NCBI RefSeq assembly: GCF_900168055.1
Contig: NZ_FUYS01000017.1
Span: forward strand, 1 to 45,997
Reading direction: 5' to 3'
Length of the DNA stretch: 45,997 bases
DNA from: Parapedobacter luteus
Lineage (GTDB): Bacteria > Bacteroidota > Bacteroidia > Sphingobacteriales > Sphingobacteriaceae
The stretch's first letter is position 1. Each line of letters starts with the position of its first letter. Positions 1 to 45,997 of the stretch are shown here, in pieces. The translations under genes were made by a program, and so were the position numbers. The notes under the pieces were generated by a model. That model saw only the letters and a list, made by a program, of their open reading frames with translations, was not told where the DNA came from and did not search any database.

Positions 1-584
1 GCCGCTACCAGCAGCGAGTTCGTTTTGTCCGTGGCGTAAGCCATGATGATCGATACGATAATACATAGCAGGACGAAAATATGAAGTCCGCCAAATTGGT
101 CAAAGCTGTCGAAAATAAGCAGGTGCCAAAATCCCCAAAGTATGCCGGTGATGATGCCTTTCAGCCAAAAGGGTGTAGTACTCAATTTGTCATTTAGAAA
201 CCCACGCCATGCGCTTTCTTCAAAGAGGTCGTAAATCAACGTCGACAAGCACGTTATAAATGCCCAGAGGTGCGGGTTGACGCCGAGATTATTGGTGAAT
301 CCGACGATGGTATAGGCGATTAAAAAAATACTGCTAAAGAGCAGGCTGGCCAGCGGCCTGTTACCAAAAAGCGTAGTCCGCCTTTCTGTTTTGAAAAGGC
401 GGTAAGCGAGGATGCTGGCGAGCAACAACCCGATGCCGTGGTTCCAATTGAAAGGAACCTTGAGGTCAAACAACCGTACCCAAACTTCCCTGATTACATT
501 CGGAAACTGGATTAGCAAATACGTTAGTCCACAGGCCAGCAGGTAAAAGAGGGCGATATTGGCCCATTTTATTTGGTCATTCAT
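1..584 (-). CDS. CPBP-family intramembrane metalloprotease (partial, C-terminus beyond left edge)
   Basis: An open frame read from an ATG at 584 to the window edge gives about 194 residues of a very hydrophobic protein. It shows the CPBP/Abi (Rce1-like) signature: EESAWRG (the EExxxR motif), then GFWHLLIF (the FxxxH motif), then a further histidine in GGLHIF. These are the glutamate and histidine residues expected to hold the catalytic metal in the membrane. Family members cleave prenylated or other membrane-associated substrates, or act in bacteriocin immunity; the substrate here is unknown. The start codon overlaps the stop of the upstream permease by 8 bases (ATGAATGA), so the two are very probably translationally coupled. 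The last one or two membrane segments and the stop lie outside the window. Confidence 0.85.
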   Translation of the reverse strand, partial: MNDQIKWANIALFYLLACGLTYLLIQFPNVIREVWVRLFDLKVPFNWNHGIGLLLASILAYRLFKTERRTTLFGNRPLASLLFSSIFLIAYTIVGFTNNLGVNPHLWAFITCLSTLIYDLFEESAWRGFLNDKLSTTPFWLKGIITGILWGFWHLLIFDSFDQFGGLHIFVLLCIIVSIIMAYATDKTNSLLVA

Positions 585-2925
585 CCCTTAAACTCCTCGT
601 CGGATTCGTTAACGCTGCCTTAATGGCCTGTGAGCTCACGGTGAGCAAGGCAATGAGGAGAACACCGAGGCCAATGGCCGCAAACACCCACCAGTAGATG
701 TCGGTATGGTAGGTGAACTTATTCAGCCAGCTATCCATTGCCCAATACGCGATGGGGAAGGCTACGAGGCAAGCAATGCCGACGAGCGCGAGAAACTCCT
801 TGTTGAGCAGGTTGACCAGCGACAATACCGATGCGCCCAATACCTTGCGGACCCCGATTTCCTTGGTGCGGTTTTCGGCCATGTAGGCAGCCAGGCCAAA
901 TAGGCCAAGGCACGAGATGAAAATGGTAAGGAAGGTAAAGAGGCCTGCGATGTTGCCCAGTTGTTGGGTATCCCTGAACTTTGCAGCATATTCCTGATCG
1001 ATGAAACTGTAATTAAACGGTTCATTGGGGTTGTATTCTTTCAGGATTTGCCGGGTTTTGTCCAGCGCTGCCTGTGTGGGCAGGCCGGGGTTGAATTTGA
1101 TGTGCATGACGGAGAACCAACTGCTGGCACCATACATCACGATGGGCCGGATCTGTTCAAATGGAGAACCCATGATAACGTCTTTTACCACGCCTACGAT
1201 GTGCCAGTCCTGCCCGTGGTCGCGGATGGTCTTGCCGATGGGATCGTCAAGGCCCATGGCGCGTTGGGTAGATTCGGTAATCAGTGCCGCATTGGAATCG
1301 GTGGGAAATTTGGTGAGATCGAGATCCCGGCCCCGTACCAACTCCATACCCAGGGTCGTCACGGCGCCTTCATCGACATGGAGGCGGTCAAACGTCTGGC
1401 TGTTATCGGGTGTCTTTCCATCCCAATCAATCATGCCGTTGCTCCAAATACTCGTAACGGGGGAGAGGCTTCGGGTGATCGACGTTGCTACGTTATCATT
1501 GAGCAGGGCATGCTTAATCAACGGAAAATTCTTGGCAATGTCGCCCGATAGGAAAACATAGATAAGGTTGTTTTTGTCATACCCGTTCTGGCGATCCTGC
1601 GCATGCTGGATTTGCTGTCGGATGATGAAGGTGGCCACCATGAGGATGATGGCGATGGTAAATTGCAGCACCACCAACGCCTTGCGGGGGTTGACCGCCT
1701 TGTTGAATCCTTTGAATGTGCCTTTGAGTACCTTCACCGGCTTGAAACCGGATAGGAAGAACGCCGGATAACTTCCCGCGAGGATTCCCGTAAACAGGAT
1801 GACCCCCAAGATACCCGTCCAAAGGGGGGCACTGCTGAAGTCGATAGCCAACTGGGTGCCCACCAACTCACCGAAAGCGGGGAGGCTCACCAGTACCATG
1901 GCAATGGATAGTGCGCCTGCGAGCGAAGCCAGCAAGATGGATTCCGTGAGGAATTGACCGATGAGCGCATGCCGCCGTGCACCAACAACTTTCCGTACAC
2001 CCACCTCTTTGGCGCGTTTTTCGGAGCGGGCAGTGGATAGGTTCATGAAATTGATGCAGGCAATGAGCAGGATAAATACAGCAATAGCTGTAAAAAGCTG
2101 GACCATTTCAATGCGCCCTCCGGCAAGGTGGCCGTTTTCAAATTCAGCGTGCAACCACCAATCGGGGAAGGAATGGAGGAAAATTTCGTTTTTCGTGTCG
2201 CCGTTTTTGATGGAAACGTTTTGGATGTTTTGGTTGGCCTTGGCCAGCTGCGTCTGGGGAGTCAGCTCCACATAGGTGGTCACGGAATTGTTGCCCCACA
2301 GGTCATCCGACCAACCAATGCGTTCCATGTACGTCCATGGCAGCAGGTAGTCAAACTTGAACCGGGTATTGGTCGGCAGGTTTTTCAGCACGCCCGACAC
2401 CGTGGCGTAGTCGGTGCTGTCGATGCGCACCTGTTGCCCCAGCACATCCGTTTTACCAAACAGCCGCATGGCGAGTGCTTCGGTGATGACGATGTCGTTG
2501 GCGCGGGATAGCGCCATCTCCGGATTGCCGGCAACGAGCGGGAAATCAAACATGGAGAGGAACGTACTGTCCACAAACGCTCCCCCGGCGTTGGCTTGGG
2601 TTTCGTTCACGGTAAAGAGAAAACCCGTGCGGGCATAGCGGGTGGCCTGGGCGACCTCCGGATAATTGGCCACGAGCGTAGGCCCCAAGGGTTTTGGCGT
2701 GGTGGGCCAGCAGTGGAGTTCATTGTTCAGTATGCCCCGGTTCATGGCCACATACAGGCGGTCGCCCTTGGCGTGAAAGTTGTCGACACTCCGTTCATGC
2801 TTCACCCACAACAGGATAAGCAGGGCGCTGGCCAAACCAAGGGCCAACCCGGCAATATTCAGGATGGAAAAGCCTTTGCGCCTGCCGAGGTTTCTCCATG
2901 CGATTTTGAGGTTATTTGTTATCAT
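577..2925 (-). CDS. ABC transporter permease, double MacB-PCD/FtsX type
   Basis: This 782-residue inner-membrane protein is the common Bacteroidota long form with two copies of the periplasmic domain plus FtsX unit. A first membrane helix lies at about 21-42, a periplasmic MacB-like domain at about 45-270, and a helix at about 277-296. The cytoplasmic coupling segment EKRAKEVGVRKVVGA follows at 302-316, then further helices. A second periplasmic domain precedes a second FtsX block with NRTKEIGVRKVLGAS, and the tail is NPTRSLRDE. Relatives work with a MacB-like ATPase and an adaptor, transmitting ATP-driven movement across the membrane rather than moving substrate through a channel. It is the second gene of an operon, 57 bp after its paralogue, and overlaps the CPBP gene. 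It resembles the permease at 16584-18956 more than its direct neighbour. Substrate unknown. Confidence 0.9.
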   Translation of the reverse strand: MITNNLKIAWRNLGRRKGFSILNIAGLALGLASALLILLWVKHERSVDNFHAKGDRLYVAMNRGILNNELHCWPTTPKPLGPTLVANYPEVAQATRYARTGFLFTVNETQANAGGAFVDSTFLSMFDFPLVAGNPEMALSRANDIVITEALAMRLFGKTDVLGQQVRIDSTDYATVSGVLKNLPTNTRFKFDYLLPWTYMERIGWSDDLWGNNSVTTYVELTPQTQLAKANQNIQNVSIKNGDTKNEIFLHSFPDWWLHAEFENGHLAGGRIEMVQLFTAIAVFILLIACINFMNLSTARSEKRAKEVGVRKVVGARRHALIGQFLTESILLASLAGALSIAMVLVSLPAFGELVGTQLAIDFSSAPLWTGILGVILFTGILAGSYPAFFLSGFKPVKVLKGTFKGFNKAVNPRKALVVLQFTIAIILMVATFIIRQQIQHAQDRQNGYDKNNLIYVFLSGDIAKNFPLIKHALLNDNVATSITRSLSPVTSIWSNGMIDWDGKTPDNSQTFDRLHVDEGAVTTLGMELVRGRDLDLTKFPTDSNAALITESTQRAMGLDDPIGKTIRDHGQDWHIVGVVKDVIMGSPFEQIRPIVMYGASSWFSVMHIKFNPGLPTQAALDKTRQILKEYNPNEPFNYSFIDQEYAAKFRDTQQLGNIAGLFTFLTIFISCLGLFGLAAYMAENRTKEIGVRKVLGASVLSLVNLLNKEFLALVGIACLVAFPIAYWAMDSWLNKFTYHTDIYWWVFAAIGLGVLLIALLTVSSQAIKAALTNPTRSLRDE

Positions 2926-2982
2926 TTCTTTTGGTGTTCCTTTAATTTATGTCACCCATCACTCACTACCCATCACTGTTCC

Positions 2983-5349
2983 CTATTCATCTCTTAAACT
3001 CTTCGTCGGATTCATCAATGCTGCCTTGATGGCCTGGGAACTCACGGTAAGCAGAGCGATGACCAGCGCGCCGGCCCCAGCCAGGGCAAACACCCACCAA
3101 TGCAGGTCGGTGCGGTACTGGTAATTGCTGAGCCAGTCGCTCATCATCCACCAGGCGAAGGGGAAAGCTACGGCACAGGAAACCAATACGAGCATGACAA
3201 ACTCCCGGTTGAGCAGGCCGACTAACGACGAGATCGAAGCTCCCAGCACTTTGCGGATGCCCATTTCTTTGGTGCGCCGTTCAGCGGTGAAAGCGGCGAG
3301 GCCGAACAGACCGAGGCAGGAGATGACGATGGACAGCACGGCAAATACGCCGGCGAGTTTTTGGATGAGCATCTCGGACTTGAACTTGGCGTCAAACAAG
3401 TCATCAAAAAAATGATAATCAAACGGATAGCCGGGGTTATGGGTTTGTATGATGTCCTCGATTTTTGGAAGTGCTTCCGTTAGGTCGGTTCCCGCTTTTA
3501 TTTTAATATTAAGTTGGCCGTAAGGCTGTACTTCAAATGGCCGGAAGAACATTGGACTCGGCAGGGTATAGACATTGTTATACACAAAATCCTTGACCAC
3601 GCCGGCTATGGTGTACGGTGTTTTATCCCAATATACCGTCTGTCCTGCGACATTTGCATCCGGACTGATGAGTTTGGCAAAGGCTTCGTTGATGACGATA
3701 CTGCTGCTGTCACCCAGCATCCGTGCTCTAAAATTACGCCCATCCACCAGTTCCATGCCCAATGTGGGAATAAAATCAGCATCTACTCGGAGATTGGCTA
3801 TCATCACTTGCTTGCCGGGATCTTTCCCTTCCCAATTCATGTGCCATGTGTTTGAGCCAATATTCAGTAGCCTAGACTCGCTGATACCGGCATTTTCTAC
3901 CACTCCGGTAGCGACCAGCTGCTCCTTGATGGCCTCAATATGGTTTACGAGCGCTCCTTGCAGGGGTGTCAGCAAGACGTGGCTGCGCTCATAGCCCAGT
4001 TCGCGTCCTTTGGTGTACTGGACCTGCTGAAAGATAACGACTGTGCAAATGATAAGCGTGATGGAAGCTGCATATTGGAGTACGACCAGCCCACGGCGAA
4101 TGAATCCCGCGGTCCCTGCCTTTTGCTTACCTCCTTTCAGCGTGGATATCGGGTTGAACGAAGACAGGTACCATGCGGGGTAGATGCCCGATAGCAGACC
4201 ACAGGCCAATACGATGCCACCCAAAAAAATCAAATGGGCCGGCTTGAAGATATCCATCGCCAATTCCTTTTCGACCAAATTGTTGAATACGCCAATGGAA
4301 CTATATACAAGTACAACGGCTAGCAGCGTCGATATGAGGGCCATGACAATCGACTCCCCCAAAAACTGAAACATCAGTGATGGCCTTGAGGCACCGATGA
4401 CTTTGCGCATCCCCACTTCTTTGGCTCGCTTTTCGGAGCGGGCGGTGGCGAGGTTCATGAAGTTGATGCAAGCAATGAGCAATACCACCCAGGCAATGAT
4501 GCTGAATAGCCGTACATATTTCATACGCCCCTCTTGTTCGTTGCCATCCCGATCAAAGCTGTTGTATAGCCGCCAGCGTGCCATGGGATAAAGCAAATTA
4601 TGGGTATTCAGTTGTTCGTTGACGGATTTGCGTATGGCAAAATCGTGGAGCTTCCCATTGACGTCAACCGGATTGGCCGATGGTTCCAGACGGATATAGG
4701 TCATCAATACATTATTCCGCCATTGCCGTATCCATTGGTTTTCTTGTTCGTATACCTCAAACGGGATAAGCCAATCAAATTGGAATGTGCTGTTCTTCGG
4801 TAGGTCTCTCACCACGCCCGAAACGGTATAGCTTTTATCATTGTCGACACGTACAAGCTTGCCCAATGCAGGTTCGTCGCCGAAAATACGGGCGGCAGCT
4901 GATTGGGTGAGGACCAGGTCTGTGGGGTTGGCCATGGCAGTAGCTTTATCGCCTTCCACAAATTCCAACGAGAAAATTTGCATCAAATCCGGCTCGGCAA
5001 AGTGACCGCTTTGATATATACCATGGTCCCCTACACTGAATAGGGATGAGGATGCCCAAGCCACCCGAGCTGCGTATTGGATGCCGGGTATCTCGTCTTT
5101 GACGGCCGGGCCCAACAGCCCGGGAACGGCATCAAAAACGTTCGTGGCCCCATCGAAGGTTTGCTTGGATTTGACGATATAGATGTTTTCGTGCCCCGGC
5201 AGATTGTCGTACGTCATCTCATCCGCTACCCATAAGAAGATAAGCGAGGCGGCGGTGATACCGACGGCAAGTCCGAAAATATTAAGAAAGCTATACCCCC
5301 GGGTTTTCCAGAGGTTGCGGAAGGTGGCTTTGAGGTAATTTTTTAACAT
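2983..5349 (-). CDS. ABC transporter permease, double MacB-PCD/FtsX type
   Basis: The product is 788 residues from the ATG at 5349 (MLKNYLKATFRN). An in-frame TTG at 5361 is possible, but the ATG matches the starts of the three paralogues (MLTNYLK, MLHNYIK, MITNNLK). The architecture is one N-terminal helix, a periplasmic domain, an FtsX block with EKRAKEVGMRKVIGAS, a second periplasmic domain, and a second FtsX block with ERRTKEMGIRKVLGAS, ending NPTKSLRDE. It is first in the operon permease-permease-CPBP protease. Upstream lie a sigma-54-like -24 element and two tandem palindromes that recur before the adaptor gene at 19074-20327. No ATPase is adjacent, so its motor protein must be encoded elsewhere if it is a functional transporter. 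Confidence 0.9.
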   Translation of the reverse strand: MLKNYLKATFRNLWKTRGYSFLNIFGLAVGITAASLIFLWVADEMTYDNLPGHENIYIVKSKQTFDGATNVFDAVPGLLGPAVKDEIPGIQYAARVAWASSSLFSVGDHGIYQSGHFAEPDLMQIFSLEFVEGDKATAMANPTDLVLTQSAAARIFGDEPALGKLVRVDNDKSYTVSGVVRDLPKNSTFQFDWLIPFEVYEQENQWIRQWRNNVLMTYIRLEPSANPVDVNGKLHDFAIRKSVNEQLNTHNLLYPMARWRLYNSFDRDGNEQEGRMKYVRLFSIIAWVVLLIACINFMNLATARSEKRAKEVGMRKVIGASRPSLMFQFLGESIVMALISTLLAVVLVYSSIGVFNNLVEKELAMDIFKPAHLIFLGGIVLACGLLSGIYPAWYLSSFNPISTLKGGKQKAGTAGFIRRGLVVLQYAASITLIICTVVIFQQVQYTKGRELGYERSHVLLTPLQGALVNHIEAIKEQLVATGVVENAGISESRLLNIGSNTWHMNWEGKDPGKQVMIANLRVDADFIPTLGMELVDGRNFRARMLGDSSSIVINEAFAKLISPDANVAGQTVYWDKTPYTIAGVVKDFVYNNVYTLPSPMFFRPFEVQPYGQLNIKIKAGTDLTEALPKIEDIIQTHNPGYPFDYHFFDDLFDAKFKSEMLIQKLAGVFAVLSIVISCLGLFGLAAFTAERRTKEMGIRKVLGASISSLVGLLNREFVMLVLVSCAVAFPFAWWMMSDWLSNYQYRTDLHWWVFALAGAGALVIALLTVSSQAIKAALMNPTKSLRDE

Positions 5350-5394
5350 GGCTTTAAGCAATTAGCAATGAGCTTCCTGTATGATGCGGAATGC

Positions 5395-5410
5395 CCGAAT
5401 ATCGTTCCAA
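5395..5410 (-). promoter_or_regulatory. Putative sigma-54-type promoter of the permease/CPBP operon
   Basis: On the minus strand the sequence reads TTGGAACG-ATAT-TCGG. The -24 half matches TTGGCACG in seven of eight bases; the -12 half is weak because GG replaces the usual GC. Its support comes mainly from position: it lies 52 bp from the same paired palindromes as the similar element at 20378-20393. Confidence 0.45.
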
Positions 5411-5461
5411 AAATATAAGAGGCTGTTTTTTAGTTTTTACCCCTTGAAAGGGCGCGTGAGG

Positions 5462-5498
5462 TGTTCGGAACCGGACACCGTCTGTTCGATATCGGACG
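5462..5498. promoter_or_regulatory. Tandem 16-bp palindromic activator sites upstream of the permease operon
   Basis: Two near-palindromes, TGTTCGGAACCGGACA (5462-5477) and TGTTCGATATCGGACG (5483-5498), lie 21 bp apart start to start, which is two helical turns. They match the consensus TGTyCG-n4-CGgACA and have counterparts with the same spacing at 20445-20481. The arrangement fits enhancer-like sites for a dimeric, HTH-bearing sigma-54 activator. The identity of the regulator is inference. Confidence 0.6.
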
Positions 5499-5649
5499 GT
5501 CTTAAGCAGAAAAGGCTGCGAACTATTGTGAAAACCTTTTGTTTTGGAAACAACGCTGCATTTTATGTGTTTATAATCACGGAAACCGTGTAAAAAGCAC
5601 TGCTTTTTTCTTGAATCATCGGTGCTGGGTACGATATCTGGACTAAAAC

Positions 5650-6714
5650 ATGGAAGATTTACAACTTTTTTTTGCAAATGCTCCCACATGGCTGTGGAAC
5701 TTGGTTTTGTTTGGGTTGGCTGTCGCTGTCGGATTGTTATTCAAACTGATAATGATTCCTGTTATCCGTTGGAAAGCTGTTGACGACGGACGATATTCGC
5801 TTTTCCGATCAGCTGTACGGCATTTAAATAAAGTGATTAATGTGTTTTTGCCGATTTTGTTTCTCAATGCCTTAAAACCGTTTATGCGATTATCGCCCCG
5901 ATGGGCAGGGGTAGTCGACCAGGTAATTGAAATTTTGTTTATGGTGTGTTTCGCCATCATCGTCATCCGTATCATCCGCATTGCGGAAGATAATGTCAAT
6001 CACCGGTTTGACTATCACGCAGCGGATAACCTCAAAGCGCGTAAAATCCGTACACAGACCCAATTTATCCGGAAGCTATTGGTTGTTTTGGTGGTGGTGG
6101 TCACGCTTGCAACGGTTTTGCTGACCTTCGAGAGCATGCAGAAAATCGGCGCGGGATTGCTTACCGGCGTAGGGCTTGGTGGTATCATTATCGGCTTTGC
6201 GGCTCAAAAATCATTGGGGAACCTGTTGGCGGGATTCCAAATAGCTTTCACGCAGCCCATCCGCATCGATGATGTGTTGGTAGTGGAGGGTGAATGGGGA
6301 AAAATTGAGGAGATTACACTGACCTATGTAGTACTTAATATTTGGGATAAGCGGCGCCTAATTTTACCTATTCAATATTTTATCGAACGGCCGTTCCAAA
6401 ACTGGACGCGTACGTCGGCCGAGATCCTGGGTACGGTATTTATCCATACGGATTTTACGGTATCCGTTGACGTGGTGCGTGACGAGCTCACACGGTTGCT
6501 GACGGGGCATGAATTGTGGGATGGCCAGGTCAATGTCGTTCATGTGACCGATGTCAAAGAACAGACCATGGAAATCCGAGCATTAATGAGCTGCCGTAAC
6601 TCTGGTGAGGCGTGGGAACTGCGGTGCTATGTGCGCGAAAAGCTAATTGCCTTCTTACAGGAGCGTTATCCGCAAAGCCTTTCGCGTACCCGTGTCGAGC
6701 TGGTTGAGCATTAA
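5650..6714 (+). CDS. Mechanosensitive ion channel, MscS family
   Basis: This 354-residue inner-membrane protein has hydrophobic segments at about 17-38, 63-80, 90-110 and 142-160. The glycine- and alanine-rich MscS pore helix follows at about 166-200 (GAGLLTGVGLGG, GFAAQKSLGNLLAGF). Next comes the beta domain (QPIRIDDVL, GEWGKIEEI) and a soluble C-terminal alpha/beta domain from about residue 255. Members open under membrane tension and release solutes on osmotic downshock. The gene is divergent from the permease operon and shares a 300-bp intergenic region with it. No convincing TAnnTTTG promoter was found before it, and a large inverted repeat follows it. Confidence 0.9.
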   Translation: MEDLQLFFANAPTWLWNLVLFGLAVAVGLLFKLIMIPVIRWKAVDDGRYSLFRSAVRHLNKVINVFLPILFLNALKPFMRLSPRWAGVVDQVIEILFMVCFAIIVIRIIRIAEDNVNHRFDYHAADNLKARKIRTQTQFIRKLLVVLVVVVTLATVLLTFESMQKIGAGLLTGVGLGGIIIGFAAQKSLGNLLAGFQIAFTQPIRIDDVLVVEGEWGKIEEITLTYVVLNIWDKRRLILPIQYFIERPFQNWTRTSAEILGTVFIHTDFTVSVDVVRDELTRLLTGHELWDGQVNVVHVTDVKEQTMEIRALMSCRNSGEAWELRCYVREKLIAFLQERYPQSLSRTRVELVEH

Positions 6715-6756
6715 GAAGACCATGGAAGGATACCAACGCGAGCATGAATTTCTGCT

Positions 6757-6833
6757 TGTTTACAGCTATTGGATTTTGGCCTAAGCGCGTGAACGGAGTG
6801 AGCGTGCCAGCCAAAATCCAATAGCTGTAAACA
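6757..6833. repeat. 24-bp perfect inverted repeat (large stem-loop)
   Basis: The arms at 6757-6780 and 6810-6833 are exact reverse complements: the left arm contains TTTACAGCTATTGGATTTTG and the right arm CAAAATCCAATAGCTGTAAA. The 29-nt loop can extend pairing through GCGCG (6785-6789) with CGTGC (6803-6807), leaving TGAACGGAGTGAG as the apex. There is no T-tract on either side, so a simple intrinsic terminator is unlikely. It could be a dispersed palindromic (REP-like) element or an RNA-stabilising hairpin after mscS. Confidence 0.85.
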
Positions 6834-6881
6834 TCGTGAGTCGCTCAAAATCTGAAATTTGTTGCGCACCAAGTTGTAGTA

Positions 6882-6912
6882 TTGGTAATACAAATCACTT
6901 TGGTTAGTTTTG
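6882..6912 (+). promoter_or_regulatory. Bacteroidota-type housekeeping promoter for the sigma-factor gene
   Basis: TTG at 6882-6884 and TAGTTTTG at 6905-6912, separated by 20 bp, fit the TTG / TAnnTTTG consensus. The element ends 57 bp before the sigma-factor start codon. Confidence 0.6.
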
Positions 6913-6969
6913 CGTACCCGTAATGAGACACTAGCTAAGCGCCAACGAATTTAACTGCCAAAGGTAAAG

Positions 6970-7554
6970 ATGGACGATCGTGACCGTATTAATGACCAGA
7001 CCTTGCTGAAGGCGCTCTGTGCTGGTGATAAAAAGGCGTTTACGGCGATCTATGAAGCGTATCATGCTAATTTGTATGTGTATGCGTTCAAGCTCGTAGC
7101 CGATGCGGACGAAGCGGCAGATATCGTGCAGGACGTGTTTATCTATATTTGGGAGAAACGTGTCGAACTCTTGATACGAGGGCCTTTGCTTCCTTATCTT
7201 TATCAATGTGTCAGGCATCGGTTCTTAAACCTGACCGATCATCGCAAAGTACAGGAGAAGTTTGCCAATTATGTACAGCATGGTATAGCCAATGGCGTGG
7301 ATACCATCAGCAGCCATATCGCAGAGAAAGAACTGATAAGTTACCTGGATAGTGTGGTCGCAGGGTTCTCCAAGCGTATGGGGGAAGTGTTTCTTCTCAA
7401 ACAGGAGGGGTTGAGCAATGAAGAGATAGCAGATCGCCTGCAATTGTCTGTAAAAACCGTAAAAAACCTATCAAGTGAATCAATAAAACGTCTTAAACTG
7501 AAATTAAAGCGGATCGTTATCGTGTTTTTTTCGATAATTCTGTTGCTTTTTTAA
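6970..7554 (+). CDS. ECF RNA polymerase sigma factor (FecI-like)
   Basis: This 194-residue ECF sigma factor has region 2 at about 20-85 (FTAIYEAYHANLYVYAFKLV, then DEAADIVQDVFIYIWEKR). Region 4 lies at about 125-175 (LKQEGLSNEEIADRLQLS, then KTVKNLSSESIKRLK), forming the helix-turn-helix for the -35 element. The hydrophobic tail VIVFFSIILLLF is common in Bacteroidota FecI-like proteins. It is followed 51 bp later by its FecR partner and then by an STN-containing SusC, so it is expected to drive the susC/susD pair when the receptor binds ligand. Confidence 0.9.
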   Translation: MDDRDRINDQTLLKALCAGDKKAFTAIYEAYHANLYVYAFKLVADADEAADIVQDVFIYIWEKRVELLIRGPLLPYLYQCVRHRFLNLTDHRKVQEKFANYVQHGIANGVDTISSHIAEKELISYLDSVVAGFSKRMGEVFLLKQEGLSNEEIADRLQLSVKTVKNLSSESIKRLKLKLKRIVIVFFSIILLLF

Positions 7555-7605
7555 AAAAAATAGGAAAAAAATCGGGATTTTTTAATGGGTTCGCTTCCAT
7601 AGCAA

Positions 7606-8781
7606 ATGAAGGCCAGGATGCCGGAACGCATGGAACATAACAGGGCAAAAGAACTTTTGGAAAGGTACAGGTCAGGCCTGTGCTCAGCTGAAGAGCGGGA
7701 AATGGTGGAAAGCCACTTTGCGCGTTATATCAGGGACAACGACCAACTGCCTAGCCTCGACGATTGGATACGGGTTGAACGGAATATGTATGAAGCGATG
7801 CAAGCGCGGATACACCGGCCGCCGTTCAACGGGCGGCTATTGTGGATGTATTCGGCCGCGGCTCTGGTGATCGTATCGGCGGTAGCGTTGCTGTTTTATT
7901 CACTGGTCCGCCAGCCCTCAACGGAGCAGCATGTTGCTGGCAGTCGTCCAGCGGATGTTGATCCGGGAACGGAACGGGCGGTGCTAACATTGGCCGACGG
8001 GAGGAAAATCGCGTTGGACGAGGCGGGTATAGGGCAATTGGCGACAGAGGGCGGAGTCATCATCAATAAAACCGCTGACGGCCAGATTTTATACGAAGCA
8101 AACGAACAGGAAGGAAGTGCGCTCGCGTTCAATACCGTGGAAACGCCTAAGGGAGGGTATTTTAAAATTGTCCTTCCGGATGGAACGGGCGTGTGGCTTA
8201 ATGCTGCATCGTTGTTGAAATATCCTAACCACTTCTCGGGGCATGAACGTCGTGTGGAACTTCAAGGAGAGGCCTACTTCGAGGTGGCAAGCCAATATTC
8301 GGCGGCCTCTGAGCGCGTCAAAATGCCTTTTGTTGTCGCGACGGCGACACAGGAGGTGGAAGTACTGGGCACGCAGTTTAATCTTAACGCTTATCCGGAC
8401 GAGCCGGACGTCAAAACGACGTTGTTGGAAGGGACTGTGCGCGTTTTCGACCATGAAAGGCGGTTTTCCAAAACCCTTCGCCCTGGTGACCAGGCGGTGT
8501 TCACAGGCCGGGAACTTTTGACCCGCCCTGTGGACACGGAGGCGGCAGTAGCTTGGAAAAATAACCTGTTCCTGTTTTATCACGCTGACCTGGCGACCAT
8601 CATCCGGCAAATCGAGCGCTGGTATGACGTCGAATTTGATTATGCGAGCCTTCCTAAAACGGGGAGGCTTTATGGCGAGATTTCGAGGGACAAAAAGCTT
8701 TCGGTAGTGTTGGCAGCGCTAAGTGAATACACCGGACTGCACTTTGATTTGGAAGGAAGGAGGGTTGCCGTGATACCGTAG
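7606..8781 (+). CDS. FecR-family anti-sigma factor
   Basis: The product is a 391-residue single-pass protein. A short cytoplasmic N-terminal region (about 1-75) would bind the sigma factor. A transmembrane helix follows at about 82-105 (YSAAALVIVSAVALLFYSLV). The periplasmic FecR domain shows PKGGYFKIVLPDGTGVWLNA, then GEAYFEV and GTQFNLNAY. A C-terminal DUF4974-like domain (AAVAWKNNLFLFYHADLATI) ends the protein. It transmits the signal from the SusC STN domain to the sigma factor. A later ATG at 7630 (MEHNRAKELL) is an equally credible start. The 141 bp to susC contain only a weak 5-bp stem and a T-run near 8877. Confidence 0.88.
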   Translation: MKARMPERMEHNRAKELLERYRSGLCSAEEREMVESHFARYIRDNDQLPSLDDWIRVERNMYEAMQARIHRPPFNGRLLWMYSAAALVIVSAVALLFYSLVRQPSTEQHVAGSRPADVDPGTERAVLTLADGRKIALDEAGIGQLATEGGVIINKTADGQILYEANEQEGSALAFNTVETPKGGYFKIVLPDGTGVWLNAASLLKYPNHFSGHERRVELQGEAYFEVASQYSAASERVKMPFVVATATQEVEVLGTQFNLNAYPDEPDVKTTLLEGTVRVFDHERRFSKTLRPGDQAVFTGRELLTRPVDTEAAVAWKNNLFLFYHADLATIIRQIERWYDVEFDYASLPKTGRLYGEISRDKKLSVVLAALSEYTGLHFDLEGRRVAVIP

Positions 8782-8922
8782 ACCTTGACTCACTATTACC
8801 GTACGCTAAGCTGCCTAAGCAGTGGCTGGAACCGCTACCAACAGTCCCAGCCGTAGTCTGGCTGCATTAGATCTGATTTTTTACGAATAGAACAGAACTC
8901 CATAACCAAACATAACAAATGT

Positions 8923-11900
8923 ATGAAATATGTTTCTTACCTCGGGGCTGCCGTGTGTAATTTGACGCGAGTTATTGCCTCCTGCAGCGAGCAGCTCCGT
9001 AGATGCTCATTAGCCATGAAACTAACCCCTTTATTTTTATTGGTTTTCGCGTTGAATACCCTGGCGGTCAACAGTCTTGCCCAAAAGGTGAACATCCACG
9101 CGAACAATACGCCACTTGAACGTGTTTTGCGTGAAATCAGGAAGCAAAGTGGCTATGACTTTTTATTCCGTGAGGAGTACTTAAGCCAATTCAGACCGGT
9201 GACCATAAACGTGTCGCAGATGGAGATCGGTGATTTATTGCCTATCTTGTTTGCCGACCAGCCCTTTGACTATAAAGTCAACGAAAAACTGATTACGCTC
9301 AGTCCTAAACGTCGGGCCGCCGGCCCTCTGGAGGTAACAGCCCAGACGAGCGTCCAAGGTACGGTAAGGGATAGCCTCGGCAATGCGCTGGCAGGCGTGA
9401 GTGTGCATATTGCAGGCACCAATAAAGGTGTGGTCACCGATCAGGCTGGCCGGTTTTCGATAGCAGACGTTCAGTCGGGTGCGACCTTGGTCTTTTCGTC
9501 AACGGGATACCAGACCCGTGAAATTGTTGTGGGTACGCAAACAACCTATGATGTCGTGTTATCCCAGGTCTCCCAAGAAATAGATGAAGTGATCGTCGTC
9601 GCATACGGTACCGCAAAAAAGCGCGACTTCACAGGCTCCGTTGCGTCTATTTCGGCTGACAACATCAAACAGCAGCAGGCTGCCACTATTTCGCAGGCGC
9701 TGGAAGGAGCGGTAGCCGGCGTACAGCTAAATACGGAGAGTGGACAACCCGGCCGAGATGCTCGTATCCGTGTACGGGGTATGGGAAGCATTAATGCGTC
9801 AAACGATCCGTTGATTGTCGTGGATGGTGCGGTTTCCAACTTACCATTGTCTTCCTTAAATCCCGATGATGTGGAATCGATTGTGGTGTCGAAAGATGCC
9901 GCCGCCAACTCCATTTACGGTTCGCGCGCCGCCAACGGATTAATCCTCGTAACGACAAAAAAGGGCAAATTGGGGAAACCGAAAATAGGGGTAGACTTCC
10001 GTTGGGGCGGTGTCAGTCAAGGTGTGCCAGATTTCGAGGTGATACGCGATCCGGCAACCTATTATGAATATACATGGAAAGGCATATATAATTATATGCG
10101 ATACATACAAGGGCATACCGACGAGGACGCCCGCCAGTATGCAAGCAGCAACCTGTTCACGGCAAATGGGGCAAGTAATACAGGCAATGGGCTTGGCAAT
10201 TACATGGCCTACCGGATTCCTGAAGGAACGACCTTGATTGATCCCGCCACGGGCAGGATCCGCTCGGATGCGCAACTGCTTTATCACGATGATTGGCAGG
10301 ATTATTTCCTGAAGACGGCTTTCCGCCAGGAATATAATGCAAACGTCAGTGGCGCAACCGAAAATACGGATTATTTTGTATCACTGGGTATGTTGAAGAA
10401 TCCATCGTTTGTCATGGGCTCGGATTTCGACAGGCACTCGGCAAGGTTGAACTTGAATACCAAGATCGCTCCGTGGCTGAAGGGTGGAGGCAACATGTCC
10501 TATTCAAAAACCTATACCAACGAGCCGCAGGGGTATACCGGAGGTACAGTGAATACCAACATTTTTACTTTCATGAATCTTTTTGCGCCGACATATCCGA
10601 TTTACGCGTATGATCGCGATGGCAACGTCATCCGGGATGCCAATGGAAACCCAACGTTTGACCTCGGGACCAACCAGACGTATTCGCCGTACGGCCCGAC
10701 AAGCCGCAACGCATTCAATGGATATTCGCCGGCAGTCTATTTTGAGAAAGACCTGACGGAAAATACCAACGATTATTTTTCTGGAAGGGGATACCTGGAA
10801 GCAACGTTTTTGAAGGACTTTACGTTGAAAGCGGACATCTCCGTAGATAATCAATACCGCCAGTACAGGGCTTATGGAAATAACGAGAGCGGTACTGCGG
10901 CGCGTGACTACGGGGGGACGATCGAGGGGTGGTGGGCCAAGGCCATGACCATCAATGCCACGCAATTGCTGACGTGGAACAAAACATTCGGCCAACACAA
11001 CGTTGATGCGTTGTTCGGGCATGAGTTTAATAAGTACCGGTATGATGAGATGCGAGGCACCAAATACCGGATGTTTGCACTGGATAATCCAAGTATGGGC
11101 AACGCCGTGAGGGTGTTGTCGTTGAATGGCCAAGAACGTGAGAATGCCTTGGAAGGGTACTTCAGCCGGTTTAACTACAATTTTGCGGGCAAGTACTACT
11201 TTTCGGCGAGCCTGCGGACTGACGGTTCATCTTACTTCCGAGGCAACCGCTGGGGTACATTTTGGTCGCTGGGCGGTGCCTACCGCATTGCCGAAGAGGC
11301 TTTCATCAAAGATAACATCGCATGGATAAACGATTTGCGGCTGCGGGGCAGCTATGGCGTACAGGGCAACAATGGGGTGCCGGCATCGACGCAATACGCT
11401 TGGACAAATACATACCTGCTTTCTGGTGTGGGCAGTATAACCGATGCGGAGTTTGCCTTGGCTGCAAACACCTGGGGCGATCCGTCGATCACATGGGAAT
11501 CGAACCAGATTCTTGATTTGGGATTGGACTTTCGTCTCTGGAACCGCTTTTATGGTACGGTAGATTACTTCCGCCGTAAAACGGTGGATATGCTGTTGGC
11601 GGTATCGTATCCGGCTTCGGCCGGCCGTTCGGGCGCGTTGCAGAACGTAGGTAAATTGTTGAATACCGGATTGGAGCTTGAACTCGGCGTGGACATCATC
11701 CGTCATGAAAACCTCCACTGGTCATTCAATGTCAATGCGTCGCGTTACCGGACCAAATTGCTGGAAATTCCTGATAACATGGGATCGCGCGACCTTGATG
11801 GGGGGTACCTTTCCGGTAACTACCTGCGCAGGGCAGGTACTGATTATTTCAACTTGTATATGTACCGGTATGCGGGCGTGGATCCGGAGACGGGGTTGGG

Positions 11901-12531
11901 CATGTTGTACAAGCGCCTGAACGAGTCTGATTTGGCCAACTATCCGGGACATGCGGCAGGCGATATCGTGACCACCACCGTAGGCTCCGAGGCGACGCGC
12001 TTTGAATTGGGTACTGCGACACCCGATTGGGTTGGCGGCGTGTCTACCAACGTGCGTTACAAAAATTTCGATATCGGTGTGGTGGCCAGCTGGCAGCTGG
12101 GCGGCAAGGTGGTGTCACGTACTTATCAAAATCTGGTTTCGCAAACCATCGGCCGTGGTGTGCACGTGGATATGCTGAACGCGTGGACGCCTGATAACCC
12201 GAATTCAAACATCCCCTTGCGTGCATTGGGTGGCACGAACTTCGGCGTGTCGCCGATTGGAGGCGGAGAGGGCCAGTATTCGGATTTCAGCCTGTTCGAC
12301 GCGGATTATTTCAACTTGCGGACAATTAACCTCGGGTATCGGTTATCGCCCGCGCTAGCCCGGCGGTTGTTCTTGGAAGGGGTACGCATCTATGTCGCAG
12401 CGGAAAATTTGTTCTTTGTTTCGGCAAAGAAGGGGCTGGATCCGCGCCAAGTGGTCGATGGTACGACCATCAACCCGTTCAACTACCCGCAAACGAAGGC
12501 GATATCATTGGGACTTAACATTAGCATTTAA
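8923..12531 (+). CDS. SusC-type TonB-dependent outer-membrane receptor with STN signalling domain
   Basis: This 1202-residue outer-membrane protein has the hydrophobic signal segment MKLTPLFLLVFALNTLAVNS starting at residue 28, behind an N-terminal extension usual for STN-type SusC proteins. The domains in order are STN (about 54-128, LERVLREIRKQSGYDFLF), a carboxypeptidase-like fold (about 143-213, VQGTVRDSLGNALAGVSV), and a TonB box and plug from about 218 (EVIVVAYGTAKKRDFTGSV, then IRVRGMGSINASNDPLIVVD). The rest is a 22-strand barrel. It forms a TonB-powered uptake complex with the SusD protein next to it. The STN domain signals to the FecR/ECF pair upstream. The ligand cannot be deduced because no hydrolase accompanies the set. 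Confidence 0.93.
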   Translation: MKYVSYLGAAVCNLTRVIASCSEQLRRCSLAMKLTPLFLLVFALNTLAVNSLAQKVNIHANNTPLERVLREIRKQSGYDFLFREEYLSQFRPVTINVSQMEIGDLLPILFADQPFDYKVNEKLITLSPKRRAAGPLEVTAQTSVQGTVRDSLGNALAGVSVHIAGTNKGVVTDQAGRFSIADVQSGATLVFSSTGYQTREIVVGTQTTYDVVLSQVSQEIDEVIVVAYGTAKKRDFTGSVASISADNIKQQQAATISQALEGAVAGVQLNTESGQPGRDARIRVRGMGSINASNDPLIVVDGAVSNLPLSSLNPDDVESIVVSKDAAANSIYGSRAANGLILVTTKKGKLGKPKIGVDFRWGGVSQGVPDFEVIRDPATYYEYTWKGIYNYMRYIQGHTDEDARQYASSNLFTANGASNTGNGLGNYMAYRIPEGTTLIDPATGRIRSDAQLLYHDDWQDYFLKTAFRQEYNANVSGATENTDYFVSLGMLKNPSFVMGSDFDRHSARLNLNTKIAPWLKGGGNMSYSKTYTNEPQGYTGGTVNTNIFTFMNLFAPTYPIYAYDRDGNVIRDANGNPTFDLGTNQTYSPYGPTSRNAFNGYSPAVYFEKDLTENTNDYFSGRGYLEATFLKDFTLKADISVDNQYRQYRAYGNNESGTAARDYGGTIEGWWAKAMTINATQLLTWNKTFGQHNVDALFGHEFNKYRYDEMRGTKYRMFALDNPSMGNAVRVLSLNGQERENALEGYFSRFNYNFAGKYYFSASLRTDGSSYFRGNRWGTFWSLGGAYRIAEEAFIKDNIAWINDLRLRGSYGVQGNNGVPASTQYAWTNTYLLSGVGSITDAEFALAANTWGDPSITWESNQILDLGLDFRLWNRFYGTVDYFRRKTVDMLLAVSYPASAGRSGALQNVGKLLNTGLELELGVDIIRHENLHWSFNVNASRYRTKLLEIPDNMGSRDLDGGYLSGNYLRRAGTDYFNLYMYRYAGVDPETGLGMLYKRLNESDLANYPGHAAGDIVTTTVGSEATRFELGTATPDWVGGVSTNVRYKNFDIGVVASWQLGGKVVSRTYQNLVSQTIGRGVHVDMLNAWTPDNPNSNIPLRALGGTNFGVSPIGGGEGQYSDFSLFDADYFNLRTINLGYRLSPALARRLFLEGVRIYVAAENLFFVSAKKGLDPRQVVDGTTINPFNYPQTKAISLGLNISI

Positions 12532-12549
12532 CTAGAATAAATTCGTGCA

Positions 12550-14088
12550 ATGAAGAAGATACGTTATATAATGCTTGGCGCCGCGTTGCTTATGGCCGGT
12601 GCGTGCAGTGATCGGTTGGATATCAATCCGACAGGCAACCGGATTACCGAGGAAGACATCCAACGGCTGGTGAAGGAGGACCCGGATTTGGTGTTGGAAC
12701 CCATGCTGAATACGATGGTGGCTGCTATCAATACTTATACGTTTGCTAATTCGGTGGATACACGCAATTGGCCGGTGATGAATATCCTGCTCAGCCTGAA
12801 AGGCAATGATATGGTGCTGGCCAACCGAAACGGAACGTGGTTGGTGAACGATTATGAACTACGGGCATACCGGGAAGAAAGCACGGCGAGGGTCGCCGTA
12901 TATTGGGGGACGCTGTATAAATATGTTTATTATGCCAATGAGATTTTGGGCTTGATACCACCGGATGTGGATTTGAACACGGCTGATGGCTCGAACGAGA
13001 AAATCATGCGGTATAAGGCGGCCGCACTGACGATGCGTGCGTTTTCCTATACGTATTTGATGTGGCTCTACCAAGATGATTACTTGCATGGCGGTGCTGA
13101 AAAACCAGGCGTGCTCTTGCACTTGGATAATAACGATCCGTTTAAAGATCGGGCGCCGGCTTCGGCGGTGTGGGCTCAGGTGATTGCGGATGCCACGGAA
13201 GCTGTACGGCTGTTTGAGGCCGCAGGGTCATACAAGACGGAAGATCGGACGGATATCGACGGCTCCGTTGCAAGTGTCGTATTAGCTCGCGCGGCGCTGA
13301 CCATGGGCGACTGGAGCACGGCTATCGCTGCGGCTGATAAGGTAATCGCTGCCTATCCCATGCTGATGAATGAGGCGCAATATACAACCTCGGGGATGAC
13401 CGTGCTGGACAACGAGGCTATTTTCGGGTATGAAGTGGATGTGAATTCAAGTAGAGGTACCTCGTCATTCCCCGGATGGATGAACCCTTGGGGAGAAGGT
13501 GGATATGGTGGTTCGCAGGGGTCATGGGTAGCTATTGACCAGCGGCTTTATGACCAGATTCCGGAAACCGACTATCGCAAAGCGAATTTCGTAAGCGAGG
13601 ACTATATCGAATTTACCTACCCCTCGTCGGGCGCAACCATCCACTATCCGAAGTATGCCAGCACCAAGTTTGCCGCTGGTATCATTTCTGGACAGACAAC
13701 CGCCTATTACCAGAACGAAATTTACATGCGGGCGTCGGAAATGCTATTGGTAAAGGCTGAAGCGGAAGCCCGAGCAGGCGATGACGAAGCCGCCCAACGA
13801 ACACTTTTTCAGTTGGTATCACAGCGCGATCCCGCTTACACCCAGTCTACCAATACGGGAGAGGCGCTGTTTGCCGAAATTCGGCTGCACCGCCGGATTG
13901 AATTGTGGGGCGAGGGCGGATTTGAGTTTTATGACAATAAACGCTGGAATCTGCCGGTAGATCGGACCGGCTCAGCGAACCATGTGTATAAGGAGGTCAC
14001 CCTGACTCCACAACGGGATTATACATTGCAGCTCCCGCTGGAAAGCGAACTGCTGCTTAATCCGAATATTACGCGACAAAATCCTTAA
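12550..14088 (+). CDS. SusD/RagB-family nutrient-binding outer-membrane lipoprotein
   Basis: This 512-residue lipoprotein has a signal peptide ending in LLMAGAC, with C19 as the lipidation site, followed by SDRLDINPTG. The N-terminal helical TPR-like region and a SusD C-terminal domain follow. RASEMLLVKAEAEARAG and the RRIELWGEGGFEFYDNKRWN segment are typical of the family. It would lie as a lid on the SusC barrel and capture ligand at the cell surface. It begins 18 bp after susC, so the two are co-transcribed. A strong bidirectional terminator follows. Confidence 0.92.
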   Translation: MKKIRYIMLGAALLMAGACSDRLDINPTGNRITEEDIQRLVKEDPDLVLEPMLNTMVAAINTYTFANSVDTRNWPVMNILLSLKGNDMVLANRNGTWLVNDYELRAYREESTARVAVYWGTLYKYVYYANEILGLIPPDVDLNTADGSNEKIMRYKAAALTMRAFSYTYLMWLYQDDYLHGGAEKPGVLLHLDNNDPFKDRAPASAVWAQVIADATEAVRLFEAAGSYKTEDRTDIDGSVASVVLARAALTMGDWSTAIAAADKVIAAYPMLMNEAQYTTSGMTVLDNEAIFGYEVDVNSSRGTSSFPGWMNPWGEGGYGGSQGSWVAIDQRLYDQIPETDYRKANFVSEDYIEFTYPSSGATIHYPKYASTKFAAGIISGQTTAYYQNEIYMRASEMLLVKAEAEARAGDDEAAQRTLFQLVSQRDPAYTQSTNTGEALFAEIRLHRRIELWGEGGFEFYDNKRWNLPVDRTGSANHVYKEVTLTPQRDYTLQLPLESELLLNPNITRQNP

Positions 14089-14100
14089 ACGTCGTTGTTA

Positions 14101-14146
14101 AAAAAAGTCGGGGTGATACGTTTTTGCGTATCACCCCGACTTTTTT
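14101..14146. terminator. Bidirectional intrinsic terminator between convergent genes
   Basis: The perfect 20-bp arms are AAAAAAGTCGGGGTGATACG (14101-14120) and CGTATCACCCCGACTTTTTT (14127-14146), with a 6-nt loop. The A-run and T-run flanks make it work in both directions. It ends susC-susD on the plus strand and the adaptor-permease operon on the minus strand. Confidence 0.95.
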
Positions 14147-14165
14147 CGATGGCGTCACCTCCCGG

Positions 14166-16544
14166 TTACTCCGTCCGTATAGCCTTAATCGGATTTTCCT
14201 GTGCCGCCCGCAGCGATTTGCCACATACCGTAACGGCTGCAATGGCGAACGCCGTAAAACCGGCCACGGCAAACACCCACCATTCGATGCCCGTGCGGTA
14301 TACATAGTTATCGAGCCATTTATTCATTATCCACCACCCCAGCGGAAACGCTACAAGAAATGATAGTCCCACTAATTTCAGGAAGTCCATGGAGATGAGC
14401 AGGATGATATGGGATACACTTGCGCCGAGTGTCTTGCGGATGCCAATTTCCTTGACCTTGGTTTCAGCGGTAAACGTAACGAGACCAAAGAGTCCCAAGC
14501 ATGAAATCAGGATGGCGATACCGGCGAATACATTGAATAGCCGGCCCGCCTGAATATCGCTTTTGTAAAGCTTGTCAAACGATTCATCCATGAACTGATA
14601 ATCAAATTCGAACTCGGCGTTGTATCGCTTCCACAGCGTTTCCACGGCGGCAATGGCCCGGGCTGCTTCTGCACCGGTGGTTTTGATATACATGCCGTTG
14701 AGTGGAACCGTGGCATCTGCAAATAATACGCAGGGGGCGATGGTTCTTTTCAAATCGGCGAAATGGAAATCCTTGACGACACCGGCGATCGTCACCGGGC
14801 GATAGCGGAACGTGATCGGTTTGCCCACAGGGTCGCTGAGCCCCATTTGCCTGACGGCGGTTTCGTTGAGGATGACATACCCCGAATCCGACGGTGTGCC
14901 GGTAAAGCCGTGCCCTTCGACTAATTGGAGATCCATGACGTCCAAAAATTGATGGTCCACGGCCATTTGGTATACCATGAAGTTGGCCATGCTGGCGGGT
15001 TTCCCTTCCCACTCAATATCACCGGTACCGGAGCCGATGTTGCTGATGTCGCCGCTGGCCGCCGTAACGCTTTTGATGCCGGGCTGATTTACCAGCTCGG
15101 TGCGCACGGCTTCAAAGCGGCTCAGGAAATTTTTTTGGTTAAATAAAAATACGTTTTCCTTATCGTAACCCAATTCCTTTTTGCGGATGTATTCGAGCTG
15201 GCGACTGATGATGATGGTTGCGATGATAAGCACTACGGAACAGGTGAATTGAAGGATGACCAGCGCTTTGCGGAACCCGTTGTTTTTGCCGATGCCTGGC
15301 AAAACGCCTTTCAAGGCCTGTGCAGGCTTGAAGGTCGAAAGTAGCAACGCAGGGTAGATGCCCGCCAATGCCACAACGGAAAGTAGGGTGCCACCAAAGA
15401 GCAACCACACCCGGGAATCAGACAGGCTAAATACCATTTCTTTGCCGGAAAGGCTATTGTAAAGTGGCATGGCCGCATAAGCAAATCCGATGGACAGACA
15501 CATCGCGATGAAGAAGACGACAACGGATTCGGTGATGAACTGCCAGAAAAGGTGGCCCCGGTTGGCCCCGACGACCTTTCGGACGCTGACCTCTTTGCTC
15601 CGCCGTGTAGACCGGGCAGTGACGAGGTTGACGTAATTGATGGATGCAATCAACAGAATGATGAGGGCAACCCAAGCAAAAATCCGTACCTGCTGCATGC
15701 CGCGCTCTTCGCCCTTACCATTGTACAGGTGAATGTCTTTTAGTGGCTGTAGGAAGTAGACAAGTGTTTTGAATAATTCTGCTTCGTTGTTTTTCCGGTG
15801 TAGGTCGGCCAGTTGGGTTTCAACAGTTTTCGGAGTTGATCCTGCTTGGAGTAAAAAGAAAGTACGATAGCTAAAGCTTCCCCATTCTTCATTAATGCCT
15901 GCACCTTCCCGATTTTCGTTGAGCAGTTCGATGGGAAGTAGAAAATCGGCCTCTATGGAGGAATTGTGCGGGAAATCAGCAATGACACCGGTCACCCGGA
16001 AGTTTCGTTTGCCATCAGGATTGTTGGGATCGAGATTGAGCACGACCGTTTGGCCCAACACCTCCTCATGACCGAAGTACTTGCGTGCCAATGTTTCGGT
16101 CAGCACGATGGAATTGTTGTCGGGAAATGGAAGTTGGCGATTGCCGGCCAACCACGCGAAATCGAACAGATGGAAGAAGGAGGGGTCGACCTGCTGCCCG
16201 GACTCAGCGAACGTACGGTTATCGTTCGGTTTGCTGATGGATGCTTCGCTGTTCGTCATCCGGCATGCGGCCTCGACGCTGGGCAATTCCGATTGGCCAA
16301 ACACCGCTAAAGGAGGTGGTCCTACAGGCCAAACGTTTTCGGAAGTGACATCGAAAGTTGTCGAAACCTGAAAAATCCGGTTGCCCTTGCTATGCATCCG
16401 GTCATAACTCAGTTCATCCCAAACCCAAAGGAGAATGAGGATGGCGGCGGAAAGACTTAGCGCCAATCCGAAAATATTAATGGCTGAATAGGCGCTATGC
16501 TTGGCAAGCGCCCTGAAAGCCGTTTTAAGATAGTTCGTCAGCAT
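14166..16544 (-). CDS. ABC transporter permease, double MacB-PCD/FtsX type
   Basis: This 792-residue protein has the same double periplasmic-domain/FtsX layout as the other three. Its N-terminal helix follows MLTNYLKTAFRALAKHSAYS. The first coupling segment is RRSKEVSVRKVVGANRG and the second AETKVKEIGIRKTLGASV. The tail NPIKAIRTE replaces the NP-x-(R/K)SLRDE seen in the others, and SRTEKR-type residues are replaced by STRRSKEVS, so this is the most divergent of the four. It is last in the operon adaptor-permease-permease, 39 bp after the preceding permease, and ends at the bidirectional terminator. The substrate is unknown. Confidence 0.9.
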   Translation of the reverse strand: MLTNYLKTAFRALAKHSAYSAINIFGLALSLSAAILILLWVWDELSYDRMHSKGNRIFQVSTTFDVTSENVWPVGPPPLAVFGQSELPSVEAACRMTNSEASISKPNDNRTFAESGQQVDPSFFHLFDFAWLAGNRQLPFPDNNSIVLTETLARKYFGHEEVLGQTVVLNLDPNNPDGKRNFRVTGVIADFPHNSSIEADFLLPIELLNENREGAGINEEWGSFSYRTFFLLQAGSTPKTVETQLADLHRKNNEAELFKTLVYFLQPLKDIHLYNGKGEERGMQQVRIFAWVALIILLIASINYVNLVTARSTRRSKEVSVRKVVGANRGHLFWQFITESVVVFFIAMCLSIGFAYAAMPLYNSLSGKEMVFSLSDSRVWLLFGGTLLSVVALAGIYPALLLSTFKPAQALKGVLPGIGKNNGFRKALVILQFTCSVVLIIATIIISRQLEYIRKKELGYDKENVFLFNQKNFLSRFEAVRTELVNQPGIKSVTAASGDISNIGSGTGDIEWEGKPASMANFMVYQMAVDHQFLDVMDLQLVEGHGFTGTPSDSGYVILNETAVRQMGLSDPVGKPITFRYRPVTIAGVVKDFHFADLKRTIAPCVLFADATVPLNGMYIKTTGAEAARAIAAVETLWKRYNAEFEFDYQFMDESFDKLYKSDIQAGRLFNVFAGIAILISCLGLFGLVTFTAETKVKEIGIRKTLGASVSHIILLISMDFLKLVGLSFLVAFPLGWWIMNKWLDNYVYRTGIEWWVFAVAGFTAFAIAAVTVCGKSLRAAQENPIKAIRTE

Positions 16545-16583
16545 CTTGTTTGTTTTTATGTGGTTGCTTCAACTGAGGCATAA

Positions 16584-18956
16584 TTACTCGTCCCGCAAGC
16601 TGCGTACCGGATTTGCCATCCCCGCTTTGATGGCTTGATAGCTGATAGTGAGTAGCGAGATAGAAATCGCAAGTACACCTGACAGCGCAAATACCCACCA
16701 TTCTACACCTATGCTATACGTGTAGCCGGCAAGCCATTTATTCATCGCATACCACGCGACAGGAGAGGCTATGACAAACGCCACGAATACCAATTTGAGA
16801 AAGTCCTTAGACAGCAAGACGGTCACGTTGAATACCGAGGCACCGAGTACCTTTCTTACACCGACTTCCTTGATCCGGCTCTCTGCGGTGAACGTGGCAA
16901 GTCCAAATAACCCAAGACAGGAAATAAAAATGGTCAAACCGGCAAATAGTGCGGCCAGTGTGCCCACCCGTTGTTCTTCCCTGAATTTTCTCGCATACGC
17001 TTCATCTACAAAACGGTATTCAAACGGATAATCCGGATTGTGGATTTTTAAAACCTGTTCGGCAATCGCTAAGTTACGTTGCGTCGAATTAGCCGGGTTT
17101 AATTTGATATGGATGGTCGTAAACCATGATTTGGGTCCGAAAACAACCAGTTGCTGTACATTTTCAAACGGAGATTCGTAGATAAAATCCTTTACCACGC
17201 CAACCACGCGCCAGTCTTCACCGTCTGCCCTCAAAATGGTATTTAACGGATCTTCCAGGCGCATCATTCTTACAGCGGTCTCGTTTAGCAAGATCGAAGT
17301 CGAATCGCCGGGAAATTGGTAAATGTCGATATCGCGGCCCATGACCAATGTTGCGCCGATGGTCTTGACAAAGTCAGCATCGGTAGCCATCCGCACGAAA
17401 TCTATTCGCTTGTCTTCTTCTGTGCTACCCGTCCAACTCCAGCCCCAGCTGTCGCTAAAACGGGTGATGATGGGGCTCATGGATTTCGTGACGGCTATCG
17501 CGGCGCCTTGGCTGATTAACTCGTTTCGGATAAGCTCATAGTTGCGTTCGATAGCCCCTTCCATGGATAGATACACGAGGTTGTCGCGGTCATACCCATT
17601 ATCTCTCGACTGTGCATATCTGATCTGTTGGGAAACAATGATGGTGGCAATGATGAGGATGATGGCGAAGGTAAATTGCAGCACAACCAGTACCTTTCTT
17701 GGGCTGACGGTGGCATGGCTGCGCTTGAACAAGCCTTTCAGTACTTTGACAGGCTTGAAAGCCGATAGGTACAGGGCCGGATAGCTGCCAGCCAATAGTC
17801 CGCAAATCACGACAAAGGAAAGTGAAAACAACCAAAATAGCGGATTCCCCAGGTCTACTGACAGGGCCTTATTCACCAAGCCGCTAAAGGCCGGCAGGGT
17901 AAGGAATACAAAGCCCAAAGCAAAGACAAATGCGATCGCGGCCAGCAACAGGCTTTCGCCCAGAAATTGGCCGATCAGTAGTTCTTTCTGTGCACCGACA
18001 ACTTTGCGGATACCCACTTCTTTTGCTCTTTTTTCACTTCGGGCGGTACTGAGGTTCATGAAATTAATGCAGGCGATGATGAGAATAAACCCGGCGATGA
18101 TCACGAATAACCGCACCATTTCAATTCGGCCGCCCGTATAATATCCATTTTCTTGTCGGGAGTACAGCCAGGCTTCCGTAAGCGGCTGGGTGAACACTTC
18201 CCGGTTTTTGTATAACGGATCATTTGCCAGGTGATCCTTGGTAATATTTTTTATTTTTTGATCGAATGCTGCGTGTGATACTCCTTCCTTCAATAACACA
18301 AACGTTGCCAGTGCATTATTTGCCCAAGAGCTATCCCGCCAACCTAATCGGACACTGTAATCCCAAGGCATCAAGTAGGCAAAATCGAAACGGGTGTTGC
18401 TTGGCAAATCTTCCAGAATGCCTGACACGGTGAATTGATCGGTACTGTCGATTTTAATGATTTTGCCCATGGGGTCGGCGTCACCGAATAGGTTTTGCGC
18501 CAGTTTTTCGGTAAGGACAATGTTATAGGTGCCGTTAAGAGCGGTTTTCGGATCGCCCTGCTTCAGTGGTAAGCTGAATGTGGTCAAAAAGCCGGGATCT
18601 GTAAATGCACCCCGATGTTTTTGTTTTTTGTCGCCCACGGTAAACAGAAAGCTGTTGAAGTCATTGTACCGGATGGCGTCTTCTACTTCGGGGTAATCCT
18701 GTTTTAGCGTAGGCGCCATGATGTTTGGTGTCCATGACCAAGCGTTGATGACGCCTTCGTTGATATCCCTATTGTTGGCGATGAAAATCCGGTCTTTCTT
18801 TTCGTGAAATTGGTCGTGACTTACTTCGTTTTGTATCCAGATTAAAATCAACATGCATGACGTCATCCCAACACTTAGACCTAAAATGTTGATGAACGAA
18901 TAGACTTTGTTGCGCACTAAATTCCGCCACGCGACTTTTATATAGTTGTGTAACAT
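16584..18956 (-). CDS. ABC transporter permease, double MacB-PCD/FtsX type
   Basis: This 790-residue protein starts MLHNYIKVAWRNLVRNK. It has the first FtsX block with NFMNLSTARSEKRAKEVGIR and the second with ESRIKEVGVRKVLGASV, ending NPVRSLRDE. It shares long near-identical stretches with the permease at 577-2925, for example GGRIEMV-(R/Q)-LF and RSEKRAKEVG-(I/V)-RKVVGA, so the two come from a duplication. It lies between the adaptor gene and the 14166-16544 permease. A short degenerate permease start is found in the 117 bp before it. Confidence 0.9.
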   Translation of the reverse strand: MLHNYIKVAWRNLVRNKVYSFINILGLSVGMTSCMLILIWIQNEVSHDQFHEKKDRIFIANNRDINEGVINAWSWTPNIMAPTLKQDYPEVEDAIRYNDFNSFLFTVGDKKQKHRGAFTDPGFLTTFSLPLKQGDPKTALNGTYNIVLTEKLAQNLFGDADPMGKIIKIDSTDQFTVSGILEDLPSNTRFDFAYLMPWDYSVRLGWRDSSWANNALATFVLLKEGVSHAAFDQKIKNITKDHLANDPLYKNREVFTQPLTEAWLYSRQENGYYTGGRIEMVRLFVIIAGFILIIACINFMNLSTARSEKRAKEVGIRKVVGAQKELLIGQFLGESLLLAAIAFVFALGFVFLTLPAFSGLVNKALSVDLGNPLFWLFSLSFVVICGLLAGSYPALYLSAFKPVKVLKGLFKRSHATVSPRKVLVVLQFTFAIILIIATIIVSQQIRYAQSRDNGYDRDNLVYLSMEGAIERNYELIRNELISQGAAIAVTKSMSPIITRFSDSWGWSWTGSTEEDKRIDFVRMATDADFVKTIGATLVMGRDIDIYQFPGDSTSILLNETAVRMMRLEDPLNTILRADGEDWRVVGVVKDFIYESPFENVQQLVVFGPKSWFTTIHIKLNPANSTQRNLAIAEQVLKIHNPDYPFEYRFVDEAYARKFREEQRVGTLAALFAGLTIFISCLGLFGLATFTAESRIKEVGVRKVLGASVFNVTVLLSKDFLKLVFVAFVIASPVAWYAMNKWLAGYTYSIGVEWWVFALSGVLAISISLLTISYQAIKAGMANPVRSLRDE

Positions 18957-19017
18957 ACTAATCTGTTTTTTTACTCCGTACCGCCATCCTGATTAAGGCG
19001 GCGGTCATGCCTACATC

Positions 19018-19072
19018 CTATCGGCATGGTTGCATGCGGTCCTAAAAGCCGTCTTGAAATCGTTTTTATCAT
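19018..19072 (-). pseudogene. Vestigial 5' end of a deleted FtsX permease gene
   Basis: One base after the adaptor stop codon, the minus strand reads an ATG (19072-19070) followed by ATAAAAACGATTTCAAGACG. Adding one A to the A-run gives M-I-K-N-D-F-K-T-A-F-R-T, which matches permease N-termini such as MLTNYLKTAFRAL. Similarity is lost after about 12 codons, and a stop follows soon after. I read it as the frameshifted stub of a third permease that once sat directly behind the adaptor. A chance resemblance or a short coupling peptide is possible. Confidence 0.5.
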
Positions 19073-19073
19073 G

Positions 19074-20327
19074 TTAGTTGCTGATTCTCAACTCTTGTAC
19101 CCTATCATACGTTTCGTAGCTTGACGTCACCACTTTATCTCCCGGCGCTAAGCCGCTGATGACTTCGTAGTAATCGGGGTTTTGACGGCCAAGTTGCACA
19201 TCCACACGGTAAGCAGTTTTTCCATCTTCGGTGAGTTTGAACACCCAGTTGCCGCCGGTTTGTTGGTAAAAGCCGCCTTTGGCGAGTAATACTGCCTTGG
19301 TTTCGTCACTGAGCGCCAGGCGGATTTGTAACGTCTGACCGCGGCGGATGCCATCAGGCACCTCGTTTACAAATTCCATGTCGACCTGGAACCGGCCGTT
19401 GGTCACCTGGGTATAAACCTTTTTGATGACTAATTTGTAGCTTTTGCCGGCAAAGGTAAATTCGCCTTCCAAATCAGGGTAAATACGGGAAATATAGTGC
19501 TCATCGATATCGGCACGTACCTTGAAACCGGTTAGCACATCGATCTGTCCAAGGCGCTCGCCTGGATTTTTGCTCTGGCCGATTTCAGCGTCAAAGGAGG
19601 TAAGCTGTCCATCGACCGGTGCCCGGAGAATGAGGTCGTCAACCTTCTGGCGCATGAGATTAAGAGCGGCTTGTGTACGCTCATACATCTGCCGGTCTTG
19701 ATTGACCTTCTGCATGGTGGATACGGAATCTTGTGTAAGGATTTGTTTAGTCAGTTCCATGCGTTCCTTTTGGTAGTTGTAATCATTGAGCGCCTGTTGG
19801 TACTCCTGAGAACCGATGGCCTTTTGTTCATAAAGGGTTTTATTGAGCTTATACACGCGTTCGGCTTCCTTGAGCCGGTTTTCCACGTCGGCCATCTGGT
19901 TGCGGTTATTGATCGACATTTGCTGGGCATTGGTTTGTGCTATTTGCGATTGGGTGAGGAGGTTAAGTACAGAGGTCTCCTGGTTTATCAAGCTCAATTC
20001 CAAATCGGTGTTGGAAAGCCGCATGATGGGATCGCCTTTTTTAAGCTTGGCGCCGTCTTCTACAAATTTCTCTTCCACACGCCCGCCCACGGACGCGTCC
20101 AAAAAAATGCTGGTAATAGGAAGTACGGTGCCGTTTACAGGGATAAATTCGCGAAAAGAATCTTCTTTAACTTCGGATATGGTGATGCGTTCGGCATCCA
20201 CATTGAGCCGTGAATTGCCGGACGTAAAATAATAACTGGCAAATATCAACGCAAGAATACCTGCCCCGCCTACAACCATCGTGATGCGTTTACTGTTCCA
20301 TCGTTTTTTCGGTAATGCTCTGTCCAT
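19074..20327 (-). CDS. HlyD/RND-type periplasmic adaptor (membrane fusion protein)
   Basis: This 417-residue protein has an N-terminal membrane anchor at about 16-34 (MVVGGAGILALIFASYYF). A lipoyl/barrel-sandwich half (ASVGGRVEEKFVEDGAKLKK) is followed by a long alpha-helical hairpin of about 100-215 with coiled-coil composition. The returning lipoyl half is LRAPVDGQLTSFDAEIGQ, and beta-barrel and membrane-proximal domains complete it. Such adaptors link an ABC or RND inner-membrane partner to an outer-membrane TolC-like channel. The start is placed at MDRALPKKRW, because the longer in-frame start at 20393 would lie at the promoter element. It is first in the operon with two permeases, and no ATPase or TolC gene is beside it. 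Confidence 0.88.
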   Translation of the reverse strand: MDRALPKKRWNSKRITMVVGGAGILALIFASYYFTSGNSRLNVDAERITISEVKEDSFREFIPVNGTVLPITSIFLDASVGGRVEEKFVEDGAKLKKGDPIMRLSNTDLELSLINQETSVLNLLTQSQIAQTNAQQMSINNRNQMADVENRLKEAERVYKLNKTLYEQKAIGSQEYQQALNDYNYQKERMELTKQILTQDSVSTMQKVNQDRQMYERTQAALNLMRQKVDDLILRAPVDGQLTSFDAEIGQSKNPGERLGQIDVLTGFKVRADIDEHYISRIYPDLEGEFTFAGKSYKLVIKKVYTQVTNGRFQVDMEFVNEVPDGIRRGQTLQIRLALSDETKAVLLAKGGFYQQTGGNWVFKLTEDGKTAYRVDVQLGRQNPDYYEVISGLAPGDKVVTSSYETYDRVQELRISN

Positions 20328-20377
20328 TTTTTCTTTTTTGTAATCAGTGGTCTGCGTGAAACCACCGACCACTTCTA

Positions 20378-20393
20378 TAAAACGCCGTGCCAA
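20378..20393 (-). promoter_or_regulatory. Putative sigma-54-type promoter of the adaptor/permease operon
   Basis: The minus strand reads TTGGCACG-GCGT-TTTA. The -24 box TTGGCACG is a perfect match; the -12 box is weak because GC is absent. It ends about 50 bp upstream of the chosen adaptor start and lies 52 bp from the paired palindromes, the same geometry as at 5395-5498. Confidence 0.55.
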
Positions 20394-20444
20394 AAATGTA
20401 AGTGTGTTTAAAACAGGTGATTGCCTGGTGTTATAAAACGAAAC

Positions 20445-20481
20445 TGTCCGATATCGGACACCTGATGTGCGATAGCGAACA
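20445..20481. promoter_or_regulatory. Tandem 16-bp palindromic activator sites upstream of the adaptor operon
   Basis: TGTCCGATATCGGACA (20445-20460) is a perfect palindrome. The degenerate copy TGTGCGATAGCGAACA (20466-20481) lies 21 bp further upstream. The pair matches the sites at 5462-5498 in sequence, number, spacing and distance to the -24 element. It probably binds a dimeric activator shared by both operons. Confidence 0.65.
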
Positions 20482-20511
20482 TGTGCGGCTGAATAGTGTG
20501 CAGGTATAAAA

Positions 20512-21804
20512 TTACATCAACTTGAAGAAGTCGATGATGAGGCTTTTCAGCTGTACGTAGGCCGTGAACGGCAGCGTGGAGGCCCGGTCATGGATGTCGT
20601 GGTAAGCGGCGATGCCTCCCTGCGTGTAAATGAAAAAACTGGGAACGCCCTCCTGGTAAAACGGGCAATGGTCACTGTTGCACGACTCGCCACGGCTATT
20701 TATTGCCTTGAGGTATTGTTGATCGTCATTCAGCTGCGTCATGCGGCTGAACGCTTCGGGGAAAATGGGGGCGTTGACCACCGTAATGCCGTCGTCACCG
20801 GTACCTACCATGTCGAAGTTGATCAGAAACTTGATTTTTGCCAGATCCACAGGGGTGTTTTTGACGAATGCTTTGGATCCGAGCAAACCGGACTCTTCCC
20901 CCGAAAAGGCGATGAATACCATCGAGTATTTCGGGGGATGATTGGCATAGTGCCTAGCCAAATCTAAGATAAAGGCAGTGCCGCTTGCGTTGTCATTGGC
21001 ACCGGGAATGTACGTTTTTTTGCCCATGCGGCCGAGGTGGTCATAGTGCGCGCATACCACGATCATGGAATCGGGGGAAGCGGTGCCCGGTATGATGCCG
21101 GCGACGTTTTGGGTGGTATAGTTGGGTGTCCAAACCGACTCAACGGTAATAGCAATCGACGATATTCCTTGGGGATCAAGCCGGGGCTGGTTGACAAAGA
21201 TGACCGGTCTTGCGCTGGGTTTCGTCTGCGACGACCACGTCAATTTACTGTCGTCATAAATAATCACTCCGGGTAATGCAATATCAGCATCATTGCGCAG
21301 AAACAAAATAGCCGCATCAGCTTGTCTCGCCAGTTCCCTGGATTCGTCCGCTGGTTTACGGTTGTCAATCAACAGGAAATGCCCGTCCTTAACGATATCG
21401 CTCACAGGCACGCGATCGCCATACAGGTCGCTCCTTTTGATTGTGTTCACTGCAAACCGGCCATCCACAGATGGGCTTCCGGACCAGACAATAAAATCGA
21501 CTCCGGGTGTGAGGCGATGATTATCAAGTGAAACGCGTAGATCGCCGGGGAAGGTATTGGCACCTAGCTCGAAATGCTGGAAATAGTCGTTTTCGAATAA
21601 GGGTTTTACGCCTGTCTTTTTCATTTCTGCAGCGATAAAACGCGCCGCCTTTTTATCGCCGTTCGCTGCATAACCCCGGCCATTGAACGCAGGAGAGGCC
21701 AGCCGCTTGACTACCCGTTTGGCATATTGCGTATCGTCGCTTTGTGCTGAAGTGAGGAGTGATGGGACGATAAAAAGAACGATGGCTATAAATTTTCTAC
21801 ACAT
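20512..21804 (-). CDS. M28-family zinc aminopeptidase, secreted
   Basis: This 430-residue protein has a signal peptide of about 20 residues (FIAIVLFIVPSLLTSA). The M28 zinc site is complete: H253 in CAHYDH, D271 in GANDNASG, E303/E304 in SGEESG, D331 in NFDMVG and H402 in YHDIHD. The first half (about 80-225) may hold a PA-like or accessory domain. Members remove N-terminal residues from peptides in the periplasm or outside the cell. It follows the CocE-type hydrolase by 25 bp in the same direction, so the pair is probably an operon for peptide or ester breakdown. Confidence 0.9.
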   Translation of the reverse strand: MCRKFIAIVLFIVPSLLTSAQSDDTQYAKRVVKRLASPAFNGRGYAANGDKKAARFIAAEMKKTGVKPLFENDYFQHFELGANTFPGDLRVSLDNHRLTPGVDFIVWSGSPSVDGRFAVNTIKRSDLYGDRVPVSDIVKDGHFLLIDNRKPADESRELARQADAAILFLRNDADIALPGVIIYDDSKLTWSSQTKPSARPVIFVNQPRLDPQGISSIAITVESVWTPNYTTQNVAGIIPGTASPDSMIVVCAHYDHLGRMGKKTYIPGANDNASGTAFILDLARHYANHPPKYSMVFIAFSGEESGLLGSKAFVKNTPVDLAKIKFLINFDMVGTGDDGITVVNAPIFPEAFSRMTQLNDDQQYLKAINSRGESCNSDHCPFYQEGVPSFFIYTQGGIAAYHDIHDRASTLPFTAYVQLKSLIIDFFKLM

Positions 21805-21829
21805 GTTTGTGGTCTATTGCAATTTCTCG

Positions 21830-23710
21830 TTAATCAATGGTCATCAGTTCGATATGGGAGGGGTGCTCAGGTGTAAAAAACACTTCATGCCACGCCGGTG
21901 TAAAGTCGGTTTCATCGGCGTGGTAGATGTCTACAAATTGCTGCGGGTTGCGGTCGACCAATGGAAACCACGAGCTCTGGACCTGTACCATAATACGGTG
22001 ACCTTTTTTGAATGTATGTGCGGCATCCTGCAAGTCAAACGAGATCGGGGTCACCTTGCCCGGTTCAAGCGGTTCGGGCTTTTCGAAGCTATTTCTGAAT
22101 TTGGCCCGCATCACTTCGCCGCGGACCATCAGTTGGTAGCCGCCCATGACGGCCGTGGGCCTTTCCGGATGGTTGGGCGTGTTGTCGGGAAAGACATCGA
22201 TGAGTTTTACTACAAAGTCGGCATCCGTGCCGGTGGTTTTGACAAACAGGTTGGCCGTTAAGCGGCCGGCGATCTGCACGTCGTCTGCCAAGGGCTCGGT
22301 CATGAACACCAGCACATCCGGCCTACGGGCGGCGAAGCGTTGGTCTTCGACCATGTATGCACTGCCACGCAGCAGCCTGATTTCGGCCGTATAAGGTACA
22401 GGGTTAGCGGGGTCGCTGTAATACGCCGCCGAACCAACCTTGCCGGCTTCGGCAGGCGCTTCAAAGCCAAGTTTGCCGCCGGGAAGCAGATACAGCTTTT
22501 GTGTTTTCGCAAATCTTGGCGGCCATTGGCGGTAAGCGTTCCAGATATGGCTTCCTGTATCAAAGATGTATGCCTCCGGCAGGTGCGGATCCGACTTGCC
22601 TTTCAGGTGATGCATGAAAAAAGGCCATTCGATGTTTTCGCGGTAAAACTCGGCTGTGGCTGATCCAAAAGGTATATTGTCAAGCCAGTCGCCTCGGCCC
22701 CGCGCCCAGGTGCCGTGATACCAGGGGCCCATGACAAAATGTTGTCGGGTCTGTGGGCTTTGGGTGGCAATGGCGGTCTGTGTTTTGATGGGGCCGTAGA
22801 GGTCCTCCTGGTCGAACCATCCACCAACCGTGAGTACAGCTGGTTTGACATCCTTTAAGTGGGGGAGGGGAGTACGTGCCTGCCAGAAACTATCGTATGT
22901 CCCATGTGTCATCAGGTCATTCCACAGCGTATTATTGGTGCCCGCTAATTTGGCGGTAAGGTTTTTTAGCGTTTTGGCGGTTAAGTAGAAGTCGTATCCG
23001 TCCGGTGTTCCATACGCGTTGTATCCGGGCATGCCGCGGGGTGATATGCTATCCCGTTCGCGGCCGTAGGATGAAACGAATGCGAACGACCCCATAAGCA
23101 TGAATGCACCATTATGGTGCCGGTCGTCGCCCATGAACCAATCGGTTACCGGTGCTTGAGGCGATACCGCCACAAGCGCGGGATGAGCATCGATGAGGCC
23201 CGCCGTAGCGTAGCCACCAGGAGCCGAGATACCCCACATGCCCACTTTCCCGTTGTTGTGCGGGATGTTGTGCACGAGCCAGTCGATGGTGTCATAGGTG
23301 TCCGAGCTTTCGTCAATATCCTGACGATGCGTTTTATTGGGGTTGTAGGGACGTACCGCAACAAAGTTGCCTTCGGACATGTATTTGCCGCGGATATCCT
23401 GATAGACGAAGATAAACCGTTCATGCGTAAAACGAATGTTGGGACCTAATGGGGCTCGATAAGCGTCCGGGCCGTAGGGGGCAACGCTATATGGCGTACG
23501 CATCAGTAAAATCGGATATACCTGCGTGGTATCCTTGGGTGCGTAAACAGCGGTGAAGAGTTTTGTCCCATCGCGCATGGGTATTAAAAATTCTCTTTTT
23601 TTATAGTGTTCACGAATGAAAAGCGTGTCGGCGGGTGTGGGTTGGGAAAGTGCTGCGAGACTGATGGATAAAACGGTAAGAATAACGCAGCTTATGCGGT
23701 AAATGTTCAT
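21830..23710 (-). CDS. CocE/NonD (X-Pro dipeptidyl-peptidase-like) serine hydrolase, secreted
   Basis: The product is 626 residues from the ATG at 23710, chosen because it begins the signal peptide MNIYRISCVILTVLSISLAA; a longer in-frame start at 23755 would bury it. The alpha/beta-hydrolase part carries PMRDGTKLFTAVYAPKD, then YQDIRG, and the nucleophile S162 in GMWGISAPGG, where the family more often has GxSYxG. A C-terminal jelly-roll domain follows (LTANLFVKTTGTDADFVVKL, GHRIMVQVQSSWFP). Family members cleave cocaine esters, glutaryl or acyl amides, or X-Pro dipeptides. Specificity here is not evident. It is upstream of, and probably co-transcribed with, the M28 peptidase. Confidence 0.9.
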   Translation of the reverse strand: MNIYRISCVILTVLSISLAALSQPTPADTLFIREHYKKREFLIPMRDGTKLFTAVYAPKDTTQVYPILLMRTPYSVAPYGPDAYRAPLGPNIRFTHERFIFVYQDIRGKYMSEGNFVAVRPYNPNKTHRQDIDESSDTYDTIDWLVHNIPHNNGKVGMWGISAPGGYATAGLIDAHPALVAVSPQAPVTDWFMGDDRHHNGAFMLMGSFAFVSSYGRERDSISPRGMPGYNAYGTPDGYDFYLTAKTLKNLTAKLAGTNNTLWNDLMTHGTYDSFWQARTPLPHLKDVKPAVLTVGGWFDQEDLYGPIKTQTAIATQSPQTRQHFVMGPWYHGTWARGRGDWLDNIPFGSATAEFYRENIEWPFFMHHLKGKSDPHLPEAYIFDTGSHIWNAYRQWPPRFAKTQKLYLLPGGKLGFEAPAEAGKVGSAAYYSDPANPVPYTAEIRLLRGSAYMVEDQRFAARRPDVLVFMTEPLADDVQIAGRLTANLFVKTTGTDADFVVKLIDVFPDNTPNHPERPTAVMGGYQLMVRGEVMRAKFRNSFEKPEPLEPGKVTPISFDLQDAAHTFKKGHRIMVQVQSSWFPLVDRNPQQFVDIYHADETDFTPAWHEVFFTPEHPSHIELMTID

Positions 23711-23843
23711 GGTTTTGTGTTCGTGTCTTAAGTAACTGGCTAAAAAAGCATGCAATGGTAGCCAAAACCGCGCTCATTTGCAACAAAAATCATAACTTCG
23801 CTGCGCTCAGCAATATTTTTGGGCATAAAGTTATTCCAGATAC

Positions 23844-25148
23844 ATGAAACAGTTGCATAACCGTCGGGATTTCCTGCGGGGAACCGCCTTATTGATGGGG
23901 GCTTTTTCAGGGCAAAGTCTATTTTCTAAGTCGATGGCAAAGTCCATAGCTCCATTTGATAAAAAAATGGCAGGAAAATCGGCATCTGAAGTGGCGCGTG
24001 ATGAAGATTACTGGTCGGTGGTACAGCAAGGCTACAGTGCCAGTTTTTCTAATATCCTGATTTTAAATAACGGCGGTGTGTCGCCGCCTCCCATTGTCGT
24101 GCAGCAGGCCGTGGAAAATTATCATAAGCTGGCCGACCAAGGGCCTTCTTACTATATGTGGCGTATCCTGGATCAAGGGCGTGAGCCACTTCGGCAGAAA
24201 TTGGCCCGCTTGGCCGGCACGGACCCTGAGGAAATCGCAATCAACCGGAATGCTACGGAAGCGTTGAATACGGTCATTTTCGGCATGGATCTCCAGCGCG
24301 GGGATGAGGTCATCGGATGCCACTTGGACTATCCAAACATGATGCATGCCTGGAGGCAGCGGGCCCAACGTGAAGGGATTGTCTATAAGCAGCTGGCTTT
24401 TGACTTTCCGATTGAAGACGATGACTTGATTGTAGCGGCCTACCGCGACGCGATTACGCCACGTACCAAGGTCATCCATGTGACGCATGTCATCAATTGG
24501 GTAGGCCACATCATGCCGGTAAAAAAGATCTGTGAAATGGCCCATGAGCATGGAATCGAAGTCATCGTGGATGGGGCGCATTCATTCGGTCTGCTGGATT
24601 TCAAGGTCTCGGACCTGGGGTGTGACTATTTCGGCACCAGCTTGCACAAGTTTCTATCGGCACCCGTAGGTACAGGAATGATGTGGATGAAACGCGAGCA
24701 CATCGGAAAAATCTGGCCGTTGGTATGCGATGGCGAGCCAAAAAGGAGCGATATCCGGAAGTTTGAAACGCTGGGCACGCGCAGTTTCCCGTTAGAGCAG
24801 GGGATCGGCGAAGCGATTAATTTCCATGAAGGGATTGGCCCGAAGCGAAAAGAAGAGCGTGTACGTTACTTGAAAGACTACTGGGCAAAGGAGGCCGTGA
24901 GCCATATTCCCCGGGTACGGCTGCATACGTCACTCGCTGCCGCCTATTCTTGCGGGATTTGCGGGGTAAGCATGGATGGCATGACCGCGCCAGAACTTGA
25001 CGCTGCCTTGTTCAATCGGTATAAGATACACACGACGGCCATGGTAAACGACTACGTGCACTGCGTGCGGATCACCCCACACGTATACACCAGCCTGAGC
25101 GATCTGGATCGCTTGCTGGATGCACTCCATGGGATCGCAAAATCATAA
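23844..25148 (+). CDS. Class V aminotransferase-fold PLP enzyme with Tat signal
   Basis: The 434-residue protein has a twin-arginine signal NRRDFLRGTALLMGAF at the N-terminus. The fold-type I class V PLP site is visible: N76-G78 region NNGGVSPPP, NATEALN (136-142), D243 and H246 in VDGAHSFG, and the Schiff-base lysine K269 in TSLHKFLS. Closest known types are isopenicillin-N-epimerase-like and cysteine-desulfurase-like proteins. The actual reaction, racemisation, lyase or transamination, cannot be told from sequence. Tat export implies it folds with PLP in the cytoplasm and acts in the periplasm. It is divergent from the two secreted hydrolases and convergent with murF, with a 4-bp gap. TATTTTTG at 23814-23821 resembles a -7 box but lacks a proper -33 partner. 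Confidence 0.88.
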   Translation: MKQLHNRRDFLRGTALLMGAFSGQSLFSKSMAKSIAPFDKKMAGKSASEVARDEDYWSVVQQGYSASFSNILILNNGGVSPPPIVVQQAVENYHKLADQGPSYYMWRILDQGREPLRQKLARLAGTDPEEIAINRNATEALNTVIFGMDLQRGDEVIGCHLDYPNMMHAWRQRAQREGIVYKQLAFDFPIEDDDLIVAAYRDAITPRTKVIHVTHVINWVGHIMPVKKICEMAHEHGIEVIVDGAHSFGLLDFKVSDLGCDYFGTSLHKFLSAPVGTGMMWMKREHIGKIWPLVCDGEPKRSDIRKFETLGTRSFPLEQGIGEAINFHEGIGPKRKEERVRYLKDYWAKEAVSHIPRVRLHTSLAAAYSCGICGVSMDGMTAPELDAALFNRYKIHTTAMVNDYVHCVRITPHVYTSLSDLDRLLDALHGIAKS

Positions 25149-25152
25149 GTGG

Positions 25153-26457
25153 TTACAGATCGTCCACCAATCGCTCGAAAGCCATACCGCGTGACGCCTT
25201 GAGGAGTACCAGCGCGCCACGGACGGGCTGGTGGCGCAGTGCGTCCCTGGCAGCTTCTGTTGTCTCATAGAACTCGGCATGGGGATGGCGGTGCTGCATG
25301 AAAGCTTCGCCTACGAAAATGGTGCGTACGGCACCCAATGCGGCTGCTTGCTGGACTACCTTGCCATGCTCTTCATAGGATTCGTCACCCATTTCGAACA
25401 TGTCGCCAAGGATGACAACCTTGTGGCTGGCCTCAAGAAACCGGAGATTGTCCAATGCGGCAGCCATACTGCTCGCATTGGCATTATAATAATCGCAAAT
25501 CACGGTATTGTGTTTGGTTTGGGTAAGCTGCGAGCGGTTGTTGGCTGGTGTGTAGTCGGCTATCGCCTGGTTGATATTGCCGGGCGTGATGCCAAAATGC
25601 CTGCCGATGCATATTGCGGCGAGGATATTTTCCGTATTGTATGCGCCGGTAAGCTGGGTGCGTACCGTACGCGGCGTTGCATCTCCTTGTTCCCGCCAGC
25701 GCAGCTCAAGCATGGGGGAGGCATGCGCTAACTCGCCTATCAGGTCATTGGTCGCCGAAAAGCCATAGTTGACGATGTGCTGGATATTCCTTGCACCAGC
25801 CATCTCGTTGAGCAAAGGATTGTCGTTTTGCAAAAATAACGTGCCCTGATGGGCGGCGAGGTAGTCATACAGCTCACCCTTCGTCTTTTTTACACCTTCA
25901 AAACCGCCGAAGCCTGCTAAGTGCGCTTTGCCAACATTGGTGATCAGGCCGTGGGTGGGATGGGCAATATCGCAAAGCAGTGCGATTTCGCCGGGATGGT
26001 TGGCTCCCATCTCGATAACAGCGATTTCGGTTTGGTGCGAGATAGCGAGTATGGTGAGCGGCACGCCGATATGGTTATTGAGATTGCCCTTGGTGGCATA
26101 CGTAATGAACTGCTTCGAGAGTACAGCATGGACCAATTCTTTCGTGGTGGTCTTGCCATTCGAGCCCGTGATCCCAATAAAGGGTATCTGCAGCTGCATG
26201 CGGTGGAAGCGGGCTAATTCCTGCAAAGCGATCAACACATCATCAACAAGCAAAAAGCGATCGTCACGCCGGTATTGACGTTCGTCAATGACAGCATACC
26301 GGGCACCTTTTTCGAGCGCCTCAGACGCAAACTGATTGCCATTGAAATTCGACCCCTTGAGGGCGAAAAACAGACTGTCGGGCTGGATATGACGTGTATC
26401 CGTACTGATAAGTGGATACTTGAGGAAATAGGGGTATAATGCAGCAGGCTCCATCAT
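25153..26457 (-). CDS. murF: UDP-N-acetylmuramoyl-tripeptide--D-alanyl-D-alanine ligase
   Basis: This 434-residue Mur ligase has an N-terminal UDP-binding domain (about 1-90, STDTRHIQPDSLFFALKG). The ATP-binding P-loop is GITGSNGKTTTKE (95-107), followed by KGNLNNHIGVPLT and EMGANHPGEI. The C-terminal domain has DYYNANASSMAAAL and LGDMFEMG. It adds D-Ala-D-Ala to the UDP-MurNAc tripeptide, the last cytoplasmic peptidoglycan precursor step. The length fits the family. It stands alone rather than in a division-and-cell-wall cluster. Two adjacent ATG codons (26457, 26454) are possible starts. Confidence 0.95.
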   Translation of the reverse strand: MMEPAALYPYFLKYPLISTDTRHIQPDSLFFALKGSNFNGNQFASEALEKGARYAVIDERQYRRDDRFLLVDDVLIALQELARFHRMQLQIPFIGITGSNGKTTTKELVHAVLSKQFITYATKGNLNNHIGVPLTILAISHQTEIAVIEMGANHPGEIALLCDIAHPTHGLITNVGKAHLAGFGGFEGVKKTKGELYDYLAAHQGTLFLQNDNPLLNEMAGARNIQHIVNYGFSATNDLIGELAHASPMLELRWREQGDATPRTVRTQLTGAYNTENILAAICIGRHFGITPGNINQAIADYTPANNRSQLTQTKHNTVICDYYNANASSMAAALDNLRFLEASHKVVILGDMFEMGDESYEEHGKVVQQAAALGAVRTIFVGEAFMQHRHPHAEFYETTEAARDALRHQPVRGALVLLKASRGMAFERLVDDL

Positions 26458-26495
26458 GCAAGTTTAGCGAATATTGCTGATTTCAGGAAATAAGT

Positions 26496-26527
26496 CAAAA
26501 CTTGTGTAATGCATGATGTAGGAGCAA
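26496..26527 (-). promoter_or_regulatory. Possible promoter of murF
   Basis: On the minus strand, TTG (26527-26525), a 21-bp spacer and AAGTTTTG (26503-26496) match the Bacteroidota promoter with one mismatch in TAnnTTTG. It lies about 40 bp before the murF start. Confidence 0.35.
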
Positions 26528-26676
26528 CGGATTCGGTAAACGGCTGTCGCTGCTCATAAATTTGATCTTTGTTGCGTTTTAATCACAAAAAAATGTAATT
26601 TTACCGGACAAATTTATCCCGCGACCAATTATATCTCAGGCAATTCAGCTAAATTGAGGTTTTTTTTATTGAAGAG

Positions 26677-27261
26677 ATGGATGAAACATCACTGTTGAAC
26701 GGCTTGATTGCCGGAGACAAACGAGCTTTTTCAATGCTTTTCAGTGCGTACTGGAAAGAGCTTTATGCTTATGTTATCCGTATCATAAAGGATAAGGAAG
26801 AAAGTGTTGATATCGTACAAGATGCGTTTACGTCGCTGTGGCAACAACGCGAGCAGTTGCATGAAGTGAAGTCATTGAAAGGCTATATCTTTGCCATGGT
26901 GCACCACAAGGCGATCCGATTTATCAAAAGCAGTATACGGCACCGCGATTATGTCGTTGCGATGGCAGCTTATTTTCCGGATCCACACCATTCATTGGAA
27001 GCAGAGATCGATGCGCATGATTTGGCCGCATTCATCAACGCAGAAATTGCGAAACTGCCACCAAAGATGCGGGAAGTATTTCTCTTGAGCCGAAATGAAC
27101 GGCTTTCTTACAAGGAAATTGCGGTGAAGCTGTCTATTGCGGAGAACACGGTTAGAAAGCAGGTCAGTTTTTCGATCAAATACCTCAGGATGAAAATAAA
27201 TAAAGCCTATTTCTCCGTAGGCGCTGCGCTGTTTGTGCTGATAAGGGCGTTGCTGTCTTAA
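26677..27261 (+). CDS. ECF RNA polymerase sigma factor (FecI-like)
   Basis: This 194-residue sigma factor has region 2 at about 18-82 (FSMLFSAYWKELYAYVIRII, then ESVDIVQDAFTSLWQQRE). Region 4 lies at about 122-172 (LPPKMREVFLLSRNERLSYK, then EIAVKLSIAENTVRKQVS). A hydrophobic tail (YFSVGAALFVLIRALL) resembles the one on the sigma factor at 6970. It heads the second FecR/SusC/SusD set and should activate that receptor operon. No clear TAnnTTTG promoter was found in the 219 bp before it. The 181-bp gap to fecR is T-rich and without a recognisable element. Confidence 0.9.
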   Translation: MDETSLLNGLIAGDKRAFSMLFSAYWKELYAYVIRIIKDKEESVDIVQDAFTSLWQQREQLHEVKSLKGYIFAMVHHKAIRFIKSSIRHRDYVVAMAAYFPDPHHSLEAEIDAHDLAAFINAEIAKLPPKMREVFLLSRNERLSYKEIAVKLSIAENTVRKQVSFSIKYLRMKINKAYFSVGAALFVLIRALLS

Positions 27262-27442
27262 AAGCTGCTTGAACCACCTTTTTTTGCTCCTAAACAATTC
27301 AATTCATTATTTGTTTGTAAAATTTCTTGAGTTTGCTGAATTTTTTCTTGTTGATAACGAGTGGTTTGCGTTTTTTTTGATCTGGGCAATACTACTTTTC
27401 CGGCCGCCAATACACTTAGCGACTGTTACCCGGTGTTAAACC

Positions 27443-28615
27443 ATGAAAAGGAAAGCTGTCAACGATTTAATCAAACGATATCTTCAGGGCGATTGCACAG
27501 CGGAGGAGCGCCAAATCCTTTATTTGTGGCTCGCTAAGCAAGCTGCTCAGGAAGAATGGGAATGGCAGCCGGAAGAAGAAGCGGAGGTGGAGCACCAGTT
27601 GCGGTTCCGGTTAAGACATCTGTTGGAAAATCCGAAACCCCTGGAGGCGGAGTCTCCGCAGCGAACCAGGAGCTTATTCGGAAAATTGGCCGGTGCGGCT
27701 GCCATCCTGTTATTGGCCTTGACAGGGCTGGGAATTTGGTTTCTCGGTCGTCATCCCCTACCAACGGTAGGGACCGTTGCTATACAACAGCGTGAACCCG
27801 TAGCATTTCAAACGTATGCGGCGTTGACGATTCATGCTGAAGGAAAAGACTATTTGGTAGATAGTTTGCCAATCGGGGTCGAAACAACTGTTGGACAAGC
27901 CGTGGTCAAAAAGACATCGATTAATAGCTTGAGCTATTACCAACGTTTGGGCGACATGGATTCGTCGTCCAGGGTCTTTGCCAAGCATACGATTTTTGTG
28001 CCGAAGGGGCGGGACTTTAATGTGACGCTTCCCGACGGATCGGACGTGTGGCTCAACACCGAGTCCGCATTGGAGTTTCCCACACGCTTCACCGGAAGCG
28101 AGCGTCGTGTAACGATATCTGGAGAAGCATTCTTTGACGTGACGTCTGATAAAACAAATCCATTCATCGTTGCGGCCAACGAAACGGAAGTCATTGCCAC
28201 GGGCACCCAGTTCAATGTTAAAGCCTACCGGGATGAAAAAGCTACGTATGCAACATTGGTTGAAGGCATGATTACGATGGCCACGCCTGAGGAATCGCTA
28301 TCAATGACGCCAAGCCAACAGGCCATAACACAGCAAGGGATGCCAGGTATACAGGTATCTTCGATAAATGTCGCCAACATTATCGCCAAGAAAAATGGAT
28401 ATTTTGCTTTTTATAAACAGGATATTACCAGTATCATGAAAGAGGTATCGCGATGGTATGATGTAGAAATTTATTTTCAGGGGGAGATCTCGCCGCGACT
28501 CTTCGGTGGCACGTTTTCCAGAAAACGTACGCTGAATGAATTGCTGGAATATTTTCAGTCGATCGGCAATTTTAAGTTTAAGCAGAAAGGAAGGAGGATT
28601 ATCGTTATGTCGTGA
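27443..28615 (+). CDS. FecR-family anti-sigma factor
   Basis: This 390-residue single-pass protein has a cytoplasmic N-terminus (about 1-72), a transmembrane helix at about 78-99 (LAGAAAILLLALTGLGIWFL), and a periplasmic FecR domain. The FecR domain shows VPKGRDFNVTLPDGSDVWLN, GEAFFDVTSD and GTQFNVKAY. A C-terminal DUF4974-like domain follows (KKNGYFAFYKQDITSIMKEV). It relays ligand-bound SusC status from the periplasm to the upstream sigma factor. Confidence 0.9.
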   Translation: MKRKAVNDLIKRYLQGDCTAEERQILYLWLAKQAAQEEWEWQPEEEAEVEHQLRFRLRHLLENPKPLEAESPQRTRSLFGKLAGAAAILLLALTGLGIWFLGRHPLPTVGTVAIQQREPVAFQTYAALTIHAEGKDYLVDSLPIGVETTVGQAVVKKTSINSLSYYQRLGDMDSSSRVFAKHTIFVPKGRDFNVTLPDGSDVWLNTESALEFPTRFTGSERRVTISGEAFFDVTSDKTNPFIVAANETEVIATGTQFNVKAYRDEKATYATLVEGMITMATPEESLSMTPSQQAITQQGMPGIQVSSINVANIIAKKNGYFAFYKQDITSIMKEVSRWYDVEIYFQGEISPRLFGGTFSRKRTLNELLEYFQSIGNFKFKQKGRRIIVMS

Positions 28616-28631
28616 CATCAACTTAAAAAAA

Positions 28632-28659
28632 AACCAGAAGTGCTCGAACACTTCCGGTT
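28632..28659. terminator. Imperfect hairpin between fecR and susC
   Basis: AACCAGAAGTG (28632-28642) pairs with CACTTCCGGTT (28649-28659) with one A-C mismatch and a 6-nt loop, 16 bp after the fecR stop. On the plus strand no T-tract follows, so it may be only a partial terminator or 3'-end stabiliser. The A-run before it would give a terminator in the minus direction. Confidence 0.4.
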
Positions 28660-28726
28660 CATTATCCAGCGGCAAACGCTGTGATTAGGTCAATCAATTG
28701 CGGAAACAATTTTTAACAAACCTAAT

Positions 28727-31700
28727 ATGCAAATGTATAACATTTTTGCTGCCCGAGCAAGAGGCAGTAGTCACGCTCTTTCCCTAACTAGACTTTTGAT
28801 AACCATGAAGCTATGTATTGCATTGATGCTTATAGCGGTATTTCAAGTCAAAGCGACAGCATATGGTCAAAACGCGACCATTCAAGCCAGAAATGTTTCA
28901 CTGGTCTGGATTTTTGAAGAATTAAAGAAGCAAACGGATTATGATTTCCTTTATGCATTCGACGATCTCAGTGGAAGCAAACCACTCACTGTTAACTTCA
29001 AAAATGCTCCCATTACCAAGATTCTGGATGCCGTTTTTGCCAATCAGCCTTTGTCTTACCGTATTAAAAAGTCGATGGTATTGGTTACGCGCAAGCACCT
29101 ACAGGCACCGATAGCCACCGTCACACAAGATTCTACCAGACAAATCATGGGAACAGTAACGGATGAAACGGGAAATCCCTTAAGTGGTGCATCCGTATCC
29201 ATACAGGGTGGTGCTGGTAATGGCACCTACACGGATCAGAGCGGCCGATTCTCACTTACGGTGCCGGCGAATTCTTCGTTGGTTGTTTCGTATGTGGGAT
29301 TCGAAACTAAAACTGTCCCTACCGATCAACGGACGACATACGGCATTGCCCTTGTTGAAGAGCCCAGCGTGCTGGAAGAGGTCGTTGTGGTCGGTTATTC
29401 TACCCAAACCAAAAAAGAAATCACCGGTTCGGTAGCCATCGTGGATGTGGAAGATATGAAGAATGTCCCTGCAGGAAGCGCTGAGCAGATGCTGCAAGGC
29501 CGGGCATCAGGTCTGAACATTACGACGTCCGGCAGTCCGGGCTCGGCAAGCAATATCCGGATTCGAGGAATTACATCATTCGGCAACAACAGTCCTTTGG
29601 TCATTATCGACGGTGTACAGGGCGAATTGACCGACATCAATTCGAACGATATCGAATCGATACAAGTGTTGAAAGATGCAGGCGCAGCTGCAATCTATGG
29701 GGTGCGGGGTTCGAATGGCGTGATTGTCGTAACCACCAAAAAAGGAAAAGCCGGTGCGGCTAAAATTACTTACGACGGTTATTACGGGATTCAGACACCG
29801 CCGAGCGGCAATGTCTATAACCTGCTAAATACGCAGGAAATGGCCGAGGTGACCTGGAAAGCATTCATTAACTCCGGGCAAGTGGATGCCAACGGTAATC
29901 CCAGTCATGTGCAATATGGCAACGGCCCGACTCCCGTTATACCGGATTACATCCTTGTGGGCACAAATACGGGTGTGGTGGGTAGCTTGACCGAAGAACA
30001 GCTGGCAAGTTACAACGTTGATTATAGCAGGGGAGATATCTATCAGATCATACCGGCAAATAAGGAAGGGACGGATTGGTTCCATGAAATATTCAAACCG
30101 GCTCCCATACAAAGCCATACGGTGTCAGCCTCAAGCGCTGGCAATAAATCGTCTTACTTTTTCTCTGCGGGGTATTTCAACCAACAAGGGACGATGATAG
30201 ACTCTTACCTAAAGCGGTATAGCGTACGGGCCAATACATCGTTCAATATCAAAGATAATATCCGTGTGGGGGAAAACCTATACCTGTTTACCCGGGATAA
30301 TCCGAGCGCATACACCGGCGTACAAAACACTTCCGATACCGGTAACCCATTGATGCTGTCTTTCATGATGCAGCCCATTATTCCGGTATTTGACTTGATG
30401 GGCAACTACGCGGGTACGCGGGCCCGGGGATTGGGACAAAGCCCCAGCCCTTATGCTGTGGCTCAGCGCAACGGTGGGTATCATAACAGTTCGTGGACCG
30501 CTCAGGGAAACATCTTCGCGGAGATCGACTTTCTTAAGCATTTCAATTTCAGAACTTCTTTCGGTGGATTCGTAAGAAGTGGAAATACCAACAACTTCCT
30601 GCGCCGGACGTATGAAGATGCCGAAAATAATTCAATAAATACGTACAACGAGGGTTCGTCGTATACCCAGCAGTGGACATTCACCAATACGCTTCAATAC
30701 AACCAGAAGTTTGGACGGCACCAAGTAAAGGTGTTGGCGGGCTTGGAGGCTGTGGAGAATACTGGCCGGACGCTCGGTGGCAGCTCGGCCGGATACTTCA
30801 GCGACGATCCAAGCTTTCTTACATTAAGCTCGGGTTCGGGCAACTTTACCAATCGTAGCAGCATGTCGGAGTATACCCTGTACTCCCAGTTTGGTAAAGT
30901 TGACTATAATTTTGACGAGAAATACATCGTCGGGGTCACGCTCCGTCGCGACGGATCGTCCCGGTTTAGTGAACAGAATCGCTGGGGAATGTTTCCGGCG
31001 TTTTCCGCAGGCTGGCGAGCATCCGAAGAACGTTTTATGGAAGGAGTAAGCTGGCTTGACAATTTGATGATTCGTGGGAGCTGGGGTATTTTGGGCAATC
31101 AGCTTAATGTGGATCCCAGCAATGCTTACACGCAATATAACAGCACGGTGGGCGGCAGTTTGAATTCGTACTATGACATCGGTGGGACGGGGTCAAGCCC
31201 CCTGCAGGGATTCCGGCTTAGCCGGATAGGAAACTTAGCTACCGGATGGGAAGAAGACCGGCTTTCCAACATCGGGCTGGATATGACCGTGCTGAATTCA
31301 AAACTTGACCTTTCGGTTGAGTATTACCAGAAACGGATAAATGGGCTGTTGTTTGAAGATCAATCGCCAGCCACGGCTGGTGGAGCTTCCCTGCCAACGG
31401 TAAACATCGGGAATATCGAAAACAAAGGGGTCGATTTTAATGCAAACTACCATGGGACAGCTGGAGAGCTGACCTTTGATTTAGGATTGAACGTGACTCG
31501 TTATAGGAGCCGCGTGGTTGATTTGCCGAACACGTATTTTGATACGGGTACTACCCGGACGGGAAATTTCGTGAGGAACCAAGTGGGGCATCCCGTTGGC
31601 GCATTCTTCGGCTATCAGGTTGAACGGCTTTTCCGCGATGCGGACGATGTGGCCAATTCGCCCGCGCAGGATGCCGCAGCCCCAGGTCGGTTTAAATATG

Positions 31701-32266
31701 CGGATATCACCGGTGATAACCAGATTTCTACCGCAGACCGTACGTTCATCGGGGATCCGAACCCCGATTTTACCTATGGCTTGAATATGAACGCAAGTTA
31801 TAAGCAATTCGGGTTGACCATGTTTTTTTACGGTTCGCAAGGCAATGATGCCGTGAACTATCAGCGTTGGTGGACGGATTTTTTTCCGTCGTTGCAGGGC
31901 GTGAAGAGCAAGGACCTGTTGTACAATTCATGGCGCCCCGATAACCTGGATGCTAAAACGCCCATTATTGAAAACCAATCGAACTTTAGCAACAACGCGG
32001 TTCCTAATTCTTATTATATCGAGGATGCTTCTTTCTTAAAGCTGAAGAACATCATGCTCAGCTATACATTTGGAGGGAATCAATTGACCCGTTTGGGTAT
32101 CAATCAGTTGCGGGTCTACTTGCAGGTGGCGAATCTTTTCACCATCACGAAATATACCGGACTGGATCCCGAACTTGGCGGTACGGAGAGCGCGTTCGGT
32201 ATCGATTATGGCAACTACCCGAATAATCAACGTAACTATAACTTAGGTGTAAGTTTCACATTTTAA
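28727..32266 (+). CDS. SusC-type TonB-dependent outer-membrane receptor with STN signalling domain
   Basis: The 1179-residue receptor has a hydrophobic signal segment from residue 27 (MKLCIALMLIAVFQVKATAY). An STN domain lies at about 50-122 (VSLVWIFEELKKQTDYDFLY). A carboxypeptidase-like domain follows at about 140-210 (IMGTVTDETGNPLSGASVSI), then the plug (EVVVVGYSTQTKKEITGSVA, then IRIRGITSFGNNSPLVIIDG) and a C-terminal barrel ending GVSFTF. It imports ligand with SusD using TonB energy and signals through the upstream FecR and sigma factor. The genes downstream suggest a sugar or glycoside ligand; this is inference from context. Confidence 0.93.
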   Translation: MQMYNIFAARARGSSHALSLTRLLITMKLCIALMLIAVFQVKATAYGQNATIQARNVSLVWIFEELKKQTDYDFLYAFDDLSGSKPLTVNFKNAPITKILDAVFANQPLSYRIKKSMVLVTRKHLQAPIATVTQDSTRQIMGTVTDETGNPLSGASVSIQGGAGNGTYTDQSGRFSLTVPANSSLVVSYVGFETKTVPTDQRTTYGIALVEEPSVLEEVVVVGYSTQTKKEITGSVAIVDVEDMKNVPAGSAEQMLQGRASGLNITTSGSPGSASNIRIRGITSFGNNSPLVIIDGVQGELTDINSNDIESIQVLKDAGAAAIYGVRGSNGVIVVTTKKGKAGAAKITYDGYYGIQTPPSGNVYNLLNTQEMAEVTWKAFINSGQVDANGNPSHVQYGNGPTPVIPDYILVGTNTGVVGSLTEEQLASYNVDYSRGDIYQIIPANKEGTDWFHEIFKPAPIQSHTVSASSAGNKSSYFFSAGYFNQQGTMIDSYLKRYSVRANTSFNIKDNIRVGENLYLFTRDNPSAYTGVQNTSDTGNPLMLSFMMQPIIPVFDLMGNYAGTRARGLGQSPSPYAVAQRNGGYHNSSWTAQGNIFAEIDFLKHFNFRTSFGGFVRSGNTNNFLRRTYEDAENNSINTYNEGSSYTQQWTFTNTLQYNQKFGRHQVKVLAGLEAVENTGRTLGGSSAGYFSDDPSFLTLSSGSGNFTNRSSMSEYTLYSQFGKVDYNFDEKYIVGVTLRRDGSSRFSEQNRWGMFPAFSAGWRASEERFMEGVSWLDNLMIRGSWGILGNQLNVDPSNAYTQYNSTVGGSLNSYYDIGGTGSSPLQGFRLSRIGNLATGWEEDRLSNIGLDMTVLNSKLDLSVEYYQKRINGLLFEDQSPATAGGASLPTVNIGNIENKGVDFNANYHGTAGELTFDLGLNVTRYRSRVVDLPNTYFDTGTTRTGNFVRNQVGHPVGAFFGYQVERLFRDADDVANSPAQDAAAPGRFKYADITGDNQISTADRTFIGDPNPDFTYGLNMNASYKQFGLTMFFYGSQGNDAVNYQRWWTDFFPSLQGVKSKDLLYNSWRPDNLDAKTPIIENQSNFSNNAVPNSYYIEDASFLKLKNIMLSYTFGGNQLTRLGINQLRVYLQVANLFTITKYTGLDPELGGTESAFGIDYGNYPNNQRNYNLGVSFTF

Positions 32267-32361
32267 GGAATTGATCGATATGAACCTGCATAAATAGGCA
32301 TAAACAAAAGGACATGAATGATTTATGCAAGATTCATTGCCGTCAAAAACAAATTATTCGA

Positions 32362-34119
32362 ATGAAAAAATTCATTTTAAAGATAACGGTATACAGCATG
32401 GGTGTGGTGACACTTTTAGGTGTGAGCTCATGCAGTGATAGTTTTTTGAAAGTCGATCCCTTGGGGACATTGAGTGATCAGACGCTGGCCAATGCCGCAG
32501 GTGCGGAAGGCTTACTCATCGGTGCCTATTCGCTTTTGGACAAAGTCGGCGGGGCAGGCAGTGGCAATGGCATTTCGAGCTCAAACTGGGTGTTTGGAAG
32601 TGTGGCCGCTGATGACGCGTACAAAGGCTCTACGCTCGGAGACCTTCCGGATATTTTGGCGGTAGAAACGTTCGCGGGGAATCCGGCTACTGGTTTGTTC
32701 AACAGCGAATGGCGCGTGTTGTATGACGCGATACAACGGAGTAACGAGGTGCTGCGTATCCTCGAGTTGGTGAACGACATCTCGGACGCGGAAAGAACGC
32801 GGATTGCCGCAGAAGCGCGCTTTTTAAGGGGGCATTTTCATTTTGAAGCGAAGAAAAAATGGAATAACGTGCCCTTCCTGGATGAAAGCATCAACTATAA
32901 CAACGGTAACCTGAATGTCCCAAACACAGCGGACATTTGGCCGAAGATTGAAAACGATTTTGCTTTTGCGGCTGAAAACCTTCCGTCAACACAGTCGGCG
33001 ATAGGCAGGGCCAACAGTTGGGCGGCGAAGGCGTATTTGGCAAAAACCTACCTTTTCCAAGGCAAATACTCAGCCGCCAAGCCATTGTTTGATGACATTA
33101 TCACGAATGGAACAAACCCCCTGGGCGTGAAATATGATTTGGTGAACTTCCATGACAACTTTAACGCGGAGCGATCAAATAATGCGGAAACGGTTTTTGC
33201 GGTACAGTTTTCGGTGAATGATGGCTCGAACGGCCAAAATGGCAACCGTGGCGACCGGCTCAACGGGCCTTATAATTGGGGGCCTCCGGGGGGCAGCGGC
33301 TTTTTTCAACCCTCCCAGAGCTTAGTTAACTCATTCCGGGTGAACGAAGACGGGCTTCCTTACTTGGATAATTTCAACGCAGTGGACGTGAAAAATGATC
33401 AAGGGATATCCTCCACGACGCCGTTTACGCCGGATGAAACCGCCCTTGATCCGCGCTTGGATTGGACTGTGGGGCGCCGTGGTATTCCATATTTGGATTG
33501 GGGTGTACATCCGGGGCAAGCAGCCGTTCGCGAGCAATCGAGCGGCGGACCCTATGCACCAATCAAAACGGTTTATTACAAGGCACAAGAAGGTGTGTAT
33601 TCAGATGCTACGGCATTGTACGGCATCTATACAACCATCAGCTACAAAATAATCCGCTTTGCGGACGTGTTGCTGATGGCGGCAGAAGTGGAAGTGGAAT
33701 TGGGTGACTTAGTGAGAGCAACCGAACTGGTAAACCGCGTGCGCAGCCGGATGAGTGATCCCGCCACGTGGGTACATACCTATATCAACAATGATAACCC
33801 CGGAATGGGTTTCACCGATATTCCGGCGGCAAACTACAAAATCGGGCTTTATCCGACATTTCCTAATCCGGAATATGGACGGAAAGCCGTACGATTCGAA
33901 CGGAAACTGGAATTGGCCATGGAAGGACACCGTTTCTTTGACCTGGTAAGGTACGGTACCGTGGCCGAAGAGCTTACGGCTTACTGGGAGAAAGAAAAAG
34001 CGGTCCATACGTATTACGGATCGGCCGTCTTCCAAGTCGGTAAGCATGAGTATTACCCCATTCCACAAGCTCAGATCGATTTGAGTTTGGGAACCCTGGT
34101 GCCGAACCCCAATTATTAA
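32362..34119 (+). CDS. SusD/RagB-family nutrient-binding outer-membrane lipoprotein
   Basis: The product is 585 residues from the ATG at 32362. The longer in-frame ATG at 32314 would place 16 polar residues before the signal peptide. The signal peptide MKKFILKITVYSMGVVTLLG ends in the lipobox VSSC, with C24 lipidated. SusD landmarks include EWRVLYDAIQRSNEVLRIL, EARFLRGHFHFEAKKKWNNV, RFADVLLMAAEVEVELGDL and the tail VRFERKLELAMEGHRFFDLV. This is the large type of SusD typical for glycan or oligosaccharide uptake. It is followed 70 bp later by the sugar-oxidation cassette. Confidence 0.92.
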   Translation: MKKFILKITVYSMGVVTLLGVSSCSDSFLKVDPLGTLSDQTLANAAGAEGLLIGAYSLLDKVGGAGSGNGISSSNWVFGSVAADDAYKGSTLGDLPDILAVETFAGNPATGLFNSEWRVLYDAIQRSNEVLRILELVNDISDAERTRIAAEARFLRGHFHFEAKKKWNNVPFLDESINYNNGNLNVPNTADIWPKIENDFAFAAENLPSTQSAIGRANSWAAKAYLAKTYLFQGKYSAAKPLFDDIITNGTNPLGVKYDLVNFHDNFNAERSNNAETVFAVQFSVNDGSNGQNGNRGDRLNGPYNWGPPGGSGFFQPSQSLVNSFRVNEDGLPYLDNFNAVDVKNDQGISSTTPFTPDETALDPRLDWTVGRRGIPYLDWGVHPGQAAVREQSSGGPYAPIKTVYYKAQEGVYSDATALYGIYTTISYKIIRFADVLLMAAEVEVELGDLVRATELVNRVRSRMSDPATWVHTYINNDNPGMGFTDIPAANYKIGLYPTFPNPEYGRKAVRFERKLELAMEGHRFFDLVRYGTVAEELTAYWEKEKAVHTYYGSAVFQVGKHEYYPIPQAQIDLSLGTLVPNPNY

Positions 34120-34189
34120 CGTATATAAACATCAAGGAGCATCGTTAGTTGCTTGACTTTTTAGTAACAAAACAAGTAAATTTTAAAAA

Positions 34190-35152
34190 ATGGAAAATTC
34201 AACATCATTATCACGCCGGTCATGGCTGAAAAATGCAGCTGTCATTGGTGCTTCAGCGGTAGCTGCACCTGGCTTGATTGCTAAAGCGGACGCCAAAGCT
34301 TCCAAAGCCGCACCTTATACACCTCCCATACGGTTTGCAGTGTCTACGTATTCATACTGGCATTTCGAGAAAGTCAAATATCCGATTGAAAAGGTTATTG
34401 AAAACGCTTCAAAGCTGGGTTTTGATGGGGTGGAAATCCTGCATAGACAAATGGAAAGCGAGGAAGTGCCTTACATGAATAAATTGAAGCGTCTTGCCTT
34501 TGACGCTGGATTGGCTCTGCCGATGCTTTCGATTCACCAAAGTTTCGTGCAACCAGATATTGAGCGCCGTAAGCGTGATATTGCCCATACTAAGCGTTGC
34601 ATCGGACTGGCCGTGCAAATGGGAATTCCCTGCATCCGGATGAATACCGGTAGCTGGGGCACCGGGCGGTCAGCACCTGATTACTATAAAACGGGTAAAG
34701 AAACCCCGCTTCCGGGGTATACCGACGAAGATGCGATTAAGTGGTGTATCGATGGCTTGGGCGAATGTTTGGTCGATGCGGAAAAAGCAGGGGTGATATT
34801 GGCTATCGAAAATCACTGGGGGCTTTCTTCCAATATTGACTACCTCGAACGTATTTATACAGCCCTCAAGGACTCGCCCGCAATGGGGCTTAACCTGGAT
34901 ACAGGAAACTATGTAGGTGATCCGTACCCGCAATTTGAGCGGTTGGTGGGATATGCCAACATCATTCAGGCGAAAACGTACTATGGAGGTGGCCATTATT
35001 ATGATTTGGATCTCGACTATCCGCGTATAGGTAAGATTGCACGTGATAAAGGCTTCAAGGGATATGTGTCGTTGGAGATGGAAGGTAAGGAAAACCCGGA
35101 TATTGCCGTGCCCAAAAGTTTGGAAGTGTTGCGTAACGCATTTAATGGGTAA
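34190..35152 (+). CDS. Sugar phosphate isomerase/epimerase-like TIM-barrel protein with Tat signal
   Basis: This 320-residue protein has a Tat signal ([20 protein letters not shown]), then an AP-endonuclease-2/xylose-isomerase-like barrel. Likely metal ligands are E207 in AIENHW, D237 in NLDTGN and E296 in SLEMEG; H209 and H269 are also conserved-looking. Members isomerise or epimerise sugars, and relatives in keto-sugar pathways act on 3-keto-glycosides. Export by Tat puts it in the periplasm, the same compartment expected for the GMC oxidase of this cluster, so a role on the oxidised sugar is reasonable but unproven. Confidence 0.87.
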
Positions 35153-35164
35153 GTAGAGGATGAT

Positions 35165-35192
35165 GGAAGGAAGCCTACAGTGGCTTCCTTCT
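35165..35192 (+). terminator. Hairpin between TIM-barrel and MFS genes (attenuator-like)
   Basis: GGAAGGAAGCC (35165-35175) and GGCTTCCTTCT (35182-35192) form an 11-bp stem with one G-U pair and a 6-nt loop, followed by TTAAG. The weak U-tract suggests partial termination or RNA processing inside the operon. Its position argues against the GTG at 35180 as the MFS start. Confidence 0.6.
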
Positions 35193-35224
35193 TTAAGATA
35201 GTTTGCACACTTTTTAATCGCTAT

Positions 35225-36436
35225 ATGGATGTTTTTCTTCGGTTGAGGTTGTCGTCGATGATGTTCCTGCAATATTTTGTATGGGGCATGTGGTACGTAA
35301 CCATGGGCACCTTCATGATGACCCACCTTAAGGTTGGAGCCGTGGAGGTGGGGAGTGCGTATGCGACCTTTTCCATCGGGGCCATCATTTCCCCCTTTTT
35401 TGTCGGATTAGTGGCTGATCGTTTTTTCCCTTCCCAACGTGTATTGGGTGTATTGCATATCGCTGGAGCTGTTGTGCTTTTCTTTGTGGGCAAGGTTACG
35501 GAATTTTCCGCATTCTGGTGGTTGATCTTACTATATACGATACTGTATACGCCAACCATTTCGCTTGCCAACTCCATTTCTTTCAGGCAAATGGATAATC
35601 CGGGAAAGCAGTTTCCTGCGGTACGGGTGCTGGGCACCATCGGATGGATAGCGGCCGGCCTGTTAATAGGTTATCTGGAGCTGGATAGCTCGTCACTTAT
35701 TTTTCATGTTGCGGCAATTGCTTCGATAGCACTCGGGGTGCTAAGTTTTATGCTTCCGCATACGCCGCCGAATCGGACGAACAACGCCTCCTGGAAATCG
35801 CTGTTAGGACTCGAAGCATTGGTGCTGTTCAAAAGCCGTGCTTTCTTGCTGTTTTTTGTGTTATCCATACTGATTTGTATCCCTTTGACGTTTTATTACA
35901 ATTTCGCTAATCCTTTTTTAAATGATATAGGCGTATCCAATGCTGCGGGGAAAATGACACTGGGCCAGGTATCGGAAGCACTGTTTATGCTACTTATTCC
36001 GTTTCTGTTTGCAAAACTGGGTGTCAAGCGGATGTTGATTTTGTCATTGGTTTGTTGGATATTGCGCTATCTGTTTTTTGCGTTCGGGGGCGCTGATAAC
36101 GCCATGTGGATGCTTTTGGTTGGCATTGCATTGCATGGTGCATGTTATGATTTCTTTTTCGTCACGGGGCAAATCTATACAGAGCATGTGGCTGGTGAGC
36201 GGATCAAGAACGCTGCACAAGGGCTTATCACGTTTGCGACGTATGGGATTGGGATGTTTTTGGGATCCTATATTTCGGGGTACCTTACGGAACAATATGT
36301 CATCGTCGGTGGTGACCACACAACGTATAACTGGGAAAGCGTTTGGTTAATTCCTGCATACATATCGGTAGCGCTGCTTGTGCTATTGGTATTATTTTTC
36401 AACGAAAGGAAAAAAAGACAACAAGTATATGAATAG
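35225..36436 (+). CDS. MFS transporter, NupG/nucleoside:H+ symporter-like
   Basis: The product is 403 residues with about 12 hydrophobic segments. It starts MDVFLRLRLSSMMFLQYFVW, a beginning typical of the NupG/YegT group. An MFS-type loop ADRFFPSQR follows the second helix, and FRQMDNPGKQFPAVRVLGTI lies before the fifth. Although annotated for nucleosides, carriers of this group often sit with GMC/Gfo-Idh sugar genes in Bacteroidota, so import of a sugar or keto-sugar into the cytoplasm is inferred. Its stop overlaps the next gene by 8 bases. The start at 35225 is preferred over the in-frame GTG at 35180, which lies in a hairpin. Confidence 0.85.
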   Translation: MDVFLRLRLSSMMFLQYFVWGMWYVTMGTFMMTHLKVGAVEVGSAYATFSIGAIISPFFVGLVADRFFPSQRVLGVLHIAGAVVLFFVGKVTEFSAFWWLILLYTILYTPTISLANSISFRQMDNPGKQFPAVRVLGTIGWIAAGLLIGYLELDSSSLIFHVAAIASIALGVLSFMLPHTPPNRTNNASWKSLLGLEALVLFKSRAFLLFFVLSILICIPLTFYYNFANPFLNDIGVSNAAGKMTLGQVSEALFMLLIPFLFAKLGVKRMLILSLVCWILRYLFFAFGGADNAMWMLLVGIALHGACYDFFFVTGQIYTEHVAGERIKNAAQGLITFATYGIGMFLGSYISGYLTEQYVIVGGDHTTYNWESVWLIPAYISVALLVLLVLFFNERKKRQQVYE

Positions 36437-36962
36437 AAGACAAGCAATCAAAGGTGTAGCGATGCTCATCGGCGGTACCGCTACCATTTCTACCTTTGGG
36501 TTGATGACTCAGTCGTGTTCGGGAGAGCGCGGAGAAACGTCAGCGTTCAGCGATACCGAACGGGAGTTGATGGACGCGGTATGTGATACATTGATTCCGG
36601 AAACGGATATACCGGGGGCAAAAGCTGCCGGCGTCGGACCATTCGTGTTGATGATGCTGGAAGATTGCTACAGTGAGGAAGACCGCGAACTCGTATCGAA
36701 GGGATTGTCGACCCTGGAAAAAGAGGCCAGGCAATACCATGGCAAATCTTTCAACAAGTTGACGCCGGAAGACCGCGAGAAGTTGCTTAAAACATTTGAG
36801 GGAGACAGCGCACCGTTTTTCGGCTTGATTAAGCGGTTGGCCAACCAGGGGTATTATACGTCTGAAATCGGCGCTACGCAAGCGCTGGTGATGGATTTTA
36901 TACCGGGTGACTACCATGGGTGCCTGCCCTTGCAGGAAGGGCAGCGTGCTTGGGCAATGTAG
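36429..36962 (+). CDS. Gluconate 2-dehydrogenase subunit 3-like small subunit with Tat signal
   Basis: The product is 177 residues from the ATG at 36429, which opens the Tat signal NRRQAIKGVAMLIGGTATIS. A longer in-frame start at 36378 would bury this signal. The mature part has the family's ERELMDAVCDTLIPETDIPG and KAAGVGPFVLMMLEDCY. In FAD-dependent glucose, gluconate and glucoside dehydrogenases this subunit carries the signal-less catalytic subunit through the Tat system and stays bound to it. ATGAATAG overlap with the MFS gene implies coupling. The 173 bp to the GMC gene hold no recognisable gene. Confidence 0.88.
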   Translation: MNRRQAIKGVAMLIGGTATISTFGLMTQSCSGERGETSAFSDTERELMDAVCDTLIPETDIPGAKAAGVGPFVLMMLEDCYSEEDRELVSKGLSTLEKEARQYHGKSFNKLTPEDREKLLKTFEGDSAPFFGLIKRLANQGYYTSEIGATQALVMDFIPGDYHGCLPLQEGQRAWAM

Positions 36963-37135
36963 CGCGGATAATGACTGGCGTCTATCCAGAAACGCAGGGA
37001 CTCGGCTACCCTGGTATCCAGCAAGGAGCACATGGGCAGAAAAACGCAAATGACGTGTCGTAAAGACCGTTTACCGGGAGATCGCAATGAAGCCAGAGAC
37101 GGGATAGACAGACACTAACTAAATAAAACAAAAGG

Positions 37136-38833
37136 ATGTACCTAAATATTACTGCAGAAAAAACGAATACCTATGATGCTATTGTCGTCGGCTCTGGTAT
37201 TAGTGGGGGTTGGTCGGCCAAGGAGCTAACCGAAAAGGGGCTGAAAGTACTCATGTTGGAGCGCGGCCGCAATATAGAGCATATCAAAGATTACGAAAAT
37301 ACCTTAAAGCAGCCCTGGGAGTTTAAGCATCGGGGGGAGCTGACTAATGAACAGAAGCGTACCCACCCCGTGCAGACCCGGCATGGGCACTACAATGAAT
37401 ACAACGAAAGTTTCTGGGTGAACGACGAAGAGAATCCATATGTGGAGGTGAAGCGGTTTGACTGGTTCAGGGGCTACCACGTTGGCGGGCGGTCGCTGAT
37501 GTGGGGGAGAGGGTGTTTACGGATGGGCGAAGTGGATTTTGAGGCAAACGCTAAAGAAGGGATAGGCGTGGACTGGCCTATCCGTTATCAAGATATTGCA
37601 CCTTGGTACGACTACGTGGAGCGCTTTGCGGGCATAAGTGGGCAGGCCGAAGGGCTGGCCCAATGCCCCGACGGGGTTTTTTTACCGCCCATGGAAATGA
37701 ACTGCGTGGAAAAGGAGGTCAAGAAGCGAATAGAAGCGCATTACAACCGGGAGCGGGTGCTGACGATTTTTAGGATGGCCAACCTGACCGTGCCGCACAA
37801 CGGCCGGGGCAAGTGCCAGAACCGAAACCTCTGCGCCCGGGGCTGTCCTTATGGCGCATATTTCAGCACGCAATCGGCCACGTTGCCTGCTGCCGTCGCG
37901 ACAGGAAATCTGACGTTGCGTCCATTTTCGGTAGTGAGCGAAATAATCTATGATAAGGAAACCAAAAGGGCAAAGGGTGTTCGGGTAATCGATGCGCAGA
38001 CTTTGGAAACTACGGAATATTACGCCAAGATCATCTTTCTGAATGCGTCGACGTTGGGAAGTACTTACATCCTCCTGAACTCGGTTTCGGATGCTTTTCC
38101 TGAAGGAATGGGTAATGGAAGCGGCCAATTGGGGCACAACTTAATGGACCATCACTTCAGGGTAGGTGCATCGGGCACGTTCGAAGGATTTGAAGATGTT
38201 TATTACTCCGGCAGAAGACCGGCGTCTGTATATGTGCCCCGCTACCGTAATTTTGGAAAAGATAAGCGTGATTATTTGCGGGGATTTGGAATGTCCGGCA
38301 GTGCGAGCCGTTCAGGATGGCAAAAAAACATTGCTGAACTGAGCTATGCGGAAGAAATAGAAGCACGGACAAAGCCGGGAGAGTGGCGTATGGGACTCGC
38401 AGGATGGGGTGAGACCCTTCCCTACTACGAGAATCGGGTGTGGCTGGATCATGCAAAAAAGGATAAATGGGGATTGCCACTGCTGGCCATTGATGCGGAG
38501 TTTAAGGAGAACGAGCTGAAGATGCGTGTGGATATGAAGAATGACGCTGCCGAAATGCTGGAAGTGGCTGGTTTGAAAAACATCAGTACCTATGATCGAC
38601 CTTCGCACCCGGGTGCATGTATCCATGAGATGGGTACCGCCCGAATGGGGCATGATCCGAGGACTTCAGTATTGAATAAATGGAACCAATTGCACGAGGT
38701 ACCTAACGTGTTTGTAACGGACGGAGCGTGCATGACATCTACGGGGAACCAAAATCCATCGCTTACCTACATGGCGCTCACTGCGCGGGCGTGCGACTAT
38801 GCTATCAGCGCGCTAAAAAAAGGAGACTTATGA
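37136..38833 (+). CDS. GMC-family FAD oxidoreductase, sugar/glucoside dehydrogenase catalytic subunit
   Basis: The 565-residue flavoprotein has an N-terminal dinucleotide fold (VVGSGISGG, G19-G25; LERGR) and no signal peptide. The GMC active site is seen as H497 in HEMGTARMG and N538/N540 in GNQNPSL. Between the domains C227, C233 and C237 (CQNRNLCARGC) match the C-x5-C-x3-C spacing of the 3Fe-4S ligands in FAD-dependent bacterial glucose dehydrogenases. This predicts electron transfer through an Fe-S cluster to a cytochrome c, none of which is encoded nearby. With the preceding Tat small subunit it should form a periplasmic sugar dehydrogenase, plausibly glucoside 3-dehydrogenase. Substrate and regiochemistry are inference. 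Confidence 0.88.
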   Translation: MYLNITAEKTNTYDAIVVGSGISGGWSAKELTEKGLKVLMLERGRNIEHIKDYENTLKQPWEFKHRGELTNEQKRTHPVQTRHGHYNEYNESFWVNDEENPYVEVKRFDWFRGYHVGGRSLMWGRGCLRMGEVDFEANAKEGIGVDWPIRYQDIAPWYDYVERFAGISGQAEGLAQCPDGVFLPPMEMNCVEKEVKKRIEAHYNRERVLTIFRMANLTVPHNGRGKCQNRNLCARGCPYGAYFSTQSATLPAAVATGNLTLRPFSVVSEIIYDKETKRAKGVRVIDAQTLETTEYYAKIIFLNASTLGSTYILLNSVSDAFPEGMGNGSGQLGHNLMDHHFRVGASGTFEGFEDVYYSGRRPASVYVPRYRNFGKDKRDYLRGFGMSGSASRSGWQKNIAELSYAEEIEARTKPGEWRMGLAGWGETLPYYENRVWLDHAKKDKWGLPLLAIDAEFKENELKMRVDMKNDAAEMLEVAGLKNISTYDRPSHPGACIHEMGTARMGHDPRTSVLNKWNQLHEVPNVFVTDGACMTSTGNQNPSLTYMALTARACDYAISALKKGDL

Positions 38834-39930
38834 CCAATAACCAACGTGCCCCGCTCCGCATACTTGTAGTGGGCTGTGGAAATATGGGGGCATCTCATGC
38901 CCATGCGTACCACGGACTGGAAGGTTTTCAGATCTGTGGCCTGGTTTCCCCCGGAAAGAGCAAAGAAGTCCTCAACGACGCGCTGGGAGGGGGTTATGCC
39001 TTATACGACAACTATTTGGAAGCGCTGAAGCTTACCAAGCCCGATGCGGTGTGTATCGCTACGTATCCTGATACACATGAGGCGTATGCAATCGCGGCTT
39101 TTGAGGCAGGAGCTCACGTATTTCTTGAGAAGCCGCTCGCGGACACGGTTGACGGCGCTTTGCGTGTGAAGGCCGCGGCTGTGGAACGTGGTAAAAAATT
39201 GGTGGTGGGTTATATTCTACGGCACCACCCTTCGTGGATGCGGTTTATTGCGGAAGCCCGCCGTTTGGGAACCCCGTTGGTTATGCGGATGAACTTAAAC
39301 CAGCAAAGCCACGGCGCCATGTGGGATACCCACCGTAATCTGATGAAGAGCCTTAGCCCCATTGTCGACTGCGGTGTGCATTATATCGATGTGATGTGCC
39401 AAATGGCGCCTGGGGTGCCAACGCAAGTGAGCGCGATAGGTGCACGACTGACGGATGACATTGCCGACACCAATTATAATTACGGCCAATTACAGCTTCG
39501 CTTTTCAGATGGATCGGTCGGTTGGTATGAAGCGGGTTGGGGGCCGATGATCAGCGAGACGGCTTACTTTGTAAAAGATGTTATCGGGCCTAAAGGTTCG
39601 GTCTCAATTGTGGCTGCTAACGCCCAGCAGGATGGAAAATCGGATGCTGTGGCGTCGCACACCAAGACGGAGCGACTGCGGTTGCATCATGCGGCTTTAG
39701 ATGGTGCCAATGAGTTTGTGGCGCCGGATGAATGGATCAGTATGGAAGACGAACCCGATCACCAGGAACTGTGTAATCGCGAACAGGCCTTTTTTCTTCG
39801 GGCCATCGTTGAAGATCTGGATCTTTCCCGTGCGACGGACGACGCCATCAACAGCCTGCGTATTGCGTTTGCTTGTGATGAATCGGTGCGTACAGGGCGG
39901 GTTGTGCAGCTGCCGGCCATGAATGCATAG
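38830..39930 (+). CDS. Gfo/Idh/MocA-family NAD(P)-dependent oxidoreductase
   Basis: The product is 366 residues from the ATG at 38830. That codon overlaps the GMC stop in ATGA, so the longer in-frame start at 38728 inside the GMC gene is rejected. The N-terminal Rossmann fold has VVGCGNMG. E100-K101-P102 is the family EKP motif with the catalytic lysine. D180 and H184 lie in VDCGVHYID of the C-terminal domain. There is no signal peptide, so it acts in the cytoplasm. Relatives reduce or oxidise keto-sugars and inositols; reduction or further conversion of an imported 3-keto-sugar is inferred from its neighbours. Confidence 0.9.
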   Translation: MTNNQRAPLRILVVGCGNMGASHAHAYHGLEGFQICGLVSPGKSKEVLNDALGGGYALYDNYLEALKLTKPDAVCIATYPDTHEAYAIAAFEAGAHVFLEKPLADTVDGALRVKAAAVERGKKLVVGYILRHHPSWMRFIAEARRLGTPLVMRMNLNQQSHGAMWDTHRNLMKSLSPIVDCGVHYIDVMCQMAPGVPTQVSAIGARLTDDIADTNYNYGQLQLRFSDGSVGWYEAGWGPMISETAYFVKDVIGPKGSVSIVAANAQQDGKSDAVASHTKTERLRLHHAALDGANEFVAPDEWISMEDEPDHQELCNREQAFFLRAIVEDLDLSRATDDAINSLRIAFACDESVRTGRVVQLPAMNA

Positions 39931-39959
39931 GAATTTTTGTACCTCATACTTAATTAGTC

Positions 39960-41060
39960 ATGTTTATTATCCCCTCTTTTCGCTGGGCGCGGCTGGCATG
40001 TTTAGGTGCTGGGCTTTTTGTGTCCCAAATCGTGGTGGGCCAGCAGGCCGACCAGTCGTATGAACGGTTGCAAAGTCAGTTTGAAAATTTGCAACACCAA
40101 TTTCAGCAGCTGAATAAGGTTATTGACGATCTGAATTGGATGCTCGGACTGGATGACTTTGCTTACATGGACAAAGTGCAACTTACAGGACCGCCACCAG
40201 CGGTGGAGCGGAATCCGACCGGCCAGGGTGCTGGCAATCCGTTGAAATTCATGGCCTATGTGTTTATCCCTAAACCTTTTAATCCTGATGATAAATACCC
40301 ATTGCTTGTATTGCCCCATGATGGCGTACATGGGAATTTCAGAACGGCATACGCGCATATCATCAAGGAGCTTATGATACAAGGGTATGTGGTGGTCGCC
40401 CCGGAATACCGGGGGAGTAGCGGATATGGCAGGGGATTTTACCAACAGATTGACTACGGCGGATTGGAGAATGAAGATGTGCGGGTGAGTAAAGATTTTA
40501 TGTTGGATCAGTATAGCTTCATTGATAAAAACCGGGTCGGTATCATGGGGTGGAGCCACGGAGGAATGATCACCTTGATGAATTTGTTTAATTTTCCGAA
40601 GGATTATAAAGTCGGGTTTGCCGGGGTGCCGGTAAGTGACCTTATCGCCCGTATGGGATATAAAAACGATGGATATCGGCAGTTGTACTCGGCAGATTAT
40701 CATTTGGGCAAAAGCGCCGACCAAAACGTGGCGGAATACCGGAAGCGTTCGCCGGTTTGGAATGCGGATAAGTTGGAAACCCCGTTGTTTGTACATGCAA
40801 ATACCAACGATGAGGATGTGAATGTGCTGGAGGTAGAACACCTGATCAAGTCCCTCCAAGCGGCAAATAAGACTTTCGAGTATGAAATATTCGAGAATAT
40901 GCCCGGCGGACATGTCTTTGACCGGCTGGATACTAAAAAGGCGGTGGAAGTCCGGTTGACGATCTATCAGTTTCTCGGGCGGTACTTAAAACCTAAGCAC
41001 CCATTCACCGACCCGACCTCGCTGTTGAAGGCGAGTTATTACCCGATGCCTTCGCCTTAG
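39960..41060 (+). CDS. Secreted alpha/beta hydrolase, prolyl-oligopeptidase (S9)-like
   Basis: This 366-residue protein has an N-terminal hydrophobic signal (LACLGAGLFVSQIVVGQ). A short coiled-coil at about 33-58 (YERLQSQFENLQHQFQQLNK) follows. The S9-type catalytic domain has PEYRGSSGYG, nucleophile S199 in GWSHGG, D284 or D286 in NTNDED, and H318 in GGHVF. The beta-propeller of true prolyl oligopeptidases is absent, so this is a short, single-domain form. It is 29 bp after the Gfo/Idh/MocA gene and likely the last gene of the operon. An esterase or deacylase role on the imported substrate is as likely as peptidase activity. Confidence 0.85.
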   Translation: MFIIPSFRWARLACLGAGLFVSQIVVGQQADQSYERLQSQFENLQHQFQQLNKVIDDLNWMLGLDDFAYMDKVQLTGPPPAVERNPTGQGAGNPLKFMAYVFIPKPFNPDDKYPLLVLPHDGVHGNFRTAYAHIIKELMIQGYVVVAPEYRGSSGYGRGFYQQIDYGGLENEDVRVSKDFMLDQYSFIDKNRVGIMGWSHGGMITLMNLFNFPKDYKVGFAGVPVSDLIARMGYKNDGYRQLYSADYHLGKSADQNVAEYRKRSPVWNADKLETPLFVHANTNDEDVNVLEVEHLIKSLQAANKTFEYEIFENMPGGHVFDRLDTKKAVEVRLTIYQFLGRYLKPKHPFTDPTSLLKASYYPMPSP

Positions 41061-41194
41061 CTGCCCCAATGGGAAATGGAATATAAGCGTACAATGTAAT
41101 CTGATTTTTTTTATTCTTGCTAATCAAAAACCAATCCCCCAAATGTAGCGGTGATGGCGGGGATGGAAAGAATACGCAAAGGGCTTGAAAGATC

Positions 41195-42955
41195 ATGGAT
41201 TACGCTTCATTGTTTCGCTTTATAATAGATTTTAGGACAACGTTTATTTTGATTGCCGGTTGGCCGTTGATGCTGGCTGCGCAACAGGCGCCAAAACTAA
41301 AAGTTGCCTTCCCCACTTCGGATAGTACGATCGTGGCGGAAGGCATTGCCTTTTTCAAAGGGCAGGCTGATCCTTCAGGTATGCTTTTCCTCAATGGCAA
41401 CGAAGTACAGGTATATCGCACCGGTATGTTTGCCGCGCCACTGCACCTGACCGAAGGGGACAATGAGCTGCATGTCCGGTACATTGTTGGTTCGGATACG
41501 GTGTGTCGGCGAATGGTTGTGGTTTATAAAAAGCCTGCTCCGCCCCAACCGACGAGCGGTTTTGCCATCGATGACGTGCGTCTATCGATGGAGGGGGATT
41601 TATGGTTGCAGCCCGGCGATTTACTACAGGTAGAAATGAAGGCTTCTCCGGGGATGAAAGCCACGTTTTATAAAGGTATTCCACTTTTTGAAGTGGACAC
41701 GGCAGATGCGGAGGTGGCGGGGATTTACCCGGGTGAATATGTGATCCAACCGTCCGATAGTTTGATGGAACAGGCTATTCGGTTTGTGTTATACGACGAA
41801 ACTACCCAACAAACGGTAACAAAGGACAGCCGCCAGCGGATTACTGTATTGAATCAATCCCATGCATTGACGGGCTTGACCAAGACCAATGATGTCCCCT
41901 TATTCTATGGCTTAGGCACCGATCGTTTGGGCGGAGCCAAGATGGGGTATCTAGATAGTCTGGTGAAGTTGGAAATAACAGGCAAAATGAACGATATGTA
42001 CCGGTTGAGGCTCTCTGAACAAGTGCAGGCTTACGTGCCGATAGATTTTGTTCGCTTGCAGCAAGGTGTACATTTTCGACCTTATTCGCTTACCGGTAGC
42101 TGGATGGTGTCGTCGGATAGCACGAACGATTTCATCCGCATTGGCCTGAATGAACGGCTTCCTTATACCGCAATTGTACAGCATGCGCCCACGCGCATCG
42201 TGGTGGATATTTATGGTGCGGTGTCTAACAGTAATTGGATAACACAGAAGGACAGCCTTATAGCGATTGAAAATGTGTGGTATGAGCAGGTTAGTAAAGA
42301 TGTATTTCGCGTATATATCGAGACGAAGCAACCACAATTGTGGGGATATGATGTGGGGTATAGCGGTACTCAGCTGGTCATCCGTGTAAAGGCCCAGCCT
42401 CCAAAGCTTGACCTTGGAAAGCTGCGCGTCGCCGTGGATGCAGGGCATGGCGGGCGTAATCGTGGCGCAACGGGAATGACAGGGGCACTGGAGAAAGACC
42501 TCAACTTATCCATGGCATTGAAATTAAAAACTGCCTTGGAAAGGATAGGCACGACGGTGATTATGACGCGGGAAACAGATCGGTCCTTCAACAACGGCGA
42601 CCGGCTGACGTGGCTCAAAGCGCAGCATCCGGATTTATTGATAAGTATTCACTGCAACGCCTCGGTAAACCCCTTGGTCCAGGGAACGTCTACCTATTAC
42701 CGGCATCACGCGTACCGGCCCCTGTCGCGCCATATTCTTGCCCAGTTGCGAAAACTGGGGTTGGCGGATTTCGGTAATGTAGGCGGATTTAATTTCGCAC
42801 TCAATGCGCCCACGGGATTTCCATCCGCTTTGGTGGAGGTAGCTTTTCTATCGAATCCGGCCGACGAGGAGCGGTTGTTGGATATTGGCTTTCATGATGA
42901 GGTCGCTGAGCGCATTGTGGATGGGCTGCGGGATTTTTTGGAGGCGGTTCAGTAA
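41195..42955 (+). CDS. N-acetylmuramoyl-L-alanine amidase (Amidase_3), secreted
   Basis: This 586-residue protein has an N-terminal signal-like segment (TFILIAGWPLMLAAQQ). A long N-terminal region of about 380 residues includes Ig-like or SH3-like and AMIN-like beta segments. The C-terminal Amidase_3 domain has zinc ligands H418 (DAGHGG), E433 (LEKDLN) and H486 (SIHCNA), and the catalytic E548 in LVEVAFLSNPADE. It cuts the bond between MurNAc and L-Ala, for cell separation or wall recycling. The N-terminal part is much longer than in minimal amidases and may hold the enzyme at the envelope. It is 135 bp after the hydrolase gene, with nothing recognisable between. Confidence 0.9.
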   Translation: MDYASLFRFIIDFRTTFILIAGWPLMLAAQQAPKLKVAFPTSDSTIVAEGIAFFKGQADPSGMLFLNGNEVQVYRTGMFAAPLHLTEGDNELHVRYIVGSDTVCRRMVVVYKKPAPPQPTSGFAIDDVRLSMEGDLWLQPGDLLQVEMKASPGMKATFYKGIPLFEVDTADAEVAGIYPGEYVIQPSDSLMEQAIRFVLYDETTQQTVTKDSRQRITVLNQSHALTGLTKTNDVPLFYGLGTDRLGGAKMGYLDSLVKLEITGKMNDMYRLRLSEQVQAYVPIDFVRLQQGVHFRPYSLTGSWMVSSDSTNDFIRIGLNERLPYTAIVQHAPTRIVVDIYGAVSNSNWITQKDSLIAIENVWYEQVSKDVFRVYIETKQPQLWGYDVGYSGTQLVIRVKAQPPKLDLGKLRVAVDAGHGGRNRGATGMTGALEKDLNLSMALKLKTALERIGTTVIMTRETDRSFNNGDRLTWLKAQHPDLLISIHCNASVNPLVQGTSTYYRHHAYRPLSRHILAQLRKLGLADFGNVGGFNFALNAPTGFPSALVEVAFLSNPADEERLLDIGFHDEVAERIVDGLRDFLEAVQ

Positions 42956-42996
42956 CCCACGATGTTTAGTCAATTTTGTCTTACCTTTGCCTGCAC

Positions 42997-44352
42997 ATGG
43001 ACGTAATGAATTGGAAACAATTGCTCTCCGCCAAGCGGTGGGGATACGAATCCCGCCAGGTAGATGATCAGCATGACGCGCGGTCCGAATTTCAGCGGGA
43101 CTACGATCGACTGATTTTTTCGTCGCCTTTTCGTAGACTTCAAAACAAAACACAAGTTTTCCCATTGCCGGGCAGTGTATTTGTACACAACAGGCTTACT
43201 CATAGCCTTGAAGTAGCTAGCGTAGGGCGATCGCTAGGGCGTATTTTTTATAATGAAATGCGTAGGGCAAATCCGGAGATAGACAACGAGATTCCCTATT
43301 TGCAGGAAGTGGGTAATATTGTATCCGCTGCATGTTTATCCCATGATTTAGGGAATCCCGCCTTTGGGCATTCGGGAGAGGCAGCTATTTCAAACTATTT
43401 TACAGATGGGATTGGGGTTGAATTTAAAGACCAAGTTACGCCGGCTGAATGGGCCGATCTGACTCACTTCGAAGGTAACGCTAATGCGCTGCGTATACTT
43501 ACGCATCCTTTTGCGGGTAAAGATGAGCACGGCTTTGCGCTGACTTATACGACATTGGCTGCCATTGTGAAATATCCGTGCGCCGCCATTGATGGGCACG
43601 ACAAAAATACACACCACCGAAAGAAGTATGGCTTCTTTAAATCTGAAGAGCCTGTCTTTGAAAAGATAGCGCAAGCGTTGGGGCTGATTAAAGATGCGGA
43701 CGTACAGACGGGCTATAAGCGTCATCCCTTGGTTTATCTGGTGGAAGCGGCGGACGACATCTGCTACAATATCATTGACCTTGAAGATGCCCATCGGCTT
43801 GGCATCTTGTCTTACGAACAGGTCGAGCGCCTGTTGTTGCCGGTTTGCCGCGATGACCAACTGGAAGGACGCTTAAAAAAACTTGCCGATTTTGATAGCC
43901 GGATAAGTTTGCTGCGGGCAAAGGCGATAAATACACTGATTATGTCTTGCGCAAAAGTCTTCGCAGAAAACCAAGATGCCCTTTTGCGGGGGCAGTTTGG
44001 CCAGCCGTTAATGGCTGCGGTAGATGTTGATTTGGTCAATGCCATGCGTGCGATCGAGCAGGTGTCGGTAGAAAAAATTTACAATGCGCAATCGGTCGTG
44101 CAAATTGAGGTTGCGGGCTATAAAGTCATGAACGGTCTATTGGAAGAGTTTATCCCCGCCTACCTCAAACAGGAGCGGACGAAATATGATACGAAGCTGC
44201 TGGCATTAATGCCCCAGCAGTTTTACACCCAACGGCAGGATACGTACGCTAAAATTCGGTCGGTACTTGATTTTGTTTCGGGGATGACTGACCTCTACGC
44301 CGTGGAGCTTTATCGGAAAATAAAAGGAATATCATTTCCCTCATTGGATTAA
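42997..44352 (+). CDS. dgt: Deoxyguanosinetriphosphate triphosphohydrolase (dGTPase), HD superfamily
   Basis: The product is 451 residues from the ATG at 42997. Starts at 43006 (MNWKQL) or the TTG at 42976 are also possible. The TACCTTTG at 42982-42989 resembles a -7 box and favours 42997 or 43006, though a matching -33 TTG is missing. HD-domain metal ligands are visible: H69 in NRLTHSLEV, and H116-D117 in LSHDLGNPAFGHSGE. A later aspartate lies in EAADDICYNIIDLEDAH. It splits dGTP to deoxyguanosine and triphosphate, controlling dNTP pools. The length matches long bacterial dGTPases. Confidence 0.9.
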   Translation: MDVMNWKQLLSAKRWGYESRQVDDQHDARSEFQRDYDRLIFSSPFRRLQNKTQVFPLPGSVFVHNRLTHSLEVASVGRSLGRIFYNEMRRANPEIDNEIPYLQEVGNIVSAACLSHDLGNPAFGHSGEAAISNYFTDGIGVEFKDQVTPAEWADLTHFEGNANALRILTHPFAGKDEHGFALTYTTLAAIVKYPCAAIDGHDKNTHHRKKYGFFKSEEPVFEKIAQALGLIKDADVQTGYKRHPLVYLVEAADDICYNIIDLEDAHRLGILSYEQVERLLLPVCRDDQLEGRLKKLADFDSRISLLRAKAINTLIMSCAKVFAENQDALLRGQFGQPLMAAVDVDLVNAMRAIEQVSVEKIYNAQSVVQIEVAGYKVMNGLLEEFIPAYLKQERTKYDTKLLALMPQQFYTQRQDTYAKIRSVLDFVSGMTDLYAVELYRKIKGISFPSLD

Positions 44353-44372
44353 GGCAAGGTACCGACCTTGCC
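44353..44372 (+). terminator. Perfect hairpin directly after dgt
   Basis: GGCAAGGT (44353-44360) pairs with ACCTTGCC (44365-44372) around a 4-nt loop, directly after the dgt stop codon. Only ATTTAGC follows, so termination would be weak. It could reduce or process read-through into the next gene. Confidence 0.6.
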
Positions 44373-44396
44373 ATTTAGCAAATGACGCGTTAGTTT

Positions 44397-45386
44397 ATGC
44401 ATACAACTCTATACAACCCATTCACCGACTTCCGGTTCGACAATAATAGCTGCTTCTTGAGCGGGCAGCCGTTGCAGTCGGTGGATGAACACATACAGGT
44501 CTTTCCGCACTGGCTCATGCGCAAGTTTGATTTGGAAGACAAGCCCTTCAAGCTGCTTGATGAAAGTATGCGTACCTATAAGCAATTGCAACTGCCATGT
44601 GCGACGGAAGTGGCTGAACGGATTGCCGAGCTGGATAGACAGGTGGAGCAAGCGTTTGACAGTGGGTACCATGCGGTAAAGGAGTTGGAGAGCGTATTGC
44701 TGTTTCAGTGGGTGGCTAAGATGGTGTATGGAGTTGTCTTTAATGAGATACAAGCAGGCATACGCCAGCAAATGCTTAGCGGAGAGGCCATGAATTTTTC
44801 ACAGGTACTGGCGCATAAATTTAAAAATTTGCACTTAATGCTGCAGTCGCTTATCAGGCCTATGCAGTTTGATGGTGCTATACCTTTTTCCGTGGTGGTT
44901 GTACCGGTGGACAATCCCGAAAATACATTCGGCTACCGCGACGAAATCAATACGTTGGTGTACTCACTTAGGATGAATGATTTTGGCCTTATCGTGTGCT
45001 TGCAGGATAATGGTACCAATAACGTATATCATGGGGAATACCTGGAAAAGATAACGGGGAAGGTGCTGCATCCGATTCAGTTTGAAGAATTATGCGCAAG
45101 GTATTTTTATTCGGCATATTTATTTAGCCGGTTGCCTGAATATACCGTATTGACGACGCCTGATATGGTATATGTCGAACCGATGCCGCTGGCCAGTATG
45201 AGCATGAGGCCGATGTTTGATCAATGGCAGGTGAAAACATTCGGGCAGGTACTCGAGAATTTTTGGAAGCCTTGGGGGTATTCGTTGTTCGAAATTATCA
45301 AAAATCCTGAACGGCCGATGTCGTTTTTGCTGGACGCCAACGGCGATTTTATCCCAGCAAATGCGATTTCACTGGAGAGAGAATGA
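44397..45386 (+). CDS. Conserved-looking protein of unknown function
   Basis: I do not recognise this 329-residue protein. It starts MHTTLYNPFTDFRFDNNSCF and continues FLSGQPLQS. It has no signal peptide and no long membrane segment, so it is probably cytoplasmic. It is rich in aromatic and acidic residues. A segment rich in hydrophobics lies in the middle (IPFSVVVVPVDNPENTFGYR). The C-terminal part includes YFYSAYLFSRLPEYTVLTTP. Codon use and base composition match the neighbours. It lies 44 bp after dgt, separated by a hairpin. No function is proposed. Confidence 0.8.
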   Translation: MHTTLYNPFTDFRFDNNSCFLSGQPLQSVDEHIQVFPHWLMRKFDLEDKPFKLLDESMRTYKQLQLPCATEVAERIAELDRQVEQAFDSGYHAVKELESVLLFQWVAKMVYGVVFNEIQAGIRQQMLSGEAMNFSQVLAHKFKNLHLMLQSLIRPMQFDGAIPFSVVVVPVDNPENTFGYRDEINTLVYSLRMNDFGLIVCLQDNGTNNVYHGEYLEKITGKVLHPIQFEELCARYFYSAYLFSRLPEYTVLTTPDMVYVEPMPLASMSMRPMFDQWQVKTFGQVLENFWKPWGYSLFEIIKNPERPMSFLLDANGDFIPANAISLERE

Positions 45387-45426
45387 TCGCGAGGATAATT
45401 GATGCTTGATTTTTATTCAATTTTAT

Positions 45427-45458
45427 TTGGCATCAACAGGTAAAAATGGCTACCTTTG
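45427..45458 (+). promoter_or_regulatory. Bacteroidota-type promoter P1 upstream of the right edge
   Basis: TTG (45427-45429), 21-bp spacer, TACCTTTG (45451-45458). Just upstream, TTGATGC (45399-45405) and GCATCAA (45430-45436) can pair across the -33 region, which could act as a terminator for the preceding gene. Confidence 0.55.
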
Positions 45459-45574
45459 ATGCCCTGCTTTTTTGAAAAGTAGGTTGTTGTTCATTGAGAA
45501 GGAATTACCAGAAAAAGGGAAGAGCTGATAATTAAGTGATTAGATGTTTTTTGATAGAAATTTTGAAAAACATT

Positions 45575-45604
45575 TTGAATATCAAAAAAACTCTTCTACT
45601 TTTG
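45575..45604 (+). promoter_or_regulatory. Bacteroidota-type promoter P2, probable rRNA operon
   Basis: TTG (45575-45577), 19-bp spacer, TACTTTTG (45597-45604): a full consensus match. The upstream 50 bp is very A/T-rich (UP-like), and the downstream sequence GCAGCCCGCAAACGG resembles that after P3. Confidence 0.75.
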
Positions 45605-45742
45605 CAGCCCGCAAACGGGGAAACGGTAAGAAGTTTTGAGTTTGCGGTTGTTTTTTGAACGGTTTGGGTAAGGTTTTGCGGTTGTTTGGGGGCGTTTGGT
45701 TTCCGGGCGTTTCGGGGGGTAAAAAAAAAAGTAAAATTTTTT

Positions 45743-45773
45743 TTGGTGGAATAAAAAAAGCTCCTTACCTTTG
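45743..45773 (+). promoter_or_regulatory. Bacteroidota-type promoter P3, probable rRNA operon
   Basis: TTG (45743-45745), 20-bp spacer, TACCTTTG (45766-45773), preceded by A- and T-runs. It is 169 bp downstream of P2 and followed by GCAGTCCCAAACGG, echoing P2. Tandem strong promoters of this type are usual for rRNA operons. Confidence 0.75.
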
Positions 45774-45997
45774 CAGTCCCAAACGGAACGGGGGGTTGAA
45801 AGACGGTAGGTTCCGGAGCCGGCGCGCGATGTGCCGGCGGCAGAAAAAGAAGCAAAGACGGATGCGGCCTTTCGGGGCTGCGGAAGATAAAAAAGCCGAA
45901 GCGTGAGCGGAGGCGCGAGAGTTCTTGAAAGATATTGATATTCATGTAGCGTAACGAGTAGTCTGTCATGGGCGAAAGTTAACAAGACAGACCTAAG
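45774..45997 (+). other. Probable rRNA operon leader (16S gene would start beyond the right edge)
   Basis: No protein-coding gene fits this G/A-rich stretch. GTTCTTGAAAG at about 45920 resembles an antitermination boxA. GTCTGTC (45960-45966) and GACAGAC (45986-45992) form a 7-bp stem near the edge, as in pre-16S processing leaders. No mature 16S sequence is seen, so the assignment rests on the tandem promoters and on this leader-like character. The wider gap from 45387 holds only the three promoters and this leader. Confidence 0.55.

Follow-up and report, generated by a model that had tools for sequence, protein, structure and literature searches.

Two operons on the minus strand of the window (the whole 45,997-nucleotide stretch of contig NZ_FUYS01000017.1 of Parapedobacter luteus), one headed by a duplicated FtsX permease and the other by a periplasmic adaptor, are each preceded by a pair of palindromes and a sigma-54-like promoter element. 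What reads these pairs, and which genes do they control? According to PMC11573002, duplicated FtsX permeases that lack an ATPase can reach high numbers in Bacteroidota, with two Dyadobacter genomes carrying 28 and 33 of them; the literature matches listed name neither partners nor an inducer of such expanded permeases. A common switch, if true, would supply these orphan-like permeases with partners, a regulator and a kinase, and what powers and induces them would therefore become directly testable. The pair motif also offers a handle on similar regulons, since the exact pair alone retrieved 77 places in 84,980 species genomes.

Paired palindromes in the window and across genomes

The preliminary description of this DNA reported two palindromes starting 21 bp apart upstream of each operon, in identical geometry. 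Both pairs are exact in this respect (5462/5483 and 20445/20466), and TTGGAACG and TTGGCACG both lie 88 nt from the pair start, toward the minus-strand genes; the presence of two equally built site pairs is confirmed. TGTYCG-N4-CGGACA is matched exactly on the plus strand by two of the four sites (5462 and 20445), and the other two carry one mismatch on one strand and two on the opposite strand. Single sites in the window were discarded as evidence: 11 matches with up to two mismatches were found against 6.0 expected, and 9 of 100 shuffles reached 11.

Table 1. Coordinates of regulatory elements and genes (window positions, except for the activator gene)
Feature	Position	Strand	Remarks
CPBP-like ORF	3-584	-	overlaps permease end; ORF cut by contig end
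Duplicated FtsX/MacB_PCD permease	577-2925	-	operon 1, second gene
Duplicated FtsX/MacB_PCD permease	2983-5361	-	operon 1, first gene; coding start 5349 (ATG) or 5361 (TTG)
Sigma-54-like element, permease operon	5395-5413	-	TTTTTGGAACGATATTCGG; -24 strong, -12 weak (CGG for TGY)
Candidate activator site 1b	5462-5477	.	TGTTCGGAACCGGACA; promoter-proximal for the 5349 permease operon
Candidate activator site 1a	5483-5498	.	TGTTCGATATCGGACG; distal
Duplicated FtsX/MacB_PCD permease	14166-16544	-	adaptor operon region
Duplicated FtsX/MacB_PCD permease	16584-18956	-	adaptor operon region
HlyD/MacA/DarC-like periplasmic adaptor	19074-20327	-	operon 2, first gene
Sigma-54-like element, adaptor operon	20377-20396	-	TTTTTGGCACGGCGTTTTAT; canonical -24, -12 without G
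Candidate activator site 2b	20445-20460	.	TGTCCGATATCGGACA; promoter-proximal for the adaptor operon
Candidate activator site 2a	20466-20481	.	TGTGCGATAGCGAACA; distal
NtrC-family response regulator, candidate activator	G000:C7:197925-199277		histidine kinase gene next

A scan of the whole genome (4.83 Mb) for pairs at 21-bp spacing, allowing up to three mismatches, returned 12, compared with none for a reversed-pattern control; exact single sites numbered 20 versus two. Random occurrence of the palindrome was not borne out, and chance is as unlikely a cause of the paired geometry as had been supposed. With two pairs at 22 bp, the genome total is 14, of which the window holds two, so the preliminary description was correct but understated. 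C18, C20 and the 20-kb pieces of C11 and C19 were also scanned with a matrix, which gave no additional pairs passing the scan filters; fixed-pattern scans alone covered the rest of the genome.

When the gap was left free between 0 and 30 bp and the first site was fixed as TGTCCG, 121 genomes of the host's family gave 34 places (strands merged, counted by hand from the list): 20 at 21 bp, 12 at 22 bp and one each at 20 and 28 bp. The control gave none. The 28-bp pair, in genome G007, is a perfect palindrome overall.

Promoter elements downstream of the pairs

In this genome, 13 of the 14 pairs, the two at 22 bp counted in, have pump genes downstream, and TTGG or TGG lies at 88-91 nt in 13/13; a G at GG-N10-G follows in 11 of these. 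The C25 pair (22 bp) has neither a pump gene nor a TGG element. Among pair-headed permease promoters of this genome and the relatives retrieved, TGG was found at 84-96 nt in 48 of 52 (1000 shuffles: mean 7.4, maximum 15); the permease profile excluded a non-permease ORF of similar length, C18:157829, which leaves both counts unaffected. Alignment of the 48 on TGG alone revealed G at GG-N10-G in 46 and a T before it in 45. The next base is T in 22, C in 11, A in 8 and G in 7; strict GC at -12 is a minority because only 11 of 48 have it, against 22 with GT. The promoter set carries the sigma-54 -24/-12 signature, GG and then G after 10 nt, with 4 of the 52 lacking TGG.

The 77 exact pairs of public genomes were chosen by the pair alone. 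TGG-N10-G[CT] occurs at 88-92 nt in 30 of them versus 1.68 expected (Poisson P ~4e-27; this and the Fisher P below overstate independence because the counts use related sequences, including nine Parapedobacter genomes and many loci of one Tannerella bin). The same element stands one turn nearer, at 80-81 nt, in five (0.67 expected), and the strict form is missing at both distances in 42 of the 77. Sigma-54 is supported as the putative polymerase factor for pair-headed promoters. The genome encodes RpoN (PF04552 at C6, 188.5 bits), whose stretch ARRTVAKYRE is RpoN-box-like.

At the two window promoters, the -12 halves are weak, which had been the main reservation from the start: the permease promoter has CGG where the set has TGY, and in the adaptor promoter no G stands at -12. 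The -24 GG is intact at both; at the permease promoter the G at N10 is present, giving GG rather than GC, and the adaptor promoter has TA. From the position of the elements, transcription would start at ~5384 and ~20367. It is conceivable, though we think it rather unlikely, that decay of the -12 half has left these promoters weak or silent, the window permeases and adaptor being expressed mainly from other promoters; this would be compatible with the main explanation elsewhere in the genome. The CGG fits such decay, as does the missing G of the adaptor promoter, which five of six Parapedobacter relatives keep: theirs reads TTGTAT or TTGCAT, spaced 9 nt from the -24 and so one base closer than usual, and the sixth, G002, likewise has no G there. 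However, the window sites, the -24 element and all distances are still conserved, and G003, the one relative compared, has the same permease promoter sequence through TTTTTGGAACGATAT. Moreover, three genera of the family have adaptor genes with a -12 element at 9-nt spacing, and a poor -12 may therefore be a tuned state.

A different polymerase factor is improbable. If the pairs served an activator or repressor of sigma-A promoters, TTTGG would be part of the Bacteroidota -7 box (TAnnTTTG). This box is present in 10 of the 52 upstream regions (shuffles: mean 2.4, maximum 8), and TAnnTTTG ends on TGG in 9 of the 48 permease promoters, but it is missing in the other 39, and with just 9/48 fitting, the -7 box reading of TTTGG was rejected. 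Neither the GG-N10-G nor the T preceding the final G is demanded by such a box, and the regulators adjoining the pair carry a sigma-54 activation domain.

A candidate activator

Four strong sigma-54 activators are encoded in the genome (C7, C15:216691, C12:161327 and C15:624086). The C7 protein combines a receiver (76.6 bits), PF00158 (221.7 bits) and a Fis-type HTH_8 domain (50.9 bits) with a Walker A motif, GENGTGK, and the loop GAFTDA, in which D replaces the second G of GAFTGA; by these features it is an NtrC-family enhancer-binding protein. GAFTDA is shared by 46 of 54 members of the C7 family. In the adjacent kinase, Pfam detects no sensor domain, and a hydrophobic part lies within the first 50 residues. 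An activator of the response-regulator type had been anticipated, and a look for an AtoC/NtrC-like gene near other permease clusters had been suggested; in other genera the C7 family does stand beside the pair and an adaptor gene. Loci with an activator gene near a pair or site plus an adaptor gene are L267, L268, L270, L089, L101, L125, L132 and L134; in the last five, the activator beside the pair has the C7 protein as its best match.

Through the pair alone, 44 non-Parapedobacter genomes were found, and 42 of them hold a C7 relative (E < 1e-113, a line set after the scores were known; the next best is 1e-100 in G018, with 1e-83 and weaker elsewhere). G085 and G090 are without one, and two of the 42 matches (G073 and G101) have a differing recognition helix. 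Among 60 genome relatives, a C7 relative is present in 12 of the 14 with the pair versus 11 of the 46 without it (Fisher P 5e-5). Two genomes, G002 and G022, have pairs and no close C7 relative; G002 has few sites (5), and four genus mates of G022 possess the relative. The 11 relatives with the activator and no pair (up to two mismatches) include five with a single site around the activator gene. Comparison of the recognition helix in 67 distinct activator proteins with a locus in hand revealed [TS]RxxLYRR in all 19 activators that have a site within 700 bp upstream. No site was found at the activator gene of this genome or at the seven nearest Parapedobacter activator loci (L203-L209), and no convincing -24/-12 element facing the activator gene was seen by eye; self-regulation of the activator is not proposed.

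The common motif, spacing and promoter distance support a single putative activator for all pairs. Its binding to the TGTYCG-N4-CGRACA pair is predicted for C7 from neighbourhood and co-occurrence, which makes the C7 regulator the likely activator and upholds, with support from sequence, the sigma-54 enhancer-binding protein proposed earlier. That one of the other three strong activators reads the pairs instead seems very unlikely. G002 retains pairs with only distant C7 relatives, and the activator beside the pair at L099 matches C15:624086 better than C7; against this stand the L132, L101, L134, L089 and L125 activators closest to C7, and the recognition helices of the other three, which lack [TS]RxxLYRR and are unlike all 19 with a site upstream.

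The export regulon and known systems

The genes behind the 13 pairs (nine permeases, two ATPases, an adaptor and a TolC) describe a MacAB-TolC-like export system, and the MacB-type permease, ATPase, adaptor and TolC families each head or sit in a pair-headed run, as in a tripartite pump. Such runs hold 23 to 27 of the 28 full-length duplicated FtsX permeases; the permease at C18:3073 is without a pair. Across the host genome and the relatives retrieved, the first gene is a permease for 52 of 79 pairs and an ATPase, adaptor or TolC for 21 more (G007, part of G008 and G020 left out; assignments read by eye, six pairs without one). The control proposed earlier for four permeases, the adaptor and the CPBP ORF covers just the window's share of the putative regulon, which extends past the window. 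We take the 3-584 ORF to be CPBP-like from an EExxxR motif; LptE-like and SusC/SusD identities are presumed from gene order. The sites are palindromic and intergenic, the G007 28-bp pair even overall, yet structural repeats (terminators, recombination or repeat-element ends) lying between genes by chance are hardly credible, with 20-22 bp spacing in 33 of 34 free-gap pairs and export-system genes behind 73 of 79 pairs at a fixed distance from a promoter element.

Motif, spacing, promoter distance, gene content and a conserved activator neighbourhood are all observed. It is highly probable, on sequence grounds, that the pairs are upstream sites of the C7 NtrC-family regulator, driving sigma-54 promoters ~90 nt away in one export regulon. 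Two C7 dimers would bind two helical turns apart at the paired palindromes, oligomerise and remodel the sigma-54 holoenzyme at the -24/-12 element. Since the regulon would be one envelope export system, kinase stimulation would lead to the ATPase, adaptor, TolC-type channel and ~27 duplicated FtsX permeases being made together. We infer the binding, sigma-54 dependence, co-expression and an ATPase common to the permeases; assembly of a MacAB-TolC-type pump and export are predicted from the regulon genes. Envelope or antimicrobial-peptide stress is our guess for the signal. More speculative, and in our view doubtful, is that one ATPase-adaptor-TolC core serves ~27 interchangeable permeases, which would then be no orphans, under a single sigma-54 two-component switch whose kinase, without an outside sensor domain, senses flux via the permeases; Bacteroidota, sphingomonads and several further phyla would share this design. 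No paper among the literature matches listed describes the regulon, most subscription journals being outside reach.

The closest regulators are those of the NtrC family (AtoC, ZraR, NtrC), which share the receiver, sigma-54 activation domain and Fis-type HTH, the adjoining kinase gene, and paired palindromic upstream sites ~90 nt from -24/-12. C7 differs in reaching neither the AtoC model (380 bits, cut-off 714) nor PEP_resp_reg (370, cut-off 502.6), in the GAFTDA loop of its family and in a regulon that is an export system. In the same phylum, PMC9723704 mapped -24/-12 promoters of a Flavobacterium psychrophilum sigma-54 regulon with envelope functions; Table 2A of that paper, a selection (chaperones, gliding, lipoproteins), contains no MacB-type permeases.

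As for the pump, ADOP (TIGR03434, acidobacterial duplicated orphan permease) matches across nearly all 803 model positions, although the four window permeases, at 267.7-343.2 bits against a cut-off of 622.3, are ADOP-like only; the permeases here would differ in sharing their control with an ATPase, adaptor and TolC. The darobactin exporter DarBCD likewise has a separate ATPase, adaptor and permease, but the Dar models score under their curated cut-offs (DarD 301/375 bits, DarC 176/450, DarB 109-121/700), short of a darobactin exporter. MacAB-TolC exporters, which a passage of PMC5985334 places under PhoPQ control in Salmonella and E. coli, have MacB_PCD and FtsX permeases, an adaptor and a TolC-type channel in common with this system, whereas here the permease is duplicated, has no fused ATPase (a separate one, of 224 aa, is encoded) and exists in more than two dozen versions, with control of the sigma-54 type, not PhoP. 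BceAB-BceRS, treated in part of the same source, also joins a MacB-superfamily permease and an ATPase to a two-component system; the present system differs in its Gram-negative host, sigma-54 activator and many permeases. By analogy, we suggest that the kinase may sense through a permease, as in Bce systems.

Paired sites and the genes they head

The two pairs of TGTYCG-N4-CGRACA-type palindromes were found at the positions given in the preliminary description, with the 21 bp spacing and with the TTGG(A/C)ACG element equally distant in both, while the number of single sites within the window was not above chance. The palindrome does not occur at random across the 4.83 Mb genome that carries the window (contig C20 in its entirety, 45,997 bp), since 20 exact sites were found vs. 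2 for the reversed pattern used as a control. Seventeen of the 20 are pair members, and the three lone sites (contigs C10, C15 and C16) are near the control level. A genome scan for sites 21 bp apart with up to three mismatches, as proposed in that description, retrieved 12 pairs vs. 0 for the control, which places the geometry beyond chance. When the gap was left free, spacing was 20-22 bp in 33 of 34 places.

Pairs are present in all nine genomes of the genus (P. luteus included) and in 14 of 60 relatives, every one from the same family; the control gave 0 in all 60. A search of 84,980 species genomes retrieved 75 stretches with 77 distinct exact pairs, vs. ca. 0.015 expected by our own arithmetic with equal base frequencies assumed. 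Given this excess, the matches outside the genus (Sphingobacterium, Olivibacter, Pedobacter, Chitinophaga, Pseudarcicella, Porphyromonas, Tannerella, sphingomonads, Terriglobia, Aminicenantes and others) can hardly be noise.

Inspection of the downstream genes showed that 13 of the 14 pairs in the genome precede genes of a MacAB-TolC-like pump. The first gene encodes a duplicated FtsX permease in nine cases, the ATPase in two, and the adaptor and TolC in one each; one pair has no pump gene. Contigs C18 and C20 encode 28 permeases (770-835 aa); 23 of these belong to pair-headed runs at gaps of up to 200 bp, 25 at up to 400 bp and 27 at up to 700 bp. When fetched relatives were added (79 pairs), a permease came first in 52 cases and the ATPase, adaptor or TolC in 21, with six pairs (L150@2001, L154, L173, L185@2073, L187 and L193) given no class. 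In the relative G003, a single contig carries the pairs of the ATPase, the adaptor and the window-type permease inside a 36 kb stretch; judging by this arrangement, C20 and C18 are probably neighbours in the P. luteus genome.

Features of the window (contig C20), other contigs of the genome and locus L055
Feature	Location	Remark
Pair heading permease operon	window 5462-5498	
Pair heading adaptor operon	window 20445-20481	
Adaptor promoter	window 20377-20396	-12 reads TTTTAT
TGG-N10-GC match	window 5545-5559	plus strand; 83 nt from first pair's start, between that pair and the MscS-type gene
MscS-type channel gene	window 5650-6714	divergent
ECF sigma factor and FecR-like gene	window 6970-8781	
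Two long ORFs after FecR-like gene	window 8923-14088	presumably SusC/SusD-like, by size and order
Comparable ORF set	window, from 26677	
Hydrolases among permease operons (S15 peptidase, alpha/beta hydrolase, M28 peptidase)	C18:109223-111097; C18:22892-23890; window 20512-21804	
Pairs heading ATPase genes	C18:14270; C11 near 270 kb	
Pair heading TolC gene	C19	
Non-pump pair	C25:8095-8132	two exact sites, 22 bp apart; no promoter element
Full-length duplicated permease	C18:3073-5460	no upstream pair
Candidate activator	C7:197925-199277	histidine kinase gene next
Activator family member	L055 8925-10280	
Partner kinase	L055 10283-11602	

The promoter element and its spacing

Among the 52 permease-headed pairs, chosen on that single criterion, 48 have a TGG 84-96 nt from the pair start (mean 7.4, maximum 15 in shuffles), and 44 of these fall at 88-91 nt. 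Alignment on TGG alone revealed GG-N10-G in 46 of 48 sequences, with T preceding that G in 45; G was present at N9 in two and at N11 in seven. The consensus is approximately TTTGGCRCA-N4-YTGY. Nine and eight bases ahead of TGG, ca. -35 relative to the inferred start, an additional TT is conserved (44 and 43 sequences, respectively); it might be an upstream contact point for the sigma-54 polymerase.

In the 77 exact pairs, picked regardless of gene and including Parapedobacter loci and several from one Tannerella bin, TGG-N10-G[CT] was found at 88-92 nt 30 times (1.68 expected) and, one helical turn nearer, at 80-81 nt five times (0.67 expected); the strict element is thus present for 35 pairs and absent for 42. 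The Tannerella copies are close to the textbook sigma-54 consensus (TTTTGGCACGATTTTTGCTAT). The match between the first window pair and the MscS-type gene is a possible second, divergent promoter and may be due to chance.

Both window promoters combine a strong -24 with a poor -12 element, the latter as the preliminary description had cautioned. GG-N10-G is present in 11 of 13 pump promoters of the genome, the exceptions being the window adaptor and C18 ATPase promoters. The window permease promoter keeps the -12 G (context CGG), as does its G003 counterpart. At the adaptor promoter, five of six relatives have TTGTAT or TTGCAT, with the GG-to-G gap one base shorter, and G002 has TTTTAG. The 9-nt gap is also seen at the adaptor genes of Sphingobacterium (L117, L132), Olivibacter (genus g15; L272, L274 and L275, three genomes) and Flavobacterium sp. 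Sd200, there ca. 100 nt from the pair, and likewise at most Parapedobacter ATPase promoters. Overall, the 9-nt adaptor promoters (window, L117, L132, L125, L272, L274, L275) come from three Sphingobacteriaceae genera and one Flavobacterium; in Chitinophaga and Porphyromonadaceae (L248, L136), the adaptor promoters show a 10-nt gap. Since 10 nt between the -24 GG and the -12 G are considered necessary for sigma-54, the 9-nt spacing either reflects tuning or calls for another explanation.

The candidate activator and its kinase

The genome encodes four strong sigma-54 activators. The check suggested at the outset, for AtoC/NtrC-like genes beside other permease clusters, was made at pair loci and did find activators there, most of them of the family of the C7 protein, an NtrC-type response regulator. 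At loci retrieved solely through the pair (L132, L101, L134, L089, L125), the activator near the pair matches the C7 protein best (43-62% identity); for the exception, L099, the best match is C15:624086. In seven loci (L267, L268, L270, L089, L101, L125, L134), the sites lie between the adaptor, sometimes with ATPase or permease, and the activator, often with a kinase, though the L268 pair has two mismatches and L270 a single site. In L132, the activator gene is downstream of TolC.

The 75 exact-pair stretches include 44 genomes other than Parapedobacter, one locus each. With an E-value line drawn afterwards (E < 1e-113) and non-independent counts, 42 of these encode a C7 relative (G085 and G090 lack it). 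Among the 60 relatives, it is present in 12 of 14 with pairs vs. 11 of 46 without, G018 (45% partial match, 1.8e-100) being scored as lacking it. Two genomes, G002 and G022, break this pattern; a C7 relative (72-73%) is encoded by four congeners of G022. G002, with no close C7 relative, has 5 exact sites vs. 7 to 22 in congeners, and may have lost the activator, with subsequent regulon decay, or have an assembly gap.

Of the 67 activators compared, 54 carry the [TS]RxxLYRR helix, among them all 19 that have an upstream site; the 50-52% relatives L255 and L258 lack it. Among 54 family members (the L055 protein and relatives), 46 have GAFTDA as the sigma-54 contact loop, three GSFTDA and three GAFTGA; no such loop was found in the other two.

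We consider it very probable, from sequence comparison, that the C7 regulator and sigma-54 act together at the paired sites; our confidence is slightly reduced because the counts are non-independent and the E-value line was set afterwards. The kinase would phosphorylate the C7 regulator, whose dimers would occupy both sites on the same helix face, allowing an ATPase ring to assemble. The ring would contact the sigma-54 holoenzyme ca. 90 bp away and open the promoter, so that all components of the export system would increase together.

No description of the regulon, the motif, the activator or the link between the expanded duplicated permeases and the pump core is among the literature matches listed, and the consulted parts of PMC3162934 do not mention Bacteroidetes, permeases or efflux. 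The mechanism itself is of a known kind. Mapped -24/-12 promoters of a flavobacterium appear in the consulted part of PMC9723704. A HATPase domain is the sole Pfam match of the partner kinase; one hydrophobic stretch (residues 4-32) was flagged by a hydropathy script, and another helix, to about residue 50, was assigned by eye. Its membrane part thus seems to lie within the first 50 residues, with almost no outside loop, a placement that invites comparison with BceS.
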